Of a stretch of 64,000 nt of DNA, positions 1-64,000 are shown in pieces (the stretch's first letter is position 1; the number at the start of each line of letters is the position of its first letter). The stretch covers positions 4,337,501-4,401,500 of the forward strand of contig NZ_CP089309.1 of the NCBI RefSeq assembly GCF_021228795.1. Reading direction: 5' to 3'. Under the pieces are notes generated by a model that made no database searches, had not been told where the DNA came from, and was given only the letters and a program-made list of their open reading frames with translations. The stretch comes from Thiocapsa bogorovii (lineage in GTDB: Bacteria > Pseudomonadota > Gammaproteobacteria > Chromatiales > Chromatiaceae). A program made the translations under genes and the position numbers.

Positions 1-80
1 GCGCTCAGCGCGGTATGCGATGTTCTTGGATGGGATCGGCACCGGTAGATTTGACGACCCTTTGCGCCGGCCCGGTTTAG
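1..80 (+). repeat. 87-bp TTAA-ended element, copy 1 (cut by window edge)
   Basis: Matches the GCC-type copy at 19051 from its eighth base onward, including the central GATGGGATCGGC, and ends GGCCCGGTTTAG. The missing seven bases would lie outside the window, which gives a full length of 87. It lies 21 bp downstream of the kinase stop codon. Confidence 0.8.
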
Positions 81-101
81 GTTGACAGCCGGAGGCCTCG
101 G

Positions 102-3100
102 TTAGTCGGATGCGGGGTCGATTATCTGCGCAGCACGCCCCTTCGCTTCGGCGTCGCTATGTCCGGGCAGCCAGAGGGCGATGGTCCGGTAGAGCTCGCC
201 GATGTCGATCGGCTTGGCCAAGTGGCCGTTCATCCCCGCTTCCCGGGCGTCGTTCCGATCCGCCTCCATCACTGCAGCCGAGAGTGCAATGATCGGCAGA
301 TCCCGACGCACAGTACGAATCCGCCGGGTGGCCTCGAAGCCGTCCATGATCGGCATCTGCAGATCCATGAGGACGAGATCGAACTCTCGCGTCGTCGCCA
401 GCGCGACCGCCTCGCCACCGTTTTCGGCCAGGGTGACGACGGCGTCGGTCCGCTGGAGCATGCGTTTTGCGACCTCCTGGTTCAGTGCATTGTCTTCCAC
501 CAGCAGAATCCGGGAGCCGGCAAACGAGGGCGTCGAAGCACGAGGCGCTCGCGTGGGTTTGCCGGTTTGCGGCTTTTCGCCATGCGCCTCGAGCAAGGTG
601 TCGAGCAGGGCCGATGCAGTGACCGGTTTGCCCAGGAAACCCTTGAGCCCCGAGCGGTCTTTTGGAAGGTCGTCGCGGTTATAGCCGCTGACGATGATGG
701 CCGGCGCCTCGGTACCGGTCAGAGTGCCCTTTTCCCGCATGCGGTACAGCTGCCTGACGGCCTCCAGCCCGTCGATCTCGCCGGGCATCTTCCAGTCCAT
801 CAAGATGAATTCGAAGGCCATGCCGGCTCGTTCCGCCTCGATGACGGCCTGCACCGCAGCGGCTCCGCTCGCGGCTTCCTCGACTCGGCATCGCCAGCTC
901 TCGAGGATCTCGCGGAGCACGGTTCTGGCGACGGCGTGGTCGTCGACGACCAGGACTCGGGATCCGCTGATCTCTCGAACATCGCCCGCTCCGGTGTCTC
1001 CCCGCGAGACCGGCAAGACCAGTTCGAACGTAAAGACACTGCCCGCTCCGGGCGAGGAGGTGACCCCAAGGTGGCCGCCCATACGTTCGACCAGTTTGCG
1101 GCTGATGACGAGTCCCAAACCGGTGCCGCCGTATTTTCGTGTTGTCGAGCTGTCGGCTTGCGAGAAGGCCTGGAAGAGACGATCGCACTGCTCCGCGTCC
1201 ATGCCGATTCCGGTGTCCGACACCTCGAAGCGCAGGCGAGCCTGATCGGTATCCCCGCCGAGTCGGGTGATCCGAATCTCGACGGTTCCCTGCTCGGTGA
1301 ATTTAAGCGCATTGGCGAGCAGGTTGGTCAAGACTTGGCCGAGGCGCAGCGCGTCGCCGAGCAGCGTCCGAGGGACCTCGGGTGACACTCGGAAAACGAG
1401 CTCGAGGCCCTTTTCGCCGGCGGCGGAGCCGAAGAGTGTGGCCATCTGCTCGAGGAGTTGGTCCATGCGAAACGGACGGGACTCCAACTCCAGCTTGCCC
1501 GCCTCGATCTTGGAGTAATCCAGAATGTCGTTGATGATCCCGAGCAACAGGCGCGAGGAGCCGTGAATCTTTCCCAGATAGTCGCGCTGCTCGTCATTCA
1601 GATCGGTTCCCAACAGGATCTGGCTCAGTCCGATCACGGCGTTCATCGGGGTACGGATCTCGTGGCTCATGTTGGCCAGGAACTCGCTCTTGGATCGGCT
1701 GGCGGCCTCGGCTTGCTCGCGGCTGAGTCGCAGCGATTCTTCCGTTTCGCGTCGCTTCTGAACGTTCACGAGCATCTGCGCGAATACCGTCAGCAGCCGC
1801 TGCTCGGTCTTTGAATAGCGATGGTGTCGGCGCACCGAATCGAAACCCACGAACCCTCGGCAGCGCGGCCCGTCAATCATCGGCACTGCGATCGCGCTCT
1901 TGATCCCTTGCGGTTCGAGCACCTGTCTGACGCTGCTCTCGGGCGGGAGCGAGAGCACATCGGGGACGTAGACAGTGCCTCCCTCCCGATGGGTCGCGAC
2001 CCAATCGGGGATCATGCCCATCGGAACGGCCTGCAGGGTGTCGATCTGAGGCTCGATCCCCGGCGCGCACCATTCGTGGGTATTGGTGGCGATCTGTCGC
2101 TCGAAAACGTAGTCGAAGAGATAGGCCCGATCCGCACCGACGAAATCGCCCAGATGTCCCAGCGAGGTCTCGATGACCGCATCGACCCGGTCCAACGGCA
2201 GGCTGATATAGGTCGCGGAGACCTCCATCAAGAGATCCTGCAGGCGGGTCTCTCTCTGCAGTGCCTTTTCACTGTCCTGAAGATGGGCGAAGGTGTCCAG
2301 GCGCTTGATGGTGCTGCCGATGACCTGCACGAGAAGCTGCAACAAACCAAAGTCGCTTTTTGCCCAGGCGTGCTCCGGGCGAAGGGCCTCGAAGCCGACG
2401 AAGCCGCCGAGCTTCCCGCCGCTGTCGACCATCGGCAGGCAGAGCAGCGACCGAATGCCTCGGACCAGAAACTCCGCCTTTTCGGTGGCGGCCTCCTGCG
2501 GAAGGGCGGACACGTCGGGGATCAGGACAGGCTTTCCGGTTGCCATCCGAGCCTTCCACCAGGGTAGCCCCTCAACGGGCTGGTCTTGCCAACGCTCCAT
2601 CTGAGACACCGTGCCGGGGGCACACCACTCGTGGGTGTTGGTCATCCGAGAGCCGTCTTCGGAGAGACGGAACAGGTAGGTTCTCGCGACGTCGAGAAGC
2701 TCGCCGAGCCGGTGCAGAGCCTGATCGAGGACGGCGTCGAAGTTGTCCGGGCGGGCCCTCGCGAAACGGGCCGAGAGCGCGGCAGCGGTGCTTTCCAGTG
2801 CCATCCGTCGTGCGGTCTCGGCCTGCGCTCGCTTGCGTTCGGTCACGTCGCGTGCAGCGGCGTAGATCAACTCTCCGCTGGGAAAGGAGCGCCACTCGAT
2901 CCACCGATAGCCGCCCTCGCGACATCGGTAGCGGTTCTCGAAATCCAGGATCGCTGCATTCGCGTCGAGGCGTCGGGTCGCCTCGAGCGTCGCCGCCCGA
3001 TCCTGCGGATGGACGAAATCGAGGAAGGGTCGCCCTTCCAATTCTTCGGGCGGGTAACCGAGGGTGCGCTCCCATTCCGGGTTCACGCGCACGAAAATAC

Positions 3101-5267
3101 CCTCGGCGTTCACGATGCAGAACATGTCGAGCCCCGTCGTGAAGAATCGGTTGAGCTCTTCCGTTCGAGCGTTGACCAGACCGACCAACCCCGCGTGTCG
3201 ACGGGCCAGCAGCGTGACCGCGAGCACTATTGCGGCGGTCAGGGCGAGCCCCGTGATCGCCGTGATCCATGCTGCCCGCACGGGATGCCTGCTCAGGAAC
3301 TCCGGGCCTGCGTAGGCCGTCACCGCAAAGACCTCGCCGAAGATCGGAATGAGGCGGGTCAGCGAAGGCCCGACGGGTGGTGCGCCGTTCGGAGCCCAAT
3401 TCGATGCGAGCGGCTCGAAGTGCCCGGAAGGGTACAGGTAAGCGATCTGAAGGCGGGTGGCCTGATCCGGCCCGTCGCCGAGCAGAAGGGTATCCATGCG
3501 CAGCGCGGCGGCGGCGACACCCCGGACATCGCCCGAATCGCTGAAGACGGGTTGAAAGACACGGATGCCCTTCGGGCTCCCCGGTTCCAAGACAAAGGTG
3601 ATGGGTTCGGTTGCCGTGGGCATGCGATCGCGTGTCGCCGCATCGATGGCTGCACGGCGTTGCGGGTCCGAGGCAAGGTCGAAGCCCAGCGCCTGGATGT
3701 TGGCTTTTGTTGAAGGTGCGGCAAAGAGGACCGGATAGTGTTGCTCGCGTCCCGTCACGGGTACGCGCCCCATCCTCGCGTCCTCCTGCCAAATTCGGGC
3801 GTCCTCGATGCCGGCTGCCTCGGCGCGTGCGCCGAAATCCTCCCGGTTCGCTGCGTCCACCCTCGGTGCCCAACCCCATGCACGGACGGCCGGGTTGCGG
3901 ATGAGATAGGTCGTGTAGCGGTCGAAGTCCGCTGCGGTGATATCCGTCGAGCTTTCGAAGAAGCTTGCCAGACCCTGGAGCTCAGTATCGCGCAGGTCGT
4001 GAAAGGTTTCTGCGATCGCCTCCGTGCGCGCGCTCGCCAATTGGGCGAATGACCAATCGCGGGCATGGGTTTCCCGTTGATGCGCCATCCATGCGGCAAA
4101 GAGGGTCAAGGCGAGACCCAAGGCCAAGACCAGCACCGGCTCCACATACCGAAGCCGTTGCGCCGCATGCGGCTCGAGGCGCTCGCGTCTGATCAGCAAG
4201 GCCGTGCCCGCGAGAATGATCAGGATCAGCACGAGCGTCAGTACGAGGACCGGCAAGGCGGCCTTCGCGAGCTCGATCCGCCAAGTGCGGGCCTCCACGT
4301 CGATGCCGAGCACGGCGACGACGCCGCCTTGGACGCGATAGGCCCCGGCGCAGACGATGATATCGCCGACGCGCTGAACGAAGGTGGTCTTGGGTTCGAC
4401 CCGGTGGTTGACGGGATTCACGTACTCGTAGGCCACCCAACCACTGCCCTCCGACAGGGCAATGCGCTGGATCTCCTTGCGGAACAGCGTTCCGCCGTCA
4501 CGGTCCGGCCTGTCGATCCAATTTTGCCCCACCAGCTCGGGTTTGACCGGGTGTGCCAGGAAGGTCATGTCGAGGTCGTAGGCAAAGGCGTAGAGATCGC
4601 CCCGATGAAAGGGGCCGTTCGGCTCGTGCAAGGCCTGCAGCAAAGCCTCCCGGCCATGCACATCCGCATAGGCTGCCGCGTTTTGAACCAGCGCGCGGGC
4701 ATCGGCCGGGAGTGCACTGCCTCCGACGGCCTTACTCGGCTCGAAGATGGGGACCTGAGCCGAGACCCAGGTTCCCCAACGGTCGACGAGCGGCCCTTCC
4801 ACGTGCTCCTCGCCGGTGGCGAAGACACGCCGCTCACCCTCCGATGCCTCGTCGTAGAGATCGCCGGGTGGGGAGTAATCCTCGGATTCGGGTGACTCAT
4901 TGTCGACGAGGATGAACAACTGCCCATCCGCACGGCGTCCCATCAGATAGACGAATCGGTAACGCGGATCCGTCCGCGCCACGGTGGCAAGCTGGCTCTT
5001 GAGCCGCTGATATTGGGGCTTTTCCAAGTCCTCGAGACCGCCCGTAAGGACCGCAACGCGCTCGACGTTCAGCGACTGTGCCAAGAGCCGCGTTTCCAAC
5101 AGCAGGCCATCCTTCATCTCGCGATCCGCCAGCCCGACGGACCACCAGACTCCGAGTGATCCACCGATCAGCACCAGCACAGCCAACGCGATCGCCGCGC
5201 GCATCAACAGGCGCCGGGACCCCGGGTCCGAGGCGGCAATCACTTGGCGAAGCGCTCTGCGGGTCAA
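102..5267 (-). CDS. Hybrid histidine kinase, Cache-CHASE-PAS-GAF-GAF-HisKA-HATPase-REC-REC
   Basis: A membrane hybrid kinase that would sense an extracytoplasmic signal and pass phosphate to its own receivers. Order along 1721 residues: helix near 22-44; Cache-like periplasmic sensor to about 330; two helices (335-395); CHASE domain (about 405-640, with the WGWAPRV and GFDL signatures); helix near 680; PAS (about 705-825) followed by DVTERK; GAF domains at about 835-1000 and 1035-1190; HisKA with [13 protein letters not shown] (His1202); HATPase_c; receivers with Asp1491 and Asp1635. Having both Cache and CHASE sensors is unusual. No histidine phosphotransfer domain is visible, so an external HPt or direct output is needed. 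The start is TTG; the nearest upstream ATG (5293) is out of frame. It is the last gene of the cluster beginning at the TonB receptor, 116 bp after the diguanylate cyclase. The ligand is unknown. Confidence 0.93.
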
Positions 5268-5383
5268 GGGGATGTCCGTCCAGGGAGGGTCATGGGCCAG
5301 TGCGGCATCGTGACGGCGATCGCCGATCCCGCGAGCGAATATCCGGCATGCGCTCCAGTGCCCGCCGCTCTACGCTGTGCAGA

Positions 5384-6814
5384 TCAGGATGCACCCACCA
5401 CACGATCCCTGCCCTCCTGTTTGGCCCGATAGAGCCGTTGATCTGCGATCTCGACGAGACTGTCGACATCCATCCCCGCATATTCGCATACGCCGCTGCT
5501 GGCGGTGACCCGAAGCCCTGGTTGACTCCAGGTCAACGCCTTCACGGCGCCGCGGATGCGCTCGGCGACGTCCATCGCCGAGGCGACGGAGGTATGCGGT
5601 AGGATCACGAGGAACTCTTCGCCCCCGTAACGGCCGCTGATATCGACATCGCGCGTGCATGTCCGCAATGTCGCGGCGATCTTGACCAAGACCTCGTCGC
5701 CCGTGCGATGCCCGAAGGTATCGTTGATTGCCTTGAAAAAATCCAGGTCGAGCAGGATGACCGAGAGCTCGTCGCCGTAGCGTTTGGCGCGCTCGATCTC
5801 CTCGGCGAGCTTCTGAAGGAGATAGCGTCGGTTGAAGGCACCGGTCAATCCATCCGTCAAGGAGGCCCGGCGAAGGTCGTCCTGGATCGCCTTCAGTTCG
5901 GAGATGTCGACCAAAGAGATGAGCCGGCTGGAGATGCCCGAAAATCGAATCGGCATTGCGGAGACCACCGCCCAGCGTCGACTGCGGTCGCTGGTCAGGA
6001 TCCGCGTTTCGCGCTGCTCGCCGATCCCGGCGGGGAGTCCGTCGGCGGCCAGTGCCTCCCACGCCCTGCTGTGCAACCGCCCGCTGTTGTCGGGTTCCAA
6101 GGCGAGATAGGACTTGGCCGCCTGGTTGGCTTGAGTGACTCCGCCGAGGCCACGCTCGGCCAAGATCATCGGGAAGGGTGCCGCTTCGAACAAGGTGCGT
6201 AGGTTGGATTCGCTTTCGCCGAGCCTGTGCAACACCCTGCTCGCCCCGAACCAGGCAAGACCGATGACGATAAGCATGCCGCCGCCGACCCACAGCAGCT
6301 TGCCGCGCACGCTGCCGATCAGATCGTTCAGGAACTGCGGACTGGAATAGAAGGTGACGATCCCGACGAGGAGGTGATCGTCGGGGTCGTAGAGCGGGAT
6401 CTGCGTGATGAAACAGTCCGGGCACTCGCTTTCGCCACGTGTGATTGCCAGGCTCGCGGGCGGAAGGTCGAGCAGATCCTCGTCCAGGGCCAGGGTCAGG
6501 CGCCGGATGAACGGACTGTCGGTCGTCTGATCCTTCAGGAGCAGGACGGCATCGAGCTCGGTCCGGATCGCGTCGGCGAGCTGCTCCGGTTGCCGCCCGT
6601 TGCGCAGAAGCGTCTCGATGCCGCTGGTCTGAGCTTGGGCGAACGCGCGCGATCGGCTCTCCGCGTCGGCGCGCAGCGTCGGCTCGATCACGATGACCCA
6701 GTTCAGCGCAATCAGGGTCGTGAGTAGGATCCCGAGCAACGCGAAGATCACTGCGAGGTTGCGCTCGAGGGTGAGCGAAAACCGACGGCGCGCGGCGAAG
6801 GCCCTCTCGTTCAT
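5384..6814 (-). CDS. Membrane diguanylate cyclase with PAS and GGDEF domains
   Basis: Makes cyclic di-GMP from two GTP at the inner membrane. Residues 17-40 form one membrane helix and about 175-195 a second, enclosing a periplasmic sensor of some 130 residues with a CPDC pair near its end. A PAS-like segment (about 205-315) precedes GGDEF (320-475). The active-site loop reads GRYGGEEF, an intact GGEEF. RDVD lies five residues before it, which matches the RxxD inhibitory I-site, so product inhibition is expected. The gene starts 6 bp after the YfiR-like gene stops, so the two are probably translationally coupled. In the YfiBNR system a periplasmic YfiR represses a membrane cyclase; the adjacency suggests a similar pairing here, by inference. 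Confidence 0.95.
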   Translation of the reverse strand: MNERAFAARRRFSLTLERNLAVIFALLGILLTTLIALNWVIVIEPTLRADAESRSRAFAQAQTSGIETLLRNGRQPEQLADAIRTELDAVLLLKDQTTDSPFIRRLTLALDEDLLDLPPASLAITRGESECPDCFITQIPLYDPDDHLLVGIVTFYSSPQFLNDLIGSVRGKLLWVGGGMLIVIGLAWFGASRVLHRLGESESNLRTLFEAAPFPMILAERGLGGVTQANQAAKSYLALEPDNSGRLHSRAWEALAADGLPAGIGEQRETRILTSDRSRRWAVVSAMPIRFSGISSRLISLVDISELKAIQDDLRRASLTDGLTGAFNRRYLLQKLAEEIERAKRYGDELSVILLDLDFFKAINDTFGHRTGDEVLVKIAATLRTCTRDVDISGRYGGEEFLVILPHTSVASAMDVAERIRGAVKALTWSQPGLRVTASSGVCEYAGMDVDSLVEIADQRLYRAKQEGRDRVVGAS

Positions 6815-6820
6815 GCCGGA

Positions 6821-7396
6821 CTACTCATAAAGGCGCGCCACCTCGAGGAAAAATGGCTTGAACCTCACCTCGGCACGTTTCGCCCGGGACAGGTTGACGA
6901 AGGGTAGGATTCGGTCGGCGACATGGATGCCCGCGACGGCGCCGGCCTCCACGTCACCCGCGAAGGGCGAGAAGACAACGGCGCGATGACGCTCCGACCA
7001 CAGACGAAGCCGCTTGCCCCCGACATCCACGCTGGCGATGAAGATTCCGCCGAGGAGCGAATCGTCCGCATCCAACGCCTCCGCGCTCAGGGTCTTCACA
7101 TTCAAGGGAATGTCGCGGATCCGGCCGATGGCACGAAGCGCCGTGGCGGCTTCTCGAGCGACAGTGTCGGACCCCTCGTAGGCGATACGGATCTCAAGCT
7201 TTCCGTCGGGCGCGCACCTGTCTTGGAGCGCTTCGACAGCGCCGAGTACGGCGGGGAAGAGCTTGAGTCCGACGCGAAACCGCTGCTCTTCCTCCTGCCA
7301 CAGCGACTGGGTCCAGCCGCGTGTCGCCATGAGCCCGACACACACCAAGAGAGCAGCGACAAGACCCCGGCGGCTCACTCTTTGACGCGGCGTCAT
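6821..7396 (-). CDS. YfiR-like periplasmic protein (DUF4154)
   Basis: 191 residues starting at the ATG that gives MTPRQRVSRR, followed by a hydrophobic signal segment (about 10-30). The rest has the YfiR/DUF4154 pattern: an F-R-V-G-L-K-L-F-P start, an IAYEG strand, a long stretch around a possible nucleotide- or ligand-binding fold, and a C-terminal LPFVNLSRAKR segment. YfiR proteins hold membrane diguanylate cyclases inactive from the periplasm. The reading frame stays open upstream into the receptor gene, but that part is a shadow. No strong Shine-Dalgarno is visible; the start lies 14 bp after the TonB receptor stop. Family assignment is by pattern, so confidence is moderate. Confidence 0.75.
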   Translation of the reverse strand: MTPRQRVSRRGLVAALLVCVGLMATRGWTQSLWQEEEQRFRVGLKLFPAVLGAVEALQDRCAPDGKLEIRIAYEGSDTVAREAATALRAIGRIRDIPLNVKTLSAEALDADDSLLGGIFIASVDVGGKRLRLWSERHRAVVFSPFAGDVEAGAVAGIHVADRILPFVNLSRAKRAEVRFKPFFLEVARLYE

Positions 7397-7410
7397 GACG
7401 TCGGCCCACG

Positions 7411-9570
7411 TCAAAAGCGGTAGCCGACGGACAACCACCAGCGCCGCCCCGGACGCGGATAGCCTTCCGGGTAGGGCAGGTTCACCCCGCCGAAGCTGGT
7501 CGGCAGGTCGGGGTAGCACACATCCTCGTCGGTCAGGTTCTTGACCCCGAGGTATGCGAAAAAGCCCGGCCCCTGTCGCTGATAGCTCAGGGTGAGATCC
7601 GCCATGGCGTACCCCGAGACCGAATCGCGCGGGTCGGATTCGGGGCGGCTTCGGTCGCCGACGTAGCGCAGCTGCAGCGCAGTGGTCCAGGCATCGAGCG
7701 GGCGCCAAAGGACGGCGAGATTGGCCAGCGTGTCGGTGCCTCCGGGCAACGGTCGGTCGGTGTCGCGCGAGACCGTGTCCACATAGGAGAGATTCGCATC
7801 GATCTTCACGCGGGCTCCGAGGCGGACCTCGTACTCCAGCTCCACACCGCGCAGACGCGCATCGGCGCTGTTGATAAACCCGTCGGCGTCGTCCCCGAAG
7901 ACGATCGAATCGGCGAGATCGGACTGAAACAGGATAAGCCGCCCTTCCCAGCGGGGGCGCTTGAGGATATAGCCCAGCTCGTAGGTTGCGATCTCTCCGG
8001 CGCCGATCGACTCCCGGCCCGGATACTCCCGCTCGTAGAAGGTCGGCGGCCGAAACGCTTGGGCATATTGGAGCTTGAGGATGTTCGCCTCGTCGATGCG
8101 CCAGACTGCAGCCAGGCGCGGAGTCAGGAAGGCGCCGAGGTCGCTGTAGTCGTCCAGACGCAGGGCAGCCGTCACCGTGACCTGCTCGCTTGCTCGGATC
8201 TCGTCCTGAAGGATGAGGCTGAGAATGTCTCGGTCGAGTCCGGTATCCAACCAGCTCTGCGGAACCTCGAACGGCAGGTTGAACCAGTTCCAGCTCGCGC
8301 GGTTGACCCGCACTTGACTCGCCTCGAATCCCAGCAGGATCAAATGCCGGTCCCAACCGCGCCAGTGCAGATCCGCGGCCCCGAGGTAGCGTGTTTCCCG
8401 GTAATCCTGATCCATGTAGACCGGCTGCGGGTCGAAATAACTCGGCGGGAAGACATAGAGCTGATCGCGTGCGCGCTCGTATTGCAGCGACTCGAGCCGG
8501 ATGCGCGCCTCCAGCGATTCCGACAGCACCAGGTCTTGGCCGATCTGAGCCGAGACATAGCGCTGCGCGGAGGTGAGTCGGTCCTCCGATGGCGGCAGGA
8601 AGTGATTGATGCCGAAATGGTCACCATAGTCGTCGTCCAGGATCTTGATCGCGAGGAAGGTCTTGCGCCAGCGCAGATCGGCGAAGGCCCCGAGATAGCG
8701 GCTTGCTTCGTTCGACGGCCCGGGTGCGTTGGAGAGCTCGGCCTGTCCGATCGCGAAGAGAGCATCCTCGGAGACGAGTACGCCGCCGTTGCCGGCAAGT
8801 CCAGCCAAGTTGATCGAGGCGCTCAGATCCCGCTCCGGGTCGCGCCAGTGCCAGATCCCGCCCCCGCCGGCATCGGCGCGCTCGTCGGCCCGGGCGAATA
8901 TGGTGCGGTCGTCGTGCCGGGTGACGACGTTGACCACGCCGGCGAAGGCATACTCGCCATGCACCGAGGAGCCGGGGCCGCGGATGACCTCGATGCGTTC
9001 GATCTGCTCGATGGGGATGTTCAGGACCGGGTCCGCGGTGGCGAGCAGGGTCGCGTTCATCGACACACCGTCGAGCAGGAACTTGATGTTCCCCGAGGCA
9101 TAGCCGAAACCCACCCCGCGGCTCAAAATCTGGCGCTCGCCCGTCATCTCGAGCCCTTGGCTGATGCCGGGGACCAGCGAGAGCGCCTCCCAGACGTTGC
9201 GCGCTCCGCGTGCGAGCATGTCGGATCCCGACAGGATCGTCGCCATTCCCGGGACGAAGTCCGCGTTCATTCCGCTGCGGGTCGCCAGCTCGGTTTCTTG
9301 GTCGAGGAGACTCAGCAGGTCGCCGAGCGGGACGTCCTCGGAACCGGGCTCCGGTTGCTTGCAGAGGGCTTCGCCGGCGGCCAGGATCATGACCAGCATC
9401 CAGACGGCGAGAGCGTGCGGCGCGACGGCTATCGGTGACGTTGTGTCGTACAAAACAGCCAGGCCTCCGAGCCCTCGGCGCAAGCGGCAATCCGTTGGTG
9501 CAACCGACGCGTTCGGCATCGGCCAGGTCCGTCGTGGTGCTAGTCCCGGCTGTCGCATGCCCGTAACCAC
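7411..9570 (-). CDS. TonB-dependent outer-membrane receptor
   Basis: An outer-membrane beta-barrel that would import a ligand using TonB energy, or report its presence. A plug domain with GVSMNATLLATADPVLNIP and IEVIRGPGSSVHGEYAFAG is followed by a long barrel that ends VGYRF with the usual terminal Phe. The signal peptide is the hydrophobic segment IAVAPHALAVWMLVMILAAG. The reading frame is open to 9570, but the true start may be the TTG or ATG nearer this segment, so the first 15-40 residues are doubtful. It heads the receptor / YfiR-like / cyclase / hybrid-kinase cluster. No ligand-specific feature (heme, siderophore, cobalamin riboswitch) was recognised. Confidence 0.9.
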   Translation of the reverse strand: MVTGMRQPGLAPRRTWPMPNASVAPTDCRLRRGLGGLAVLYDTTSPIAVAPHALAVWMLVMILAAGEALCKQPEPGSEDVPLGDLLSLLDQETELATRSGMNADFVPGMATILSGSDMLARGARNVWEALSLVPGISQGLEMTGERQILSRGVGFGYASGNIKFLLDGVSMNATLLATADPVLNIPIEQIERIEVIRGPGSSVHGEYAFAGVVNVVTRHDDRTIFARADERADAGGGGIWHWRDPERDLSASINLAGLAGNGGVLVSEDALFAIGQAELSNAPGPSNEASRYLGAFADLRWRKTFLAIKILDDDYGDHFGINHFLPPSEDRLTSAQRYVSAQIGQDLVLSESLEARIRLESLQYERARDQLYVFPPSYFDPQPVYMDQDYRETRYLGAADLHWRGWDRHLILLGFEASQVRVNRASWNWFNLPFEVPQSWLDTGLDRDILSLILQDEIRASEQVTVTAALRLDDYSDLGAFLTPRLAAVWRIDEANILKLQYAQAFRPPTFYEREYPGRESIGAGEIATYELGYILKRPRWEGRLILFQSDLADSIVFGDDADGFINSADARLRGVELEYEVRLGARVKIDANLSYVDTVSRDTDRPLPGGTDTLANLAVLWRPLDAWTTALQLRYVGDRSRPESDPRDSVSGYAMADLTLSYQRQGPGFFAYLGVKNLTDEDVCYPDLPTSFGGVNLPYPEGYPRPGRRWWLSVGYRF

Positions 9571-9602
9571 GGGAGCGCCGGGACGGTGCGGACGGAGAAC
9601 CC

Positions 9603-10223
9603 CTAGGACGTCGGCAGAAAACCGTCGGCCTTGAGTTTTCCGATCATCGCTGCGATCACCTCGCTGATCATGGTCTGCTCCGAGCTCGGATCCAAGGTGT
9701 CCGAGCGACCGGACCAGACCAATGTCGCGCGTCCCGCGTCGTAGAGATTGGTCTCCAGTCGAAGCGCGGGATATTTGGCGTAGTACCCCGGCGCAGTGAC
9801 CTCGCTCAGGATGTGACCATAATACGGGTAGAGGCGGCCGTAAAGGCTCGGCACCACATGGGTGCGTCCACCGCTCGGGGCGGCATCCGGGTTCTCGCCG
9901 GCGAGGTAGGTGACGATGACCCCGTCGGCTCCGGATCGTCCGACCGCCTCCTGCACCGCCCGCGAGCGTCCGACGTCTCGATCGGAGAGCAGGGTATGCG
10001 CGGCCCGCGCCTGGACGCCGGTGCCTTTGAGCACCTCGACGAAATTGTCCTCGTAGGCGCGGCGTACGACCGGGTTGGTGGAGATGCCGAAGACGATCAG
10101 GTCGCGATACGGGGTCGGGGGTGTGTCGGGCGCGATCCAGGTCGTGCTCAAGGGCCCGGACGTGCAGCCGACCGTCAGCAGGGCGGCAAGGCCGAATGCG
10201 ACGGCAAGCCGGATAGCGCGCAT
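9603..10223 (-). CDS. Outer-membrane lipoprotein of unknown function
   Basis: 206 residues with a lipoprotein signal: MRAIRLAVAFGLAALL then the lipobox LTVGC (Cys20). The mature part begins with a TTWIAPDTPPTPYRDLIVFGIS segment typical of small envelope lipoproteins whose members carry a W-x-P near the N-terminus. It contains a Tyr-rich loop (YGRLYPYYGH). The function is unknown. The ATG at 10223 is preceded by GGAG about 11 bases upstream; an upstream in-frame extension beginning MDLF lacks a better site. It is co-directional with the neighbouring receptor gene but separated from it, and is not clearly part of that cluster. Confidence 0.8.
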   Translation of the reverse strand: MRAIRLAVAFGLAALLTVGCTSGPLSTTWIAPDTPPTPYRDLIVFGISTNPVVRRAYEDNFVEVLKGTGVQARAAHTLLSDRDVGRSRAVQEAVGRSGADGVIVTYLAGENPDAAPSGGRTHVVPSLYGRLYPYYGHILSEVTAPGYYAKYPALRLETNLYDAGRATLVWSGRSDTLDPSSEQTMISEVIAAMIGKLKADGFLPTS

Positions 10224-10297
10224 AAGCAGTAGCTCCGAGATCGCGAAAAGGTCCATCGGGCGCGGGAGTGTGCCCCGCTCCGGGCGGCAGGACAAGC

Positions 10298-11335
10298 TCA
10301 GTTCGCCCCGGCGTCCTTCGACTTGGTTGCCTTGGTGTCCGTGGCGTACTCGAAGGCGTCCGAAAACATGCGATCTCGGTCGAGCCCCGCGGCCTCGAAC
10401 GCGACGCGCCCGGCCTCGACCATCACGGGCGGTCCGCTCATGTAGAGATCGAACCCGCTCGGATCCGGGTGATCCTCTAAGACAGCCATGTGAACGAATC
10501 CGGTGCGTCCCTGCCAATCCGGATCCGGCTCCGAGAGTACGGGTACGAAGCGGAAGGAGGGCAGTTGCTTCGCCCAGGTTGCCGGCAGATCGGTCAGGTA
10601 GAGGTCGCGTTGCGCACGCACGCCCCAATAGAGATCGATCGGGCGGTCGAGCCCGATATGGATCGCATGTTCGATCATCCCTTTCAGCGGCGCGAACCCG
10701 GTGCCTCCGCCCATCATAATGATCGGGCGATCCGAGTCCTCGCGAAGGACGAAGGTCCCCATCGGCCCCTGGATGCGGAGGATGCTCTTCTCGGGCATGC
10801 TGTCGAAGACGTAGGCGGTGAACTCGCCGCCCGGAACATGACGAACATGCAGCTCGATCTCCGCGTCGTCGTGAGGCGCATTGGCGATGGAGAAGGCCCG
10901 CCGGCGGCCGTCGCGGAGAATGAAGTCCAGATACTGGCCGGCGAGGAATTGCAGCCGTTGGTTCTCCGGCAGCTTCAGGAAGAGGCGCATGACGTCGTGA
11001 TTGAGACGCTCCTTGCGCGCGACCCGACAGGGCAGGGTGCGGACTTCGATGTGCGCGACCGAGGGGACCTCGCGCACGCGCAACAGCAGGTCGGAAGCAG
11101 GCACGGCCTGGCAGGTCAGGCAGCTGTCCGCCGGTTGGCCTTCGAGCGCTTCGGTCTGCCCGCTCGGGTAGTCGACCCGGCCCTCGAGCAGGTGGACCGC
11201 GCAGGATCCGCACTTGCCGTCGCGACACCCGTAGGGCAGTCCGACGCCTTGGCGCAGTGCGGCAGCGAGGATGGTTTCGCCCGGCTCGACATCGAAGCGA
11301 TGTTCCGCGGGGAGGGTTCGAATCTTGAATCTCAT
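10298..11335 (-). CDS. 2Fe-2S ferredoxin / FAD / NAD(P)H oxidoreductase
   Basis: 345-residue single-chain electron transfer flavoprotein. A plant-type 2Fe-2S domain comes first, with Cys37, Cys42, Cys45 (CRDGKCGSC) and Cys75. A flavin domain follows with RRAFSIAN (an RxFS FAD motif), then an NAD(P) domain with GGGTGFAPLKGM. Proteins of this build are annotated as CDP-6-deoxy-glucoseen-reductase-like or as UbiD-adjacent flavin reductases; ubiD is 3 kb away. The natural substrate is unknown. The ATG lies 7 bp from an 87-bp repeat element and has no recognisable Shine-Dalgarno, so the leader is made of repeat sequence. Confidence 0.9.
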   Translation of the reverse strand: MRFKIRTLPAEHRFDVEPGETILAAALRQGVGLPYGCRDGKCGSCAVHLLEGRVDYPSGQTEALEGQPADSCLTCQAVPASDLLLRVREVPSVAHIEVRTLPCRVARKERLNHDVMRLFLKLPENQRLQFLAGQYLDFILRDGRRRAFSIANAPHDDAEIELHVRHVPGGEFTAYVFDSMPEKSILRIQGPMGTFVLREDSDRPIIMMGGGTGFAPLKGMIEHAIHIGLDRPIDLYWGVRAQRDLYLTDLPATWAKQLPSFRFVPVLSEPDPDWQGRTGFVHMAVLEDHPDPSGFDLYMSGPPVMVEAGRVAFEAAGLDRDRMFSDAFEYATDTKATKSKDAGAN

Positions 11336-11342
11336 GTGCTGA

Positions 11343-11429
11343 TTAAACCGCGTCCGGAGTGATTAGGCGATGGTTTTGGGTTTGCTGGGCCTCATCTACA
11401 ACTGCGGCCGCAGTGGAGACGCGGTTTAA
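11343..11429. repeat. 87-bp TTAA-ended element, copy 2
   Basis: Arms TTAAACCGCGTC and GACGCGGTTTAA are perfect complements, extendable to 13 bp by an outer A/T pair. Exactly 87 bp. It is paired with the copy at 11449 through a 19 bp AT-rich linker, in a divergent intergenic region. Confidence 0.92.
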
Positions 11430-11448
11430 TAATAATTTTTTCAATGGG

Positions 11449-11535
11449 TTGAGTCGCGTCTACCCCGGCGTATCGGGTGTTTTCGATTCCGGCGTGTCAG
11501 GTTCAACGCGGATCTGCACCTCGGACGCGATCCAA
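11449..11535. repeat. 87-bp element, degenerate copy 3
   Basis: Degenerate arms TTGAGTCGCGTC and GACGCGATCCAA still pair over most of their length, and the spacing is exactly 87 bp. It lies 19 bp from copy 2, giving a 193 bp dimer. It was recognised by position and length as much as by sequence. Confidence 0.7.
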
Positions 11536-11583
11536 AGATCTTCGGGGATTTCACGCCGCTTTCGCAATGAGGAGGCAGGTCGG

Positions 11584-12450
11584 ATGATGAATAAGCAGAT
11601 CGTCGTCGGGTGCGGATATGTGGGCACCCGGCTCGCGCGCCAATATCGGGAGCAGGGTGAGGCCGTCACCGGCATCGTGCGATCCGACGCCGGGGTTGCT
11701 CGGTTGGAGCAGCTCGGCATCAAGGGCATACGCTGCGATCTCGCGGCCGAGGATCTCGGCGATCTCGGTCTTGCCGAGGCGCGAGTCTTTCATTTCGCGC
11801 CGCCGCCGGGGAGCGGGGTTCAAGATCCCCATACCCGGCATCTCGTCGAGGTCTTCGAGCGCTACGGGAATCCGCGTCGTGTCGTCTATATCAGCACGAC
11901 GGGCGTCTACGGCGACTGCGCGGGTGCCTGGATCGACGAGACGCATCCGGTCGCACCTGTTGCCGCGCGTTCGCAACGGCGCCTGGACGCAGAGGAGACG
12001 CTGCGTAGCTGGAGCGCGGCGAGCGGCCGGGATCTGGTCATCCTGCGCGTGGCCGGGATCTACGGCCCCGACCGATTGCCTCTCGAGCGGATCCGGGCGG
12101 GGACACCCATGGTGAGGCCGCAGGATGCGCCCTACACCAACCGGATCCATGTCGACGACCTGGTCACGGCCTGTATCGCGGCGATGGAGCGGGCGCCGTC
12201 GGGTGCGCTCTACAACGCCTGCGACGGCCACCCGAGCACCATGACGGACTACTTTCTCGACGTGGCTTCCGCGGCCGGGCTGCCGAACCCGCCCTTGATC
12301 AGCCTCGAGGAGGCCGCCGACCGCCTCTCCGAGGGCATGCTCTCCTATTTAAGCGAGTCACGTCGTCTGCGCAACGATCGACTCCGCGAAGAATTGGGTC
12401 TGGTCCTGCGCTACCCGTCGCTGGCCGAGGGGCTGCGCGGGCTCTTCTGA
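11584..12450 (+). CDS. YeeZ-like NAD-dependent epimerase/dehydratase (atypical SDR)
   Basis: 288 residues. The N-terminal nucleotide motif is VVGCGYVGTRLARQY, a G-x-G-x-x-G Rossmann turn as in the YeeZ-type atypical short-chain dehydrogenases. The downstream YISTTGVYGD, with the S/T and Tyr of this fold, and the IYGPDR segment support the call; a classical YxxxK is not obvious. An AGGAGG sits 8-9 bases before the ATG at 11584, which decides the start over more upstream in-frame codons lying inside the repeat. Substrate unknown; these proteins are usually annotated as sugar-nucleotide epimerases without proof. Confidence 0.88.
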   Translation: MMNKQIVVGCGYVGTRLARQYREQGEAVTGIVRSDAGVARLEQLGIKGIRCDLAAEDLGDLGLAEARVFHFAPPPGSGVQDPHTRHLVEVFERYGNPRRVVYISTTGVYGDCAGAWIDETHPVAPVAARSQRRLDAEETLRSWSAASGRDLVILRVAGIYGPDRLPLERIRAGTPMVRPQDAPYTNRIHVDDLVTACIAAMERAPSGALYNACDGHPSTMTDYFLDVASAAGLPNPPLISLEEAADRLSEGMLSYLSESRRLRNDRLREELGLVLRYPSLAEGLRGLF

Positions 12451-12651
12451 GCGTTCGGCGTGTGCGTATCCTCGAACGCTTTTGGCGGCTATGATTCGGC
12501 CCTGCATCGCACGCCGCCGTGGCGGCGGTGCATCCCGGTCGGGCGAGTCGCTCGGATGATCTTCGTTCGTGCCGCCCGCTCGACTCTCCGGTGCTCGGTT
12601 CGATCTCGAGCCCCGGCACGATCCGACCCGACAATCCATAAGGAGCCATCG

Positions 12652-13062
12652 ATGACGCGTTCAAATCGACAAGTGCCCGCAATGCTCGCCGCCCTGCTCG
12701 CAACCGCAGTCTTCGCATCCCCCGCCAGCGCGTTGGAGGAGGCGGACTTCAATTACGACTCGACCGAGGACCTTTATCAGATCTGCTCGGTTGCAGCGGA
12801 TGCCGACGGGTATACGAGTGCATCTCTAGCCTGCCGTGCCTTCCTCGAGGCGACCGTCCAATATCACGACGGCGTCACGGCCCGCAACGGATTGAAGCGC
12901 TTGATCTGTTATCCCCAAGGCGCCACGATCGGAGATGCCCGCGAGGCGTTCGTTGCTTGGGCGAAGGCCAATTCCGGGAACGCCGAGTTGATGGGCGAGC
13001 AGCCCGTGAAGGGCGTGGTCCGCGCGCTTGCAGCCAAGTATCCTTGTAAGGGTAAGAAGTAG
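12652..13062 (+). CDS. Secreted Rap1a/Tai-family small protein
   Basis: 136 residues with a clear signal peptide (MTRSNRQVPAMLAALLATAVFASPASA). The mature domain has four cysteines, in QICS, LACRAF, ICYPQG and KYPC, arranged as in the Rap1a/Tai family. Rap1a was described as an immunity protein to a Serratia type VI amidase effector, but many members stand alone with unknown roles. No effector gene is next to it here. AAGGAG lies 7 bases before the ATG. A glycine-zipper lipoprotein gene follows 55 bp downstream. Confidence 0.78.
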   Translation: MTRSNRQVPAMLAALLATAVFASPASALEEADFNYDSTEDLYQICSVAADADGYTSASLACRAFLEATVQYHDGVTARNGLKRLICYPQGATIGDAREAFVAWAKANSGNAELMGEQPVKGVVRALAAKYPCKGKK

Positions 13063-13117
13063 GTCTTCAATCGATCGAGCGTCGGCTCGATGTCCTGCAG
13101 TCTCGGAGATTCCAAAG

Positions 13118-13351
13118 ATGAAAATCACCACAGTTACGGCCGCGTTTGCCTGTGCTGTCCTGCTCGTCGGATGCGGCAGCACAACCACCTCCCGTGTCGC
13201 GACGGGGACCGGTATGGGCGCAGCCACCGGAGCAGCCATCGGATCCTTCAGCGGCAACGCCGGTCGCGGCGCGCTCATCGGTGCCGGCGTAGGCGCCTTG
13301 GGGGGAGTGCTGGTCGACGAGCATCAGCGCGGAAGTTTCAGCAACAATTGA
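13118..13351 (+). CDS. Glycine-zipper lipoprotein
   Basis: 77 residues. A lipoprotein signal ends in LLVGC (Cys19). The rest is a glycine zipper with small residues every three to four positions (GTGMGAATGAAIGSFSGNAG, then GALIGAGVGALGG), predicted to insert in or lie on the outer membrane. It resembles the YMGG/OsmB type of small lipoprotein. A GGAG-like site precedes the ATG. It probably shares a transcript with the Rap1a-like gene upstream. Confidence 0.85.
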   Translation: MKITTVTAAFACAVLLVGCGSTTTSRVATGTGMGAATGAAIGSFSGNAGRGALIGAGVGALGGVLVDEHQRGSFSNN

Positions 13352-13977
13352 TCCGGAGACCCGATCGACCGAGCCGTTCGTCGGTTCGGTCGGCGTTCCC
13401 TCGGCCTCACCCTGCGTGTGCAGCCGGCTGCGAACCGGACGGTTGAACACCCCGGTGCGGGCGACCCCGAGGGGCGATCGGGGGTATCGAGGGATCCGCG
13501 CTGGGTTCGGCGCCTGGATCGGGGCGGATCCGCAGCAATCGGCTTGCTGTTCCGGGGTTTGTCGCGATGATGGGTCAGGCCTGCTTTCCTGGTCGGTCAT
13601 CCCCGGGCATCGGGTTCCCGCGCAACGAATCGTCACGATTTCGTCAAGCAAACGGAGTTGACGCTTCGCACACGATCCACTAGCTTTCATCAGGAATCAA
13701 TCGCAGCGCGTACGGGATTTCGGCGCACGACATGGAGCAGGTATCAGGCGTAGGAGCTCGGCCCCACGCACGACGGTTGCGGTGTCGTCTCCTCGGGCGC
13801 GGCTCGGGTGCTCGACGAGCTGCCGTGCCGGATCCGGGCTCACTGCATAGATCCCCTCTCCCGTGCCGTGGATATCCGCGCGGGTTCGGGTTTGCGTTAC
13901 CCGCTGTCGAGTCGGCTTGTGTGTTGGCAACTCGGCAGTCTTGGCTCGACCAACGCACACCAGCATGAGAGACAGCG
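13352..13977. other. 626-bp intergenic region holding a probable long mRNA leader
   Basis: No open frame in it looks genuine and no known repeat was seen. It ends at the RRM protein gene. The promoter candidate at 13658 would leave a 5' untranslated leader of about 285 bases. Confidence 0.5.
13658..13686 (+). promoter_or_regulatory. Candidate sigma-70 promoter of the RRM gene
   Basis: TTGACG, a 17-base spacer, then TAGCTT. The -35 is strong and the -10 fair. It lies about 290 bp before the RRM start codon and points toward it. Confidence 0.45.
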
Positions 13978-14253
13978 ATGAGGATCTACGTAGGAAACCT
14001 GACCTATAGCGTGACCGACGACGACCTTCGGGACGTCTTCGGACAGTTCGGCGAGCTCGCGGCCGCGGAGGTGATCAAGGATAAGTTTTCCGGTCAGTCC
14101 AAAGGCTTCGGGTTTGTTGATATGCCCAACAACTCGGAGGCAGACGCGGCCATCAAGGCGCTGAACGAAACCGACTTCAAAGGGCGCAAGCTCACCGTCA
14201 ACGAGGCACGTCCGCGTGCCGAACGTCCACGCGGAGGCGGGGGTCGCTACTGA
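13978..14253 (+). CDS. RRM-type RNA-binding protein
   Basis: 91 residues made of one RNA recognition motif: RNP2 is IYVGNL (3-8) and RNP1 is KGFGFVDM (about 42-49), followed by a basic, glycine-rich tail (RPRAERPRGGGGRY). Such short bacterial RRM proteins (Rbp type) bind single-stranded RNA and are often cold-induced. GAGA and GACAG precede the ATG. The probable long leader upstream would suit post-transcriptional control. Confidence 0.95.
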   Translation: MRIYVGNLTYSVTDDDLRDVFGQFGELAAAEVIKDKFSGQSKGFGFVDMPNNSEADAAIKALNETDFKGRKLTVNEARPRAERPRGGGGRY

Positions 14254-14322
14254 GCCCGTCGCTTGACTGTTCTGCTGTAAACCTATCGCCGTCGGGGCGC
14301 GCTGCGCCGCCGGCGTCGATGC

Positions 14323-15840
14323 CTACACGTGCCGTCCCTTACCCGCTTCTTGGTTGGTCGTTGCGACCCCGGGCCCTGTGATTCCGAGACTTTCCCAGAT
14401 CGCGTCCACCCGTTCTCGCACCGCCTCGTCCATTAAGATGGGGCTACCCCACTCGCGCGTCGTCTCTCCCGGCCACTTGTTCGTGGCATCGAATCCGATC
14501 TTCGACCCCAGCCCCGAAACCGGAGACGCGAAGTCGAGATAGTCGATCGGCGTGTTCTCGATCATCACCGTGTCGCGCGCCGGATCCATGCGGGTTGTCA
14601 TCGCCCAGATCACATCTGTCCAGTCGCGCGTACAGACGTCATCGTCCACGACGATCACGAACTTGGTGTACATGAACTGGCGCAGAAAGGACCAGACACC
14701 CATCATGACCCGCTTGGCGTGTCCCGGATATTGCTTCTTGATGCTGACGACCGCCAGGCGATACGAGCAGCCCTCGGGGGGCAGATAGAAGTCCTGGATC
14801 TCGGGAAACTGTTTCTGCAGGATGGGTACGAAGACCTCGTTCAGAGCCACCCCCAGGATCGCCGGCTCGTCGGGCGGTCGCCCCGTATAGGTGCTGTGAT
14901 AGATCGGTTCTCGGCGCTGGGTGATGCGCTCGATGGTGAAGACCGGAAACTCGCCGACCTCGTTGTAGTAACCCGTGTGGTCTCCGAAGGGCCCTTCCGG
15001 TGCCATGTCGTCCGGGTGGATGTGGCCTTCGAGCACGATCTCGGCGCTGGCCGGGACTTGGAGATCGGATCCTTTGCAGACCGCCAGCTCGGTGCGGCTG
15101 CCGCGCAACAATCCGGCAAAGGCATATTCGGACAGGGTGTCCGGGACCGGCGTGACCGCGCCGAGGATGGTCGCCGGGTCGGCGCCGAGCGCGACCGTCA
15201 CCGGGAAGGGCTTGCCGGGATGGGCGCGTTTCCAGTCGCGGAAATCGAGGGCACCGCCACGGTGGGCGAGCCAGCGCATGATGACCCGGTTGCGCCCGAG
15301 CACCTGCATCCGATAGATGCCGAGGTTGTGGCGTGCCTTCTCCGGCCCCTTGGTGATGACCAGGCCCCAGGTGATCAGCCGCGCGGCATCGCCCGGCCAG
15401 CAATGCTGTATCGGCAGGCGCGCCAGATCGACTTGATCCCCGTTGAATTCGATCTCCTGGCAGGGGGCGTTGCGCTGTACCTTCGGGGCCATGTCCAGCA
15501 CCTTTTTGAAGATCGGCAACGACTGCCACGCCTCCTTCATCCCCTTCGGTGGATCGGGCTCCTTGAGAAAGGCGAGCAGCTTGCCGACCTCGCGCAGTGC
15601 CTCGACCGATTCTTCACCCATGCCGAGCGCGACCCGTCGGGTCGTCCCGAACAGGTTGCCCAGCAAGGGCATCTTCGACCCCTTCGGTCGCTCGAACAGT
15701 AGGGCTGGCCCGCCGGCGCGAAGCGTCCGATCACAGATCTCGGTCACCTCGAGATAGGGATCGACCTCCACCCGGATGCGTTTCAGCTCGCCGCGCTGCT
15801 CAAGCTGTTCGATAAAATCCCGCAAATCTCGATACTTCAT
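14323..15840 (-). CDS. ubiD: 4-hydroxy-3-polyprenylbenzoate decarboxylase UbiD
   Basis: Decarboxylates the polyprenylated hydroxybenzoate ring in ubiquinone synthesis, using prenylated FMN from UbiX. 505 residues, close to the roughly 497 of E. coli UbiD. Family signatures are [19 protein letters not shown] at the start, [18 protein letters not shown] in the middle, [13 protein letters not shown] (flavin and substrate region) and [18 protein letters not shown] near the end. The ATG at 15840 touches a perfect hairpin whose right arm contains the only Shine-Dalgarno-like bases. The gene converges with the RRM gene; no clear terminator with a T-run was seen in the 69 bp between them. Confidence 0.97.
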
Positions 15841-15866
15841 TTTTTATCCCGTATCCGGGATAAAAA
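15841..15866 (-). promoter_or_regulatory. Perfect hairpin abutting the ubiD start codon
   Basis: TTTTTATCCCG, loop TATC, CGGGATAAAAA: an 11-bp perfect inverted repeat, 12 if the start-codon base is counted. In the ubiD mRNA the GGGA near the AUG would pair with UCCC. It could hide the ribosome site or be a remnant terminator. Confidence 0.55.
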
Positions 15867-15982
15867 AATTATTTTTTTCATTGGGTTAACCTCGTTTTCC
15901 GAATGGGTCGTGTTGCCGCGTGACTTCCTGTGCCGTAAACCCGGTCACGCCGCTCATCGGATCGGTCGGGTGGACAAGGCCT

Positions 15983-16056
15983 GTAGGGTACAAGCGCAGC
16001 GCAGTCCACCAACGCCGGCGCGAGGTTCGGTGGACTTCGCTCTCGCTCGTCCACCC
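15983..16056. repeat. GTAGGGT...GTCCACC repeat, copy 1
   Basis: GTAGGGTACAAGCGCAGCGC...CCACC, a short GC-rich spacer, then GGTGGACTTCGCTCTCGCTC...CACCC. The halves form an imperfect inverted repeat. The same family occurs at 45350, 49284 and 61987. Confidence 0.75.
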
Positions 16057-16122
16057 GACGGGCTACCGGCCGCCTGGCCAGCCGGCCCGCGGGGTCGTCT
16101 GCAAACTCATGCTCTCAATCTC

Positions 16123-16210
16123 TTAAACCGCGCCGCGCCGATCGGCAATGGTGGCCTCGTCATAAATGCCGCCCTCCGACATCCGCGTTCGTCCGCCGAA
16201 CGCGGTTTAA
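16123..16210. repeat. 87-bp-type TTAA-ended element, copy 4 (88 bp)
   Basis: Arms TTAAACCGCG and CGCGGTTTAA are perfect. The right arm contains the TAA stop codon of the oligopeptidase gene (16207-16209). No partner copy is seen. Confidence 0.88.
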
Positions 16211-18240
16211 GCCGCGATGCCGGAATGCCGCAACAGCGCGTCCGTATTCGGCTCACGCCCCCGGAACCGCACATAAAGGATCATCGCGTCCTCCGACCCG
16301 CCCTTCTCGAGGATGTTTTCGCGGAAGGACCGGCCGGTGTCAGCGTCGAAGACACCCTTTTCCTCGAACAGCGAGAAGGCATCCGCCGACAGGACCTCGG
16401 CCCATTTGTAGCTGTAATAGCCGGCCGCGTAGCCGCCTGCAAAGATGTGGGAGAAGGCGTGGGCGAAACGGTTGAAGGCCGGTGGACGGATCACGGCCAC
16501 CCGGTCGCGGACCTCCTCGATGATCTCGTAGACGCGTCCGCCGCGTGCGGGGTCGTATTCCAGATGCAGGCGGAAATCAAACAGCGCGAACTCCAGTTGC
16601 CGCACCATCTGCATGGCCGACTGGAAATTCTTCGCCGCGGTCATGCGCTCGTAGAGGTCCGCAGGGATGGACTCGCCCGTCTCCCAGTGGGCGGCAAAGA
16701 GGTCCAGGGATTCGCGTTCCCAGCACCAGTTCTCCATGAACTGGCTGGGCAGCTCGACGGCATCCCAAGGCACGCCGTTGATCCCCGCCACACCCGGATA
16801 GTCGACCTTCGTCATCATGTGATGCAGGCCGTGGCCGAACTCGTGGAAGAGCGTCTCGACCTCGTTGTGGGTCAGCAGCGAGGGTTTGTCGCCGACCGGC
16901 GGGGTGAAGTTGCAGACCAGGTAGGCGACCGGGAGTTGGTCGCAGCGACTGGTGTGCATCCTGTTGGTGCAGACGTCCATCCAGGCCCCGCCGCGCTTGT
17001 TCTGGCGCGCGAAGGGGTCGAGATAGAACTGGCCGCGCAGCGCCCCGGATACACCGTCGCGGATCTCGAAGAAGCGCACGTCCGGGTGATAGGTGTCGAA
17101 GGACTCGGCCTCCTGGATCTTGACCCCGAAGAGACGCTCGACGACGCCGAAGAGGCCTGAGAGTACACGCGAGATCGGGAAGTAGGGCCGCAGCTCTTCC
17201 TGACTGATCCGATAGCGGTGCAGGCGCAGCTTCTCGGCATAGTAGCCGACGTCCCACGGCTCCAGTGTCTCGACCCCGTGCTGCTCTCGGGCGAACGCCT
17301 CGAGCTCGGCAAGCTCTTTGCGCGCCTGAGCGACCGAGCGGTCGGCCAAGTCGTTCAGAAAAGCCAGCACGTCGTCCGGGGAGCGGGCCATCTTGGTCGC
17401 AAGCGAGCGCTCGGCGTAGTTTGCGAAACCGAGCAGCTGGGCCAGCTCGTGACGGAGCGCGAGGATGCGCTCCATGATCTCGCCGTTGTCCCACTGCCCG
17501 GCGTGCGGCCCCTGATCGGAGGCGCGTGTCCCGTACGCCTGGTAGAGCTCGAAGCGCAGCTCGCGATTGTCCGCATAGGTCATGACCGGCATGTAGGAGG
17601 GCAGGTCGAGCGTGAAGAGCCAGCCGGTCTGGCCACGTTGTTCTGCGTTCTGCCGGGCCAACCCGAGGGCGGATTCGGGCAGGCCCGCGAGCTGCGTCTC
17701 GTCCTTGATCAGCGTGCTCCAGGCGTTGGTGGCGTCGAGCACGTTCTCCGAATACTTGGTGGTGAGCTGCGAGAGCTCCTGACTGATCGCTCTGTAGCGG
17801 GCCTTCTTCTCGGCCGGGAGATCGACGCCCGAGAGGTGGAAGTCGCGCAGCGCGTTCTCCAGGAGCTTGCGCTGTGCCGGGTTCAGGTGCTCCTGCGCGG
17901 CGACCGACTGATAGCCGCGGAAGAGATCCTCGTTCTGCCCGACCTCGGTCCCGTAATCGCTGAGCTTCGGCAGGCAGGCGTTGTAGGCGGCGCGCAGCGC
18001 GTCGCTGTTGAGCACGCCGTTGAGATGTCCGACCGGCGACCAGGCGCGGCTCAAGCGGTCGTCGATCTCGTCCAGCGGCTCGACGAAGCTCTCCCAGGTC
18101 GGCACCGCGACCTCGCGTGTCAGGCGCTCGATCTCGGCGCGGCAGTCGGCGAGACAGACGTCGATGGCGGGCTCGACGTGTTCGGGACGGATCCGGGAGA
18201 AGGCCGGGAGGCCGGTGGTCTCGAGCAATGGGTTCGTCAT
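16207..18240 (-). CDS. prlC: Oligopeptidase A (M3 zinc metallopeptidase)
   Basis: Cytoplasmic zinc peptidase that degrades small peptides, including cleaved signal peptides. 677 residues, near the 680 of E. coli OpdA/PrlC. The HEFGHGLHHM motif gives the HExxH zinc ligands, with the downstream Glu in the SQFMENW segment. The start chosen is MTNPLLETTGLP, which aligns with the family N-terminus; the frame is open another 42 codons upstream without family similarity. The stop codon TAA comes from the arm of a repeat element, so the natural C-terminus may have been set by that insertion. Confidence 0.96.
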   Translation of the reverse strand: MTNPLLETTGLPAFSRIRPEHVEPAIDVCLADCRAEIERLTREVAVPTWESFVEPLDEIDDRLSRAWSPVGHLNGVLNSDALRAAYNACLPKLSDYGTEVGQNEDLFRGYQSVAAQEHLNPAQRKLLENALRDFHLSGVDLPAEKKARYRAISQELSQLTTKYSENVLDATNAWSTLIKDETQLAGLPESALGLARQNAEQRGQTGWLFTLDLPSYMPVMTYADNRELRFELYQAYGTRASDQGPHAGQWDNGEIMERILALRHELAQLLGFANYAERSLATKMARSPDDVLAFLNDLADRSVAQARKELAELEAFAREQHGVETLEPWDVGYYAEKLRLHRYRISQEELRPYFPISRVLSGLFGVVERLFGVKIQEAESFDTYHPDVRFFEIRDGVSGALRGQFYLDPFARQNKRGGAWMDVCTNRMHTSRCDQLPVAYLVCNFTPPVGDKPSLLTHNEVETLFHEFGHGLHHMMTKVDYPGVAGINGVPWDAVELPSQFMENWCWERESLDLFAAHWETGESIPADLYERMTAAKNFQSAMQMVRQLEFALFDFRLHLEYDPARGGRVYEIIEEVRDRVAVIRPPAFNRFAHAFSHIFAGGYAAGYYSYKWAEVLSADAFSLFEEKGVFDADTGRSFRENILEKGGSEDAMILYVRFRGREPNTDALLRHSGIAA

Positions 18241-18417
18241 GGGTGTGGCCTGATCGGGTTCGCGGATCGAATGGGTCTCAGGGTGCGGCTCGGCAGTCTG
18301 CAGAAAGAATCTGCCGGGACCACCGGCGGGCCGGAACAGACGAAGCCTTGCCGCCCGCCGAATCATGCGGGCTGCACGCCTGAGTTTCCAGTCGAGCGAT
18401 CGATGTGCTCGGCGTGG

Positions 18418-19044
18418 TCAGTCCGGCAGGAAACCCATGTTTTGGCGTGGTGAAATCCGGCCTTTGAGAGAACGGACCATGTCGATCTTCGGGCGCGGTG
18501 CGAAGGCCTGCGGGATGCAGAAGTGAAATCGCCAGAGGTCTTGACGCCAGCGCTCCCCGCCATGCGCAGGGATCGGAAGCCACTCCTCCGATGCGATCGG
18601 AACGAACCGTTCGCCGGCACCGTAGGCATAGGTCTTGTAGGCGCCCTTCGGCGTGCAGCGGATGCCCTCCACGGAGAGGTTGCGGGTCCCGCTGCGACCC
18701 TCCGCCACGAGCGTGTAGCGCACCACATCGTCCGCGCCGACCTGCAGATTGCGGGTGTCGATGAAATACCGCAAGGCGGCATCCGGACCGTCCGGGACCA
18801 GCTCGACCAGATCGGCATCCTGCGGCCAAGGCGGGAGCGGGGTGTCCGCTTCCTTCCAGGGCGTACCTTCTTGAACGCTCGACGGCACGGGGGGCTCGGC
18901 GTCGTTCACGAAGGCGTTCTCCGCGGCGGATAAGGGCATCGCGAGCCACAGGAGAGGAATCCAAGAAAGGGTGTCCCGGGTAAAGCGAGGCCGGGGCGTG
19001 AAGACCGAGGGAAGCTGTCGGGGAGGTGTCATGATGTCGGTCAC
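18418..19044 (-). CDS. CNP1-like family secreted protein
   Basis: 208 residues with an N-terminal hydrophobic segment (about 28-42, ending AMPLSAAE) that acts as a signal peptide or anchor. The mature part follows the CNP1-like family: a W-K-E-A-D...LPPWPQDADLVEL start, YFIDTRNLQVGADDVVRYTL, the NLSVEGIRC signature and FHFCIP near the end. The function of the family is unknown. The gene lies between prlC and a repeat dimer and is divergent from smc. Confidence 0.85.
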   Translation of the reverse strand: MTDIMTPPRQLPSVFTPRPRFTRDTLSWIPLLWLAMPLSAAENAFVNDAEPPVPSSVQEGTPWKEADTPLPPWPQDADLVELVPDGPDAALRYFIDTRNLQVGADDVVRYTLVAEGRSGTRNLSVEGIRCTPKGAYKTYAYGAGERFVPIASEEWLPIPAHGGERWRQDLWRFHFCIPQAFAPRPKIDMVRSLKGRISPRQNMGFLPD

Positions 19045-19050
19045 CGGGGA

Positions 19051-19137
19051 TTAAGCCGCGCCCAGCGCGGTATGTGATGTTTTTGGATGGGGTCGGCCCC
19101 TGCAGACTTGATGACCGCTGGAGCTTGCGCGGCTTAA
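19051..19137 (+). repeat. 87-bp TTAA-ended element, copy 5
   Basis: Arms TTAAGCCGCGC and GCGCGGCTTAA: an A-to-G change in the left arm is matched by T-to-C in the right. GCC-type interior. It forms a 193 bp dimer with copy 6 via the AT-rich linker 19138-19158. Confidence 0.92.
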
Positions 19138-19158
19138 GATATTAAGAAATAAATCATT

Positions 19159-19243
19159 TTAAACCGCGTCCCGAGCAAAATGCGTCATTTTCACTTCGCT
19201 TTTGGCTTTGGACACATCTTCGATCTCGGTGATGCGCGGTTAA
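19159..19243. repeat. 87-bp-type element, copy 6 (85 bp)
   Basis: Left arm TTAAACCGCGTC; right arm GATGCGCGGTTAAA with one T lost. The interior differs from copy 5. It lies upstream of smc. Confidence 0.75.
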
Positions 19244-19399
19244 AGCCGGCAGGATGCGCTCGCCATGACGCCCGTCGTGCTCCGCACCCGCGCGCATCGC
19301 CGCATCGAGATCCTCTAGTCTACCAGCCCGAAAGCTCCGTGCCATGCGAGACGCTCGGCCCGCTTGTGCCCTCGATTCTCCTTCCGGTATGGTTCTTGG

Positions 19400-22300
19400 A
19401 TGCGTCTCGAAAAGATCCGACTTGCCGGCTTCAAATCCTTCGTGGATCCCACGACGGTCCTCTTTCCGGGCAACCTGGTCGGTGTCGTCGGACCCAACGG
19501 CTGCGGCAAGTCCAACGTCATCGACGCGGTGCGTTGGGTCATGGGCGAGAGCTCGGCGAAGATGCTGCGCGGCGAGTCCATGGCGGACGTGATCTTCAAC
19601 GGCAGCACCGGGCGCAAGCCGGTTGGAACGGCGAGCATCGAGCTGGTGTTCGACAATGCCGACGGCGGCGCGGGCGGTGCCTATGCCGCCTTCAATCAGA
19701 TCTCGGTCAAGCGACAGGTCTCGCGCGACGGTCAGTCGGCCTATTTCCTGAACGGGACACGCTGCCGTCGGCGCGACATCCAGGATCTCTTCCTCGGGAC
19801 GGGTCTCGGTCCGCGCTCCTACGCTATCATCGAGCAGGGCATGATCTCGCGCATCATCGAGGCGCGTCCCGAGGATCTGCGGCTCTTTCTGGAGGAGGCC
19901 GCGGGGATCTCGAAATATAAGGAGCGCCGCCGCGAGACCGAGAGCCGCATGCGCCAGACCCGCGAGAATCTCGATCGGCTCGACGATCTGCGTGACGAGG
20001 TCAACAAACAGATCCAGCATTTGGAACGCCAAGCCGCCTCCGCCGAGCGCTATACCCAGCTCAAGGCCGAGGAGCGGCGTCTGGACCTGGAGCTCAAGGC
20101 GCTGCGTTGGCAGGCACTCGACGCGGAGATCCGCACCCGCGAGCAGCGACTGGCCGAGACCGAGACCCGGACCGAAGCGGGGCTCGCACAGCAGCGACGG
20201 ATCGAGGCGGATATCGAGGCACGGCGCGCCGACTATCAAAGTGCCTCTGAGACCTTCAACGGGGTGCAGGGGCGGTTTTACGCGGTCGGCTCCGAGATCG
20301 CGCGGGCCGAGCAGGCGATTCAGTTTGCCAGCGAGGCCCGCGGTCGGCGCGAGGGCGAGCTGGTGCGGCTCGATCAGGAGATCGGCGAGGCCGAGGACCA
20401 CTTGGAGCGCGACCAGGGACGGCTTGCCGAGATCGATCGCAACCTCGCCCGCGACGAGCCCGAGCTGACAGACGCCGATCAAGCCTTGTCCGGGGTGCTC
20501 GAGCAGGTGACGCTGGCCGAGGATAAGCTCAAGCACTGGGAGCGTCTCTGGGACGACTTCAGTCGGGAGGCCGCCGGGCCTTCGGAGCAGGCGCAGGCCG
20601 AACGTGCGCGGATCAACGCGTTGGAGCAACGCAGCGATCGCGACCGCGACCGATTGCGGCGTTTGGACGAAGATCTCGCGCGTCTGCAGGGCCTGGAGCT
20701 GGAGGATCGGTTCCTGCAGCTCGTCGCGCGAGAAACCCGATTGGAGACCGAGCTTGCGGACATGGAGGGGCGTCAAGAGTCCCTGGGCGCCGGCCTGGCC
20801 GAGCGCGACGAGGCGATCGGTACGCTTGCCTCGGAGATTGATGCGGTCCGCACCCTGTTGCAGGAGTCCCGGGGCCGGTTGGCCTCGCTCGGCGCGCTCC
20901 AGGACGAGGCCCTGGCCGACACCGATGCCGACGGCCGGTCTGCCGACTGGATTGCCGCTGCGGGACTCGCCGACGCGGTGCGTCTGATCGATGGGCTCGA
21001 CGTCGACGCGGATTGGCAGCGTGCGGTCGAGGTCTTGCTCGGGGATGCGATTCGCGCAATCGGCATTCCGAATCTCGATCATGCACTGTCGGGCGGCGGA
21101 GATCCGCCCCCTGGCGTGGTCCTTTTGGAAACCCGCCTGGATGCCGAGGGGCAAGTCGAGGCTCCGGGGGACTCTGACGGCGCACCGGCGGCTCGGGCGC
21201 TCCTTGCGCATGTTCGCGCACCCTGGGCGCTCGACGGGCTGCTCGGTCGGGTCAGGACCGTCGACCGGCTCGCCGACGCCGTCGCCATGCGCGACGCCTT
21301 GGGACCGGCCGAGCAATGGGTGACGCCCGAGGGTGCGCGGGTCGGTCGCGACTGGCTAAGCACGCCGCCGGTTAAGGCGCAAGCGGGCGTCATCGCGCGG
21401 GCGGAGGCAATCAAGGCGCTCGGCGGTGAGATCGCCGAGCTTCAGGCCAAGGAGTCCGCGCTCTGCACCGAGCAGGAGGATGCGCGCGCCGCCCGAACGG
21501 TGGCTCAAGAGGCACGGGCCGATGCGGGACGGCAGCTGACGGCGCTCGGTCGCGAGCTGTCGCTGCTCAAGGCCGAGCTCGCGAGCCTGCGCGCCAAGCG
21601 CGAGCATCGAGAGGATCGGCTTCAGGCATTGGCCGCCGAGCGCGACGAGCTCCAGGAGCAGATGGCCGATGCCTTGGAGGAGATGGAAGCGGCGCGCGAG
21701 CGTCTGCACGAGCACCTCTCCTTGGTGGAGAGCTTGGCGGAGCGACGCGACGCAATGCAGGTCGAGCGCGAGACGCTGCGTGCCGGGCTTGCCGCGGTGC
21801 GGGAGGAGGAGCGTCGCTGCCGGGAGCGAACGCAGGGGCTGCGGGTCAGCGTCGAATCGAACCGCGCCGCCCGCGCGGCCACGCAGCAGAGCCTGGCGCG
21901 CCTACAGGAGCGCCGCGCGGTGCTCCACGAGCGCCGCGCCGAGCTGTTGGATGCGCTCGAGGAGAGTGTCGAGCCATTGGCCGAGCAGCGGGTGCGGCTC
22001 GACGAGCAGCTGGTGCTCCGGGTGGAGGTCGAGGAGGCGTTGGCCGAGGCACGCAACCGACTCGAGGCCTTGGATGCCGAGGTGCGCGAGCTCGAGCAGG
22101 CGCGTCAGCGCTCGGAGCAGGAGGGCCGCGTCGGTCGCGGCGAGCTCGATCGGCAGCGTTTGGAGCACCAGGAGCGCTTGGTCCGTCGCCAGACCCTCGC
22201 CGAGCAGATCGCCGAGGTGGACGGTGCCGAGCCCACACCGGCCGAGGTGCTCGCCGAGATGGATCCCGCGGCGAACGAATCTCAGTGGCAGGAGGCGCTT

Positions 22301-22945
22301 TCCAAGACCGCGGCGCGTCTCCAGCGGCTTGGGCCGGTGAACCTCGCGGCGGTGGACGAATTCCGTCAGCAGGCGGAGCGCAAAGTCTATCTGGACGCAC
22401 AGCACGAGGATATCAGCCGCTCGCTCGAGACGCTGGAACAGGCGATCCGCAAGATCGATCGCGAGACACGCAGCCGTTTCCGCGAGACCTACGATCAGGT
22501 CAATCAGGGGTTTCAGCTCCTGTTTCCGCGGCTCTTCGGCGGCGGTCACGCGAGCTTGGATCTCACCGACGAGGATCTGCTCGAGACCGGCGTCAGCGTC
22601 ATGGCACGCCCCCCGGGCAAACGCAATTCGAGCATCCATCTGCTCTCGGGCGGGGAGAAGGCGCTGACGGCGGTGGCCTTGGTTTTCGCCATCTTCGAGC
22701 TCAATCCGGCGCCCTTCTGTATGCTCGACGAGGTCGACGCGCCGCTCGACGACGCCAACGTCGGGCGCTTCTGCGAGCTGGTGCGCTCCATGTCCGATCG
22801 GGTCCAGTTCGTCTTCATCAGCCACAACAAGGTCACGATGGAGATTGCCGATCATCTGCTCGGAGTGACCATGCACGAGCCCGGTGTCTCGCGGCTCGTC
22901 TCGGTGGACGTCGACGAGGCGGTGCGACTTGCGGCGGTATCCTGA
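19400..22945 (+). CDS. smc: Chromosome segregation ATPase SMC
   Basis: Structural maintenance of chromosomes protein; with ScpA and ScpB it would organise and segregate the chromosome. 1181 residues. Walker A is GPNGCGKSNVIDAVRW (about 32-47). Two long Glu/Arg-rich coiled coils (about 165-500 and 680-1020) flank a hinge near 510-660. The C-terminal lobe has the LSGGEKAL signature and Walker B FCMLDEVDAPLDD. The ATG at 19400 gives MRLEKIRLAGFKSF, the family N-terminus; 12 further upstream codons are non-homologous. It starts the smc-zipA-ligA run. ScpA and ScpB are not in the window. Confidence 0.98.
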   Translation: MRLEKIRLAGFKSFVDPTTVLFPGNLVGVVGPNGCGKSNVIDAVRWVMGESSAKMLRGESMADVIFNGSTGRKPVGTASIELVFDNADGGAGGAYAAFNQISVKRQVSRDGQSAYFLNGTRCRRRDIQDLFLGTGLGPRSYAIIEQGMISRIIEARPEDLRLFLEEAAGISKYKERRRETESRMRQTRENLDRLDDLRDEVNKQIQHLERQAASAERYTQLKAEERRLDLELKALRWQALDAEIRTREQRLAETETRTEAGLAQQRRIEADIEARRADYQSASETFNGVQGRFYAVGSEIARAEQAIQFASEARGRREGELVRLDQEIGEAEDHLERDQGRLAEIDRNLARDEPELTDADQALSGVLEQVTLAEDKLKHWERLWDDFSREAAGPSEQAQAERARINALEQRSDRDRDRLRRLDEDLARLQGLELEDRFLQLVARETRLETELADMEGRQESLGAGLAERDEAIGTLASEIDAVRTLLQESRGRLASLGALQDEALADTDADGRSADWIAAAGLADAVRLIDGLDVDADWQRAVEVLLGDAIRAIGIPNLDHALSGGGDPPPGVVLLETRLDAEGQVEAPGDSDGAPAARALLAHVRAPWALDGLLGRVRTVDRLADAVAMRDALGPAEQWVTPEGARVGRDWLSTPPVKAQAGVIARAEAIKALGGEIAELQAKESALCTEQEDARAARTVAQEARADAGRQLTALGRELSLLKAELASLRAKREHREDRLQALAAERDELQEQMADALEEMEAARERLHEHLSLVESLAERRDAMQVERETLRAGLAAVREEERRCRERTQGLRVSVESNRAARAATQQSLARLQERRAVLHERRAELLDALEESVEPLAEQRVRLDEQLVLRVEVEEALAEARNRLEALDAEVRELEQARQRSEQEGRVGRGELDRQRLEHQERLVRRQTLAEQIAEVDGAEPTPAEVLAEMDPAANESQWQEALSKTAARLQRLGPVNLAAVDEFRQQAERKVYLDAQHEDISRSLETLEQAIRKIDRETRSRFRETYDQVNQGFQLLFPRLFGGGHASLDLTDEDLLETGVSVMARPPGKRNSSIHLLSGGEKALTAVALVFAIFELNPAPFCMLDEVDAPLDDANVGRFCELVRSMSDRVQFVFISHNKVTMEIADHLLGVTMHEPGVSRLVSVDVDEAVRLAAVS

Positions 22946-23102
22946 GTGCTCGGCGTTTATCGTCCGACCCGTGCGGGACGCACCCTGATTCGGGGAAAAG
23001 TCACGCGCGCTCGGTATTCACCCGCCCGATCGGGGATACAGGTCGCTCGCGCGTTGATATACTCCACCCAGTCCTGAACGTCAGACCGACACGAACGCTT
23101 GA

Positions 23103-26104
<3,002 letters not shown>

Positions 26105-26240
26105 TCTGCGCGGCGCCGGATTCTTCCGGCATCGCCCCAATGTTGCTGAATCAAACAACAAACGGACGTCGGAACCGCATCGACCGCGGTTGTCCGCTTT
26201 CCGTGATCGCGCCGTCTCTCCAGACCTTACGGACCTCGCC

Positions 26241-26513
26241 ATGCATGAATTGAGCAAAGAGCAACAAATCCTGATCGCGATGCGCAAGACCCTGTCTGCG
26301 ATCATTCGAGACGTGACCCCGCCGCCCGGGATGCGTCACCCCTTGTCCGATCCGACCATCGAGGACGTGCGTCAATGCTTGGGCCTGATCGCCGCACGCG
26401 AGAAAGAGCTGGCGGACGCTCAGGGTCGCGGCGGGGAGCGCCCCTACTATGTCGACGAGCCGCCGGATGCCCGGGTCGTACCCATTGCCGGCATCAAAAA
26501 ACGCAAGGAGTGA
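26241..26513 (+). CDS. Conserved hypothetical protein downstream of ligA
   Basis: 90 residues, soluble, starting MHELSKEQQILIAMRKTLSA. It has a Pro-rich middle (TPPPGMRHPLSD), a helical segment IEDVRQCLGLIAAREKELADA and a basic end (IKKRKE). No family or function is recognised. It sits 136 bp after ligA and only 4 bp before the carbonic-anhydrase-like gene, so it may be co-transcribed with either. No strong Shine-Dalgarno is visible. Confidence 0.7.
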   Translation: MHELSKEQQILIAMRKTLSAIIRDVTPPPGMRHPLSDPTIEDVRQCLGLIAAREKELADAQGRGGERPYYVDEPPDARVVPIAGIKKRKE

Positions 26514-26517
26514 TCCG

Positions 26518-27330
26518 ATGACCTTTCCGTGCCTGGCCAACCCCGATGCCGCCCGACGGCACCGTGTCGTGCGTTTGACGCTCTGTCTGGTCGCGGCCGG
26601 TCTGTGCCGTGATGCCGCTGCGCGCGATCCGGTGACAACGCGGGTGCCCGAGTGGTCGTACTCGGGGGTGGCTGGCCCGGACCAATGGGGCGATCTCGGC
26701 GGCGCATACGAGCTTTGTTCGCGGGGCGAGCTGCAATCGCCGATCGATATCGTCGAGACCCAGCGCGTCACCTACACGCCCTTGCTCTTTCGCTACCGAT
26801 CGCAGCTCCTCGAAGCGGAAAACACCGGCCACGGAGTGCGTTTGATCTCGCCTCCCGGCAGTGCACTTGTGGTCAGGGGGCAGGCCTATGACCTGGTCGA
26901 ATTCAACTTCCATGTCCCCGGTCTGCACGCTTTCCAGGGGGTTACTGCAGAGGCCGAGATCCACATGGTGCACCGCGACGGGCAGGGCGGCTATGCCGTC
27001 GTTGCCGTGCCGCTGCGGGCCGGCGATCGCGAGAATCGGATTCTCGACCGTATCCTGGAGCATTTTCCGATGCAGCCCGGGGAACGGGTGCGGCAACGTC
27101 AGGTCGGCATCAATCCGCTCTTCCTGCTGCCGGTCGATCGAAGCTACTACCGTTACACGGGTTCGCTCGTCACGCCCCCATGCACCGAGCCGGTGCTCTG
27201 GTTCGTCTTTCGCGAGCCGCTCGAGGTGAGTGCCGACCAGATCCAGCGCATCGCGCGGGCCACCGGCGCGAACGCCCGACCGGTCCAACCCCTCAACGGC
27301 CGTCCGGTCTTCTCGCTGTTCCGCTATTAA
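26518..27330 (+). CDS. Alpha-carbonic-anhydrase-like periplasmic protein, probably acatalytic
   Basis: 270 residues with a signal peptide (about 15-36, ending AAARD). Alpha-CA fold signatures are present: WSYSG..GPDQW, QSPIDI, ENTGHG, SLVTPPCTEPVLW and a C-terminal NGRPVF. The zinc site is altered. Where active enzymes have HFH, this protein has NFH (Asn130, His132); the third ligand is His149 (EIHMVH). The gatekeeper Glu, in S-E-H of bacterial enzymes, is Leu136. Loss of one zinc ligand and of Glu predicts little or no CO2 hydration; a binding role is possible. The TAA stop comes from a repeat arm. Confidence 0.88.
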   Translation: MTFPCLANPDAARRHRVVRLTLCLVAAGLCRDAAARDPVTTRVPEWSYSGVAGPDQWGDLGGAYELCSRGELQSPIDIVETQRVTYTPLLFRYRSQLLEAENTGHGVRLISPPGSALVVRGQAYDLVEFNFHVPGLHAFQGVTAEAEIHMVHRDGQGGYAVVAVPLRAGDRENRILDRILEHFPMQPGERVRQRQVGINPLFLLPVDRSYYRYTGSLVTPPCTEPVLWFVFREPLEVSADQIQRIARATGANARPVQPLNGRPVFSLFRY

Positions 27331-27413
27331 ACCGCGCCCCTTGCGGTCTACGTTGTTTTTGGATGGGATCGGCCTCGGCGAACTTCACGGCCGTTGGAGC
27401 GGGCGCGGTTTAA
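27327..27413 (+). repeat. 87-bp TTAA-ended element, copy 7
   Basis: Arms TTAAACCGCGCC and GGCGCGGTTTAA are perfect; GCC-type interior with GATGGGATCGGCC. It carries the stop codon of the carbonic-anhydrase-like gene. Confidence 0.93.
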
Positions 27414-27432
27414 GGTTTTATTCTTCAACACT

Positions 27433-27519
27433 TTAAACCGCGCCAGATCCAACAATCGTCGAGTCTGCCGGGGCCGATCCCATCCGAATACGTCACATAC
27501 CACGCTGGGCGTGGTTTAG
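27433..27519 (-). repeat. 87-bp TTAA-ended element, copy 8 (inverted)
   Basis: Reverse-complement homologue of copy 7, 19 bp away across an AT-rich linker, so the pair forms a 193 bp inverted dimer. Its right arm GCGTGGTTTAG carries the stop codon of the pentaheme cytochrome (27516-27518). The dimer fills the whole space between two convergent genes. Confidence 0.93.
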
Positions 27520-28829
27520 GGTGCGACGATGGACTGCTCGACCTCGGCGACGAGGACCGGATCCGTCAACTCGGTCGGGAGTTGGCTAAATTTTTCAACC
27601 AACGACGGCCACATGAGGTTGTAATAGAGCTCGCCGCGCACGAGCACGACACCCTCCGAGGGGATCTCGTAGGCGATCTCGCGCGTCTCGTGTGGCTTGA
27701 GTCGGGTGTCCTCGCCGGGCTGCGTGGCGGTCGGCGGCGGGGCGGGCAAGCCTTTGTCGTCCGCGAGGGCGTAGAAGAGATACGCCTTCGGATCGTCCTT
27801 GGCGGGATGGCCCTCGGCGTTCTGCCAGACCACCTCGCCTTGATCGTTGTAGGCGGTGAGCTTGAAGTACATGTTGCGGAAGGGCGCCCCGGTCGGTACG
27901 GCGTGGGGTTGCGAGTTCTGCAAAAAGACCTTTGTCTTGAGCATGTCGCCGTCGAGATCGCTTTGCACGTCGAAGACGACCGAGCGTTTCAGCATGCCGT
28001 GGTCATGTCCGCCGCCCATGGAGTGATCGACGAGCCCGCCCGAGATCGGCATGTGGCAGGATTGGCATGCGGCCTTGCTGCCGCTGGCGATGAACTCGTC
28101 GCCGGTCGCACACAAGGCGACGTTGTTGGGGTTGTTGCGGCGGTCATGGCAGCCCATGCAGGCATCCGAGGTCTTCATCAGAACGGGACTGGCATCCATG
28201 GCGAGCGCCGGGATCTCGATGCCGTCCATCTCCACCGGCTCGCCGAGATGCGGGTTCGGTTTCTGCGAATCCTCCGCATCGTCGACCGCTCCGCCGAAGA
28301 GATCGTCACCGGCCGCGGTAAGTTTCTGAACGCCGCGCGGGAAGGCTGCGGGCCCTTGGAGCTGGTCCGAGACCTCGTACGCTTTCAGGCCGAGACGTAG
28401 CTTCCCGTCCTCGCCCTGAATGCCTTTGTAACTCTTCAGCGTATGGCAGGCGACGCAGTTCACGCCTTCGCTGTAGGCGACGTGCGCATCGAGCTTGGTG
28501 GTCTTGTCGCGCGCCGCGTTCGGGGCATGACATTGCAGACAGACCGGGTAGGTACCGGACCTCTTGTGCACCTGTCCTTCGGCCGTCGGGTCGCCGACCT
28601 CCATTCCGTAGAAGGCACCGTGGATCGGGTCCTTCAGGGCGGTGCTGTTGGCGTGCATGGAGCCTTTCCACTGTCGATAGATCTCCTCGTGGCAGGTCTG
28701 GCAGACCTCTGCCGAGATGAGATGCATCGGCTCGGATGCTTCTTCGCCCGCCGCGGCCGGGCCGGCAATGCCGGCGAGGCCGAGTGCAAGACCGAGTGAG
28801 ATCGAGAGTCCCGCGAACAAGCGTCGCAT
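27516..28829 (-). CDS. Pentaheme c-type cytochrome, periplasmic
   Basis: 437 residues. A signal peptide ends at PAAAG. Five CxxCH heme sites are present: CQTCH, CLQCH, CVACH, CMGCH and CQSCH. The C-terminal third is heme-free and beta-rich (VVFDVQSDLDGDMLKTKVFL, FRNMYFKLTAYN). It resembles cytochrome c554-type multiheme proteins and probably carries electrons in the periplasm. It is divergent from the HAO-like/NapC-like pair, and a shared metabolic role is likely. AAGGAGG precedes the ATG by about 10 bases, one of the strongest ribosome sites in the window. Confidence 0.9.
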   Translation of the reverse strand: MRRLFAGLSISLGLALGLAGIAGPAAAGEEASEPMHLISAEVCQTCHEEIYRQWKGSMHANSTALKDPIHGAFYGMEVGDPTAEGQVHKRSGTYPVCLQCHAPNAARDKTTKLDAHVAYSEGVNCVACHTLKSYKGIQGEDGKLRLGLKAYEVSDQLQGPAAFPRGVQKLTAAGDDLFGGAVDDAEDSQKPNPHLGEPVEMDGIEIPALAMDASPVLMKTSDACMGCHDRRNNPNNVALCATGDEFIASGSKAACQSCHMPISGGLVDHSMGGGHDHGMLKRSVVFDVQSDLDGDMLKTKVFLQNSQPHAVPTGAPFRNMYFKLTAYNDQGEVVWQNAEGHPAKDDPKAYLFYALADDKGLPAPPPTATQPGEDTRLKPHETREIAYEIPSEGVVLVRGELYYNLMWPSLVEKFSQLPTELTDPVLVAEVEQSIVAP

Positions 28830-29239
28830 GATGATGAGCCTCCTTATTTATCGTGATACGGACGGTTCGATACGGATGGTTGTCCAACCGCCGAGGATTG
28901 TTCGTCATTCGCGCGCTTCATTAAAGTGCGCCCGATCAATGAAACTCCATTCGCGTCGCGAGAGAGAGCTACGTAATAATATAAGCATCATCTTATTCTC
29001 CTTGTTGTTGAAGTTCTAGGCGTCTTCCATTCCGTGTGGTCGTCGTCTGTGTATCAAGAAACTGTCGAAAAAACTGATCAAATCATCGTTTTCTGGATTG
29101 CCCATAGCCTTGTGGACCTAGGCGGATGTCGCCGGTTGTCTGTCTTGGAATATCGGCAGATACTGAATTAGATTGCTCCGGATTTGCGCTTTATACTCCG
29201 ACCTGTTTTCCTCTTTCAGTCGGTCAAGAGGTCGTCGCG
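28830..29239. other. 410-bp divergent control region between cytochrome genes
   Basis: More AT-rich than its surroundings, with no credible open frame. It must hold both divergent promoters. ATCAA/TTGAT half-sites occur, but no complete TTGAT-N4-ATCAA Fnr/Dnr box was found. The only promoter-like element singled out is the TATACT at 29192. Confidence 0.4.
29192..29197 (+). promoter_or_regulatory. Possible -10 box of the HAO-like gene
   Basis: TATACT lies 42 bp before the ATG, which would give a leader of about 36 bases. No good -35 is present at 16-18 bp, so an activator would be needed if this is used. Confidence 0.3.
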
Positions 29240-30691
29240 ATGCCCCCTGTTGTACTTTCCGATTCATTCCGACGTGTGCTTTTCCTTTCGGTTTTCGTGC
29301 TTGCCTTTCCGGCCGCTGCCGAAAAGGTGAAGCTCGACCCGAGCCACTGGGGACACGAGGCAGGCGATGCCTGCGTCAGTTGTCACACCAAGTCATCGAG
29401 CGGTCTCGCTCAGCAGTGGCAGGACAGCGCCCATGCCGCTGCGGGCGTGAACTGCATGGATTGCCACCAGGCCGAGCGAGCCGACGTGGACGCCATCGAG
29501 CATGAGGGTCAGATCATCGCGACGATTGTCTCGCCGAAGGATTGCGGGCGCTGTCACGCGAAGGAATTCGACGAGCAGCAAGGCTCGGTTCATGCCGAGG
29601 CCTACTCGATCATCGAGGACCGCCTTCCGGCGCTGGCTCGGAATGTCGGCGGCTCCGCGATGCAGGCCGCCTCCTGCGATCAGTGTCACGGCTCGCGGGT
29701 GAAGGTGCGCGGAGACGGGACACTGGATCCCGCGACCTGGCCCAACTCGGGTATCGGGAGGATCAATCCGGACGGATCCAAGGGGTCATGCTCCTCCTGT
29801 CACGGTCGGCACCGCTTCTCGAAGGCGCAGGCGCGCGAGCCCGAGGCGTGTGTGCGCTGTCACTCCGGTCCCGACTCTCCGGACAAGGAGATCTTCGAGG
29901 CGTCTAAGCACGGAATGGTCTATGCGGCCCATCGCGACGAGATGAATCTCGATGCCGCCGAGTGGATTGCCGGGCGCGACTACACGGCCGCGCCGACCTG
30001 CGTGACCTGCCACATGGGCGCCGCCGGGAAACTGCCATCGACACACGATGTCGGTCTGCGCAATGTCTGGAGCCTCAATACGCCGGTGTCCAAGCGCCAG
30101 TTTCTCGTCATCTTCGAAGACGGTGCCAAGATGGAGCTGCCCTCGGACGAGACCGCGCCGCGACGCGGCACCGAGATGGCCCGTGCGGACGGTACGGTCG
30201 GGGTCGTCAAGGCGGTCGCCACACCCGAGCGGCGCCGCCAAGCCATGACCCTGGTCTGTGTCGAGTGCCACGGGAAAGGCTTCACTGAGGGTTTCATGCG
30301 CCAGTTCGACGCCGTGGTCGAGCTTTACAACACCAAGTTCGGCGAGCCGGCCCGTGCGATCATGGCCGGGCTCTACGAACGCGGTCTGCTCACCCCGACC
30401 GCGTTCGACGAGCCGATCGAGTTCACCTACTGGGAGCTATGGCACGACGAAGGCGCACGCGGTCGACACGGTGCCTCCATGATGAGTCCCAACCATGCCT
30501 GGTGGGAGGGGATGTATCTGGTCGGCCGTAACTTCTATGCGCGATTCCTCCCGGAGGCGCGCGCAGCGGCCGGCGAGCAGGCGGACGCACTTGTCGATGC
30601 CGTGCTGCGGGCCGATGGGCAGCATCAGTGGCTGGAGGACCCGACCCAAAGGAGCGCGATCCTCGGCTTCGCCCCGCAGGAGGCTGAGTGA
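29240..30691 (+). CDS. Octaheme cytochrome c, hydroxylamine oxidoreductase (HAO) family
   Basis: 483 residues with a signal peptide (ending FPAAAE). Eight CxxCH sites: CVSCH, CMDCH, CGRCH, CDQCH, CSSCH, CVRCH, CVTCH and CVECH. After the last heme comes ELWHDEGARGRHGASMM, then WWEGMYLVGRNFY, the HAO-family C-terminal signature. Ammonia oxidisers use HAO to oxidise hydroxylamine; members paired with an NrfH/NapC-type partner, as here, are thought to reduce nitrite or hydroxylamine to ammonium. Whether the crosslinking Tyr of HAO is present needs an alignment. The ATG at 29240 has AAGAGG upstream. Its stop overlaps the next start as TGATG. Confidence 0.92.
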   Translation: MPPVVLSDSFRRVLFLSVFVLAFPAAAEKVKLDPSHWGHEAGDACVSCHTKSSSGLAQQWQDSAHAAAGVNCMDCHQAERADVDAIEHEGQIIATIVSPKDCGRCHAKEFDEQQGSVHAEAYSIIEDRLPALARNVGGSAMQAASCDQCHGSRVKVRGDGTLDPATWPNSGIGRINPDGSKGSCSSCHGRHRFSKAQAREPEACVRCHSGPDSPDKEIFEASKHGMVYAAHRDEMNLDAAEWIAGRDYTAAPTCVTCHMGAAGKLPSTHDVGLRNVWSLNTPVSKRQFLVIFEDGAKMELPSDETAPRRGTEMARADGTVGVVKAVATPERRRQAMTLVCVECHGKGFTEGFMRQFDAVVELYNTKFGEPARAIMAGLYERGLLTPTAFDEPIEFTYWELWHDEGARGRHGASMMSPNHAWWEGMYLVGRNFYARFLPEARAAAGEQADALVDAVLRADGQHQWLEDPTQRSAILGFAPQEAE

Positions 30692-31320
30692 TGGGCCGCT
30701 TGCGCGCACCTTTGTTCATCACCCGTCATGTCTTGATCGCGCTCGTGGTCGGGGGGGTGGGAGGGGTGCTCTTTATGACCTTTCTGCTCGAGTTCGACCA
30801 CTACACCAGCAGCAATGCGTTCTGCACGACCTGCCACTCGATGAGCTATGCCGATGAATCCTATCGGCAAACGGTCCACTACAACTCGGCATCAGGGGTT
30901 CGTGCGTCCTGCGGTGACTGTCACGTCTCCGAAGGTGTCTTCGCCGCGACCTGGGATCATGCGATCGGATCGAAAGACCTCTTCAAGCAGATCTTCGGAC
31001 CGGACTACGACGACCCGGTGATCAATGCCTTGCATCTGCCGGAGGCGGCCTTCGCCGCGCGCAAATGGTTTCAAAAGCGCGATTCGGCTACCTGCAAGCG
31101 CTGTCACACGCTGGAGGCGATCCAAGGCAAGCGCGCCGATACCGCAGCGATCCATCGCGAGGAGACGGACGGTAAGTCCTGTATCGACTGCCACTACAAC
31201 CTGGTTCACCGTCAGGTGCCCGACGCGAGTACCTTCAAGCGCGAGGCTTGGAATCGGATGGTCGAGGAGGAGTTTGCGCTGGAGCCCGGAACGGCCGAGC
31301 GGCTCATGAGTGCGCACTGA
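30691..31320 (+). CDS. Tetraheme NapC/NirT/NrfH-type quinol dehydrogenase
   Basis: 209 residues: an N-terminal membrane helix (about 9-31) then four CxxCH hemes (CTTCH, CGDCH, CKRCH, CIDCH). Such proteins take electrons from the quinol pool and hand them to a periplasmic multiheme reductase. Translation starts at the ATG overlapping the TGA of the HAO-like gene by one base, so the two products are almost certainly partners. The fourth site is followed by YNLVH, as in NapC/NrfH proteins. Confidence 0.95.
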   Translation: MGRLRAPLFITRHVLIALVVGGVGGVLFMTFLLEFDHYTSSNAFCTTCHSMSYADESYRQTVHYNSASGVRASCGDCHVSEGVFAATWDHAIGSKDLFKQIFGPDYDDPVINALHLPEAAFAARKWFQKRDSATCKRCHTLEAIQGKRADTAAIHREETDGKSCIDCHYNLVHRQVPDASTFKREAWNRMVEEEFALEPGTAERLMSAH

Positions 31321-31338
31321 GTCCGCGAACAGTCTCCG

Positions 31339-31560
31339 TCAGTGCTCGCAGTTGTCGAAATGGTGCCTTGACCAGGGGAAGATTGCGAGCGCAAAGCCGA
31401 CACCCAGCGTCACGGCGCCTCCGAGGACCGCCAACAGGGCGAGGTGCGCGGTCGGCACGGGCAGACCCGCGGTCTCTGCGACCAGAAGCAGCAGGACGCC
31501 GGATACGAGCAAGCCGGCGGAGAAGACAACGGTCGAGCGCAACGTGGTGCAGGAGATCAT
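31339..31560 (-). CDS. Small two-helix membrane protein, unknown
   Basis: 73 residues. Two hydrophobic segments (about 10-30 and 38-62) with a short loop, ending in a His-rich tail (PWSRHHFDNCEH). No family recognised. GGAGAG seven bases before the ATG and two good helices argue that it is real. It converges with the NapC-like gene, ending 18 bp from that gene's stop. Confidence 0.65.
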   Translation of the reverse strand: MISCTTLRSTVVFSAGLLVSGVLLLLVAETAGLPVPTAHLALLAVLGGAVTLGVGFALAIFPWSRHHFDNCEH

Positions 31561-31930
31561 CGGATCTCTCCGTCATTTACAACATAATTAAATTCTAATA
31601 CAAAAATCTTAGGATGCAATGCCGTCGGCGGCGGCGAACCGTGATCTCGGTCGCATCCGAGCTTTGGGAGGGTGTGGGGCGACTCAAGGCGGCACGGCCT
31701 CTCGGTGTCAACCGGAATGTCCGCGAACCAACATCTTCCCCGGATCCGAGTGCCATTCGGCCGGAACCGAGTGAACGGCGGGCCGTGGGCTGCGGTAGGG
31801 ACGGTAGGGCATGTAGGGGCCTCGGGGCGACTTCAGTCGCCCACCTTTCAGTTGCCCCTACACGCCCCCTGCAAGCCTTGTGGATCGATGGACAGAAACG
31901 ACCCGACTCCTTCGCCGGGCCGTCGATGCG
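31561..31930. other. 370-bp intergenic region
   Basis: Contains the promoter side of the small membrane-protein gene, an AT-rich tract at 31575-31610 and a REP-like hairpin at 31813. No gene seen. Confidence 0.5.
31813..31861. repeat. REP-like double hairpin
   Basis: Inner stem GGGCGACTTCAGTCGCCC (31825-31842) is enclosed by GTAGGGGC and GCCCCTAC. It lies downstream of the parvulin gene, where it may stabilise the mRNA end. Confidence 0.6.
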
Positions 31931-32800
31931 TTACTTGGACTCTTCCGCCGCGGCCTCGTCGGTCGGCTTGAGCTTCACGACCTCTTCGTTGAGCTCGACC
32001 ATGGCACCGTCGCGCATCTCGGCGAGCTTCTCGGAGATCTTTTGGCGCTTGAGCAAGAGCGTGAGCTGCGGCTCGGCGTCTTCGAAGCTCGGGGGCTCGG
32101 CCTTGCGGGAATCCTGCAGCTCGATCACATGCCATCCGAACTGGGTTTGTACGGGTGACTTCGTGAAGCTGCCGACCTCCATCCCGGCGACCGCCTCCGA
32201 GAAGGGGGCAACCATCTGGTTGGCGTCGAACCAGTCAAGCTCGCCGCCGTTCTTGCCGGTCGGTCCGAGCGAGTGCTCGCGCGCGAGATCGCCGAAGTCG
32301 GCGCCGCCCTCGAGCTCCTCGATCACCTTCTTGGCTTCTTCCTCGTCCTTCACGAGGATGTGACGCGCCTTGTATTCGGTTCGGGTCGCGTTCTTCTTCA
32401 CGTCCTCGTAAGCCTTCTTCAGTTCCTCTTCGGTCGGCACGACCTCTTCGGCCATTGCGGCGAGGGCGGCGTTGGAGAGGATCTTCATCCGCTGCAGATC
32501 GATGGCGACGGCGACCTCGGGATCCTCCTCGAGCTTGCGTCGCGTGGCTTCCTGCGAGGCAACGACCAGGCTCATGAACTCGTTGAAGGCCTGCTCTTGC
32601 AGCGCCGGGGAATTCTCTCCCTGATTCTGTTGCAGACGCTCGAGGAAAAAGAGTCGAAACAGATCCAGGTCATACGGGGTGCCGTTCACCGTTGCGATGA
32701 TGACGTCCTCACCGGTCTCCGGCTCTTTGGCGTCCTCGGCGAGGACTGCCCCGGCGGCCATCAAGGCGCAGAGAACGAGAGTAAAGCGACTTGTCTTCAT
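31931..32800 (-). CDS. Parvulin-type peptidyl-prolyl isomerase, periplasmic
   Basis: 289 residues, signal peptide ending AVLAE. An N-terminal SurA/PrsA-like helical chaperone segment (about 30-140) precedes one parvulin domain (about 145-240) with ARHILVKDE, GGADFGDLAREHSLGPTGKNGG and the FGWHVIEL strand. The C-terminus is acidic. It would assist folding of exported proteins. It resembles the single-domain PpiC/PrsA type, not the two-domain SurA. Confidence 0.92.
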   Translation of the reverse strand: MKTSRFTLVLCALMAAGAVLAEDAKEPETGEDVIIATVNGTPYDLDLFRLFFLERLQQNQGENSPALQEQAFNEFMSLVVASQEATRRKLEEDPEVAVAIDLQRMKILSNAALAAMAEEVVPTEEELKKAYEDVKKNATRTEYKARHILVKDEEEAKKVIEELEGGADFGDLAREHSLGPTGKNGGELDWFDANQMVAPFSEAVAGMEVGSFTKSPVQTQFGWHVIELQDSRKAEPPSFEDAEPQLTLLLKRQKISEKLAEMRDGAMVELNEEVVKLKPTDEAAAEESK

Positions 32801-32917
32801 GGTGATGATTTCCGTGTGTCAGATTCAGTGGGATCCGGGATGCCGGGATGTGCAAGGGGGTGGGGCGGTCCACCCGGGTGTCGTCCGTGTTTTGCGACCG
32901 GTGGATGTGCTCGGTTC

Positions 32918-33220
32918 TCAGGCCGGAAAAACCCGTTTAAAGGGCTTGACCTGCACCTCTCGGTAGACACCGGCGTCCCGATAGGGATCCGCCTCCGCCC
33001 ATTGCTCGGCCGCGGACAGATTCGGGAATTCCGCCACGATCAAGGATCCGGAAAAGCCGGCGGTGCCGGGGTCCGGGCTATCGATCGCGGGGTGAGGCCC
33101 TGCGAGAATCAGGCGGCCTTCGTTCTGCAGCGCCTCCAGGCGCGCGAGGTGGGCCGGTCTTGCGCCGAGACGTGCCCCGAGACTGTCCGGGTTGTCGACG
33201 GCGATGATGGCGTAAAGCAC
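32918..33220 (-). CDS. yciI: YciI family protein
   Basis: 100 residues with the YciI/dimeric alpha-beta barrel pattern: [14 protein letters not shown], the R-x-x-H-L-x-x-L helix, [10 protein letters not shown] and the [10 protein letters not shown] strand, then the DPY motif. The biochemical role is unknown. The start is GTG. It begins 1 bp after the yciB stop, so the two genes are an operon, as in many proteobacteria. Confidence 0.93.
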
Positions 33221-33221
33221 G

Positions 33222-33896
33222 TCAGTCGGCCTCCAGGGTCGAGGGTTGGTCCTTCATGTGTCGGGAGAGATAAACGGCCTGAGCGATCACGAACACGATT
33301 GTCATCCCCATCATACCGAAGAGCTTGAAATTGACCCAAACGTCTTCGCGTGCCTGGGCATCGTTGCAGAGCGAGAGAAGGTTGCCGCCGAAGCGCTCGG
33401 CACAGTCGGAAAGGTCCACATCCGGAAGGCCCGAGGCGAGGATCAAGGCCTCCCGGGCGCCGAAAAATCCGCTGCCGACATAGACGACGAAGAGATTGAC
33501 GAGCCCGGTCACGATGAAGAAGGTGATCCACATTATGTTTAGGCGCAGCCAAACGGCCGCGGGGATCTCGATGGCGTTGCCCATCATCCGCTCGATCAAG
33601 GGCCGTTTTCCGATGAGCTGGCTGCCGAGAAAGACAGCCGCGAACAGCCAATTCACGATTGTCGGTTTCCACATGACGAAGATCGGATCCCGCAGGGCGA
33701 GCGTCAGTCCGCCGAACAGGACGAGCAGTCCGAGTGTCACCAGCGGCATGGTCTCGACACGCCGTCGACGCACCCAAGACCATCCCACCAAAACCGCCGA
33801 GGCGGCGATCGCGACCCCGGTCGCGACATAGATGCCCTCAAGCTTGTAGGCGACAAAAAAGAGAAGGATAGGAAAGAAGTCGACAAGAAGTTTCAT
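33222..33896 (-). CDS. yciB: Intracellular septation protein A / YciB
   Basis: 224 residues with five or more membrane helices, beginning [18 protein letters not shown], the family start. A KPTIVNW segment and a [12 protein letters not shown] segment are conserved. YciB affects envelope integrity and division-site function. It is slightly longer than the usual 180 residues because of a loop with [16 protein letters not shown] between helices 4 and 5. Confidence 0.93.
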
Positions 33897-34269
33897 GAGG
33901 CTCGGGTCGCCGATTCGGCGTGTTCAACACTGTGGGGGTCATGCTTGCGCCGTCTTCCGAGCCGGCTCGTCGCCGTTCAGGCGCGCGGTTCTCGGTGGGT
34001 ACCATGAAACCCGAGGCGATCGGCGTGTGCAGGGCAATCAAGCTCGTTAACCGGCTAAGGATACGGCGATCGGGCGGGCAGGGCAAAGCCCTTCAACTGT
34101 CGGATCGCGTTCGACTGCCCCATCCCGGCCGGATCCGGCGTCATTCTCGAGCGAATCCATCCGGTTGACGTGTATAGTTGCATCCGGTTTCCGGAATCGA
34201 CTCCCGCTCACGCCGCCGACTGTCCGGCGGCCCCGGCGGGCGCGCAACTGTCTTTAGAGGAGGCTTCAC
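33897..34269. other. 373-bp divergent intergenic region
   Basis: Separates yciB from the symporter gene. A TATAGT at 34173-34178 could be a -10 box for the symporter, but no -35 is evident. No repeat or open frame is convincing. Confidence 0.35.
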
Positions 34270-35622
34270 GTGGAGGTGATCGCGGATTGGGTCGGCACGA
34301 TCAACGGGCTTGTCTGGGGCCCTCCCATGCTGGTTCTCATCTTGGGAACCGGGTTCTTCCTGATGCTCGGCCTACGCTTGATGCCGATCCTCAAGTTGGG
34401 GTACGGATTCAAGATGCTGTGGGCCGGGCGGCATGCTCAAGGCGAAGGCAACATCACGCCCTTCAACGCCTTGATGACCTCGCTTGCAGCGACGATCGGG
34501 ACGGGGAACATCGCCGGTGTCGCCACGGCGATTGCGATCGGTGGACCCGGTGCCCTGTTCTGGATGTGGTGCACGGCGCTCGTCGGCATGGCCACCAAGT
34601 ATGCCGAGGGCGTCCTGGCGGTGAAATACCGCGAGGTGGATGAAAAGGGCAACTACGTCGGTGGCCCGATGTACTACATCAAGAACGGACTGGGTCGTCG
34701 ATGGCTCTGGCTTGGCACCGCCTTCGCGATCTTCGGGGGGCTCGCCGGATTCGGGATCGGCAACATGGTCCAGGCCAATTCGGTGTCGCACGCCCTCAAC
34801 GGCACCTTCGCGATCCCGGAGCTCTGGTCGGGGATCGCGATGGCCGTGCTGGTCGGTTTGGTCCTGATCGGCGGCATTCGTTGGATCGCCCAGGTCGCCG
34901 GCAAGCTGGTTCCCTTCATGGCGATCGCCTATGTCGTCGGTGGTTTGGTGGTCTTGGCCTTCAACGTCGACCAGATTCCGCAAGCCATCTATCAGATCGT
35001 GTTGCACGCCTTCTCGCCGACGGCCGCTGCGGGCGGATTTGCGGGCGCAACGCTGATGCTGGGCATCCAGATGGGCGTGGCCCGCGGCATCTTCTCCAAC
35101 GAGGCCGGTCTAGGTAGCGCCCCCATCGCGCATGCGGCCGCGCAGAGCCACGATCCCATCCAGCAGGGCACGGTCGCCATGCTCGGCACCTTCATCGACA
35201 CCATTATCATCTGCACCATCACTGGCTTGGTGATTATGGTCACGGGGGTCTGGACGAGCGGAGAGACGGGCGCGGGCCTATCCTCGGCGGCCTTCAGTGC
35301 CGGCCTGCCGTCGGTGGGCGGTTACATCGTGACCCTCGGGCTGGCGCTCTTTGCCTTTACGACCATCCTGGGGTGGAGCGTCTACGGCGAACGCTGTGTG
35401 GAATACCTGTTGGGGATCCACGCCATCGTTCCCTTTCGGCTGGTCTGGGTCGCGGTCATTCCGGTCGGGGCGATGCTCGAGCTTGATTTCATCTGGCTGG
35501 TCGCCGATACGCTCAATGCCCTGATGGCGATTCCCAATCTGGTCGCACTGCTCTTGCTCAGCCCGATCGTCTTTCGGATGACGCGAGAATACTTCGCAGA
35601 TCCGATCAACCGCCGGGTCTAG
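34270..35622 (+). CDS. Sodium/alanine (AGCS family) symporter
   Basis: 450 residues, about ten membrane helices. It imports alanine or glycine with sodium. AGCS signatures are present: GEGNITPFNALMTSLAATIG near residue 60 with GTGNIAGVATAIAIGGPGA after it, then GGPMYYIKNGLG and RGIFSNEAGLGSAPIAHAAA. The start is GTG at 34270, preceded by AGAGGAGG. The stop codon TAG is part of the CTAG at the left edge of a 274 bp repeat element, so the C-terminus (INRRV) may have been shortened or changed by that insertion. Confidence 0.95.
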   Translation: MEVIADWVGTINGLVWGPPMLVLILGTGFFLMLGLRLMPILKLGYGFKMLWAGRHAQGEGNITPFNALMTSLAATIGTGNIAGVATAIAIGGPGALFWMWCTALVGMATKYAEGVLAVKYREVDEKGNYVGGPMYYIKNGLGRRWLWLGTAFAIFGGLAGFGIGNMVQANSVSHALNGTFAIPELWSGIAMAVLVGLVLIGGIRWIAQVAGKLVPFMAIAYVVGGLVVLAFNVDQIPQAIYQIVLHAFSPTAAAGGFAGATLMLGIQMGVARGIFSNEAGLGSAPIAHAAAQSHDPIQQGTVAMLGTFIDTIIICTITGLVIMVTGVWTSGETGAGLSSAAFSAGLPSVGGYIVTLGLALFAFTTILGWSVYGERCVEYLLGIHAIVPFRLVWVAVIPVGAMLELDFIWLVADTLNALMAIPNLVALLLLSPIVFRMTREYFADPINRRV

Positions 35623-35892
35623 TACCTCGTTCCACCTTATTTTGCGTGCTCAGCGAGGCGAGAAGCGTTCAGCGGCTAGGCGCGCGAGTGAAGGAAGAGT
35701 GACCCTCTTTCAAGCTCGCGCAACAACGGCGCTGAACGCTTCTCGCCTCGCCCTTCGGGAGCCCCCCCAAAGGCGCCAGGGCAGCGTTACAGCCCTTGGA
35801 AATAGCACCCACTATTCCCCGCGGACTGTGCCTTGCCCTGACGCCTTTGGGGGGGCTCTGAGCATGCAAAATAAGGTGGAACGAGGTACTAG
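35619..35892. mobile_element. 274-bp CTAG-bounded, three-stem inverted-repeat element (MITE-like)
   Basis: The outer arms, 35619-35654 and 35857-35892, are complementary over about 36 bp with one mismatch, beginning CTAGTACCTCG. Inside are two independent long hairpins. The first has arms 35653-35674 and 35730-35751, a perfect 22 bp. The second has arms starting GAGCCCCCCCAAAGGCG and ending in the complement near 35859, about 24 bp with one mismatch. No transposase is inside. Both flanking convergent genes end with the TAG within the terminal CTAG copies. CTAG fits the YTAR target duplication of the IS5 family, but that link is inference. Confidence 0.85.
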
Positions 35893-36212
35893 TGCGGCGT
35901 CGCCTTCGAGCCGCCCTGGCAGGGCGGCGATTCGGGGGCAACGCCGCCTTTGGCGAACCACTCCTCCGGGGTCCAGGTGTGTAGAGCGATGGCGTGGAGT
36001 CCGCCTTCGAGCTCGCTGCTCAGGGCGCGATTGAGGAGACGATGCCGCGCGACCAGGCTCTTGTCGGCGAAGGCCTCGCTGACCACCAGGATCTTGAAGT
36101 GGGATTCGGCGCCGGCAGGCACCGAATGCATGTGGCTTTCGTCGACGACCTCGAGATGCATGGGGTCGAAGGTGGTCTTCAGGGTGTCCTCGATGCGGGT
36201 TTTTCGGTTCAT
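35889..36212 (-). CDS. BolA family protein
   Basis: 107 residues. BolA fold: HLEVVDESHMHSVPAGAESHFKILVVS, with the helix-turn FADKSLVARHRLLNRAL and the SSELEGGLHAIALHTWTPEEW segment. BolA-type proteins bind monothiol glutaredoxins and iron-sulfur clusters or act as regulators. The tail after WFAKGG is unusual (APESPPCQGGSKATPH). The stop codon is the TAG in the CTAG border of the 274-bp element. Confidence 0.93.
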   Translation of the reverse strand: MNRKTRIEDTLKTTFDPMHLEVVDESHMHSVPAGAESHFKILVVSEAFADKSLVARHRLLNRALSSELEGGLHAIALHTWTPEEWFAKGGVAPESPPCQGGSKATPH

Positions 36213-36332
36213 CTGGGCTCCGGCTCGGATCGCCCGTTCGGGCGCGTCCTCGTCAACTATGGCCCCTTCCTCACCGACACAAGCATCGAGGCCGGTGATG
36301 TGTCCGCAGGCGACCCGACCGCGTTCAGGAGT

Positions 36333-36902
36333 CTAGCCTTGTTGTCCCGAAAGACGCTCGACGAGGGCCAGGTGACCGGCCTCGCGTGCGTGGTCCGCCG
36401 CCGAGCGCCCCGCGAAGTCCTTGAGGGTACGATCGGCGCCATGGCGCAGTAGGACCTCGACCGTCTCGTCGTGGCCTTTTCCGGCGGTCCAGATCAAGGC
36501 CGTCCAGCCTTCGGTCTGCTCTTGATGATCGATCATGGCGCCGTTGCGCAACAGTAAATCCACGATCGATGCGTGATCGTTCGAGGCCGCGAGCATCATG
36601 GCCGTGTAACCGCCCTTGTCCCGGGCGTCGATCTCGGCACCGGCCTCGAGGAGCCGCTCGACGACATCGAGGTGCCCGTAAAGTGCGGCCTTCATGAGCG
36701 GCGTCCAGTCGCAGCTGTCGCGAACATCGACCGTCGTAGATGGCTTCAAGAGGGCGTTCAAGGCGGAGAGATCGCCTTGCTCGGCAAGGTCGAGCAGTTC
36801 CGAACCCTCTGCTTCCGGGGTCGAGTCCGATGGGTGAAAGGCGGCAAAGGCGACGAGGATCGCGATCGCCGCGAGTGCAAGAATACGGATGAGGATGTTC
36901 AT
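36333..36902 (-). CDS. Ankyrin-repeat protein with N-terminal membrane segment
   Basis: 189 residues. A signal peptide or anchor (about 5-23) is followed by about four ankyrin repeats (about 33-185), with DWTPLMKAALYGHLDVVERL, GYTAMMLAASNDHASIVDLL and GWTALIWTAGKGHDETVEVL as typical repeats. The repeats suggest periplasmic protein binding; the partner is unknown. It lies between bolA and trkA. Confidence 0.9.
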   Translation of the reverse strand: MNILIRILALAAIAILVAFAAFHPSDSTPEAEGSELLDLAEQGDLSALNALLKPSTTVDVRDSCDWTPLMKAALYGHLDVVERLLEAGAEIDARDKGGYTAMMLAASNDHASIVDLLLRNGAMIDHQEQTEGWTALIWTAGKGHDETVEVLLRHGADRTLKDFAGRSAADHAREAGHLALVERLSGQQG

Positions 36903-37077
36903 GACCGCCTATTCTCCGGACCCGGAACCGGGCGGCCAATGCGAATCGGCAACCCGAGGCGAGTCGTGGGAGATCCTGTCGCCGGCACGGATCGAGCCGC
37001 CACCGGCGCGCGTCGGTCATGCGGCGGTCGTGAGGGGATGACGCGGCAGACGGATGTGTGTACCCATCGTCATTTCC

Positions 37078-38451
37078 TTAGAGAAACGTGACCCCCACCT
37101 GGAACAGTCGCTCGACCTCCGGGATCCGCGCCTTGTCCTGAAGGAAGAGGATGACGTGGTCTTCCGGTGCGATCACGGTGTCGTGGTGCGCCATCAGGAC
37201 CTCGTCGCCGCGAACGATCGCACCGATACTGGTGCCCCGCGGGAGCCTGATGTTCTCGATGCTGCGTCCGATCACCTTGCTCGAGGTCTCGTCGCCGTGG
37301 GCGATGGCCTCGATGGCCTCCGCCGCGCCGCGTCGCAGAGAATGCACGACGACGACGTCGCCGCGCCGGATGTGCTTCAACAGGCTTCCGATGGTCGCCT
37401 GCTGCGGCGAGATGGCGATGTCGATGGCCCCGGATTGCACCAGCTCGACGTAGGACGGGCGGTTGATCAGGGCCATGACCTTGCGTGCGCCGAGCCGCTT
37501 CGCGAGCATCGCCGAGAGGATATTCGCCTCGTCGTCGTCGGTGACGGCGCAAAAGACGTCGGTGTTCTCGATATTCTCTTCCAGGAGCAGATCACGATCC
37601 GCCGCGTCGCCGTGCAGCACGATCGTCTTCTCGAGATTCTCGGCAATACGCTTGCAGCGTTTCAGATCGCGCTCGATGACCTTGACCCGATAGTTGACCT
37701 CCAGCGCTCCCGCGAGCCGCGTACCGATATTGCCGCCGCCGGCGATGATCAGACGCTTGTAGGGACGGTCGAGACGCCGCAGCTCGCTCATGACCGAGCG
37801 GATGTGCACGGGGGCGGCGACGAAGAAGATCTCGTCGTCGGCCTCGATGACCGTATCGCCTTGGGGCTCGATGGCCCGATCATGACGGTAGATGGCACCG
37901 ACACGCGCGTCGACCTTGGGCATGTGCTCGTGCAGGGTGCGCAGCTCGTGCCCGACCAGGGGTCCGCCGTAGTAGGCCTTGACCGCGACCAGTCGGATGC
38001 GTCCCCCCGCGAAGTCGAGCACCTGCAAGGTCCCGGGGTTTTCGACCAGACGCAGGATGTACTCGGTGACCAATGCCTCCGGACTGATCGGAAAGTCGAT
38101 CGGCAGGGCATCGGTCCCGAACAGCTTGGGTTGATCGAGAAAGCTCTGCGCCCGCACCCGCGCGATCTTGGTCGGGGTGTGAAAGAGCGTGTAGGCGACC
38201 TGGCAGGCCACCATATTGGTCTCGTCGCTGTTGGTGACCGCGATGATCATGTCGGCATCTTCCGCACCCGCGCGACGCAGCACGTCCGGGTGCGCACCGT
38301 GGCCCAGGATGGTGCGCAGATCGAAACGATCCTGAAGCTCCCTGAGCAGGTCCGGGTTGTGATCGACGACGGTGATATCGTTCGCCTCGCTGACCAGATT
38401 GGCGGCCACCGAGGTCCCGACTTGGCCGGCACCGAGGATGATGATCTTCAT
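37078..38451 (-). CDS. trkA: Trk potassium uptake regulator TrkA
   Basis: 457 residues: two RCK/KTN halves. The first begins [16 protein letters not shown] with Asp30 in VVDHN; the second has [14 protein letters not shown]. TrkA is the NAD(H)-binding cytoplasmic subunit gating TrkH/TrkG potassium channels. The start lies 4 bp from repeat copy 9 and no Shine-Dalgarno is visible; CGCGGTTTAATCA directly precedes the ATG. The gene follows ntrX in the order common in gammaproteobacteria. Confidence 0.97.
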
Positions 38452-38454
38452 TGA

Positions 38455-38541
38455 TTAAACCGCGTCCGGGGATTTCATGTTGTGGCGTGGCGTCCTTCGG
38501 CCTCGTCGCTCCTCGGTACGATCGGCGCGACGCGGTTTAAG
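38455..38541. repeat. 87-bp TTAA-ended element, copy 9
   Basis: Arms TTAAACCGCGTC and GACGCGGTTTAA are perfect. It abuts the trkA start codon and is paired with copy 10 across 18 bp. Confidence 0.93.
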
Positions 38542-38559
38542 ATATGGAAACAAAGAACT

Positions 38560-38645
38560 TGAAGTGCGTCAGTGCCAAGGTCTGTAGAGACGCCCAACCT
38601 GTGTTCCAGATTCCAACTGGACATGCCTCGCCGGACGCACTTCAA
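38560..38645. repeat. 87-bp-type element, copy 10 (86 bp)
   Basis: Arms TTGAAGTGCGTC and GACGCACTTCAA are perfectly complementary although several positions differ from the consensus arms, so both arms changed together. It makes a 191 bp dimer with copy 9. Confidence 0.88.
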
Positions 38646-38658
38646 CGGGGGACGCACG

Positions 38659-40029
38659 TCAACGCCGCTCCTTGATCTCGATCCCCAGCGAGCGGAGCTT
38701 GCGGTAGAGATGCGTGCGTTCCATTCCCGCCTCCTTGGCCATCTTGCTGACGTTGCCTGTGTGTTTTTCGAGCTGGTAATCCAGATAGGCCTTCTCGAAC
38801 TGCTCGCGCGCCTGGCGCAGCGGCTGATCGAACGAGACCAGGCCTTCGAGCGCCTGTCCCTGGGATGCCGGCGGTGCACCGAGCGCGGATTCGACCTCCT
38901 TCTGACTGATCTCGTCCCCGGCACCCAAGATCAGGACCCGTTGCACCAGGTTCTTGAGCTCGCGCACGTTGCCCGGCCAGGAGTAGTTGCGCAGATAGTT
39001 TTGCGCACCCACGCTGAAGCGGCGGTACGGCAGCTTCTCGTGGGTCGCGAAATAGTCGAGATAGAAGTTCAGCAGATCCGGGACATCCTCGGCGTGTTCT
39101 CGCAGCGGAGGGATGTTCAGCGGGACGACGTTGAGATGGTAGAAGAGATCCTCGCGGAAACGCCCGGCACGCACCTCCTCTTCGAGATTGCGCTGGGTCG
39201 CGGCGATGATCCGCACATCGATCCGCACCGGCTCGGTTCCCCCGACGCGGATGAAGGCTCCGGTATCGAGTGCGCCGAGCAGCTTGGCCTGGGCATCCAG
39301 CTCCATGTCGGCGACCTCGTCGAGCAGCAGTGTCCCGCCCGCGGCCTTTTCCAGATTCCCGTAATGGGTGTGCTCGCCGTCCTCGGCTCCGAAGAGCTCG
39401 AGCGCGGCATTGCCCCCGGCGAGCGTGGAGACACTCAGATCGACGAAGGGACGCTCGCGGCGCGCGCTCTGTGAGTGCAGATAGCGCGCGAAGGTCTCCC
39501 GACCGCTGCCCGCATCCCCGGTAATCAACACCCAGGTGTCGTGTTGAGCGATTCGCTTCACCTGCTCGCGCAGGCGTTGCAGGGTCGCACTGCGCCCGAC
39601 CGGCTCGTGTACCTGAGGTGCGCGACGTTTGAGCCCGATGTTCTCCTTCTGAAGCTTGTCGGCCTCGAGTGCCCGCTCCACGGTGAGCAGGAGCTTGGCC
39701 ATCGAGAGCGGCTTCTCGAGAAAATCGTAGGCGCCGAGCCGGGTCGCCTCCACGGCGGTCTCCACGGTGCCGTGCCCGGACATCATGATGACCGGGCAGG
39801 GCAGACCGTCCTCCTCTTCCGACCACTCGCGCAGCAGCGTAATGCCGTCCAGATCGGGCATCCAGATATCGAGCAGGATCAGATCCGGGCGGCGCTCGCG
39901 CAGCGCGTGCCGGGCGGATTCGCCGTTTTCCGCGCTCACCACGGCGTAGCCTTCATCCTCCAGGATCTCTTGGACGAGACCCCGGATGTCGGGCTCGTCG
40001 TCGACCACCAAGACGTGCGTTGCACTCAT
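38659..40029 (-). CDS. ntrX: NtrX-type response regulator lacking GAFTGA
   Basis: 456 residues: receiver with phosphoacceptor Asp54, AAA+ domain (about 145-375), Fis-type helix-turn-helix at the C-terminus (VSKMAKEAGMERTHLYRKL). It partners NtrY in nitrogen or redox control. The AAA+ domain departs from sigma-54 activators. The GAFTGA loop that contacts sigma-54 is absent (ELFGAEDGEHTHYGNLEKA, residues 211-229), and the Walker A lysine is Arg (GDAGSGRET, 171-179). Walker B LLLDEV is present. It likely binds DNA without sigma-54 remodelling, as proposed for some NtrX proteins. Its start overlaps the ntrY stop as ATGA. Confidence 0.93.
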   Translation of the reverse strand: MSATHVLVVDDEPDIRGLVQEILEDEGYAVVSAENGESARHALRERRPDLILLDIWMPDLDGITLLREWSEEEDGLPCPVIMMSGHGTVETAVEATRLGAYDFLEKPLSMAKLLLTVERALEADKLQKENIGLKRRAPQVHEPVGRSATLQRLREQVKRIAQHDTWVLITGDAGSGRETFARYLHSQSARRERPFVDLSVSTLAGGNAALELFGAEDGEHTHYGNLEKAAGGTLLLDEVADMELDAQAKLLGALDTGAFIRVGGTEPVRIDVRIIAATQRNLEEEVRAGRFREDLFYHLNVVPLNIPPLREHAEDVPDLLNFYLDYFATHEKLPYRRFSVGAQNYLRNYSWPGNVRELKNLVQRVLILGAGDEISQKEVESALGAPPASQGQALEGLVSFDQPLRQAREQFEKAYLDYQLEKHTGNVSKMAKEAGMERTHLYRKLRSLGIEIKERR

Positions 40030-42266
40030 CGTTTTTCATCCTGTTCTCGGCCCTCGGGCACGGACCTGGTCCCCTGCCGGATCGGCAGGCGGATCCGAAT
40101 CATCGCGCCTTGACCGGTATTCTCGACCTTGATGATACCGCGGTGTTCCTCGACGATCTTCTTCACGATGGCCAAACCCAGACCGGTTCCTTTGGCCTTC
40201 GTGGTCACATAGGGCTCGAACAGACGCTCGAAGAGATGCTCCTCGAATCCCGGCCCGTTGTCGGCGACCTCGAGCTCGACGAGCGATAAGCCATTCTCGC
40301 GTGCGACGCGCGTCGACACCGCGATGCGCGCGTCGGGACGCCCGTCCATCGCCTCCTGCGCGTTCTTGATCAGATTATGAACCACTTGACGCAAGCGTAA
40401 CGGATCGCCGCGCACCTGCACCCCCGGCGCACCGAGATCCACCTCGAGGGCGCTCGTGCCGGCGCTGCGATACAGGTCCAGCACCTCTTGGGCGAGTCGG
40501 TCGAGCTCCAAGGGCTCGGCGTGGATGTGCGGCGTGCGGGCGTAGTCGGAGAAATCGTTGACCATCGCCTTCATGGCCTCGACCTGTTGAACGATGGTCC
40601 GGGTCGAGCGATCGATGATCTTCGCGTCCGCCTCGTCGGCCTTGGCGAGCAGCTTATGCCGCAGACGCTCCGCGGAGAGCTGAATCGGCGTCAATGGGTT
40701 CTTGATCTCGTGGGCCAGGCGTCGGGCCACCTCGCCCCAGGCCGCATTGCGCTGCGCGGTGATCAACGAGCTGATGTCGTCGAAGACCACGACGTGACCC
40801 CGCTGCTCGCTGTCCGGAAGCGGTAACGGGCTGCCCCGGCACATCAGGGTCTGACGGTTCTCGCCGCGATCGAGCTCGATCTCGGCACGCCAGTCCTCGC
40901 CCGCGAGGATATGGCTGCGCACCGTCTCGGTCCAGGGTGTGAGCCAGGGCAGCTCGCGCTCCACGCGCGCGAGCTCCGGCGGCTCGTCTTCGGCAAAGGC
41001 AAGGGAGAGGATCTGACGCGCCGCCGGGTTGGCGGTCCTTAAACGTTGGTCGGCATCGAAGGCGATGACGCCGGAAGACAGACGCCCCAGGACCGTTTCG
41101 AGATAGTTGCGCTGGGTCTCGACGGCTTGCTGGCTGCGGTTTGCGGCATCCCGTGCCCGGGCGATGCGCCGCGTCATTGCGTTGAACGAGGCGACCAGAA
41201 AGGCGAGCTCGTCGTCGTGTTTGGGCAGCGGGAGCTGTTGCTCGTAGTCGCCCTCGGCGATCGCGCGGGTGCCGCGCGCGATATCCGCAACCGGTGCGAC
41301 GAGGCGTCGTGCGATATGAAAGGCGGCGATCACCGCCGCCATGACGCCGAACAGGAGCACCAACGACAGGGTCAAAGAGAAGCTCAGCTTCAACGACTGG
41401 CGCAGATACGCCAGCTCGGTGTAGCGATTGTAGGCGTTTTCCAACCGCTCCGAGAGCTCGGTGATGCGTGCCGAGGTCGGGAAGATCGCCTGCATCTTCA
41501 TGTCTCGCCCACGCGGATCCTGCACCAACACCCGCACGATCAACTCGCCGCCGAGATCACTTTCCAGGCCGACATAGTTGTTGCCGGCGCGCACGCTCTG
41601 CTGGATCTCGCGCTCCGCCTGATTCGGAACCAACTGGGTCGGATCCTCGTTGGCGTTGCCGAGCACTTGGCCGCCGGCGGTGTAGACGGTCAGCTCGATG
41701 GCGCCGGCCTGACGCCGCAGATTGTCCAGACTCAGTGCGATCGCGGTCGAGGAGCGATCCTCGATCCCGGCGATGAGCTGCTCGGTGTACCGGGCCAGGA
41801 CCCGCTGATTGAGATCGAGCGAGGCCTGATTCAAGACCAGCGCGTCCTGCATGGCTTGGCCGATCTCCACGTCGAACCAGCTGTCGATCCCGCGCAGCAG
41901 GAATCCGAGCGAGAAGTAGTAGACCACGCCGACCGGCAGCAGGGAGACAAGCACGAAGAGCACCAGGATCCGCCCGGTCAGGCGCGATCCGGCCGCTTGC
42001 TGCCGATAACGGCGGACCAGCTTGACGATGTTGACGATGACGAGAATGGCGAGCGCGCCCAGACCGGCCAACACCACCGAGAGCAGGGGCACGAAGGCAC
42101 GGCTCAGGGTCTCGGAGTTCTCGACCGCATCGCGCATCAGAACCAGGACGACGAAGAGCGCCAGGATCAATGCCGCGACCGGCAAGGCGCCGAGTCCGCG
42201 CAGGCGTGCTAAACCGCGTACAGAGCGAGATGCTGAATTTTCGAGCGAGTTCGACGTTTGATTCAT
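40026..42266 (-). CDS. ntrY: NtrY-type membrane histidine kinase
   Basis: 746 residues. Helices at about 28-45, 60-85 and 100-125, a periplasmic region (about 125-300), another helix near 305-330, HAMP (330-385), PAS (about 390-490), HisKA with RRLAHEIKNPLTPIQLSAERL (His519) and HATPase_c (N-box NLIKNAQEAMDG, G-boxes DNGPGFE, GTGLGLAIVK). It phosphorylates NtrX. The first 20 or so codons (MNQTSNSLENSASRSVRGLA) lie within repeat copy 11, so the N-terminus was supplied by the element. This tail precedes the first helix and is probably dispensable. Confidence 0.95.
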   Translation of the reverse strand: MNQTSNSLENSASRSVRGLARLRGLGALPVAALILALFVVLVLMRDAVENSETLSRAFVPLLSVVLAGLGALAILVIVNIVKLVRRYRQQAAGSRLTGRILVLFVLVSLLPVGVVYYFSLGFLLRGIDSWFDVEIGQAMQDALVLNQASLDLNQRVLARYTEQLIAGIEDRSSTAIALSLDNLRRQAGAIELTVYTAGGQVLGNANEDPTQLVPNQAEREIQQSVRAGNNYVGLESDLGGELIVRVLVQDPRGRDMKMQAIFPTSARITELSERLENAYNRYTELAYLRQSLKLSFSLTLSLVLLFGVMAAVIAAFHIARRLVAPVADIARGTRAIAEGDYEQQLPLPKHDDELAFLVASFNAMTRRIARARDAANRSQQAVETQRNYLETVLGRLSSGVIAFDADQRLRTANPAARQILSLAFAEDEPPELARVERELPWLTPWTETVRSHILAGEDWRAEIELDRGENRQTLMCRGSPLPLPDSEQRGHVVVFDDISSLITAQRNAAWGEVARRLAHEIKNPLTPIQLSAERLRHKLLAKADEADAKIIDRSTRTIVQQVEAMKAMVNDFSDYARTPHIHAEPLELDRLAQEVLDLYRSAGTSALEVDLGAPGVQVRGDPLRLRQVVHNLIKNAQEAMDGRPDARIAVSTRVARENGLSLVELEVADNGPGFEEHLFERLFEPYVTTKAKGTGLGLAIVKKIVEEHRGIIKVENTGQGAMIRIRLPIRQGTRSVPEGREQDEKR

Positions 42267-42295
42267 GCACAGCCCTTGGCGGGGACGCGGTTTAA
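42209..42295. repeat. 87-bp TTAA-ended element, copy 11, inside ntrY 5' end
   Basis: Arms CTAAACCGCGT and ACGCGGTTTAA; exactly 87 bp. It overlaps the ntrY start codon (42264-42266) and the first 20 codons. It is paired with copy 12 across the AT-rich 42296-42316. Confidence 0.85.
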
Positions 42296-42316
42296 AATAA
42301 TATATTTTTTAATAGT

Positions 42317-42403
42317 TTAAACCGCGCCGGCTCCAGCGCTTGTCAAATCGGCCGGGGCCGATCCCATCCAAAAACATCGCATACCGCGCCGGGCGCGGTT
42401 TAA
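42317..42403 (-). repeat. 87-bp TTAA-ended element, copy 12
   Basis: Reverse-complement GCC-type copy with GGCCGATCCCATCC, exactly 87 bp. The arm GCGCGGTTTAA supplies the stop codon of the DUF4390 gene (42400-42402). Confidence 0.93.
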
Positions 42404-42990
42404 GGCGTTAAAGGCCACTTGCTCCACCCGCTGGAGAGTTTCCAGGACGGTTTCAGGTAGGCCATCGGACGCAGCGGAAGCGGCAGCTCTTCGATGTCGA
42501 GCGAGGTCCGGATGTGGACCTCGTAGTCCGTGTCGGCGTCGAGACTCGATGCGCCGATCAAGGATAGATCGGTGATCTCGCCGAGCGCGCGAATGGCGGC
42601 ATCGCGGCTGACGAAGCTGCGGCCCTCGTTGCCGGGAAGCCGGTAGACCTCGTAGCGCTCCGAGAGCGGCTTGTAGCGAATGGCGTAGCGCAGCTGCATA
42701 TCCACGCGGCTGTCCTCCCAAAGCCAGGCCCCGACACGACGGACCTGAATCTGCACCAGGATGGTCAGCGGCACGCCGTTCTCGAGCGCCTCGAGCGCCT
42801 CGGGGCTGAACCGGTAGTCCAGCATGGCATTCATGAAGTAGGTGTCGTCGACGAGTCGCGTCTCGACCTGCTCGACCCGCAGCCCGTCCTTGGCTGCGCC
42901 CGCTGCGACGCTGACCAGCAAGAGCACGGGTGCGAGCATCAGTGCCGCCAGCAGAAACCGCCGTGGAGGGTGTGCGGGCCGCCGAGTCAT
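42400..42990 (-). CDS. DUF4390 secreted protein
   Basis: 196 residues, with an N-terminal signal or anchor (about 10-32, ending AAGAAK). The mature region follows the DUF4390 pattern: VRRVGAWLWEDSRVDMQLRYAIRYKPLSERY and LPLRPMAYLKPSWKLSSGWSKW near the end. Function unknown, but the gene is regularly found between rsmB and ntrY. Its ATG overlaps the rsmB stop as ATGA. The stop is provided by repeat copy 12. Confidence 0.92.
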   Translation of the reverse strand: MTRRPAHPPRRFLLAALMLAPVLLLVSVAAGAAKDGLRVEQVETRLVDDTYFMNAMLDYRFSPEALEALENGVPLTILVQIQVRRVGAWLWEDSRVDMQLRYAIRYKPLSERYEVYRLPGNEGRSFVSRDAAIRALGEITDLSLIGASSLDADTDYEVHIRTSLDIEELPLPLRPMAYLKPSWKLSSGWSKWPLTP

Positions 42991-44342
42991 GACGCGGGAC
43001 GTTCGATCAGCGCGAAATAAAAGCCGTCGTTCGCCCCTTCCCGAGGAAGCAGTTGGATGCCGTGAGAGAGCGCGCGGCCCAGGGTCGTCGCGATCGGACA
43101 CTCTCGCGCATCCGGATGACGTTCCAGAAAGGCGCCGATGCGGTGCTGGTTCTCGTCCGCGATCAAGGAGCAGGTTGCATACAGCAGCCGCCCGCGCGGT
43201 GCGAGCAATGGCCAGGCAGCGTCGAGGATCCGATCCTGCAAGGCGCACAGTGCCGGGATGTCGGCGTCGCGTCGCAGCCATTTGATATCGGGATGGCGAC
43301 GGATCACGCCGGTGGCCGAGCAGGGCACGTCGAGCAGGATGCGATCGAAGGGCTTGGCGGTCCAGCTGCCTCTTGGCTCGGCCGCGTCCCCGAGTGCGAC
43401 CTCGGCGCTCAGGCCCAGTCGCGCGAGTGTGTCGCGGATCGATTTGAGCCGCGCCGGCGCATTGTCGATGGCCAGCAGATCGAGCCGGTTCTCGGCGCGT
43501 TCCAGGATGCCGGCGGTCTTTCCGCCGGGCGCGGCGCAGGCGTCTAGGACACGCTGGCCGGGGCGCGCATCCAGTAGATCGGCCGCCAGCTGAGCGCCCC
43601 CGTCCTGCACCGAGACCAGCCCGGCCTCGAAGCCGGGCAGTTCATGGGTCGGGCGCGGCTGATCGAGCGTCAGGCCCATGTCGCAGTCGGGTATGGGCCG
43701 TGCGGTGATGCCGGCGGCGGCCAGCGTGCCGAGATAGGCGCGCCGATCGATCCGGGTGCGGTTCACGCGCAGGCTCATGGGCGCGCGGGCGTTGCTGGTC
43801 CGCACGATCTGCTCCCAATCCTCCGGCCAGTTCTCGCGCAGGCGGTCGAGCAGCCATTCGGGAAAGAGCCAGCGCACGGCAGGTTCTCGATCGACCTCGG
43901 CCATCAGTGTTTCGCGCTCGCGCAGAAACCGACGCAGCAGTGCGTTCACCAAGGCTGCCTTGTCGGGCTTGCCGATGAGGCGACTGGCCTCGACCGTTGC
44001 GGCGACCGCCGCGTGGTCGGGCGTGTCCATCGCGATGAGCTGATACAGGCCGATCAGGATCAGTGATTCGAGATCCTTGTCCGCGGGTTTGACGGGGTGA
44101 TTGAGCAAGCGCGCGACCAGTGCCTCCAGGCGCGGCAGGGTGCGCAGCGAGCCGTAGACCATCTCTTGTGTGAGTGCGCGTTCGGCGGGCGCCTGTGACG
44201 CCAAGCGCCTGTGCTCGAGCACGCGCGTGAGCGACTGGCCGCGGCCGCGCACGCCGAAGAGTGCCAGTGCGGCAGCCGCGCGGGATTCGGCGCCGACGGG
44301 ATGTCTTGCCGGGCCGGGGGCCTGCGGCCGGCGCTCAGCCAA
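42987..44342 (-). CDS. rsmB: 16S rRNA m5C967 methyltransferase RsmB
   Basis: 451 residues. An N-terminal NusB-like domain (about 20-160) precedes the methyltransferase domain: SAM motif [35 protein letters not shown] with the first catalytic Cys, and LLYATCSLI with the second (the TC of motif VI). It methylates C967 of 16S rRNA using S-adenosylmethionine. The start is TTG at 44342, overlapping the fmt end by 8 bp. Confidence 0.97.
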
Positions 44343-45300
44343 GCCGAGCGCCGTCCATCGATCGGGCGTTGAGAAAATCCGCGGCCGCCATCGCCCGTTT
44401 GCCGGGCGGCTGGAGACGGACGATGCGCACGATCCCTTGGCCGGCGGCGACCTCTATACCCGATTTGCCCGCGCCGATCACGCTCCCGGGCGCGGCGTGC
44501 GTCGTCCGCTCGGCGTCGATCTCGGCCTCCCAGACCCGCAGGGTCTCGGTGTCGAGGCGCGTTTGGGCGACCGGCCAGGGGTTATAGGCGCGGATCATAC
44601 GACCGATGTTCTCGGCAGGCTGGTCCCAGTCGATGATGGCCTCGTCCTTCGTGAGTTTGTGTGCATAGGTCACCTGATCCTCGGCTTGCGGCTCGGGAAT
44701 CAGCGATCCGTCGGCGATGCCGGGCAAGGCATCGATCAGCGCACCGGCGCCCAGCACGGCGAGTCGGTCGTGCAGATCGGCGCCGGTGTCGAGTGGTCCG
44801 ATGGGTGTCGCGACGCGATGATAGACGGGGCCGGTATCCAGCCCGGCCTCCATCCGCATGATGCAGACGCCGGTCTCGGTGTCGCCGGCGAGCAACGCGC
44901 GCTGGATCGGCGCCGCACCGCGCCATCGCGGCAGCAGCGAGGCATGAACGTTCACGCAGCCCAGACGGGGGGCGTCCAGCACGGAGACCGGAAGAAGCAG
45001 TCCGTAGGCCACGACCACCATCAGGTCGGCCTCGAGGGCGGCCAGCCGCGCGACGGCGTCCGGATCCTTCTTGAGGCTCTCGGGCTGGATGACCGGCAGG
45101 CCGCGCGTCAGGGCAAGGGCTTTCACCGGGCTTGCCTGGAGCTGGCGGCCGCGCCCGGCCGGTCGGTCAGGCTGGGTGTAGACCGCGACGACCTGCAGCG
45201 GCGGCATCCCCGGTCGTTCGGCCGGTGCATCCAGGAGTGCGGCAAGGCTGGGAACGGCGAAGTCGGGCGTTCCGGCGAAGATGATCCTCAGGGTTCTCAT
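44335..45300 (-). CDS. fmt: Methionyl-tRNA formyltransferase
   Basis: 321 residues. Formylates initiator Met-tRNA using 10-formyltetrahydrofolate. The start [19 protein letters not shown] is the family N-terminus. Catalytic region [20 protein letters not shown] with the Asn-His-Ser/Asp arrangement, then [17 protein letters not shown]. It lies between def and rsmB; def is 142 bp upstream, the gap being filled by a repeat. Confidence 0.97.
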
Positions 45301-45349
45301 CGCGCCGGATCGCCGTTCGGACCCGCGGTTCTAGTCCAAACACCGCCCG

Positions 45350-45425
45350 GTAGGGTGGACGAGCGAGAGCGAAGTCCACCGAGCCCTGCGCCGGCGTCCG
45401 TGGACCGCGCTGCGCGTGTCCACCC
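45350..45425. repeat. GTAGGGTGGAC repeat, copy 2
   Basis: GTAGGGTGGACGAGCGAGAG...GTCCACC followed by GTGGACCGCGCTGCGCGTG..CCACCC. It lies between def and fmt and is the clearest copy of this family. Confidence 0.85.
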
Positions 45426-45442
45426 GGCCGATCCGATCGGCG

Positions 45443-45976
45443 TCACAATACACCCCGACGTTGCTCGGGCTCGCTCGCGGAATGGCGCTGCTCCTTTTCG
45501 AGCTTGCGGCGGATGCGCTGGCGTTTGAGCATCGAGATGTGATCGACAAAGAGCTTGCCGTCGAGATGATCGATCTCGTGCTGGATGCACACCGCGAGCA
45601 GGCCGTCGGCATCGAGCGTAAAGGGTTGGCCTTCGCGATCCAGCGCCTGGACGCGCACGCGCTCCGCGCGCTTCACCGTCTCGAAGAAGCCGGGGACGGA
45701 GAGACAGCCCTCGTCCATCTCCTCCTCGCCTTCGCGCGAGAGGATCTCGGGGTTGATGAGGCACAGTGGCGCGTCGTGGTTCTCCGAGACATCGATCACC
45801 ACGACCCGGCGCGGCACGTTGACCTGGATCGCGGCCAAGCCGATGCCGGGTGCGGCATACATCGTCTCGAGCATGTCGTCGACCAGCCGCACGATGTCGG
45901 CATCGACGCGCGCGACCGGAATTGCCTTGCGGCGGAGTCTGGGATCCGGGAAGGTCAGGATATCGAGCTTTGCCAT
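45443..45976 (-). CDS. def: Peptide deformylase
   Basis: 177 residues. Removes the formyl group from nascent proteins using a metal centre. The three motifs are GIGLAAIQV (44-52), EGCLSVPG (Cys91) and HEIDHLDG (132-140). The ATG gives [15 protein letters not shown], the standard start. It heads the def-fmt-rsmB-DUF4390-ntrYX-trkA run on the minus strand and is divergent from the LysM gene. Confidence 0.97.
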
Positions 45977-46201
45977 CGGGATGTCGTCTGAAAGATCGGT
46001 TCTCGGGGGTCTCGTCTCTCGGGCGATCTCGTCTCTTGCGTGATCGCATCTCTCGGGGATCCTGTCCCGCGAGCGACCCGCGGGCACGATGTCGGGTCGG
46101 GAGCCGAGTAGAAGGGGTCGGGTCGCATGCGCTAATATCGCGCCAATACTACACCCCGAAATGGGGCCGGGTGAATCCGTTTCGAGCATCCGGGAGGTCC
46201 G

Positions 46202-47422
46202 ATGCGTGTTTTGAGCCGTCGCTTCAGCTTCGCAGAGGTTGTTCTTTGCGCCTTGATCGGTCTGGTCGCCATGGCCTGGGCTTCGTCGGTGCGTGCGCTC
46301 GAGCTTGCCGAGGACGCACCCGAGGTCTACGAGGTGCGTCCCGGCGACACGCTCTGGTCGATCGCAGGGCGTTATCTGCGCGATCCCTGGCTCTGGCCCG
46401 AGATCTGGCAGGCCAACGACGATCCCGGCGATCCCGATCTCATCTACCCCGGAGAACGGCTGCGTCTCGTGCATGTCGACGGTCGGCCGCGGGTCGTGCG
46501 CGACACCGCCGCCCGGGCGAGCGGCGAGATGCGTGTCGTGCGTCTGAGTCCACGGGTGCGGGTCAGCGCGCTCGAGGCGCCGGTGCCCATGATTCCCGTC
46601 GCCTCGATCGAGCCCTTCCTGACTCAGCCCTGGGTCGCCGAGTCTGACGCGATCAAGCGCGCGCCCTATGTCGTGGGTTTCGCAGACGATCGCACCGTCG
46701 CCGCACCGCCGGACGACGTCTTCGTGCGGCGCATCGATACGACTGCGGTCAGCGCGTTCCAAATCCTGCGCCCCGGGGATGCGCTGCGCGACCCGGATAC
46801 CAACCGCATCCTCGGCTACGAGGCCACCTTCGTCGCCAACGCCGCACTCGAGCGCGTCGGGGATCCCGCGATCCTGCGGGTCACGCGATCCGAGCGCGAG
46901 GTCTCGATCGGCGATCGCGTCATCCCTGCCTCGCTCGAAGCGCCTCTCGAGAACTTCTTCCCGCGTCCTGCCCCGGCCGGGTTACGCGGTCGGATCCTCT
47001 CGGTGATGAACGGCGTCTCTCAGATCGGTCAGTACGACATCGTGACCCTCAACCGAGGGTCGCTCGACCGGCTTCAGCCCGGACACGTCCTGGAAGTCTT
47101 CCGCGGCGGGGAGGAGGTACGCGACAAGGTCCGCGACGGCGGCGTCAACTGGAATTGGAGGAGCGACGGACCCACGACCGGCGCCTTCTGGCTCGGCAAC
47201 GACTATTCGGTGAAGGGCTGGAGCGAGAGTCCGACGGGCTCGAGTGCGCCGATCCCATTGCACGCAGACATCGGTCGCGATCGCGCGACCTATATTCGCC
47301 CGATGCAGCGCGCCGGATTGATGATGGTCTTCCGAAGCTTCGATCGCGTGAGCTTCGCGCTCGTGCTCAATGCCGACAGAGCCATGGCTGTCGGCGACCT
47401 GGTCTCCCCGCCGGCACGATGA
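46202..47422 (+). CDS. LysM-domain envelope protein
   Basis: 406 residues with a signal peptide (about 10-33, ending VRALE). One LysM motif follows (about 41-92: [20 protein letters not shown]...[10 protein letters not shown]), which binds peptidoglycan. The rest is beta-rich and includes [16 protein letters not shown] and a terminal [14 protein letters not shown]. It belongs to the LysM proteins found upstream of dprA in gammaproteobacteria; the precise role is unknown. Confidence 0.93.
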
Positions 47423-47452
47423 CGGGCTTGGACGCCTCTTGAGCCTCCCCAC

Positions 47453-48595
47453 TTGAGCCTCACCACGGACTCCATCAGGGACTGGATCGTCCTTATCTCC
47501 GCTCCGGGCATCGGATCACGCACCGCGGCCCGATTGCTCGAGCGCTACGGTTCGCCGAGGGCGGTCGCGGAGGCCTCGCGACACGATCTCGCCGCAGCCG
47601 GGATCTCGTCCGAGGCGATCGCCGCGCTCAAACAGCCCGACGGCGCGGCGCTCGAGCGTATCCTCGCCTGGGCCGACCAGCCCGATGCCTGCGTGCTGAC
47701 GCGTGCCGATGCCCGCTACCCCCCGTTGCTCGCCGAAATCCCGGATGCCCCGCTGCTGCTCTACGTCCGCGGCGACCCCGAGCTGCTCGCCGAACCGCAG
47801 CTCGCGGTGGTCGGCAGCCGCAATCCAACCCCGTCGGGTCTCGAGATCACGCGCGATTTCGCCCGGCGGCTCGCCGCCGACGGCCTGCTGATCACCAGCG
47901 GCTTGGCGCTCGGTGTCGACGGCGCTGCGCACGCGGGCGCGCTCGAGGCGGGGCGGACCATCGCCGTTCTCGGCACGGGGCCGGACCTGGTCTACCCCGC
48001 GACCCATCGGGAGCTGGCGCGGCGTGTCGCCGAGCGCGGTGCGCTGGTCACCGAGTTTCCGCCCGGTCAGGGACCTTCGGCACGGAACTTTCCGCGGCGC
48101 AACCGGATCATCAGCGGGCTTTCCGTCGGCGTCCTGGTCACCGAGGCGGCGCTCAAAAGCGGCTCCCTGATCACCGCTCGCTTCGCGCTCGAGCAAGGCC
48201 GCGACGTGTTCGCGGTGCCGGGCTCCATCCGCAATCCGCTGTCGCGCGGCAGCCACGCCCTGATTCGAGACGGTGCCAAGCTGGTCGAAGATCCCGCCGA
48301 GATCCTCCTCGAGCTGGCCCCGATGCTGCGCAATCTGCTCTCGGCCTGCTCCGGCGAGACGTCCGCGGCGAACGACGAGGCCTGCGCCGCGGCAGGGCGA
48401 GGCGGGAGCGCGGCACTCGGCGCCGACTACCGCGCCTTGCTCGATGCGATGGGGTTCGATCCGGTGTCGCCCGACGAGCTCATCGCCAGCAGCGGCCGCT
48501 CGGCTCGGGAGGTCTCGTCCATGTTGTTGGTCCTGGAGCTGGAGGGTCATGTATCATCGGCCCCTGGAGGCCGCTTTTGCCGGCTCGGTTCTTGA
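47453..48595 (+). CDS. dprA: DNA-processing protein DprA
   Basis: 380 residues. Loads RecA on incoming single-stranded DNA during natural transformation. An N-terminal SAM-like helical domain (about 1-75) comes before the Rossmann domain with VVGSRNPTPSG and SGLALGVDGAAHAGAL, and FPRRNRIISGLS. A winged-helix domain ends the protein. Start is a TTG (TTGAGCCTC), 30 bp after the LysM gene. Presence is typical even in bacteria not known to be competent. Confidence 0.95.
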   Translation: MSLTTDSIRDWIVLISAPGIGSRTAARLLERYGSPRAVAEASRHDLAAAGISSEAIAALKQPDGAALERILAWADQPDACVLTRADARYPPLLAEIPDAPLLLYVRGDPELLAEPQLAVVGSRNPTPSGLEITRDFARRLAADGLLITSGLALGVDGAAHAGALEAGRTIAVLGTGPDLVYPATHRELARRVAERGALVTEFPPGQGPSARNFPRRNRIISGLSVGVLVTEAALKSGSLITARFALEQGRDVFAVPGSIRNPLSRGSHALIRDGAKLVEDPAEILLELAPMLRNLLSACSGETSAANDEACAAAGRGGSAALGADYRALLDAMGFDPVSPDELIASSGRSAREVSSMLLVLELEGHVSSAPGGRFCRLGS

Positions 48596-48658
48596 GCGGA
48601 AACGTCCGGGTTGTCCACAAGGGAACGCCTGAATGGACTACCGGTGCAGTTCGCTCCC

Positions 48659-48676
48659 GTCAGCCTTCGGGCTGAC
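48659..48676. repeat. REP-like hairpin
   Basis: GTCAGCCTTCGGGCTGAC, an 8 bp stem with a short loop, followed by GCCGCCCACG. It lies between dprA and smg. Confidence 0.55.
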
Positions 48677-48696
48677 GCCGCCCACGAGGTTGGCTG

Positions 48697-49173
48697 ATGT
48701 ACGAAAACATGGTCGATGTGCTGATCTATCTCTACGAGAACTACATGGACGGCGAGGGTCAGCCCCCGGCCGACCAAGGTGCTCTGGAGGATGAGCTCGC
48801 TCAGGCCGGCTTCACCCCGACGGAGATCGAAAAGGCACTGCTGTGGCTCGACGAGCTGGCGGCCGGCGTCGATGTCCCGCAGTATCACGACCACACCCTC
48901 GGCTCCATCCGCATCTACAACGCGGCAGAGTCGAGCAAGCTGGACGTGGAGGCGCGCGGTCTGCTGCTGTTTCTGGAGCAGAACGGGATTCTGGACCCCG
49001 TCAGCCGCGAGCTGGTCATCGACCGCTTGGTCGCGATCGATCAAGCAACGGTGGGCCTCGACGAGGTCAAATGGGTCGTCTTATTGGTCTTGATGAATCG
49101 TCCCGGTCGCGAGGATGCCTTCTCCCAGATGGAGGATCTCGTCTACAACGACGAGCCGGTTTACCTCCATTGA
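48697..49173 (+). CDS. smg: Smg family protein (DUF494)
   Basis: 158 residues: MYENMVDVLIYLYENYMDGE is the Smg start, then EKALLWLDELA and DEVKWVVLLVLMNRPG. Function unknown; it is regularly found between dprA and topA. GAGG precedes the ATG. The TGA stop (49171-49173) lies in the left arm of repeat copy 13. Confidence 0.95.
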   Translation: MYENMVDVLIYLYENYMDGEGQPPADQGALEDELAQAGFTPTEIEKALLWLDELAAGVDVPQYHDHTLGSIRIYNAAESSKLDVEARGLLLFLEQNGILDPVSRELVIDRLVAIDQATVGLDEVKWVVLLVLMNRPGREDAFSQMEDLVYNDEPVYLH

Positions 49174-49256
49174 ACCGCGTCCGGGATGACCTGGTCCGTC
49201 GTCGAATCGGCGCGGCGTCTCACGCTCCAGCGGGCGTTGGCGTCGACGCGGTTCAA
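49170..49256. repeat. 87-bp TTAA-ended element, copy 13
   Basis: Arms TTGAACCGCGTC and GACGCGGTTCAA: an A-to-G change matched by T-to-C. Exactly 87 bp. It contains the smg stop. The linker-like 49257-49274 leads into another repeat, not a partner copy. Confidence 0.93.
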
Positions 49257-49283
49257 CGTGTGATAAGACGATAATTTGAGCCT

Positions 49284-49359
49284 GTAGGGTGGACGAGCGA
49301 GAGCGAAGTCCACCCTCTGTGTCGGCACTGGTGGACTGCGCTGCGCTTGTCTATCCTAC
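49284..49359. repeat. GTAGGGTGGAC repeat, copy 3
   Basis: GTAGGGTGGACGAGCGAGAG...GTCCACCC paired with GTGGACTGCGCTGCGCTTG..TATCCTAC. It sits in the 358-bp gap between smg and topA. Confidence 0.8.
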
Positions 49360-49531
49360 AACGCTTGTCCACCTCACGGCTCCTCCGTCGACAGGGCTGA
49401 GTTGACGCGCAATTCTCTCGGTCGGACTCTTTCGCCGGCGATCATCGCTTCGACTCCCCTTGACGCGCCGAGGCGAACCGGGTTTACCCTAGAGGCCCCG
49501 ATTCGTTCGCTTCCGTTCGCTCGCATCCATC

Positions 49532-51832
49532 ATGAATCTCGTCATCGTCGAATCTCCGGCTAAGGCCAAGACCATCAAGAAGTACCTCGGACCCGATTTC
49601 GAGGTGATCGCCTCCTATGGTCATGTCCGTGACCTGGTGCCCAAGGAGGGCGCGGTCGACACCGAGAACGGCTTCGCGATGAAATACCAGATCATCGATC
49701 GCAACGAGAAGCACGTCCAGGCGATCGCCAAGAAGCTCAAGGAGGCCGATGCACTCTATCTCGCGACCGATCCGGACCGCGAAGGCGAGGCCATCTCATG
49801 GCATCTTTACGAGCTGCTGAAGAGCCGCCGTCAGCTCGGCAAGCGACCGGTGTATCGGGTGGTCTTCAACGAGATCACCAAGCGGGCGGTGCAGGATGCG
49901 GTCGCCAATCCGCGCGAGCTGTCCTACGACCTGGTCAACGCCCAGCAGGCGCGACGCGCACTGGATTATCTGGTCGGATTCAATCTCTCGCCGCTGCTGT
50001 GGAAGAAGATCCGCCGGGGCCTCTCGGCAGGCCGCGTGCAGAGCCCGGCGTTGCGTCTGATCTGCGAGCGCGAGGACGAGATCGAGGCCTTCGTCACCCG
50101 CGAATATTGGTCGATCGAGGCCGATGCGGCCAAGGAGGCGCGGCGTTTCACCGCCAAGCTGGTCGAATTCGAAGGGGAGAAGGTCGAGCAGTTCAGCATC
50201 GTCGACGGGGAACGTGCCGCGACCGTGCACCGGACCCTCGAGCAGGCCGCCGGCGGCAAGCTCAAGGTCGACGAGGTCGAGCGTAAGCAGCGCAAGCGCA
50301 ACCCGGCACCGCCCTTCATCACCTCCACGCTCCAGCAGGAGGCCGCGCGCAAGCTCGGCTTCACGGCCCAGCGCACCATGCGCGTGGCCCAACAGCTCTA
50401 CGAGGGTGTGGATGTCGGCGGCGGGCCGATCGGTCTCATCACCTACATGCGCACCGACTCGGTGAATCTTGCCCAAGAGGCGTTGGACGAGATCCGCGCC
50501 TATGTCACGGAACGCTTCGGTTCGAATCATCTGCCCGAGCAACCGAGGTTCTACAAGACCAAGGCCAAGAACGCCCAGGAAGCCCACGAGGCGATTCGCC
50601 CCACCTCGGCCTATCAGGTCCCCAAAGAGATCCGCGCCCATCTCAGCGCGGATCAGTTCAAGCTCTACGAGCTGATCTGGAAGCGCACCCTGGCCTGTCA
50701 GATGGCCCATGCGCTGATCAACCAGGTCGCGATCACGCTGAGCGCCGGGGAGGGCAATCTCTTCCGCGCCACCGGCTCGACGGTCGCCGAGCCCGGCTTC
50801 ATGAGCGTCTATCTGGAAGGCCGCGACGATGCCAAGAGCGCCGACGACGACGAGGAGCGCATGCTCCCCGAGATGAAGGCCGGGGACCTGGTCGACCTGC
50901 TGGCCATCCGCCCCGAGCAGCATTTCACCGAGCCGCCGCCGCGCTACTCCGAGGCATCCCTGGTGAAGGCGCTGGAGGAATTCGGTATCGGCCGCCCCTC
51001 GACCTACGCCTCCATCATCTCGACGCTTCAGGATCGCGAGTATGTCGTTCTGGACGCCAAGCGTTTCCTGCCGACCGATGTCGGGCGCGTGGTGAATCGG
51101 TTCCTGACCGAGTATTTCACCTCCTACGTGGATTACGATTTCACCGCCCGTTTAGAGGACGACCTGGATGCGGTCTCGCGCGGGGAGGGCGAATGGGTCC
51201 CCTTGCTCGAGCAGTTCTGGAAACCCTTCAAGGAGCGTGTCGACCACACCGAGGCATCGGTCAAGCGCAGCGACGTCACCCAGGAGCGCATCGACGAGAC
51301 CTGCCCCAAATGCGGCGGCCAGTTGTCGATCCGGCTCGGACGCAACGGCCGTTTCATCGGCTGCACCAACTACCCCGACTGCGACTACACGCGCGACCTC
51401 AACCCCGACAAGGCCGAGGCGGATGCCCCCGAGCTGATCGAGGGCCGTACCTGCCCGCTCTGCAACTCCGCGCTCGAGATCAAGCGGGGGCGCTACGGCA
51501 AGTTTATCGGCTGCAGCGCCTACCCGACCTGCAAGCACATCGAGCCATTGGAGAAGCCCGAGGATACGGGTGTCACCTGTCCCAAGTGCACCAAGGGGAC
51601 GCTACAAAAGAAGAAATCCCGCAAGGGCAAGATCTTCTATTCCTGTTCGACCTATCCCAAGTGCGACTACGCCGTCTGGGACGAGCCCATCGCCGAGCCC
51701 TGCCCGAAGTGCGGCTGGGCGGTCTTGACGATCAAGACCACCAAGACCAAGGGTTCGTCGAAGGTGTGTCCGCAAAAGGAATGCGGTTTCCGCGAGGCGA
51801 TCGCGGAGGATCAGGCCGAAGACGCGGCCTAA
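49532..51832 (+). CDS. topA: DNA topoisomerase I
   Basis: 766 residues. Relaxes negative supercoils. TOPRIM domain at the N-terminus (MNLVIVESPAKAKTIKKYL, ATDPDREGEAISWHL); catalytic Tyr305 in GLITYMRTDS; cleavage domains through about 580; then a series of four-Cys zinc ribbons (CPKCGGQL..CTNYPDC, CPLCNSAL..CSAYPTC, CPKCTKGT..CSTYPKC and a fourth). The last ribbon reads CPKCGWAVL..CPQKECGF. Confidence 0.97.
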   Translation: MNLVIVESPAKAKTIKKYLGPDFEVIASYGHVRDLVPKEGAVDTENGFAMKYQIIDRNEKHVQAIAKKLKEADALYLATDPDREGEAISWHLYELLKSRRQLGKRPVYRVVFNEITKRAVQDAVANPRELSYDLVNAQQARRALDYLVGFNLSPLLWKKIRRGLSAGRVQSPALRLICEREDEIEAFVTREYWSIEADAAKEARRFTAKLVEFEGEKVEQFSIVDGERAATVHRTLEQAAGGKLKVDEVERKQRKRNPAPPFITSTLQQEAARKLGFTAQRTMRVAQQLYEGVDVGGGPIGLITYMRTDSVNLAQEALDEIRAYVTERFGSNHLPEQPRFYKTKAKNAQEAHEAIRPTSAYQVPKEIRAHLSADQFKLYELIWKRTLACQMAHALINQVAITLSAGEGNLFRATGSTVAEPGFMSVYLEGRDDAKSADDDEERMLPEMKAGDLVDLLAIRPEQHFTEPPPRYSEASLVKALEEFGIGRPSTYASIISTLQDREYVVLDAKRFLPTDVGRVVNRFLTEYFTSYVDYDFTARLEDDLDAVSRGEGEWVPLLEQFWKPFKERVDHTEASVKRSDVTQERIDETCPKCGGQLSIRLGRNGRFIGCTNYPDCDYTRDLNPDKAEADAPELIEGRTCPLCNSALEIKRGRYGKFIGCSAYPTCKHIEPLEKPEDTGVTCPKCTKGTLQKKKSRKGKIFYSCSTYPKCDYAVWDEPIAEPCPKCGWAVLTIKTTKTKGSSKVCPQKECGFREAIAEDQAEDAA

Positions 51833-51835
51833 TCG

Positions 51836-51926
51836 GGGTAGGTTGTGCCGAGCGGGAGCGAGGTACAACGATCGACGGCGCAGTGTCGTGCTTCCTGCCA
51901 TCAGCGCTCACGAGGGCGGCGAGTAC
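51836..51926. repeat. Degenerate member of the GTAGG...GCGAG repeat type
   Basis: GTAGGTTGTGCCGAGCGGGA...GGTACAAC has the same arrangement as the GTAGGGTGGAC family (complementary ends around a GAGCGNGAGCGA core) with a different stem. It begins 3 bp after the topA stop. Confidence 0.5.
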
Positions 51927-52054
51927 AGCGCAGCAGAGATGTCGGGACCATTCGTTGTCGTAATCGTAATCGACCGTCGATACGACAACGATCTCGAACG
52001 GTCGCGGAATCGCTACACGGCAACACTCACCACGACCCACCCACCACTCAACAC

Positions 52055-53041
52055 TCAGCCACCCGTCGCGGACATGAACCGGATGATCTTCTCCGGGCGC
52101 TCCTTGAACTCGTGGCGCTCGGGCTTCAACGCGATGGCGCTTCGCAGATGAGCGATCAGATCGGGATCCGCGATCCCGGCGCGCAGCAGGGGCCGCAGCG
52201 CGTAGCTGTTCTCTTGGCCCAGACACAGATAGAGGGTGCCGTCGACGGTCAGGCGCACCCGGTTGCAGGTCTCGCAGAAGTGCTGCGAGATCGGGGTGAT
52301 GAAGCCGATCCGGGTCTCGGTCGCGCCGACCCGGTAATAGCGTGCTGGACCGCCGCCCGGCAGGATGTCGGGGATCAGCTCGAAGCGCTGCTCGAGACGC
52401 CGCCGCACCGTCTGCAGATCCATGTATTGATCCTGAGCCCCGCGGCCGGTCGCGCCCATCGGCATGGTCTCGATCAGACGCAGCGTGAAGCCGTTATCCG
52501 CACAGTAGCCGAGGATATCCTCGATCTCCTCGTCGTTCACCCCGCGCATCACGACCGTATTCACGCGGATCGGTGCGAAGCCGACCGCGCGCGCCGCCGC
52601 AATCCCTCGCAGCACCTTGTCGAGATCCCCTCCCGTGACCTCCTTGAAGACCTCCGGACGCAGGCTGTCCAAGCTGACGTTGAGGCGGCGCACGCCGGCG
52701 CGATACAGCGGCTCGGCCAGGACATCCATGCGGGTACAGTTGCTCGAGATGGAGAGATCCTCGAGGCCGGGCAGGGCGGAGATCCGTTCGGCGAGGTCCG
52801 GTAGGTCCTTCCGCACCAAGGGCTCGCCGCCGGTGATGCGGACATGTCGGACCCCGAGCGCCGTGAAGGCCCCGACCACCCGAGCGATCTCCTCGAAGGT
52901 GAGCCAGTGCGCCGGCTCCTCGAATCCCTTGAATCCCTTCGGCAGACAATAGCCGCAACGCAGATCGCAGCGGTCGGTCACGGACAGGCGAAGATAGGCG
53001 ATACGTCGGCCGAACGGGTCGGTCAGGGTCTGCTCGTTCAT
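52055..53041 (-). CDS. moaA: GTP 3',8-cyclase MoaA
   Basis: 328 residues. First step of molybdenum cofactor synthesis. Radical-SAM cluster motif CDLRCGYC in VTDRCDLRCGYCLPKGF; C-terminal cluster CETCNRVRL with a further Cys in TLYLCLG; the C-terminus is SATGG, with the conserved GG. ATG at 53041. It converges with topA; the other moa genes are not in the window. Confidence 0.97.
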   Translation of the reverse strand: MNEQTLTDPFGRRIAYLRLSVTDRCDLRCGYCLPKGFKGFEEPAHWLTFEEIARVVGAFTALGVRHVRITGGEPLVRKDLPDLAERISALPGLEDLSISSNCTRMDVLAEPLYRAGVRRLNVSLDSLRPEVFKEVTGGDLDKVLRGIAAARAVGFAPIRVNTVVMRGVNDEEIEDILGYCADNGFTLRLIETMPMGATGRGAQDQYMDLQTVRRRLEQRFELIPDILPGGGPARYYRVGATETRIGFITPISQHFCETCNRVRLTVDGTLYLCLGQENSYALRPLLRAGIADPDLIAHLRSAIALKPERHEFKERPEKIIRFMSATGG

Positions 53042-53143
53042 GCGATGTGATCCGATGGATGCTGGAGAAGGCCCCGAGGTTCATCGCCCGGGCGTGGCGA
53101 ACGTAAACGCAAACCGAACGCCTCGGCGCGTGTCGCCGACCTG

Positions 53144-53653
53144 TTATCGGGCCTCCGAACCGGCACGGCTTCCGAACAGGGCCAGTGCGCCCGCACCGAG
53201 ACAGAGGGCAAAGCCGATCAAGGCCCAGTTCGCCAGCGACAGTCCTAGAATCAGGGCGCCTTCGTCCTCGCAAAAGCCCGTCGCCATGAAAAGGGTCGGC
53301 GCCTGTTGGCCGAGCCACTCGACCCACCGCTCGATCAGTCCGGGCGTGCCGGCCACACAGGACACACTCCCCGAGGGCTGCAGCTGCAGCCAGCTCTGGT
53401 AGGCCGCAACACCGATCCCCGTGGCCGAGACCGGCAGCGTCACGATGCCGAGCAGGCGCCCGAGCATCCCTGCTCCCGCGAGCCCGGCGCCGACCGCGAG
53501 CACCGTCAGCACCATGAACAGCAAGCGCTGGAAGATGCACAGATGACAGGGGGCCAACGCGAGCCAGTCGGTCAAGACGAAGCTCGACGCGACCGCAAGG
53601 GCGCAGCCGCCGGCCACCAGGCCCCAAAGCAGGCGACGGGACGGGCTCGTCAT
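53144..53653 (-). CDS. dsbB: Disulfide bond formation protein DsbB
   Basis: 169 residues, four membrane helices. Reoxidises DsbA and passes electrons to quinone. The first redox pair is CHLC in LAPCHLCIFQRL; the second pair is Cys in SVSCVAGT and in ATGFCEDEG. The conserved QR follows the first pair. The ATG at 53653 gives MTSPSRRLLWG; the open frame continues upstream without homology. Confidence 0.94.
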   Translation of the reverse strand: MTSPSRRLLWGLVAGGCALAVASSFVLTDWLALAPCHLCIFQRLLFMVLTVLAVGAGLAGAGMLGRLLGIVTLPVSATGIGVAAYQSWLQLQPSGSVSCVAGTPGLIERWVEWLGQQAPTLFMATGFCEDEGALILGLSLANWALIGFALCLGAGALALFGSRAGSEAR

Positions 53654-53687
53654 TCCGAGGCCTCCCGGGCGAGGCAAGGGCATGACG

Positions 53688-53924
53688 TCATCGACTGAAC
53701 CATCCCTCGACCGTCTTGCGATCCGGAACCCCGCCGGCATGCACCACCTGACCGTCGATCACGACGCCCGGTGTCGACATGACCCCGTAGCCCATGATGC
53801 GGCCGAGATCCTCAACCTTCTCCAGGTCGATCTGGGCGCCCTGCGCCTTTGCGGCCTCTTCGACGACCTTGTAGGTGGCTTTGCAGTTGGCGCAGCCCGA
53901 TCCCAAGATCTTGACTTCTTTCAT
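53688..53924 (-). CDS. Thioredoxin-like small redox protein with CANC motif
   Basis: 78 residues of the thioredoxin-like, TM0996/redox-active-disulfide protein 2 type: MKEVKILGSGCANCKATYK with the CxxC motif Cys11-Cys14, and the cis-proline STPGVVIDGQ. These proteins commonly accompany DUF318 permeases, as here (the permease gene ends 60 bp upstream). The pair may handle a metal or metalloid or a thiol reaction; the substrate is unknown. Confidence 0.92.
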   Translation of the reverse strand: MKEVKILGSGCANCKATYKVVEEAAKAQGAQIDLEKVEDLGRIMGYGVMSTPGVVIDGQVVHAGGVPDRKTVEGWFSR

Positions 53925-53983
53925 ATCGGCTCTCGTGTCGGTTGGTCCCGATTCCGGGAATCATTCGAAGGAAGGGCTCCATT

Positions 53984-54940
53984 CTAAGCCAGCAGGTTGA
54001 ATCCGTAGCCGACCAGGATGAAGGCGATCGCCAGGACACCCGCATAGAGTGCCAGCCCGGGCCAGAGGATGACCTTGCGCAGGATGATCATCTCGGGCAG
54101 CGAGAGTGCCGCGATGCTCATCATGAAGGCCAGCGTGGTGCCGATCGCAACCCCCTTGCCCAGCATCGCCTCGGCGACCGGGATCACGCCCGTTGCGTTG
54201 GAGTAGAGCGGGATCCCGAGCAGGACGGCCCCCGGGACTGCCAGCCAATTCTCGGTACCGCCCAGGTGTTTGACCACCCAGTCCTCCGGGACATAGCCGT
54301 GGAAGAGTGCGCCCACGCCGATGCCGAGCAGCACCCATTTCCAGAGGCGCCGCAGGATCTCGCGGACCTCGCCCACGGCGTAGCGATGGCGCCCGGCCAA
54401 CGAGGTGTCCGGCTCGGGCATCTTCAGCTCGCCCATGTGGATCTGCCAGACATAGGGTTCGACCCAGCGCTCGGGCCGGAAGCGCTCCATGACCACGCCG
54501 CCGACATAGGCGACCGTCAAGCCGGCGGCGACATACATGAGGGTGAGCTCCCAGCCGAGGATCCCGAGCAGGATCACCACCGCGACCTCGTTGATCATCG
54601 GGCTGGCGATCAAAAAGGAGAAGGTCACCCCGAGCGGGATGCCGGCCTCGACGAAGCCGATGAAGAGCGGCACCGACGAGCAGGAGCAGAAGGGCGTGAC
54701 CGCACCCAGACCGACCGCGGTCGAGCGCGCCGCCCATGTGGGCTTGCCGCGCACATAGGCGCGGACCCGCTCGGGCGAGAGGAGCGCCCGAAAGAGCCCC
54801 ATGACATAGATGATGATGACCAGCATGAAGAAGATCTTCGCCGTGTCCATGACGAAGAAGTGCAGCGCGGCACCGAGATGGCTCGCCGGGTCGATGCCCA
54901 GCAGACGGTAGACGACGAGATCGCCGAGTGTTTCGAACAC
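53984..54940 (-). CDS. DUF318/ArsP-type permease
   Basis: 318 residues with eight or so membrane helices. The family hallmark TPFCSCSSVPLFIGFVEAG (about 80-98) carries three Cys/Ser positions typical of organoarsenical permease ArsP and YraQ-type permeases. A second block PMINEVAVVI follows. The start is GTG. With the CANC protein downstream it forms a two-gene cassette; transport substrate unknown. Confidence 0.92.
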   Translation of the reverse strand: MFETLGDLVVYRLLGIDPASHLGAALHFFVMDTAKIFFMLVIIIYVMGLFRALLSPERVRAYVRGKPTWAARSTAVGLGAVTPFCSCSSVPLFIGFVEAGIPLGVTFSFLIASPMINEVAVVILLGILGWELTLMYVAAGLTVAYVGGVVMERFRPERWVEPYVWQIHMGELKMPEPDTSLAGRHRYAVGEVREILRRLWKWVLLGIGVGALFHGYVPEDWVVKHLGGTENWLAVPGAVLLGIPLYSNATGVIPVAEAMLGKGVAIGTTLAFMMSIAALSLPEMIILRKVILWPGLALYAGVLAIAFILVGYGFNLLA

Positions 54941-54998
54941 CTGTGAGCGCCTCTTTGGAGTGGATCCTTGGCGCCTACTCTATACCATCGCCCGTCTA

Positions 54999-55577
54999 TC
55001 AGAGCTCACCGGCCGCACCGCCCTCCATGATCGCCCGGATGGTGTCGCGGACCTTCAGCGAGGACGCCTTGAGATCTTCCGGAAGCTCGCGACCGCCGTG
55101 GATCATCATGTCCAGGTTCATGCTGTAGAGCGTGAGGCGGCCCGCCTTGTCTTCGACCAAGGCGATGCGACAGGGCATGAAGCCGCTGTATTCATTGCGA
55201 TACTCGAGCATCTGCCGACCGACCCGGGCATCGCAGAAGGAGAGAAAGTTGACGTAGCGGTAGGGCTCGCCCGTGATCGCCTCGATCTGCTTGTAGAAGG
55301 GCGATTCGCCGACAAAGAGCAGGTTGCGCGAGACCGCGATGCTTTTCATGGACGCGATCACGTCGTCCGGGCTCAGGCCGTCCTCGACCGGGATCGCCCA
55401 CATCATGGCCACACCGGGATCCCCGCTCGTGAGCAGGCGCGAGGCGAACTCGCCGTAGACGCCCGGGAAATCCGGGTCGAATTCGTCGAGGATCGGGGCG
55501 ACCCGCCAATAGAGGACGCCGATGCCGACAATGGTCAAGAAGCCGATGACGGCCAGCAGGTTGCGAACGATCTTCAA
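54999..55577 (-). CDS. DUF302 domain protein, membrane-anchored
   Basis: 192 residues: an N-terminal helix (LLAVIGFLTIVGIGVLYW) and a DUF302 domain (about 60-180), with DDVIASMKSIAVSRNLLFVGE and FLSFCDARVG. DUF302 is a small alpha-beta domain of unknown function often near redox or sulfur genes. The start chosen is TTG at 55577, preceded by GGGGGA; an ATG 21 codons upstream is possible. Confidence 0.88.
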   Translation of the reverse strand: MKIVRNLLAVIGFLTIVGIGVLYWRVAPILDEFDPDFPGVYGEFASRLLTSGDPGVAMMWAIPVEDGLSPDDVIASMKSIAVSRNLLFVGESPFYKQIEAITGEPYRYVNFLSFCDARVGRQMLEYRNEYSGFMPCRIALVEDKAGRLTLYSMNLDMMIHGGRELPEDLKASSLKVRDTIRAIMEGGAAGEL

Positions 55578-55791
55578 TGATAATCCCCCGTGGTGTCGCG
55601 GCGCGGTTGCGCACGCCGTTGAGGCAGGGCTCGGAAACAAGCGTTGCGGCGCGCTCGAGCGCGTTGCGCACGAGAGGCGTCTTCCCTAGTCGCGGGGGCC
55701 ACTTTCGTCCGACGCGCCACTCGCGGATTGTACCCATCCCTCGTGTGTCGAGCGACGCCGCGATCCGCCTGCTGTTCGGTCCAAGGCGACG

Positions 55792-56547
55792 TCAGCTGGG
55801 CACGGGGAACGCGTTGGCTTGGGTCTGCCCCCGCTCACCCGATGGGGCTTCGAGTACGAAGGTCGCCAAGCGATCCAGCGAGGGGATCAGGATGGTCCGC
55901 CGCTCGATCTCGACGAGACCGCGATGGGCCAGCTCATGCAGCTCCCGCGAGAAGGTCTCGGCACTGATGTTGAGGTTGGAGGCGATCAACGCCTTGGCCG
56001 CCGGCAGGACCACGACCGCGTGATCGTTCGTCTCTGCGCTGCAGCGGCCCTGTTTCAGCAGGAAGTCGGCCAGCCTCTGACGGGCGCTCATCAGGCAGCA
56101 GGCTTCCAGGTCGTGGACGAGCCGATGGACGTCCCCGGCGACCAGCTTGAGCATGACAGCTGCGACCTCGGGCCACTCGGCGATGGCCGTGTGGATGCGC
56201 TCGCGACCCACGACGAGGATCCGGCTATCGCAGATCGACTCGGCGAAGACCGGGCAAGGCTCGTCCAGCAGAATGGCCGCGACCCCGAAGACGCGGCCGG
56301 GTTGAAGGATGTCCAGCACCCGCTCGGTTCCCAGCGGCGAGAGCGCGGCGAGCTTGATCCGCCCCTCCAGCAGACACTGAAATCCGCTCGGGCGGCTGCC
56401 CTTCTCGCAGATCATCTGACCCCGTGTCGCCACGCGCAGTTGACTGCCGCCGGCAATGAAGCCGGCCGGTTCGTCGTCGAGTGCGGCAAATGCGGGGATG
56501 TCGCGCAGGTGAGGCAGGAAATTGAAGGCGCGGTCGATGTCGTTCAT
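55792..56547 (-). CDS. Crp/Fnr-family regulator, Dnr/FNR-like without N-terminal Cys cluster
   Basis: 251 residues. Cyclic-nucleotide-binding fold (about 20-140), a long dimer helix and a winged helix-turn-helix (LIASNLNISAETFSRELHEL). The N-terminus has no Fe-S cysteine cluster, so it does not use FNR-type oxygen sensing; Dnr-type proteins sense NO through heme. The signal is not shown by the sequence. The start is either a GTG (56550) or the adjacent ATG (56547). It is divergent from narX, so it may control it. Confidence 0.92.
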   Translation of the reverse strand: MNDIDRAFNFLPHLRDIPAFAALDDEPAGFIAGGSQLRVATRGQMICEKGSRPSGFQCLLEGRIKLAALSPLGTERVLDILQPGRVFGVAAILLDEPCPVFAESICDSRILVVGRERIHTAIAEWPEVAAVMLKLVAGDVHRLVHDLEACCLMSARQRLADFLLKQGRCSAETNDHAVVVLPAAKALIASNLNISAETFSRELHELAHRGLVEIERRTILIPSLDRLATFVLEAPSGERGQTQANAFPVPS

Positions 56548-56766
56548 CACTGAAGTCTATCGAGCGATGGATTGACGACAAGGCGAGGAACGACCGAGGA
56601 GATTACCGGGAAATACCTCCTGAGCGGTAGGGGTGGTAGAGTATCAAGCTCTTGAGAAGCCTCGTCGTTGTTCGATCCGAGGGCAGGTGTCGTCGGACTC
56701 GAGTCGGCCGCGATTCTTTGGAGGTATCCCCTTTCGCGGCGGCTGCGACCGGGCTCGAATGCGGGG

Positions 56767-58734
56767 ATGATCGATATGAGCTCTCTTCTGCCGCGTTCGT
56801 TTCACCGCTCGATCCTGCTCAGCGTAGGTCTGTTGATGACGGTCATCGTCGTTCTGGCGATCCTCAGCATGCTGATCAGCGGCAGCGTGGGCCGGGCGAC
56901 ACAAGGGCTCGCCGCGGCCGTAAACCAGGCGGGCTCGCTGCGGATGCAGTCTTACCGCATCGGGATGGCGCTGGCCGACGCGCGCGTCCCGGCCGATGTG
57001 CGTGCGGATCGGGTTGCGGCATTGGCCGAGGAGCTCGAGCAGCGTCTTGCCAGTCCACGCCTCGTCGACATCATCCCGCGGCGTGCCGGCGCGGAGATCC
57101 GCGCCGGCTACGAGCGTATCCGTGCGGATTGGGACGCACGGATACGCCCTCAGGTGTCGGCGGACATCGAGCGGCTGCGTGCGCTGGATCGGGGCACCTC
57201 CCCGGATCCTCCGACAATGGCCTACCTGGCCGATGTCGACGGCTTCGTCGAGCAGATCGACGCACTCGTCGGGGAGCTGGAGCGGGTCACGGAGGCGCGC
57301 TTGGCCGTGCTCCGGGTTGTCCAGGGGGTCGCTTTGTTCCTCACGGTGACCGTGGTGCTCGTGACCATGGTCCTGGTCGTCGGGCGGGTGATCCAACCGC
57401 TCGCGGAGCTCTTGGAATGCGCCGATCGGTCGCGGCGCGGGGATTTCTCCCGCCGCACCCGATTCACCGGCAGCGACGAGCTGGGTCGGTTGGGCGAGGC
57501 CATGAACGGGATGGCCGCGGACCTGTCGCGACTTTACACGGATCTAGAGGGTCGGGTCGCCGAGAAGACCCGTGATCTCGAGCGCTCCAACCAAACACTG
57601 GAGCTGCTCTACGGCATAGGTCAGGCGCTGCACGAGTCGCCGATCTCCACGCCCATGTTCGAGCGCGTTCTGCAGGAGATCCGAGTGAAGCTGCGACTCC
57701 GGGCCGTCACCCTCTGCTTGGACGAAGCCCCGGATCTGTACCCAGATCTCGGCCCCCATCGAAAGGGCCAGGGCGCCTGCGTGACCGCAAGAGCCGAGGG
57801 CGAGCAGGGCTTCGCCTGCTCGAGCGCCGGCTGCTCGGTCTGTCGCCAAGCCGAGCCCTATCATCCGTTGCTGCGTGCGCTCGGGCGAGCCGACCGTCGG
57901 CCCCCCGTCTCCTTCGCCGTGGCGGATCAGGATCGGCCCTTCGGCGTACTGATCGTGGAGTTGGATCGCGATCAGGCCCTGCCGCCGTGGCAAGGACGGC
58001 TCTTGGCCTCGCTCGCGGCACTGATCGGTACCGCGCTCAGCCTGCATCGGCGGCTGCGCGACGGTCGGCGTCTCGCGCTGTTCGAGGAGCGCGGCGTCAT
58101 CGCGCGCGAGCTGCACGACTCTTTGGCTCAGTCACTCTCCTATCTCAAGATCCAGGCGGCTCGACTGGATGCACTCCTCGTCGCGGGCGCCCCGCCCGAG
58201 CGCTCGCGTGCCGTCCTTGCAGAGCTGCGCGAGGGCGTCAACAACGCCTACCGTCAGTTGCGCGAGCTCCTGACCACCTTTCGGCTCAAGATGGATGAGC
58301 GCGGGCTTAATGCCGCGCTGGAGGCGACGGTGGGCGAGTACCGCGAGCGCGGGACCACCGAGATTCGCCTGGACAATCGGCTCCCCGCCGTGATGCTGAG
58401 CCCCAACGAGGAGATCCATGTGCTGCAGATTGTCCGCGAGGCCCTGTCGAACGTCATCCGTCACGCCGGGGCGTCCCAAGCCTTGCTGCGCCTCTCGGTC
58501 GGTGGCGCCGGGATCCGGGTCACCCTGGACGACGACGGCCGAGGCATCGATCCTCACGCCGTCCCGCGCGGTCACTATGGCCTGAGCATCATGCGGGAGC
58601 GTGCCGCCGGCCTCGGCGGCGACATCGAGATCGCGCCCGGCCCGCACGGAGGGACACGCGTGCAGCTGACCTTCCCGCTGCGGCGAGCTCGAGACATCGA
58701 CGCCGACGTGATCGACGTGGTGCGGGCATCATGA
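56767..58734 (+). CDS. narX: NarX-type nitrate/nitrite sensor kinase
   Basis: 655 residues. Two helices (about 11-33 and 180-205) flank a periplasmic domain containing the P-box NQAGSLRMQSYRI (about 52-64), the nitrate-binding motif of NarX/NarQ. HAMP follows; a central Cys-rich module (CVTARAEGEQGFACSSAGCS with CRQ after) as in NarX; HisKA_3 with RELHDSLAQSLSYLKIQ (His450) and HATPase_c. It phosphorylates NarL. Start at 56767 or 56776 cannot be separated. Its stop overlaps the narL start as ATGA. Confidence 0.95.
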   Translation: MIDMSSLLPRSFHRSILLSVGLLMTVIVVLAILSMLISGSVGRATQGLAAAVNQAGSLRMQSYRIGMALADARVPADVRADRVAALAEELEQRLASPRLVDIIPRRAGAEIRAGYERIRADWDARIRPQVSADIERLRALDRGTSPDPPTMAYLADVDGFVEQIDALVGELERVTEARLAVLRVVQGVALFLTVTVVLVTMVLVVGRVIQPLAELLECADRSRRGDFSRRTRFTGSDELGRLGEAMNGMAADLSRLYTDLEGRVAEKTRDLERSNQTLELLYGIGQALHESPISTPMFERVLQEIRVKLRLRAVTLCLDEAPDLYPDLGPHRKGQGACVTARAEGEQGFACSSAGCSVCRQAEPYHPLLRALGRADRRPPVSFAVADQDRPFGVLIVELDRDQALPPWQGRLLASLAALIGTALSLHRRLRDGRRLALFEERGVIARELHDSLAQSLSYLKIQAARLDALLVAGAPPERSRAVLAELREGVNNAYRQLRELLTTFRLKMDERGLNAALEATVGEYRERGTTEIRLDNRLPAVMLSPNEEIHVLQIVREALSNVIRHAGASQALLRLSVGGAGIRVTLDDDGRGIDPHAVPRGHYGLSIMRERAAGLGGDIEIAPGPHGGTRVQLTFPLRRARDIDADVIDVVRAS

Positions 58735-59390
58735 CCACCGCGACCCGAACCGCCGTCGTCATCATCGACGACCATCCGCTGTTTCGAAAGGGCGTGTCCG
58801 ATCTGATCGCGATGGCGCCCGAGCTGATCCTGGTCGGGGAGGCGGGCGACGGCGAAGAGGGCGTGCGCGTCGCCACACAGCTTCGCCCGGACCTGATCCT
58901 GCTCGACCTCAATATGAAGGGGATGAACGGCCTCCAGACCCTCGAGCGTTTGCGCTGCGCCGATCTCGATGCGCGGGTCGTGATGCTCACCGTATCCGAC
59001 AACGAGGAAGACGTGGTTGCCGCCCTGCGGGCCGGGGCCGACGGCTATCTGCTCAAGGACATGGAGCCCGAGGATATCCTCGAGCAGCTCCTGGCCGCCG
59101 GCCGGGGTCGTCTGGTCATCAGCCAGCGCCTCACGGAACTGATCGCGCGTGCGCTTCGTCATGACGGCGGTCCGGTGCGCCCGGACGACGCCGGTCTCAC
59201 CCCGCGCGAGCGCCAAGTCCTCGCGCTGCTCGCCGAGGGATTCAGCAACAAGCTGATCGCCCGCGAGCTGAACCTTTCCCTCGGGACCGCCAAGGTTCAC
59301 GTCAAGCACATCCTCAAGAAGCTCAAGCTCAGAACCCGCGTCGAAGCCGCCGTCTGGGCTGTCCGTCGGACCACGTCCGAAGACCCCTGA
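58731..59390 (+). CDS. narL: NarL-type response regulator
   Basis: 219 residues. Receiver with Asp59 in LILLDLNMKG, and a LuxR-type helix-turn-helix (TPRERQVLALLAEGFSNKLI, then GTAKVHVKHILKKL). It would regulate nitrate-responsive genes in partnership with NarX. No nitrate reductase operon is in the window. Starts within the narX stop codon. Confidence 0.96.
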   Translation: MTTATRTAVVIIDDHPLFRKGVSDLIAMAPELILVGEAGDGEEGVRVATQLRPDLILLDLNMKGMNGLQTLERLRCADLDARVVMLTVSDNEEDVVAALRAGADGYLLKDMEPEDILEQLLAAGRGRLVISQRLTELIARALRHDGGPVRPDDAGLTPRERQVLALLAEGFSNKLIARELNLSLGTAKVHVKHILKKLKLRTRVEAAVWAVRRTTSEDP

Positions 59391-59439
59391 GCCGGCACCT
59401 CGAACGCCCGATGCCGACGGCCCATGAACGCACAGAAGG

Positions 59440-59501
59440 CCGAGGTGGCTTCAGCCGCCTCGGGGCTTGGGTTCGGGGGGTTGCCGGCGACTGAAGTCGC
59501 C
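59440..59501. repeat. REP-like hairpin pair between narL and purC
   Basis: CCGAGGTGGCTTCAGCCGCC..GG (59440-59463) and GGCGACTGAAGTCGCC (59486-59501). An outer 9-bp inverted repeat (59388-59396 with 59511-59519) encloses both and includes the narL stop. It lies between two convergent genes and may end transcription both ways. Confidence 0.65.
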
Positions 59502-59526
59502 CCTGCGTGCGCCGGCTCATGGGGGT

Positions 59527-60411
59527 TCAGCGGCGCGTCAACCGCTCCTCGGCCTCGCGGTATTTGGCGGCGGTCCGGTCGATGATCTCCTGCGGCAGCA
59601 TCGGCCCCGGCGGGGTCTTGTCCCAGTCGAGCGTCTCCAGATAATCGCGAACGAACTGTTTGTCGAAGCTCGGAGGGCTGGTGCCGGGCCGGTATTGATC
59701 GGCCGGCCAAAAACGCGAGGAGTCGGGTGTGAGCACCTCGTCGATCAGATGCAGCTTCCCCTCGCCGTCCAGGCCGAATTCGAGCTTGGTGTCGGCGATG
59801 ATGATTCCGCGTTCCAAGGCGTAACGGGCGCAATCGCGATAAACCGCGAGGCTGACGTCGCGCACCTGCGCCGCCAGGGCCGGGCCAAGCAGCCGCTCGG
59901 TGTGAGGGAAGTCGACGTTCTCGTCGTGCCCCCCGATCTCGGCCTTGGTCGATGGCGTGTAGATGGCCTCGGGCAGCCGGTCCGCCTGACGCAAACCGGG
60001 CGGCAGCGCGATGCCGCAGACCGAACCGCCTTGCAGATAGTCCTTCCAGCCTGAGCCGATCAGATAGCCACGCACGATCGCCTCGACCGGCAGCGGCGTG
60101 AGCCGGCGCACCACCATGGCCCGATCGCCGAGCTGCGCAAGCTCCTCGGGATCCTCCACCACTGCGGAGACCGGGATATCGGCGAGATGATTCGGCACCA
60201 GCGGTGCCGTGCGTGCGAACCAAAAGCGCGAAACCCGCGTCAGGACCTCGCCCTTGCCGGGGATCGGCTGCGGAAGCACGACATCGAACGCGGACAGACG
60301 GTCGCTCGCGACCATCAAGAGATGCGCGCTGTCGATCTCGTAGAGATCACGGACCTTGCCGCGTCCGATCAGGCGCAGCTTGGCGAGGTTGGACTGATGG
60401 AGTGCGTTCAT
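59527..60411 (-). CDS. purC: SAICAR synthase PurC
   Basis: 294 residues. Joins CAIR and aspartate in purine synthesis using ATP. Signatures: [16 protein letters not shown] (ATP loop), [36 protein letters not shown] and IADTKLEFG. It is of the longer, eukaryote-like type. ATG at 60411 has only a weak GGAT site. Confidence 0.97.
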
Positions 60412-60618
60412 AGCAGATGATCCGGAATTTTCAAGCGGGAGAGTATAGCCCCTCGCGTAACCTCCGTAGACGCCGTTGCCTTCTGAATCGCGTGCGCAGC
60501 GGCAGGTGTGATGTTCGGATCGGCCTCGGCGGAAACCGCGAACCGCTTCGCCACAAACGACCCGGAGCCTCCAGTCGCCCCTGATGCCCTCGCCGCCCTG
60601 AAGCCAAGACCCACCCTC

Positions 60619-61068
60619 TCAAAGCCAGACACTGTCCCAATGAGGGTAGTCCCCCGGGCGCTCGGCTAATCCAGCGCGTAGGGGATTGGCGACGATGTAA
60701 CGGGCGACGGCGAGACGGCTCTCTTCCCGCCGAAGGGCATGGTCGTGGTAGCCGGGTTGCCAGAGGGTTCCGGTACGGCCCATCACTCGGTTCAGGGCGT
60801 AAGCGCTTGCGCCTTTGAAGCGCCGCATCAGATCGCTGAGATCGCTGGTGCTGCCGAGTCTGACCAAGCCATGGAAATGATCGGGCATCAGAACCCAAGC
60901 GAGCCAACTGGCGTCGGTCTCGCGCTCCGTGCCGGCGAGCTCTCTGATACAGATGCGGGCGTAGGAAAACGTCTCGAAAACGGGTATCCGGCGATGGACC
61001 GTGGTGGTGACCAAGTATTCGCGTCCGGGTTCGGAGTAGCGGCCGATGCGGAGATCGGAGTACGGCAT
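60619..61068 (-). CDS. REP-associated tyrosine transposase (RAYT, TnpA-REP)
   Basis: 149 residues, the usual size. A Y1/HUH transposase of the RAYT group: the HUH motif is in MPDHFHGLVRL, and the catalytic Tyr lies in LWQPGYHDHALR. These enzymes nick and join REP hairpins. The start at 61068 (MPYSDLRIG) fits the family; longer frames upstream run through the REP array itself. An array of six REP hairpins is immediately upstream. Confidence 0.92.
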   Translation of the reverse strand: MPYSDLRIGRYSEPGREYLVTTTVHRRIPVFETFSYARICIRELAGTERETDASWLAWVLMPDHFHGLVRLGSTSDLSDLMRRFKGASAYALNRVMGRTGTLWQPGYHDHALRREESRLAVARYIVANPLRAGLAERPGDYPHWDSVWL

Positions 61069-61127
61069 GTGGACTCCTTGTCCTTCGAGTGGATGGGCTG
61101 GAAGCCGTCCGGGGCTCGGCATCGCCG

Positions 61128-61348
61128 TCGGGCTGAAGCCCGACCCACCCAGCATGGGTCGTTGTAGGTCGGACTTGAGTCCGACACCGCGGCGGTCTGC
61201 TCGATGTCGTCGTCGGGCTGAAGCCCGACCCACCCAGTATAGGTCGTTGTAGGTCGGACTTGAGTCCGACACCGTCGCGGCGTGCTCGATGTCGTCGTCG
61301 GGCCGAAGCGCCGACCCACCCGATATCCTCGTCGGGCTGAAGCCCGAC
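61128..61348. repeat. REP/BIME array upstream of the RAYT gene
   Basis: Four copies of GTCGGGCTGAAGCCCGAC type (61128, 61212, 61297 with changes, 61331) and two of GTCGGACTTGAGTCCGAC (61168, 61253). The two types alternate as pairs 84-85 bp apart, then two further copies. Each is a perfect or near-perfect hairpin followed by CC or ACC. Confidence 0.92.
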
Positions 61349-61544
61349 CCACAATTGGTGTCGGGAGCCGGCTGCACACGGTTGACGCCGGATCCTGATG
61401 TCCGCAGGATTCTATCGGCGCAATCGGGCGTCAAGGCGCAACCGAGCGTCACAGGGTTTGAGCTGAGCGGTAAGCCGCGTCAATCAAGTGCGGATCAATC
61501 CATCGAGCACGTTTGCTCGAGATCAATGGAACAGTCACCACAAC

Positions 61545-61931
61545 ATGGCCAAAAGCATCATCAAGACCGATCAGGCCCCGGAGGCGATCGGGACCTACTC
61601 TCAAGCGGTTCGCGTCGGCAATACCATCTATCTGTCCGGCCAAATCCCGTTGGTGCCGCAGACCATGGAGCTGGTCTCGGGCGACATCGAGGCGGAGATT
61701 CGGCGTGTCTTCGAGAACCTTCGCGCCGTTGCCCGTGCCGCCAACGGCAGTCTGGCGGATGTGGTGAAGCTCAACGTCTTCCTGACCGATCTGGCCCATT
61801 TCCCGTCCGTCAATCAGGTCATGGCCGAGTTCTTCGACGAGCCCTATCCGGCGCGCGCGGCCATCGGTGTCGCGGCCCTGCCCAAAGGGGCTCGGGTCGA
61901 GATGGATGCGATTATGGTCTTGGGTGATTGA
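61545..61931 (+). CDS. ridA: RidA family deaminase
   Basis: 128 residues. Hydrolyses reactive enamine/imine intermediates from PLP enzymes. Typical family sequence: [45 protein letters not shown] and a terminal [11 protein letters not shown] with the substrate-binding Arg and Glu. The ATG at 61545 lacks a good Shine-Dalgarno; GGA occurs at -17. Confidence 0.95.
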
Positions 61932-61986
61932 CGGTGCGGCGCCGCTCCAACCCGGCCACGCCGCCGATCGGAGCCGTCGCCGTCGG

Positions 61987-62057
61987 CTGGACACGCTCAG
62001 CGCAGTCCACCGGCGCCGGTGCAGGGCTCCGTGGACTGCGTTCGCCCTCGTCCACCC
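61987..62057. repeat. GTAGGGTGGAC-family repeat, copy 4
   Basis: CTGGACACGCTCAGCGCAGT..CACC then GTGGACTGCGTTCGCCCTC..CCACCC, an inverted repeat of the same family as 45350 but diverged. Confidence 0.65.
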
Positions 62058-62161
62058 GACGGGCCGACAACCTAATCGCTAACCAAATTCATCGGTTGGA
62101 TTGATTTACTGAATAACTGCTTTACTATACCGGGGAAACAGACCTTCAGACTTGGTTGCCC

Positions 62162-63286
62162 ATGCGTTTCCTCTCTTCCCTCGGCATACTGCTTTCGGTG
62201 ATCCTCGTCGCGGGCTGCGGCTCGCAATCGACCCGGCCCGGCGACATCTCCGAGGGCTCGGCCTATCCGATGATTCCGGCGTCCGGCTCGGTCGCCGTCA
62301 CGGGCGATTTCGCCGGCTATCCGGGCGTCGATCCCTTTATTCGTCGCATGCAGCAGCAGGGCTTCGCGCCGAACCAGGTCGCCGCCATCCTCTCCGGTGC
62401 CAAACGCGAGCAGTGGATCATCGATGCGATGGATCGTCAGGCCCCACGGCGGAGTACCGGGCCCAACGGCGCCTGGACGCGCTACCGCGCCAAGTTTCTG
62501 ACCCCCGACAACATCGCCAACGGGGTACGGTTCTGGCAGAAAAACGAGGCGGCGCTCAAGCAGGCGAGCGCGCGTTACGGCGTGCCGCCGGAATACATCG
62601 TCGCCATCATCGGTGTCGAGACTCGCTACGGCGGTTATGTGGGCAAGACCCGTATCGTCGATGCCCTTTCGACCCTGGCCTTTGCCTATCCGCGCCGCGC
62701 CGATTACTTCTCGGGCGAGCTCGCCTCCTTCCTGGTCATGACCCGGGAAGAGGGCATCGACCCCTTCGGTCCGCGCGGCTCCTACGCCGGCGCAATGGGC
62801 CTCGGGCAGTTCATGCCCTCGAGCTTTCGGGACTATGCCGTGGACTTCGACGGCGATCGTCATCGGAACCTCTGGCACCCCGCGGATGCTATCGGCAGCG
62901 TCGCCAACTACTTCAAATCACATGGATGGCAGGCGGGCGAGCCAGTGGCCGTGCGGGCGAAGGTGCAATCCCCCGCGGCGGCTCGGGCGATGAAGACGGG
63001 CTACGATACGCGCTACGGAGTGAAGGAGCTGGCGGGTCGAGGGATCGTGCCGGCAGGCGCCTTCCGCGGCGTCTCCAAAGTGAGTCTGCTCGAATTGGAC
63101 GTCGGCACCGGCTACGAATATTGGCTGGGGTCGCAGAATTTCTACACCATCACCCGCTACAACCACAGCACCTACTACGCGATGGCCGTGCATCAACTCG
63201 CTCGCGCCATTGCGGATCGCAAGGGCGTGCCGAGCGGGGCGCGCCTGTCGTCTCTCCCGGATGTCGCCTCCGAGGCACGGCTCTGA
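62162..63286 (+). CDS. mltB: Membrane-bound lytic murein transglycosylase B
   Basis: 374 residues. A lipoprotein signal ends in LILVAGC-like SVILVAGC (Cys19). The SLT-type MltB domain has the catalytic Glu in IIGVETRYGG, then GAMGLGQFMPSSFR and DFDGDRHRNLW. It cleaves peptidoglycan to anhydro-muropeptides on the outer membrane inner face. ATG at 62162; an in-frame TTG two codons upstream is less likely. Confidence 0.95.
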   Translation: MRFLSSLGILLSVILVAGCGSQSTRPGDISEGSAYPMIPASGSVAVTGDFAGYPGVDPFIRRMQQQGFAPNQVAAILSGAKREQWIIDAMDRQAPRRSTGPNGAWTRYRAKFLTPDNIANGVRFWQKNEAALKQASARYGVPPEYIVAIIGVETRYGGYVGKTRIVDALSTLAFAYPRRADYFSGELASFLVMTREEGIDPFGPRGSYAGAMGLGQFMPSSFRDYAVDFDGDRHRNLWHPADAIGSVANYFKSHGWQAGEPVAVRAKVQSPAAARAMKTGYDTRYGVKELAGRGIVPAGAFRGVSKVSLLELDVGTGYEYWLGSQNFYTITRYNHSTYYAMAVHQLARAIADRKGVPSGARLSSLPDVASEARL

Positions 63287-63340
63287 GGCGGACGTACGCG
63301 CACCAGGCGTCTTCGCCGAGCAGCGCGGCGAAGCCTGATC

Positions 63341-63757
63341 TCACTCGCCCTGGATGGTTAGGGTGATCCGGCGCTGGTGGCCTCGCGTGCGGTGCTCGTA
63401 TAGATACAGACCCTGCCAGGTGCCGAGCGCACAGGTGCCCCCGCTGATCGGAAGCGTCAGCTCGACTTGAGTGAGGATGGCGCGGATGTGGGCGGGCATG
63501 TCGTCCGGTCCCTCGTCGCTGTGCTCGAAGCGCCGGTCGCCGTCCGGGACCAATCGGGCCATGAAGGACTCGAGGTCGCTCCGTACCGTCGGGTCGGCGT
63601 TTTCGCAAAGGATCAGGGATGCACTGGTGTGATGGACGAAGACGTGACAGAGTCCGATCCGGACACCGGAGGCCCGAACCTGTTCCTGGAGGTTCCGCGT
63701 GATGTCGTAGGTGCCGCGACCTTTGGTGATGACCGAGAGTGATTTTTGAAGGATCAT
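63341..63757 (-). CDS. yjbQ: YjbQ family protein (UPF0047)
   Basis: 138 residues. YjbQ-family signatures: CHVFVHHTSASLILCENADP, then HSDEGPDDMPAHIRAIL and GGTCALGTWQGLYLYEHR. E. coli YjbQ has weak thiamine phosphate synthase activity; the main role is unsure. Its stop lies 55 bp from the mltB stop; the two genes converge. Confidence 0.94.
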   Translation of the reverse strand: MILQKSLSVITKGRGTYDITRNLQEQVRASGVRIGLCHVFVHHTSASLILCENADPTVRSDLESFMARLVPDGDRRFEHSDEGPDDMPAHIRAILTQVELTLPISGGTCALGTWQGLYLYEHRTRGHQRRITLTIQGE

Positions 63758-63955
63758 GGGGTTGGGTCAACGGTTGTTGAAGATCGACGCCTTCGCACAC
63801 CGGCAGAACACGACGACGGATGCCCGAATGAATCCCGATTGGCGGTTCGATTGCATCCGTTGACGGTGTCCGACCGACGCGACGCGTCATCTGGGTACCG
63901 CTCGGGCACTGAATACCCATTGCGCCCCGGAATCACCACCGCCTAAAAACGAGGG

Positions 63956-63987
63956 TTTGAACCGCAACGCCGCAAGGGGCGCAGAGA
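63956..63987. repeat. Possible start of another repeat at window end
   Basis: TTTGAACCGCAACGCCGCAA is like the arm of the 87-bp elements and also like generic ACCGCAAAGGCGC-type repeats. The right end lies outside the window, so it cannot be tested. Confidence 0.25.
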
Positions 63988-64000
63988 CAATAGTAGGTTA

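Follow-up and report, generated by a model that had tools for sequence, protein, structure and literature searches.

Purple sulfur bacteria carry hundreds of short hairpin repeats that appear to be complete copies or halves of one small mobile element. Our best reading is that the family is new and combines known traits (MITE-like, IS630-style and REPIN-like), and we consider it probable that these are non-autonomous, MITE-like elements of the Chromatiaceae, which are built from REPIN-like modules and insert at TA in the style of IS630. The analysis started from a stretch of 64,000 nucleotides of Thiocapsa bogorovii ("the window"; positions 4,337,501 to 4,401,500 of NZ_CP089309.1). Arms TTAAACCGCG and CGCGGTTTAA, with at most one mismatch, give 21 hits there against 1.88 expected (none of 100 shuffles reached 21), and an unfiltered covariance-model scan finds 13 separate sites at E ≤ 3.3e-4, with E rising to 0.25 at the following one (the model includes one window copy, 38455). 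The 13-copy family described in the initial annotation is thus borne out, as is its statement that nine copies are exactly 87 bp long (9/13). Of the other lengths it gave, 86 bp (copies 19159, 38455 and the edge copy) and 88 bp (copy 16123) are present; its "85" is one base off, and so is its fitting of the edge copy, which is 86 bp long, to 87 bp.

The constant length claimed for these copies extends beyond the window, with no broad variation genome-wide or in relatives. Exact-arm pairs at exactly 87 bp number 51 in the genome (reversed control, 0), and 478 of 500 copies in related genomes are 85–88 bp long in a searched range of 78–97 bp. Within the subtypes C1, C2, T1 and T2 this constancy is probably largely a matter of common descent. 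The family occurs patchily, in 25 of 210 genomes, with up to 478 exact-pattern copies per genome (reversed pattern, 0); the window's genome has 161, and three of the 11 same-genus genomes have none.

Ten of the 13 window copies form five pairs with spacers of 18–21 bp, a pairing that had gone unnoticed in the initial annotation; one (42209/42317) is a typical T/C dimer. In this T+/C- dimer a T1-type module (42209..42295, + strand) and a C1-type module (42317..42403, - strand), whose right end supplies the TAA stop of ORF 42400-43281(-), flank the 21 bp AT-rich spacer AATAATATATTTTTTAATAGT (42296..42316; here and below the spacers have no strand). The modules at 27327..27413 (+) and 27433..27519 (-) are both of C1 type and have a 19 bp spacer (27414..27432); the left TAA of the former is the stop of ORF 26449-27330(+), and the right end of the latter supplies that of ORF 27516-28829(-). 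A C1-type module at 19051..19137 (+), with compensated arms TTAAGCCGCG and CGCGGCTTAA, is followed by a 21 bp AT-rich spacer (19138..19158) and a T2-type module of 86 bp (19159..19244, +), which has the orientation of its C1 partner, unlike the usual opposed layout; the T. marina orthologue of this dimer has the C1 half only, and the T2 module is absent. An old, diverged 87 bp module at 11343..11429 (+), with 12/12 arm pairs and orthologues in four other species, is the first half of a dimer whose decayed 87 bp second half (11449..11535, -; arms 10/12 paired, E 3.3e-4) lies beyond a 19 bp AT-rich spacer (11430..11448). Another old, diverged first half, of 86 bp (38455..38540, +; orthologues in four species), is followed by an 18 bp spacer (38541..38558) and an 87 bp second half (38559..38645, -), whose arms TTGAAGTGCGTC and GACGCACTTCAA are 12/12 paired and differ on both sides from the family consensus at three arm pairs. 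The other copies are a C1-type module truncated at the edge of the window (1..80, +; the full 86 bp copy runs from window -5 to 80, genome 4337495-4337580), an old, diverged 88 bp module (16123..16210, -), whose right end, TTA, provides the TAA stop of ORF 16207-18366(-), and an old, diverged 87 bp module (49170..49256, +) with arms TTGAACC/GGTTCAA, which in its KS1 orthologue are TTAAACC/GGTTTAA; the TGA at 49171-49173, inside this last copy, ends ORF 48697-49173(+).

In related-genome DNA the 500 copies make up 150 dimers and 200 singles. A T module, a spacer and an opposed C module (T+/C-) are the layout of 120 of the 150 dimers, and the spacer is 17–22 bp in 142 of them, the mobile unit usually being a heterodimer, some 195 bp long, whose two modules are separated by roughly 21 bp of AT-rich spacer. 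Whole dimers match one another at about 79–91% identity at many places in five genomes, and the matches stop at or near the dimer ends. Their outer ends, AACCGCG, are terminal inverted repeats, and at their left ends T and C modules have a longer consensus in common. The unit would then comprise about 191 bp plus the duplicated TA: a T module of 86–87 bp, then about 21 bp of AT-rich spacer, then an opposed C module of 87–88 bp. Singles of 87 bp may largely be half-dimers left after one half was lost or decayed; this origin was seen in single cases (at one locus L119 has the dimer and L120 T1 alone), and for the rest it is suggested by the flank on the inner side, which is AT-rich while the outer is not (0.69 versus 0.40 for 49 C1 copies).

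Five orthologous empty sites, with 4 bp between the flanks, indicate insertion at the TA within YTAR with duplication of the TA. The site of window dimer 42209 reads CTAA in T. marina, T. roseopersicina and UBA6158 and CTAG in KS1; that of Tros 24176 reads TTAG in two species, that of KS1 92661 CTAG in one, that of Tmar 86733 CTAG in two (GTAAG in the window's genome), and that of Tros 98180 TTAG in one, where the left flank is 3 bp short of alignment. Filled sites have the form N1-TAA...TTA-N4, in which N1 and N4 agree with the target in one or more species. Of the eight loci with an exact 4 bp empty site, three do not fit YTAR (G000 4405593, CTGC and CAAT; G000 2094706, TCAC; UBA 14111, CAAA), nor do two single modules whose 4 bp sites have less tightly aligned flanks (UBA 9451, CTCG and CCCG; S07 9591, TTCG and TCGG), and the other empty-site rows have gaps of -1 to 29. 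All five fitting sites belong to dimers, and it is for dimers that they demonstrate mobility. In 94 T+/C- dimers the first base on the T side is C in 46 and the last base on the C side is G in only 14, an asymmetry that symmetric TA insertion does not predict.

The initial annotation had held the family to be no typical decayed MITE. This is not supported: the empty sites, the TA duplication and the whole-dimer copies in five genomes mark the element as mobile and MITE-like. Fixed length, variable interior and compensatory changes do not argue against mobility, as REPINs, a known mobile kind, combine all three (PMC3116915). At about 195 bp the unit is non-coding, multi-copy and too short for a transposase, which would act in trans, probably with IS630/Tc1-mariner chemistry, a candidate suggested by the target; the element would enter the TA within YTAR and duplicate it, as at the five loci. 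The IS630-derived traits (TA duplication and a CTAG-like target) are present at five of the eight loci with a 4 bp empty site. By the title of Tenzen and Ohtsubo's 1991 paper, IS630 reportedly prefers CTAG. IS630 and ISY100 (Tc1/mariner type) share the duplicated TA target, according to PMC2170065; in contrast, multi-copy IS630-type elements with visible ends in genome G159 end otherwise (TATACCT...). MITEPsy1 of Pseudomonas syringae, as described in PMC3189936, is also about 100 bp long and targets CTAG or YTAA, but duplicates 4 nucleotides. Such a duplication of YTAR is ruled out here, as the fourth position holds A at the left end and T at the right end of 294 of 299 copies and CTAG sites yield CTAA...TTAG, with only TA duplicated. 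ERIC/IRU, Correia/NEMIS and RUP, which in PMC2229807 are TA-flanked MITEs (RUP being tied to IS630-Spn1), are likewise short and intergenic, with TA ends and target duplication; going by these descriptions, the present family is set apart by a heterodimeric layout around a fixed AT-rich spacer, by how strongly it uses stop codons and by the lack of any parent IS found.

The likeness to REPINs, the REP doublets of Pseudomonas fluorescens, is close enough that movement of the hairpin in single-stranded form, through a REP-associated tyrosine (Y1/RAYT) transposase, must be weighed, and we judge it unlikely. Inverted conserved ends, constant length, variable interiors, compensatory changes and singles derived from doublets are common to both, as PMC3116915 describes them; the 16-mers of REPIN GI doublets there start 71 bp apart, by our own sum a total of 87 bp, the same as here, perhaps by coincidence. 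REP dimers with spacers are known, and REP palindromes carry GTAG or CGTC end tags, according to PMC3733652. Here GTAG is absent, and CGTC occurs inside T-type arms (CCGCGTC) and is absent from C-type arms. Unlike in REPINs, two modules form a heterodimer and TA is duplicated: the CTAG empty sites at two loci became CTAA...TTAG, which rules out insertion after YTAA without duplication, since that predicts CTAA or TTAG. The genome has 14 Y1_Tnp matches, one in the window, but none of the eight loci examined has a linked RAYT; a family copy lies at one of the eight, where it is not one of two copies bracketing the gene.

No parent IS with matching ends was found for the TA-inserting element at four DDE_3 and 30 of 60 DDE_Tnp_1 loci of genome G000 or at 22 DDE_3 loci of three other genomes; four of these 56 DDE loci (L223, L276, L281 and L297) hold a nearby family copy, not as ends. 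No autonomous partner, a T/C pair around long cargo, was recognised in 2.42 Mb with 494 copies, where ten T-to-C distances of 282–3903 bp resemble neighbouring dimers or singles (judged by spacing, not content). The 110 orphan arms include eight pairs 320–3628 bp apart; in six of the spans Pfam identified no transposase among the ten main ORFs, three of which matched no family, and of the other two spans one repeats another and one has no ORF of 90 codons. Searches with DDE_3, DDE_Tnp_1, PF13340 and Y1 gave no element with family ends and a transposase gene.

In 181 of 324 clusters a long ORF terminates at one end of the element, which forms its stop codon, compared to 72 of 445 background YTAR sites. 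Since the element starts with A and ends with T (AACCGCG...CGCGGTT), insertion into a TAA or TAG stop restores TAA; we infer that gene-end insertions should therefore be harmless and pile up there, an enrichment which was measured as above. Among 106 dimers the stop codon is at the T end in 32 and at the C end in 40, so the orientation of dimers towards genes shows no clear bias. At some loci simple insertion does not account for what is seen, namely replacement of one subtype by another. With flanks that align up to the arms, window 27327 (C1) is T2-type in S07.Bin152, and a T1 module of S07.Bin152 is T2 in T. roseopersicina; less secure is diverged window copy 16123, where S07.Bin152 has a C1 module (the right flank aligns to the end, the left to within 133 bp). 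That the arms are recombination or gene-conversion sites between which interiors are swapped like cassettes is nonetheless very improbable, as such cases are few, separate insertions at one stop codon could produce them, and the TA duplication would go unexplained.

Each module of the TA-inserting element has 12 bp arms that pair and are kept paired by compensatory changes. Arm covariation is 0.158 versus 0.088 in shuffled sets, none of 500 shuffles being as high (the copies were chosen for well-paired arms), and orthologues have 14 two-sided arm changes against about three expected in 910 cells, of which the 12 Watson-Crick to Watson-Crick cells stem from only five loci. The claim that the arms stay complementary thus holds, on few independent loci, and neither of the outcomes named beforehand as telling against it (broad lengths, no excess of paired changes) was found. 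Pairing may be kept because a hairpin or cruciform forms part of what is mobilised, because old copies at gene 3' ends are retained as RNA hairpins, or because arm-to-arm gene conversion holds the arms matched. The dimer's inner arms, which are not transposon ends, are about as conserved as the outer ones. We regard as doubtful the further proposal that each 87 bp hairpin, constrained in length and pairing, is the transposase binding unit and the AT-rich spacer aids cruciform extrusion of both opposed modules, so that structure, rather than just the end sequence, would decide which TA-inserting (DDE-type) element is chosen. It is highly unlikely that the family is primarily an RNA element under host selection (a terminator or a hairpin at 3' ends) whose mobility is incidental. 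Old copies persist at the ends of orthologous genes, where their arms show compensatory changes, and the arms of six window copies fold as an outer stem (z -1.6 to -3.5); against this, inner structure has no covariation support in the T1 set (two-sided changes in 3/23 pairs, all outer arms), scanning the 42209 dimer for terminators yielded none, 19 clusters in 264 kb show no excess of convergent genes (nine co-directional, three convergent, three divergent, four called in-gene), and the family's exact pattern is missing from some genomes of the genus, as noted above. An inner multi-hairpin fold, attractive in subtype consensus folds, was dropped on the same T1 evidence. The window has no tRNA and no Rfam match above gathering score, which disposes of a tRNA-like element or known RNA family.

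The family unites traits that we found described only separately: fixed-length REPIN-like hairpins, a heterodimeric layout in which the spacer is conserved, and IS630-style insertion at TA. It illustrates clearly how a mobile element can restore, through its own ends, the stop codon that it strikes, and its many sister-genome copies and empty sites make it a natural test set for asking why mobile palindromes of bacteria retain arms that are complementary.

An unfiltered covariance-model scan of the window, with a model that includes one window copy, finds 13 places (weakest E value 3.3e-4; the next place has E 0.25). This bears out the initial annotation, which had counted 13 copies, nine of them 87 bp long; the copies at 19159 and 38455 and the edge copy are 86 bp, and that at 16123 is 88 bp. 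Arm matches in the window are far over chance (21 against 1.88 expected). In the genome, a single chromosome of 5,649,927 bases in which the window spans 4337501–4401500, a pattern with 12-base arms and a length of 84–91 bp gives 161 copies in total, 51 copies have exact arms and a total of exactly 87 bp (the reversed pattern gives none), and the model matches all 150 of the 150 candidates scored. The arm finder returns 25 matches per 264 kb, compared with 2–3 in two runs of an order-3 Markov null, and a stricter setting gives 0–1 per 264 kb in that null. The near-constant length claimed for the window copies also holds beyond it: 478 of 500 copies in the fetched DNA are 85–88 bp long, where 78–97 bp was permitted. 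A search for exact arms at 20–400 bp spacing in 133 sequences, most of whose loci were preselected with a 77–97 bp window, found 155 copies of 78–97 bp (147 of them 86–88 bp), and the sole other lengths were 25 matches at 187–195 bp, which are dimers.

The gap from copy to copy peaks sharply near 21 bp, and non-redundant clustering gives 150 dimers and 200 singles. The interiors define four subtypes, C1, C2, T1 and T2, and 120 of the 150 dimers have the layout T(+)-spacer-C(-). The spacer is 17–22 bp in 142 of the 150 (precisely 21 bp in 76), with a consensus in T/C dimers of approximately AATTTTATATTTTTTAATATC; dimers of diverged modules retain the layout, and the mean spacer AT content is 0.77 in the 30 other dimers versus 0.86 in the T/C dimers. 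Singles have an AT-rich flank chiefly on their inner side (for C1, 0.69 inner versus 0.40 outer, 49 copies), and at one locus a dimer in fetched sequence L119 corresponds to a T1 half alone in L120; singles may thus be dimers that have lost one half. Five dimers account for 10 of the 13 window copies: the window's one typical T1/C1 dimer, which starts at 42209; a C1/T2 dimer starting at 19051 with both modules in the same orientation; a C1/C1 dimer at 27327–27519; and two old dimers, 11343/11449 and 38455/38559, in each of which a simple arm search overlooks the second half. Near-perfect 46-bp palindromes at L111:4410 and L136:10570 combine the arms with the right-hand C2 hairpin and are possibly a third, minimal form of the element.

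The dimer is mobile. Whole dimers repeat in five genomes at about 79–91% identity, with the match ending at or near the dimer ends. For 524 kb of the genome, orthologous sites were sought in about 500 kb apiece from T. marina, T. roseopersicina and Thiocapsa KS1, and in 99 kb from UBA6158 and 47 kb from S07.Bin152. Among 213 orthologue comparisons, 72 have the same type label, 30 have no detectable copy, 26 are apparent empty sites and 85 have different labels, a figure that is not a count of swaps because similar labels can be separated by threshold effects and a dimer in one genome can face a single in another. At eight loci exactly 4 bp lie between the aligned flanks, and at five of these, all dimers, the target motif YTAR is present in at least one species (CTAA, which is CTAG in KS1; TTAG; CTAG; CTAG; TTAG). 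Filled sites read N1-TAA...TTA-N4, with TA present twice and the outer bases N1 and N4 as in the target, so that TA is duplicated on insertion. Duplication of a four-base target and insertion after YTAA without duplication are both ruled out by the change from CTAG to CTAA...TTAG. The other three four-bp loci (CTGC/CAAT, TCAC and CAAA) do not fit unless later mutated, and two single modules with looser flanks have empty sites CTCG/CCCG and TTCG/TCGG. Of 94 T(+)/C(-) dimers, 46 have C just outside the TA at the T end but only 14 have the corresponding G at the C end, an asymmetry that symmetric TA insertion does not explain.

Pairing of the arms is kept. In 54 copies (of 62 picked), 98.0% of arm cells are paired, and arm covariation, which the initial annotation had proposed, exceeds chance (0.158, reached in 0 of 500 shuffles, versus 0.088 when shuffled) and is lost when the partner is slid, although all copies were preselected for having 11 or all 12 arm pairs intact, a selection that favours pairing. 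Orthologues, a less biased test (references with at least 9 of 12 pairs, partners with only 5), agree: 910 cells contain 14 two-sided changes, where about 3 are expected if the sides are independent. Twelve of the 14 are from one Watson-Crick pair to another, but as these come from five loci the independent events are few, and counter-evidence is found in 76 cells with one-sided changes (52 to or from a wobble-type pair). The arms at window position 49170, for example, are TTGAACC/GGTTCAA in four species and TTAAACC/GGTTTAA in KS1, those at L148:2399 are ACCGCG/CGCGGT versus ACTGCG/CGCAGT, and copy 38559 is changed on both sides at three arm pairs relative to the family consensus. Mismatch to the arm consensus is 2.8% (T) and 1.1% (C) in outer arms and similarly low, 4.0% and 2.3%, in inner arms; the latter do not form the dimer's transposon ends and are therefore also constrained. 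Covariation gives no support for an inner structure.

At some sites sister species carry different interior subtypes: C1 versus T2 at 27327–27413, T1 versus T2 at L155:7091 and, less securely, a diverged module versus C1 at 16123–16210, where the left flank alignment stops within 133 bp. Beside this last copy, 15952–16061 is another repeat, with 90–92% identity elsewhere in KS1 and T. marina. At L137:8921, and at the site orthologous to 27327 in both T. roseopersicina and KS1, other sequence has taken the place of the second dimer half; the flanks lie 254 and 645 bp apart, and T. roseopersicina has a truncated T1-like piece.

Element ends are used as stop codons. Insertion changes TA|G to TA|A because the first base of the element is A. 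Of 324 clusters, 181 have a terminal TAA that ends an ORF of 100 or more codons with a coding-like base pattern, and 18 of these have one at both ends. The background in one 264-kb stretch is 72 such stops at 445 YTAR sites, which take in sites within elements and within genes, where insertions would be lost. Among 191 singles, 87 supply such a stop with their outer end and 17 with their inner end. The dimer at 27327–27519 gives stops to both convergent ORFs, 26449–27330(+) and 27516–28829(-), and 42400–42403 provides the stop of ORF 42400–43281(-).

The family resembles REPINs in the behaviour of its modules, and ERIC, RUP and IS630 in its mode of insertion. It differs from REPINs in that linkage to a RAYT was not found at any of the 8 Y1 loci examined out of 14; a Y1_Tnp (RAYT-like) match, one of the 14 in the genome, lies at 60691–61005(-), and the 3.3-kb locus around it (L131) has no family copy. 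No parent IS or partner with the family's ends was found among 4 DDE_3, 30 of 60 DDE_Tnp_1 and these 8 Y1 loci of the window's genome, and at 22 DDE_3 loci in other genomes the family ends are not their own. A family copy is nearby in 5 of these 64 transposase loci (L126, L223, L276, L281 and L297), and Pfam finds no transposase in ten ORFs from spans between orphan arms. The genome also has about 30 copies, with near-equal scores, of a DDE_Tnp_1-type insertion sequence about 1.74 kb long (open frames of 468 and 545 aa; copies compared are >99% identical). A DDE transposase of the IS630/Tc1-mariner type would probably work in trans, and the folded arms might serve mobilisation, or RNA at gene ends. 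Among the literature matches listed, from sources that mostly do not cover subscription journals, no Chromatiaceae or Thiocapsa title names such a family, and matches to the arm sequence concern other subjects, judged by title, none naming such a family.

The arm pair is present in at least 120 contig stretches, and the titles of the 80 matches listed all belong to Chromatiaceae (Thiocapsa, Thiobaca, Thiocystis, Lamprocystis and MAGs). An order-level search finds the pattern in 25 of 210 genomes, all of one family label, the richest having 478, 417, 276, 238, 224 and 222 copies; of the 11 genomes from the window's genus, 3 lack it, and reversed-pattern controls give 0. This patchy spread agrees with a mobile family and not with an essential host element.
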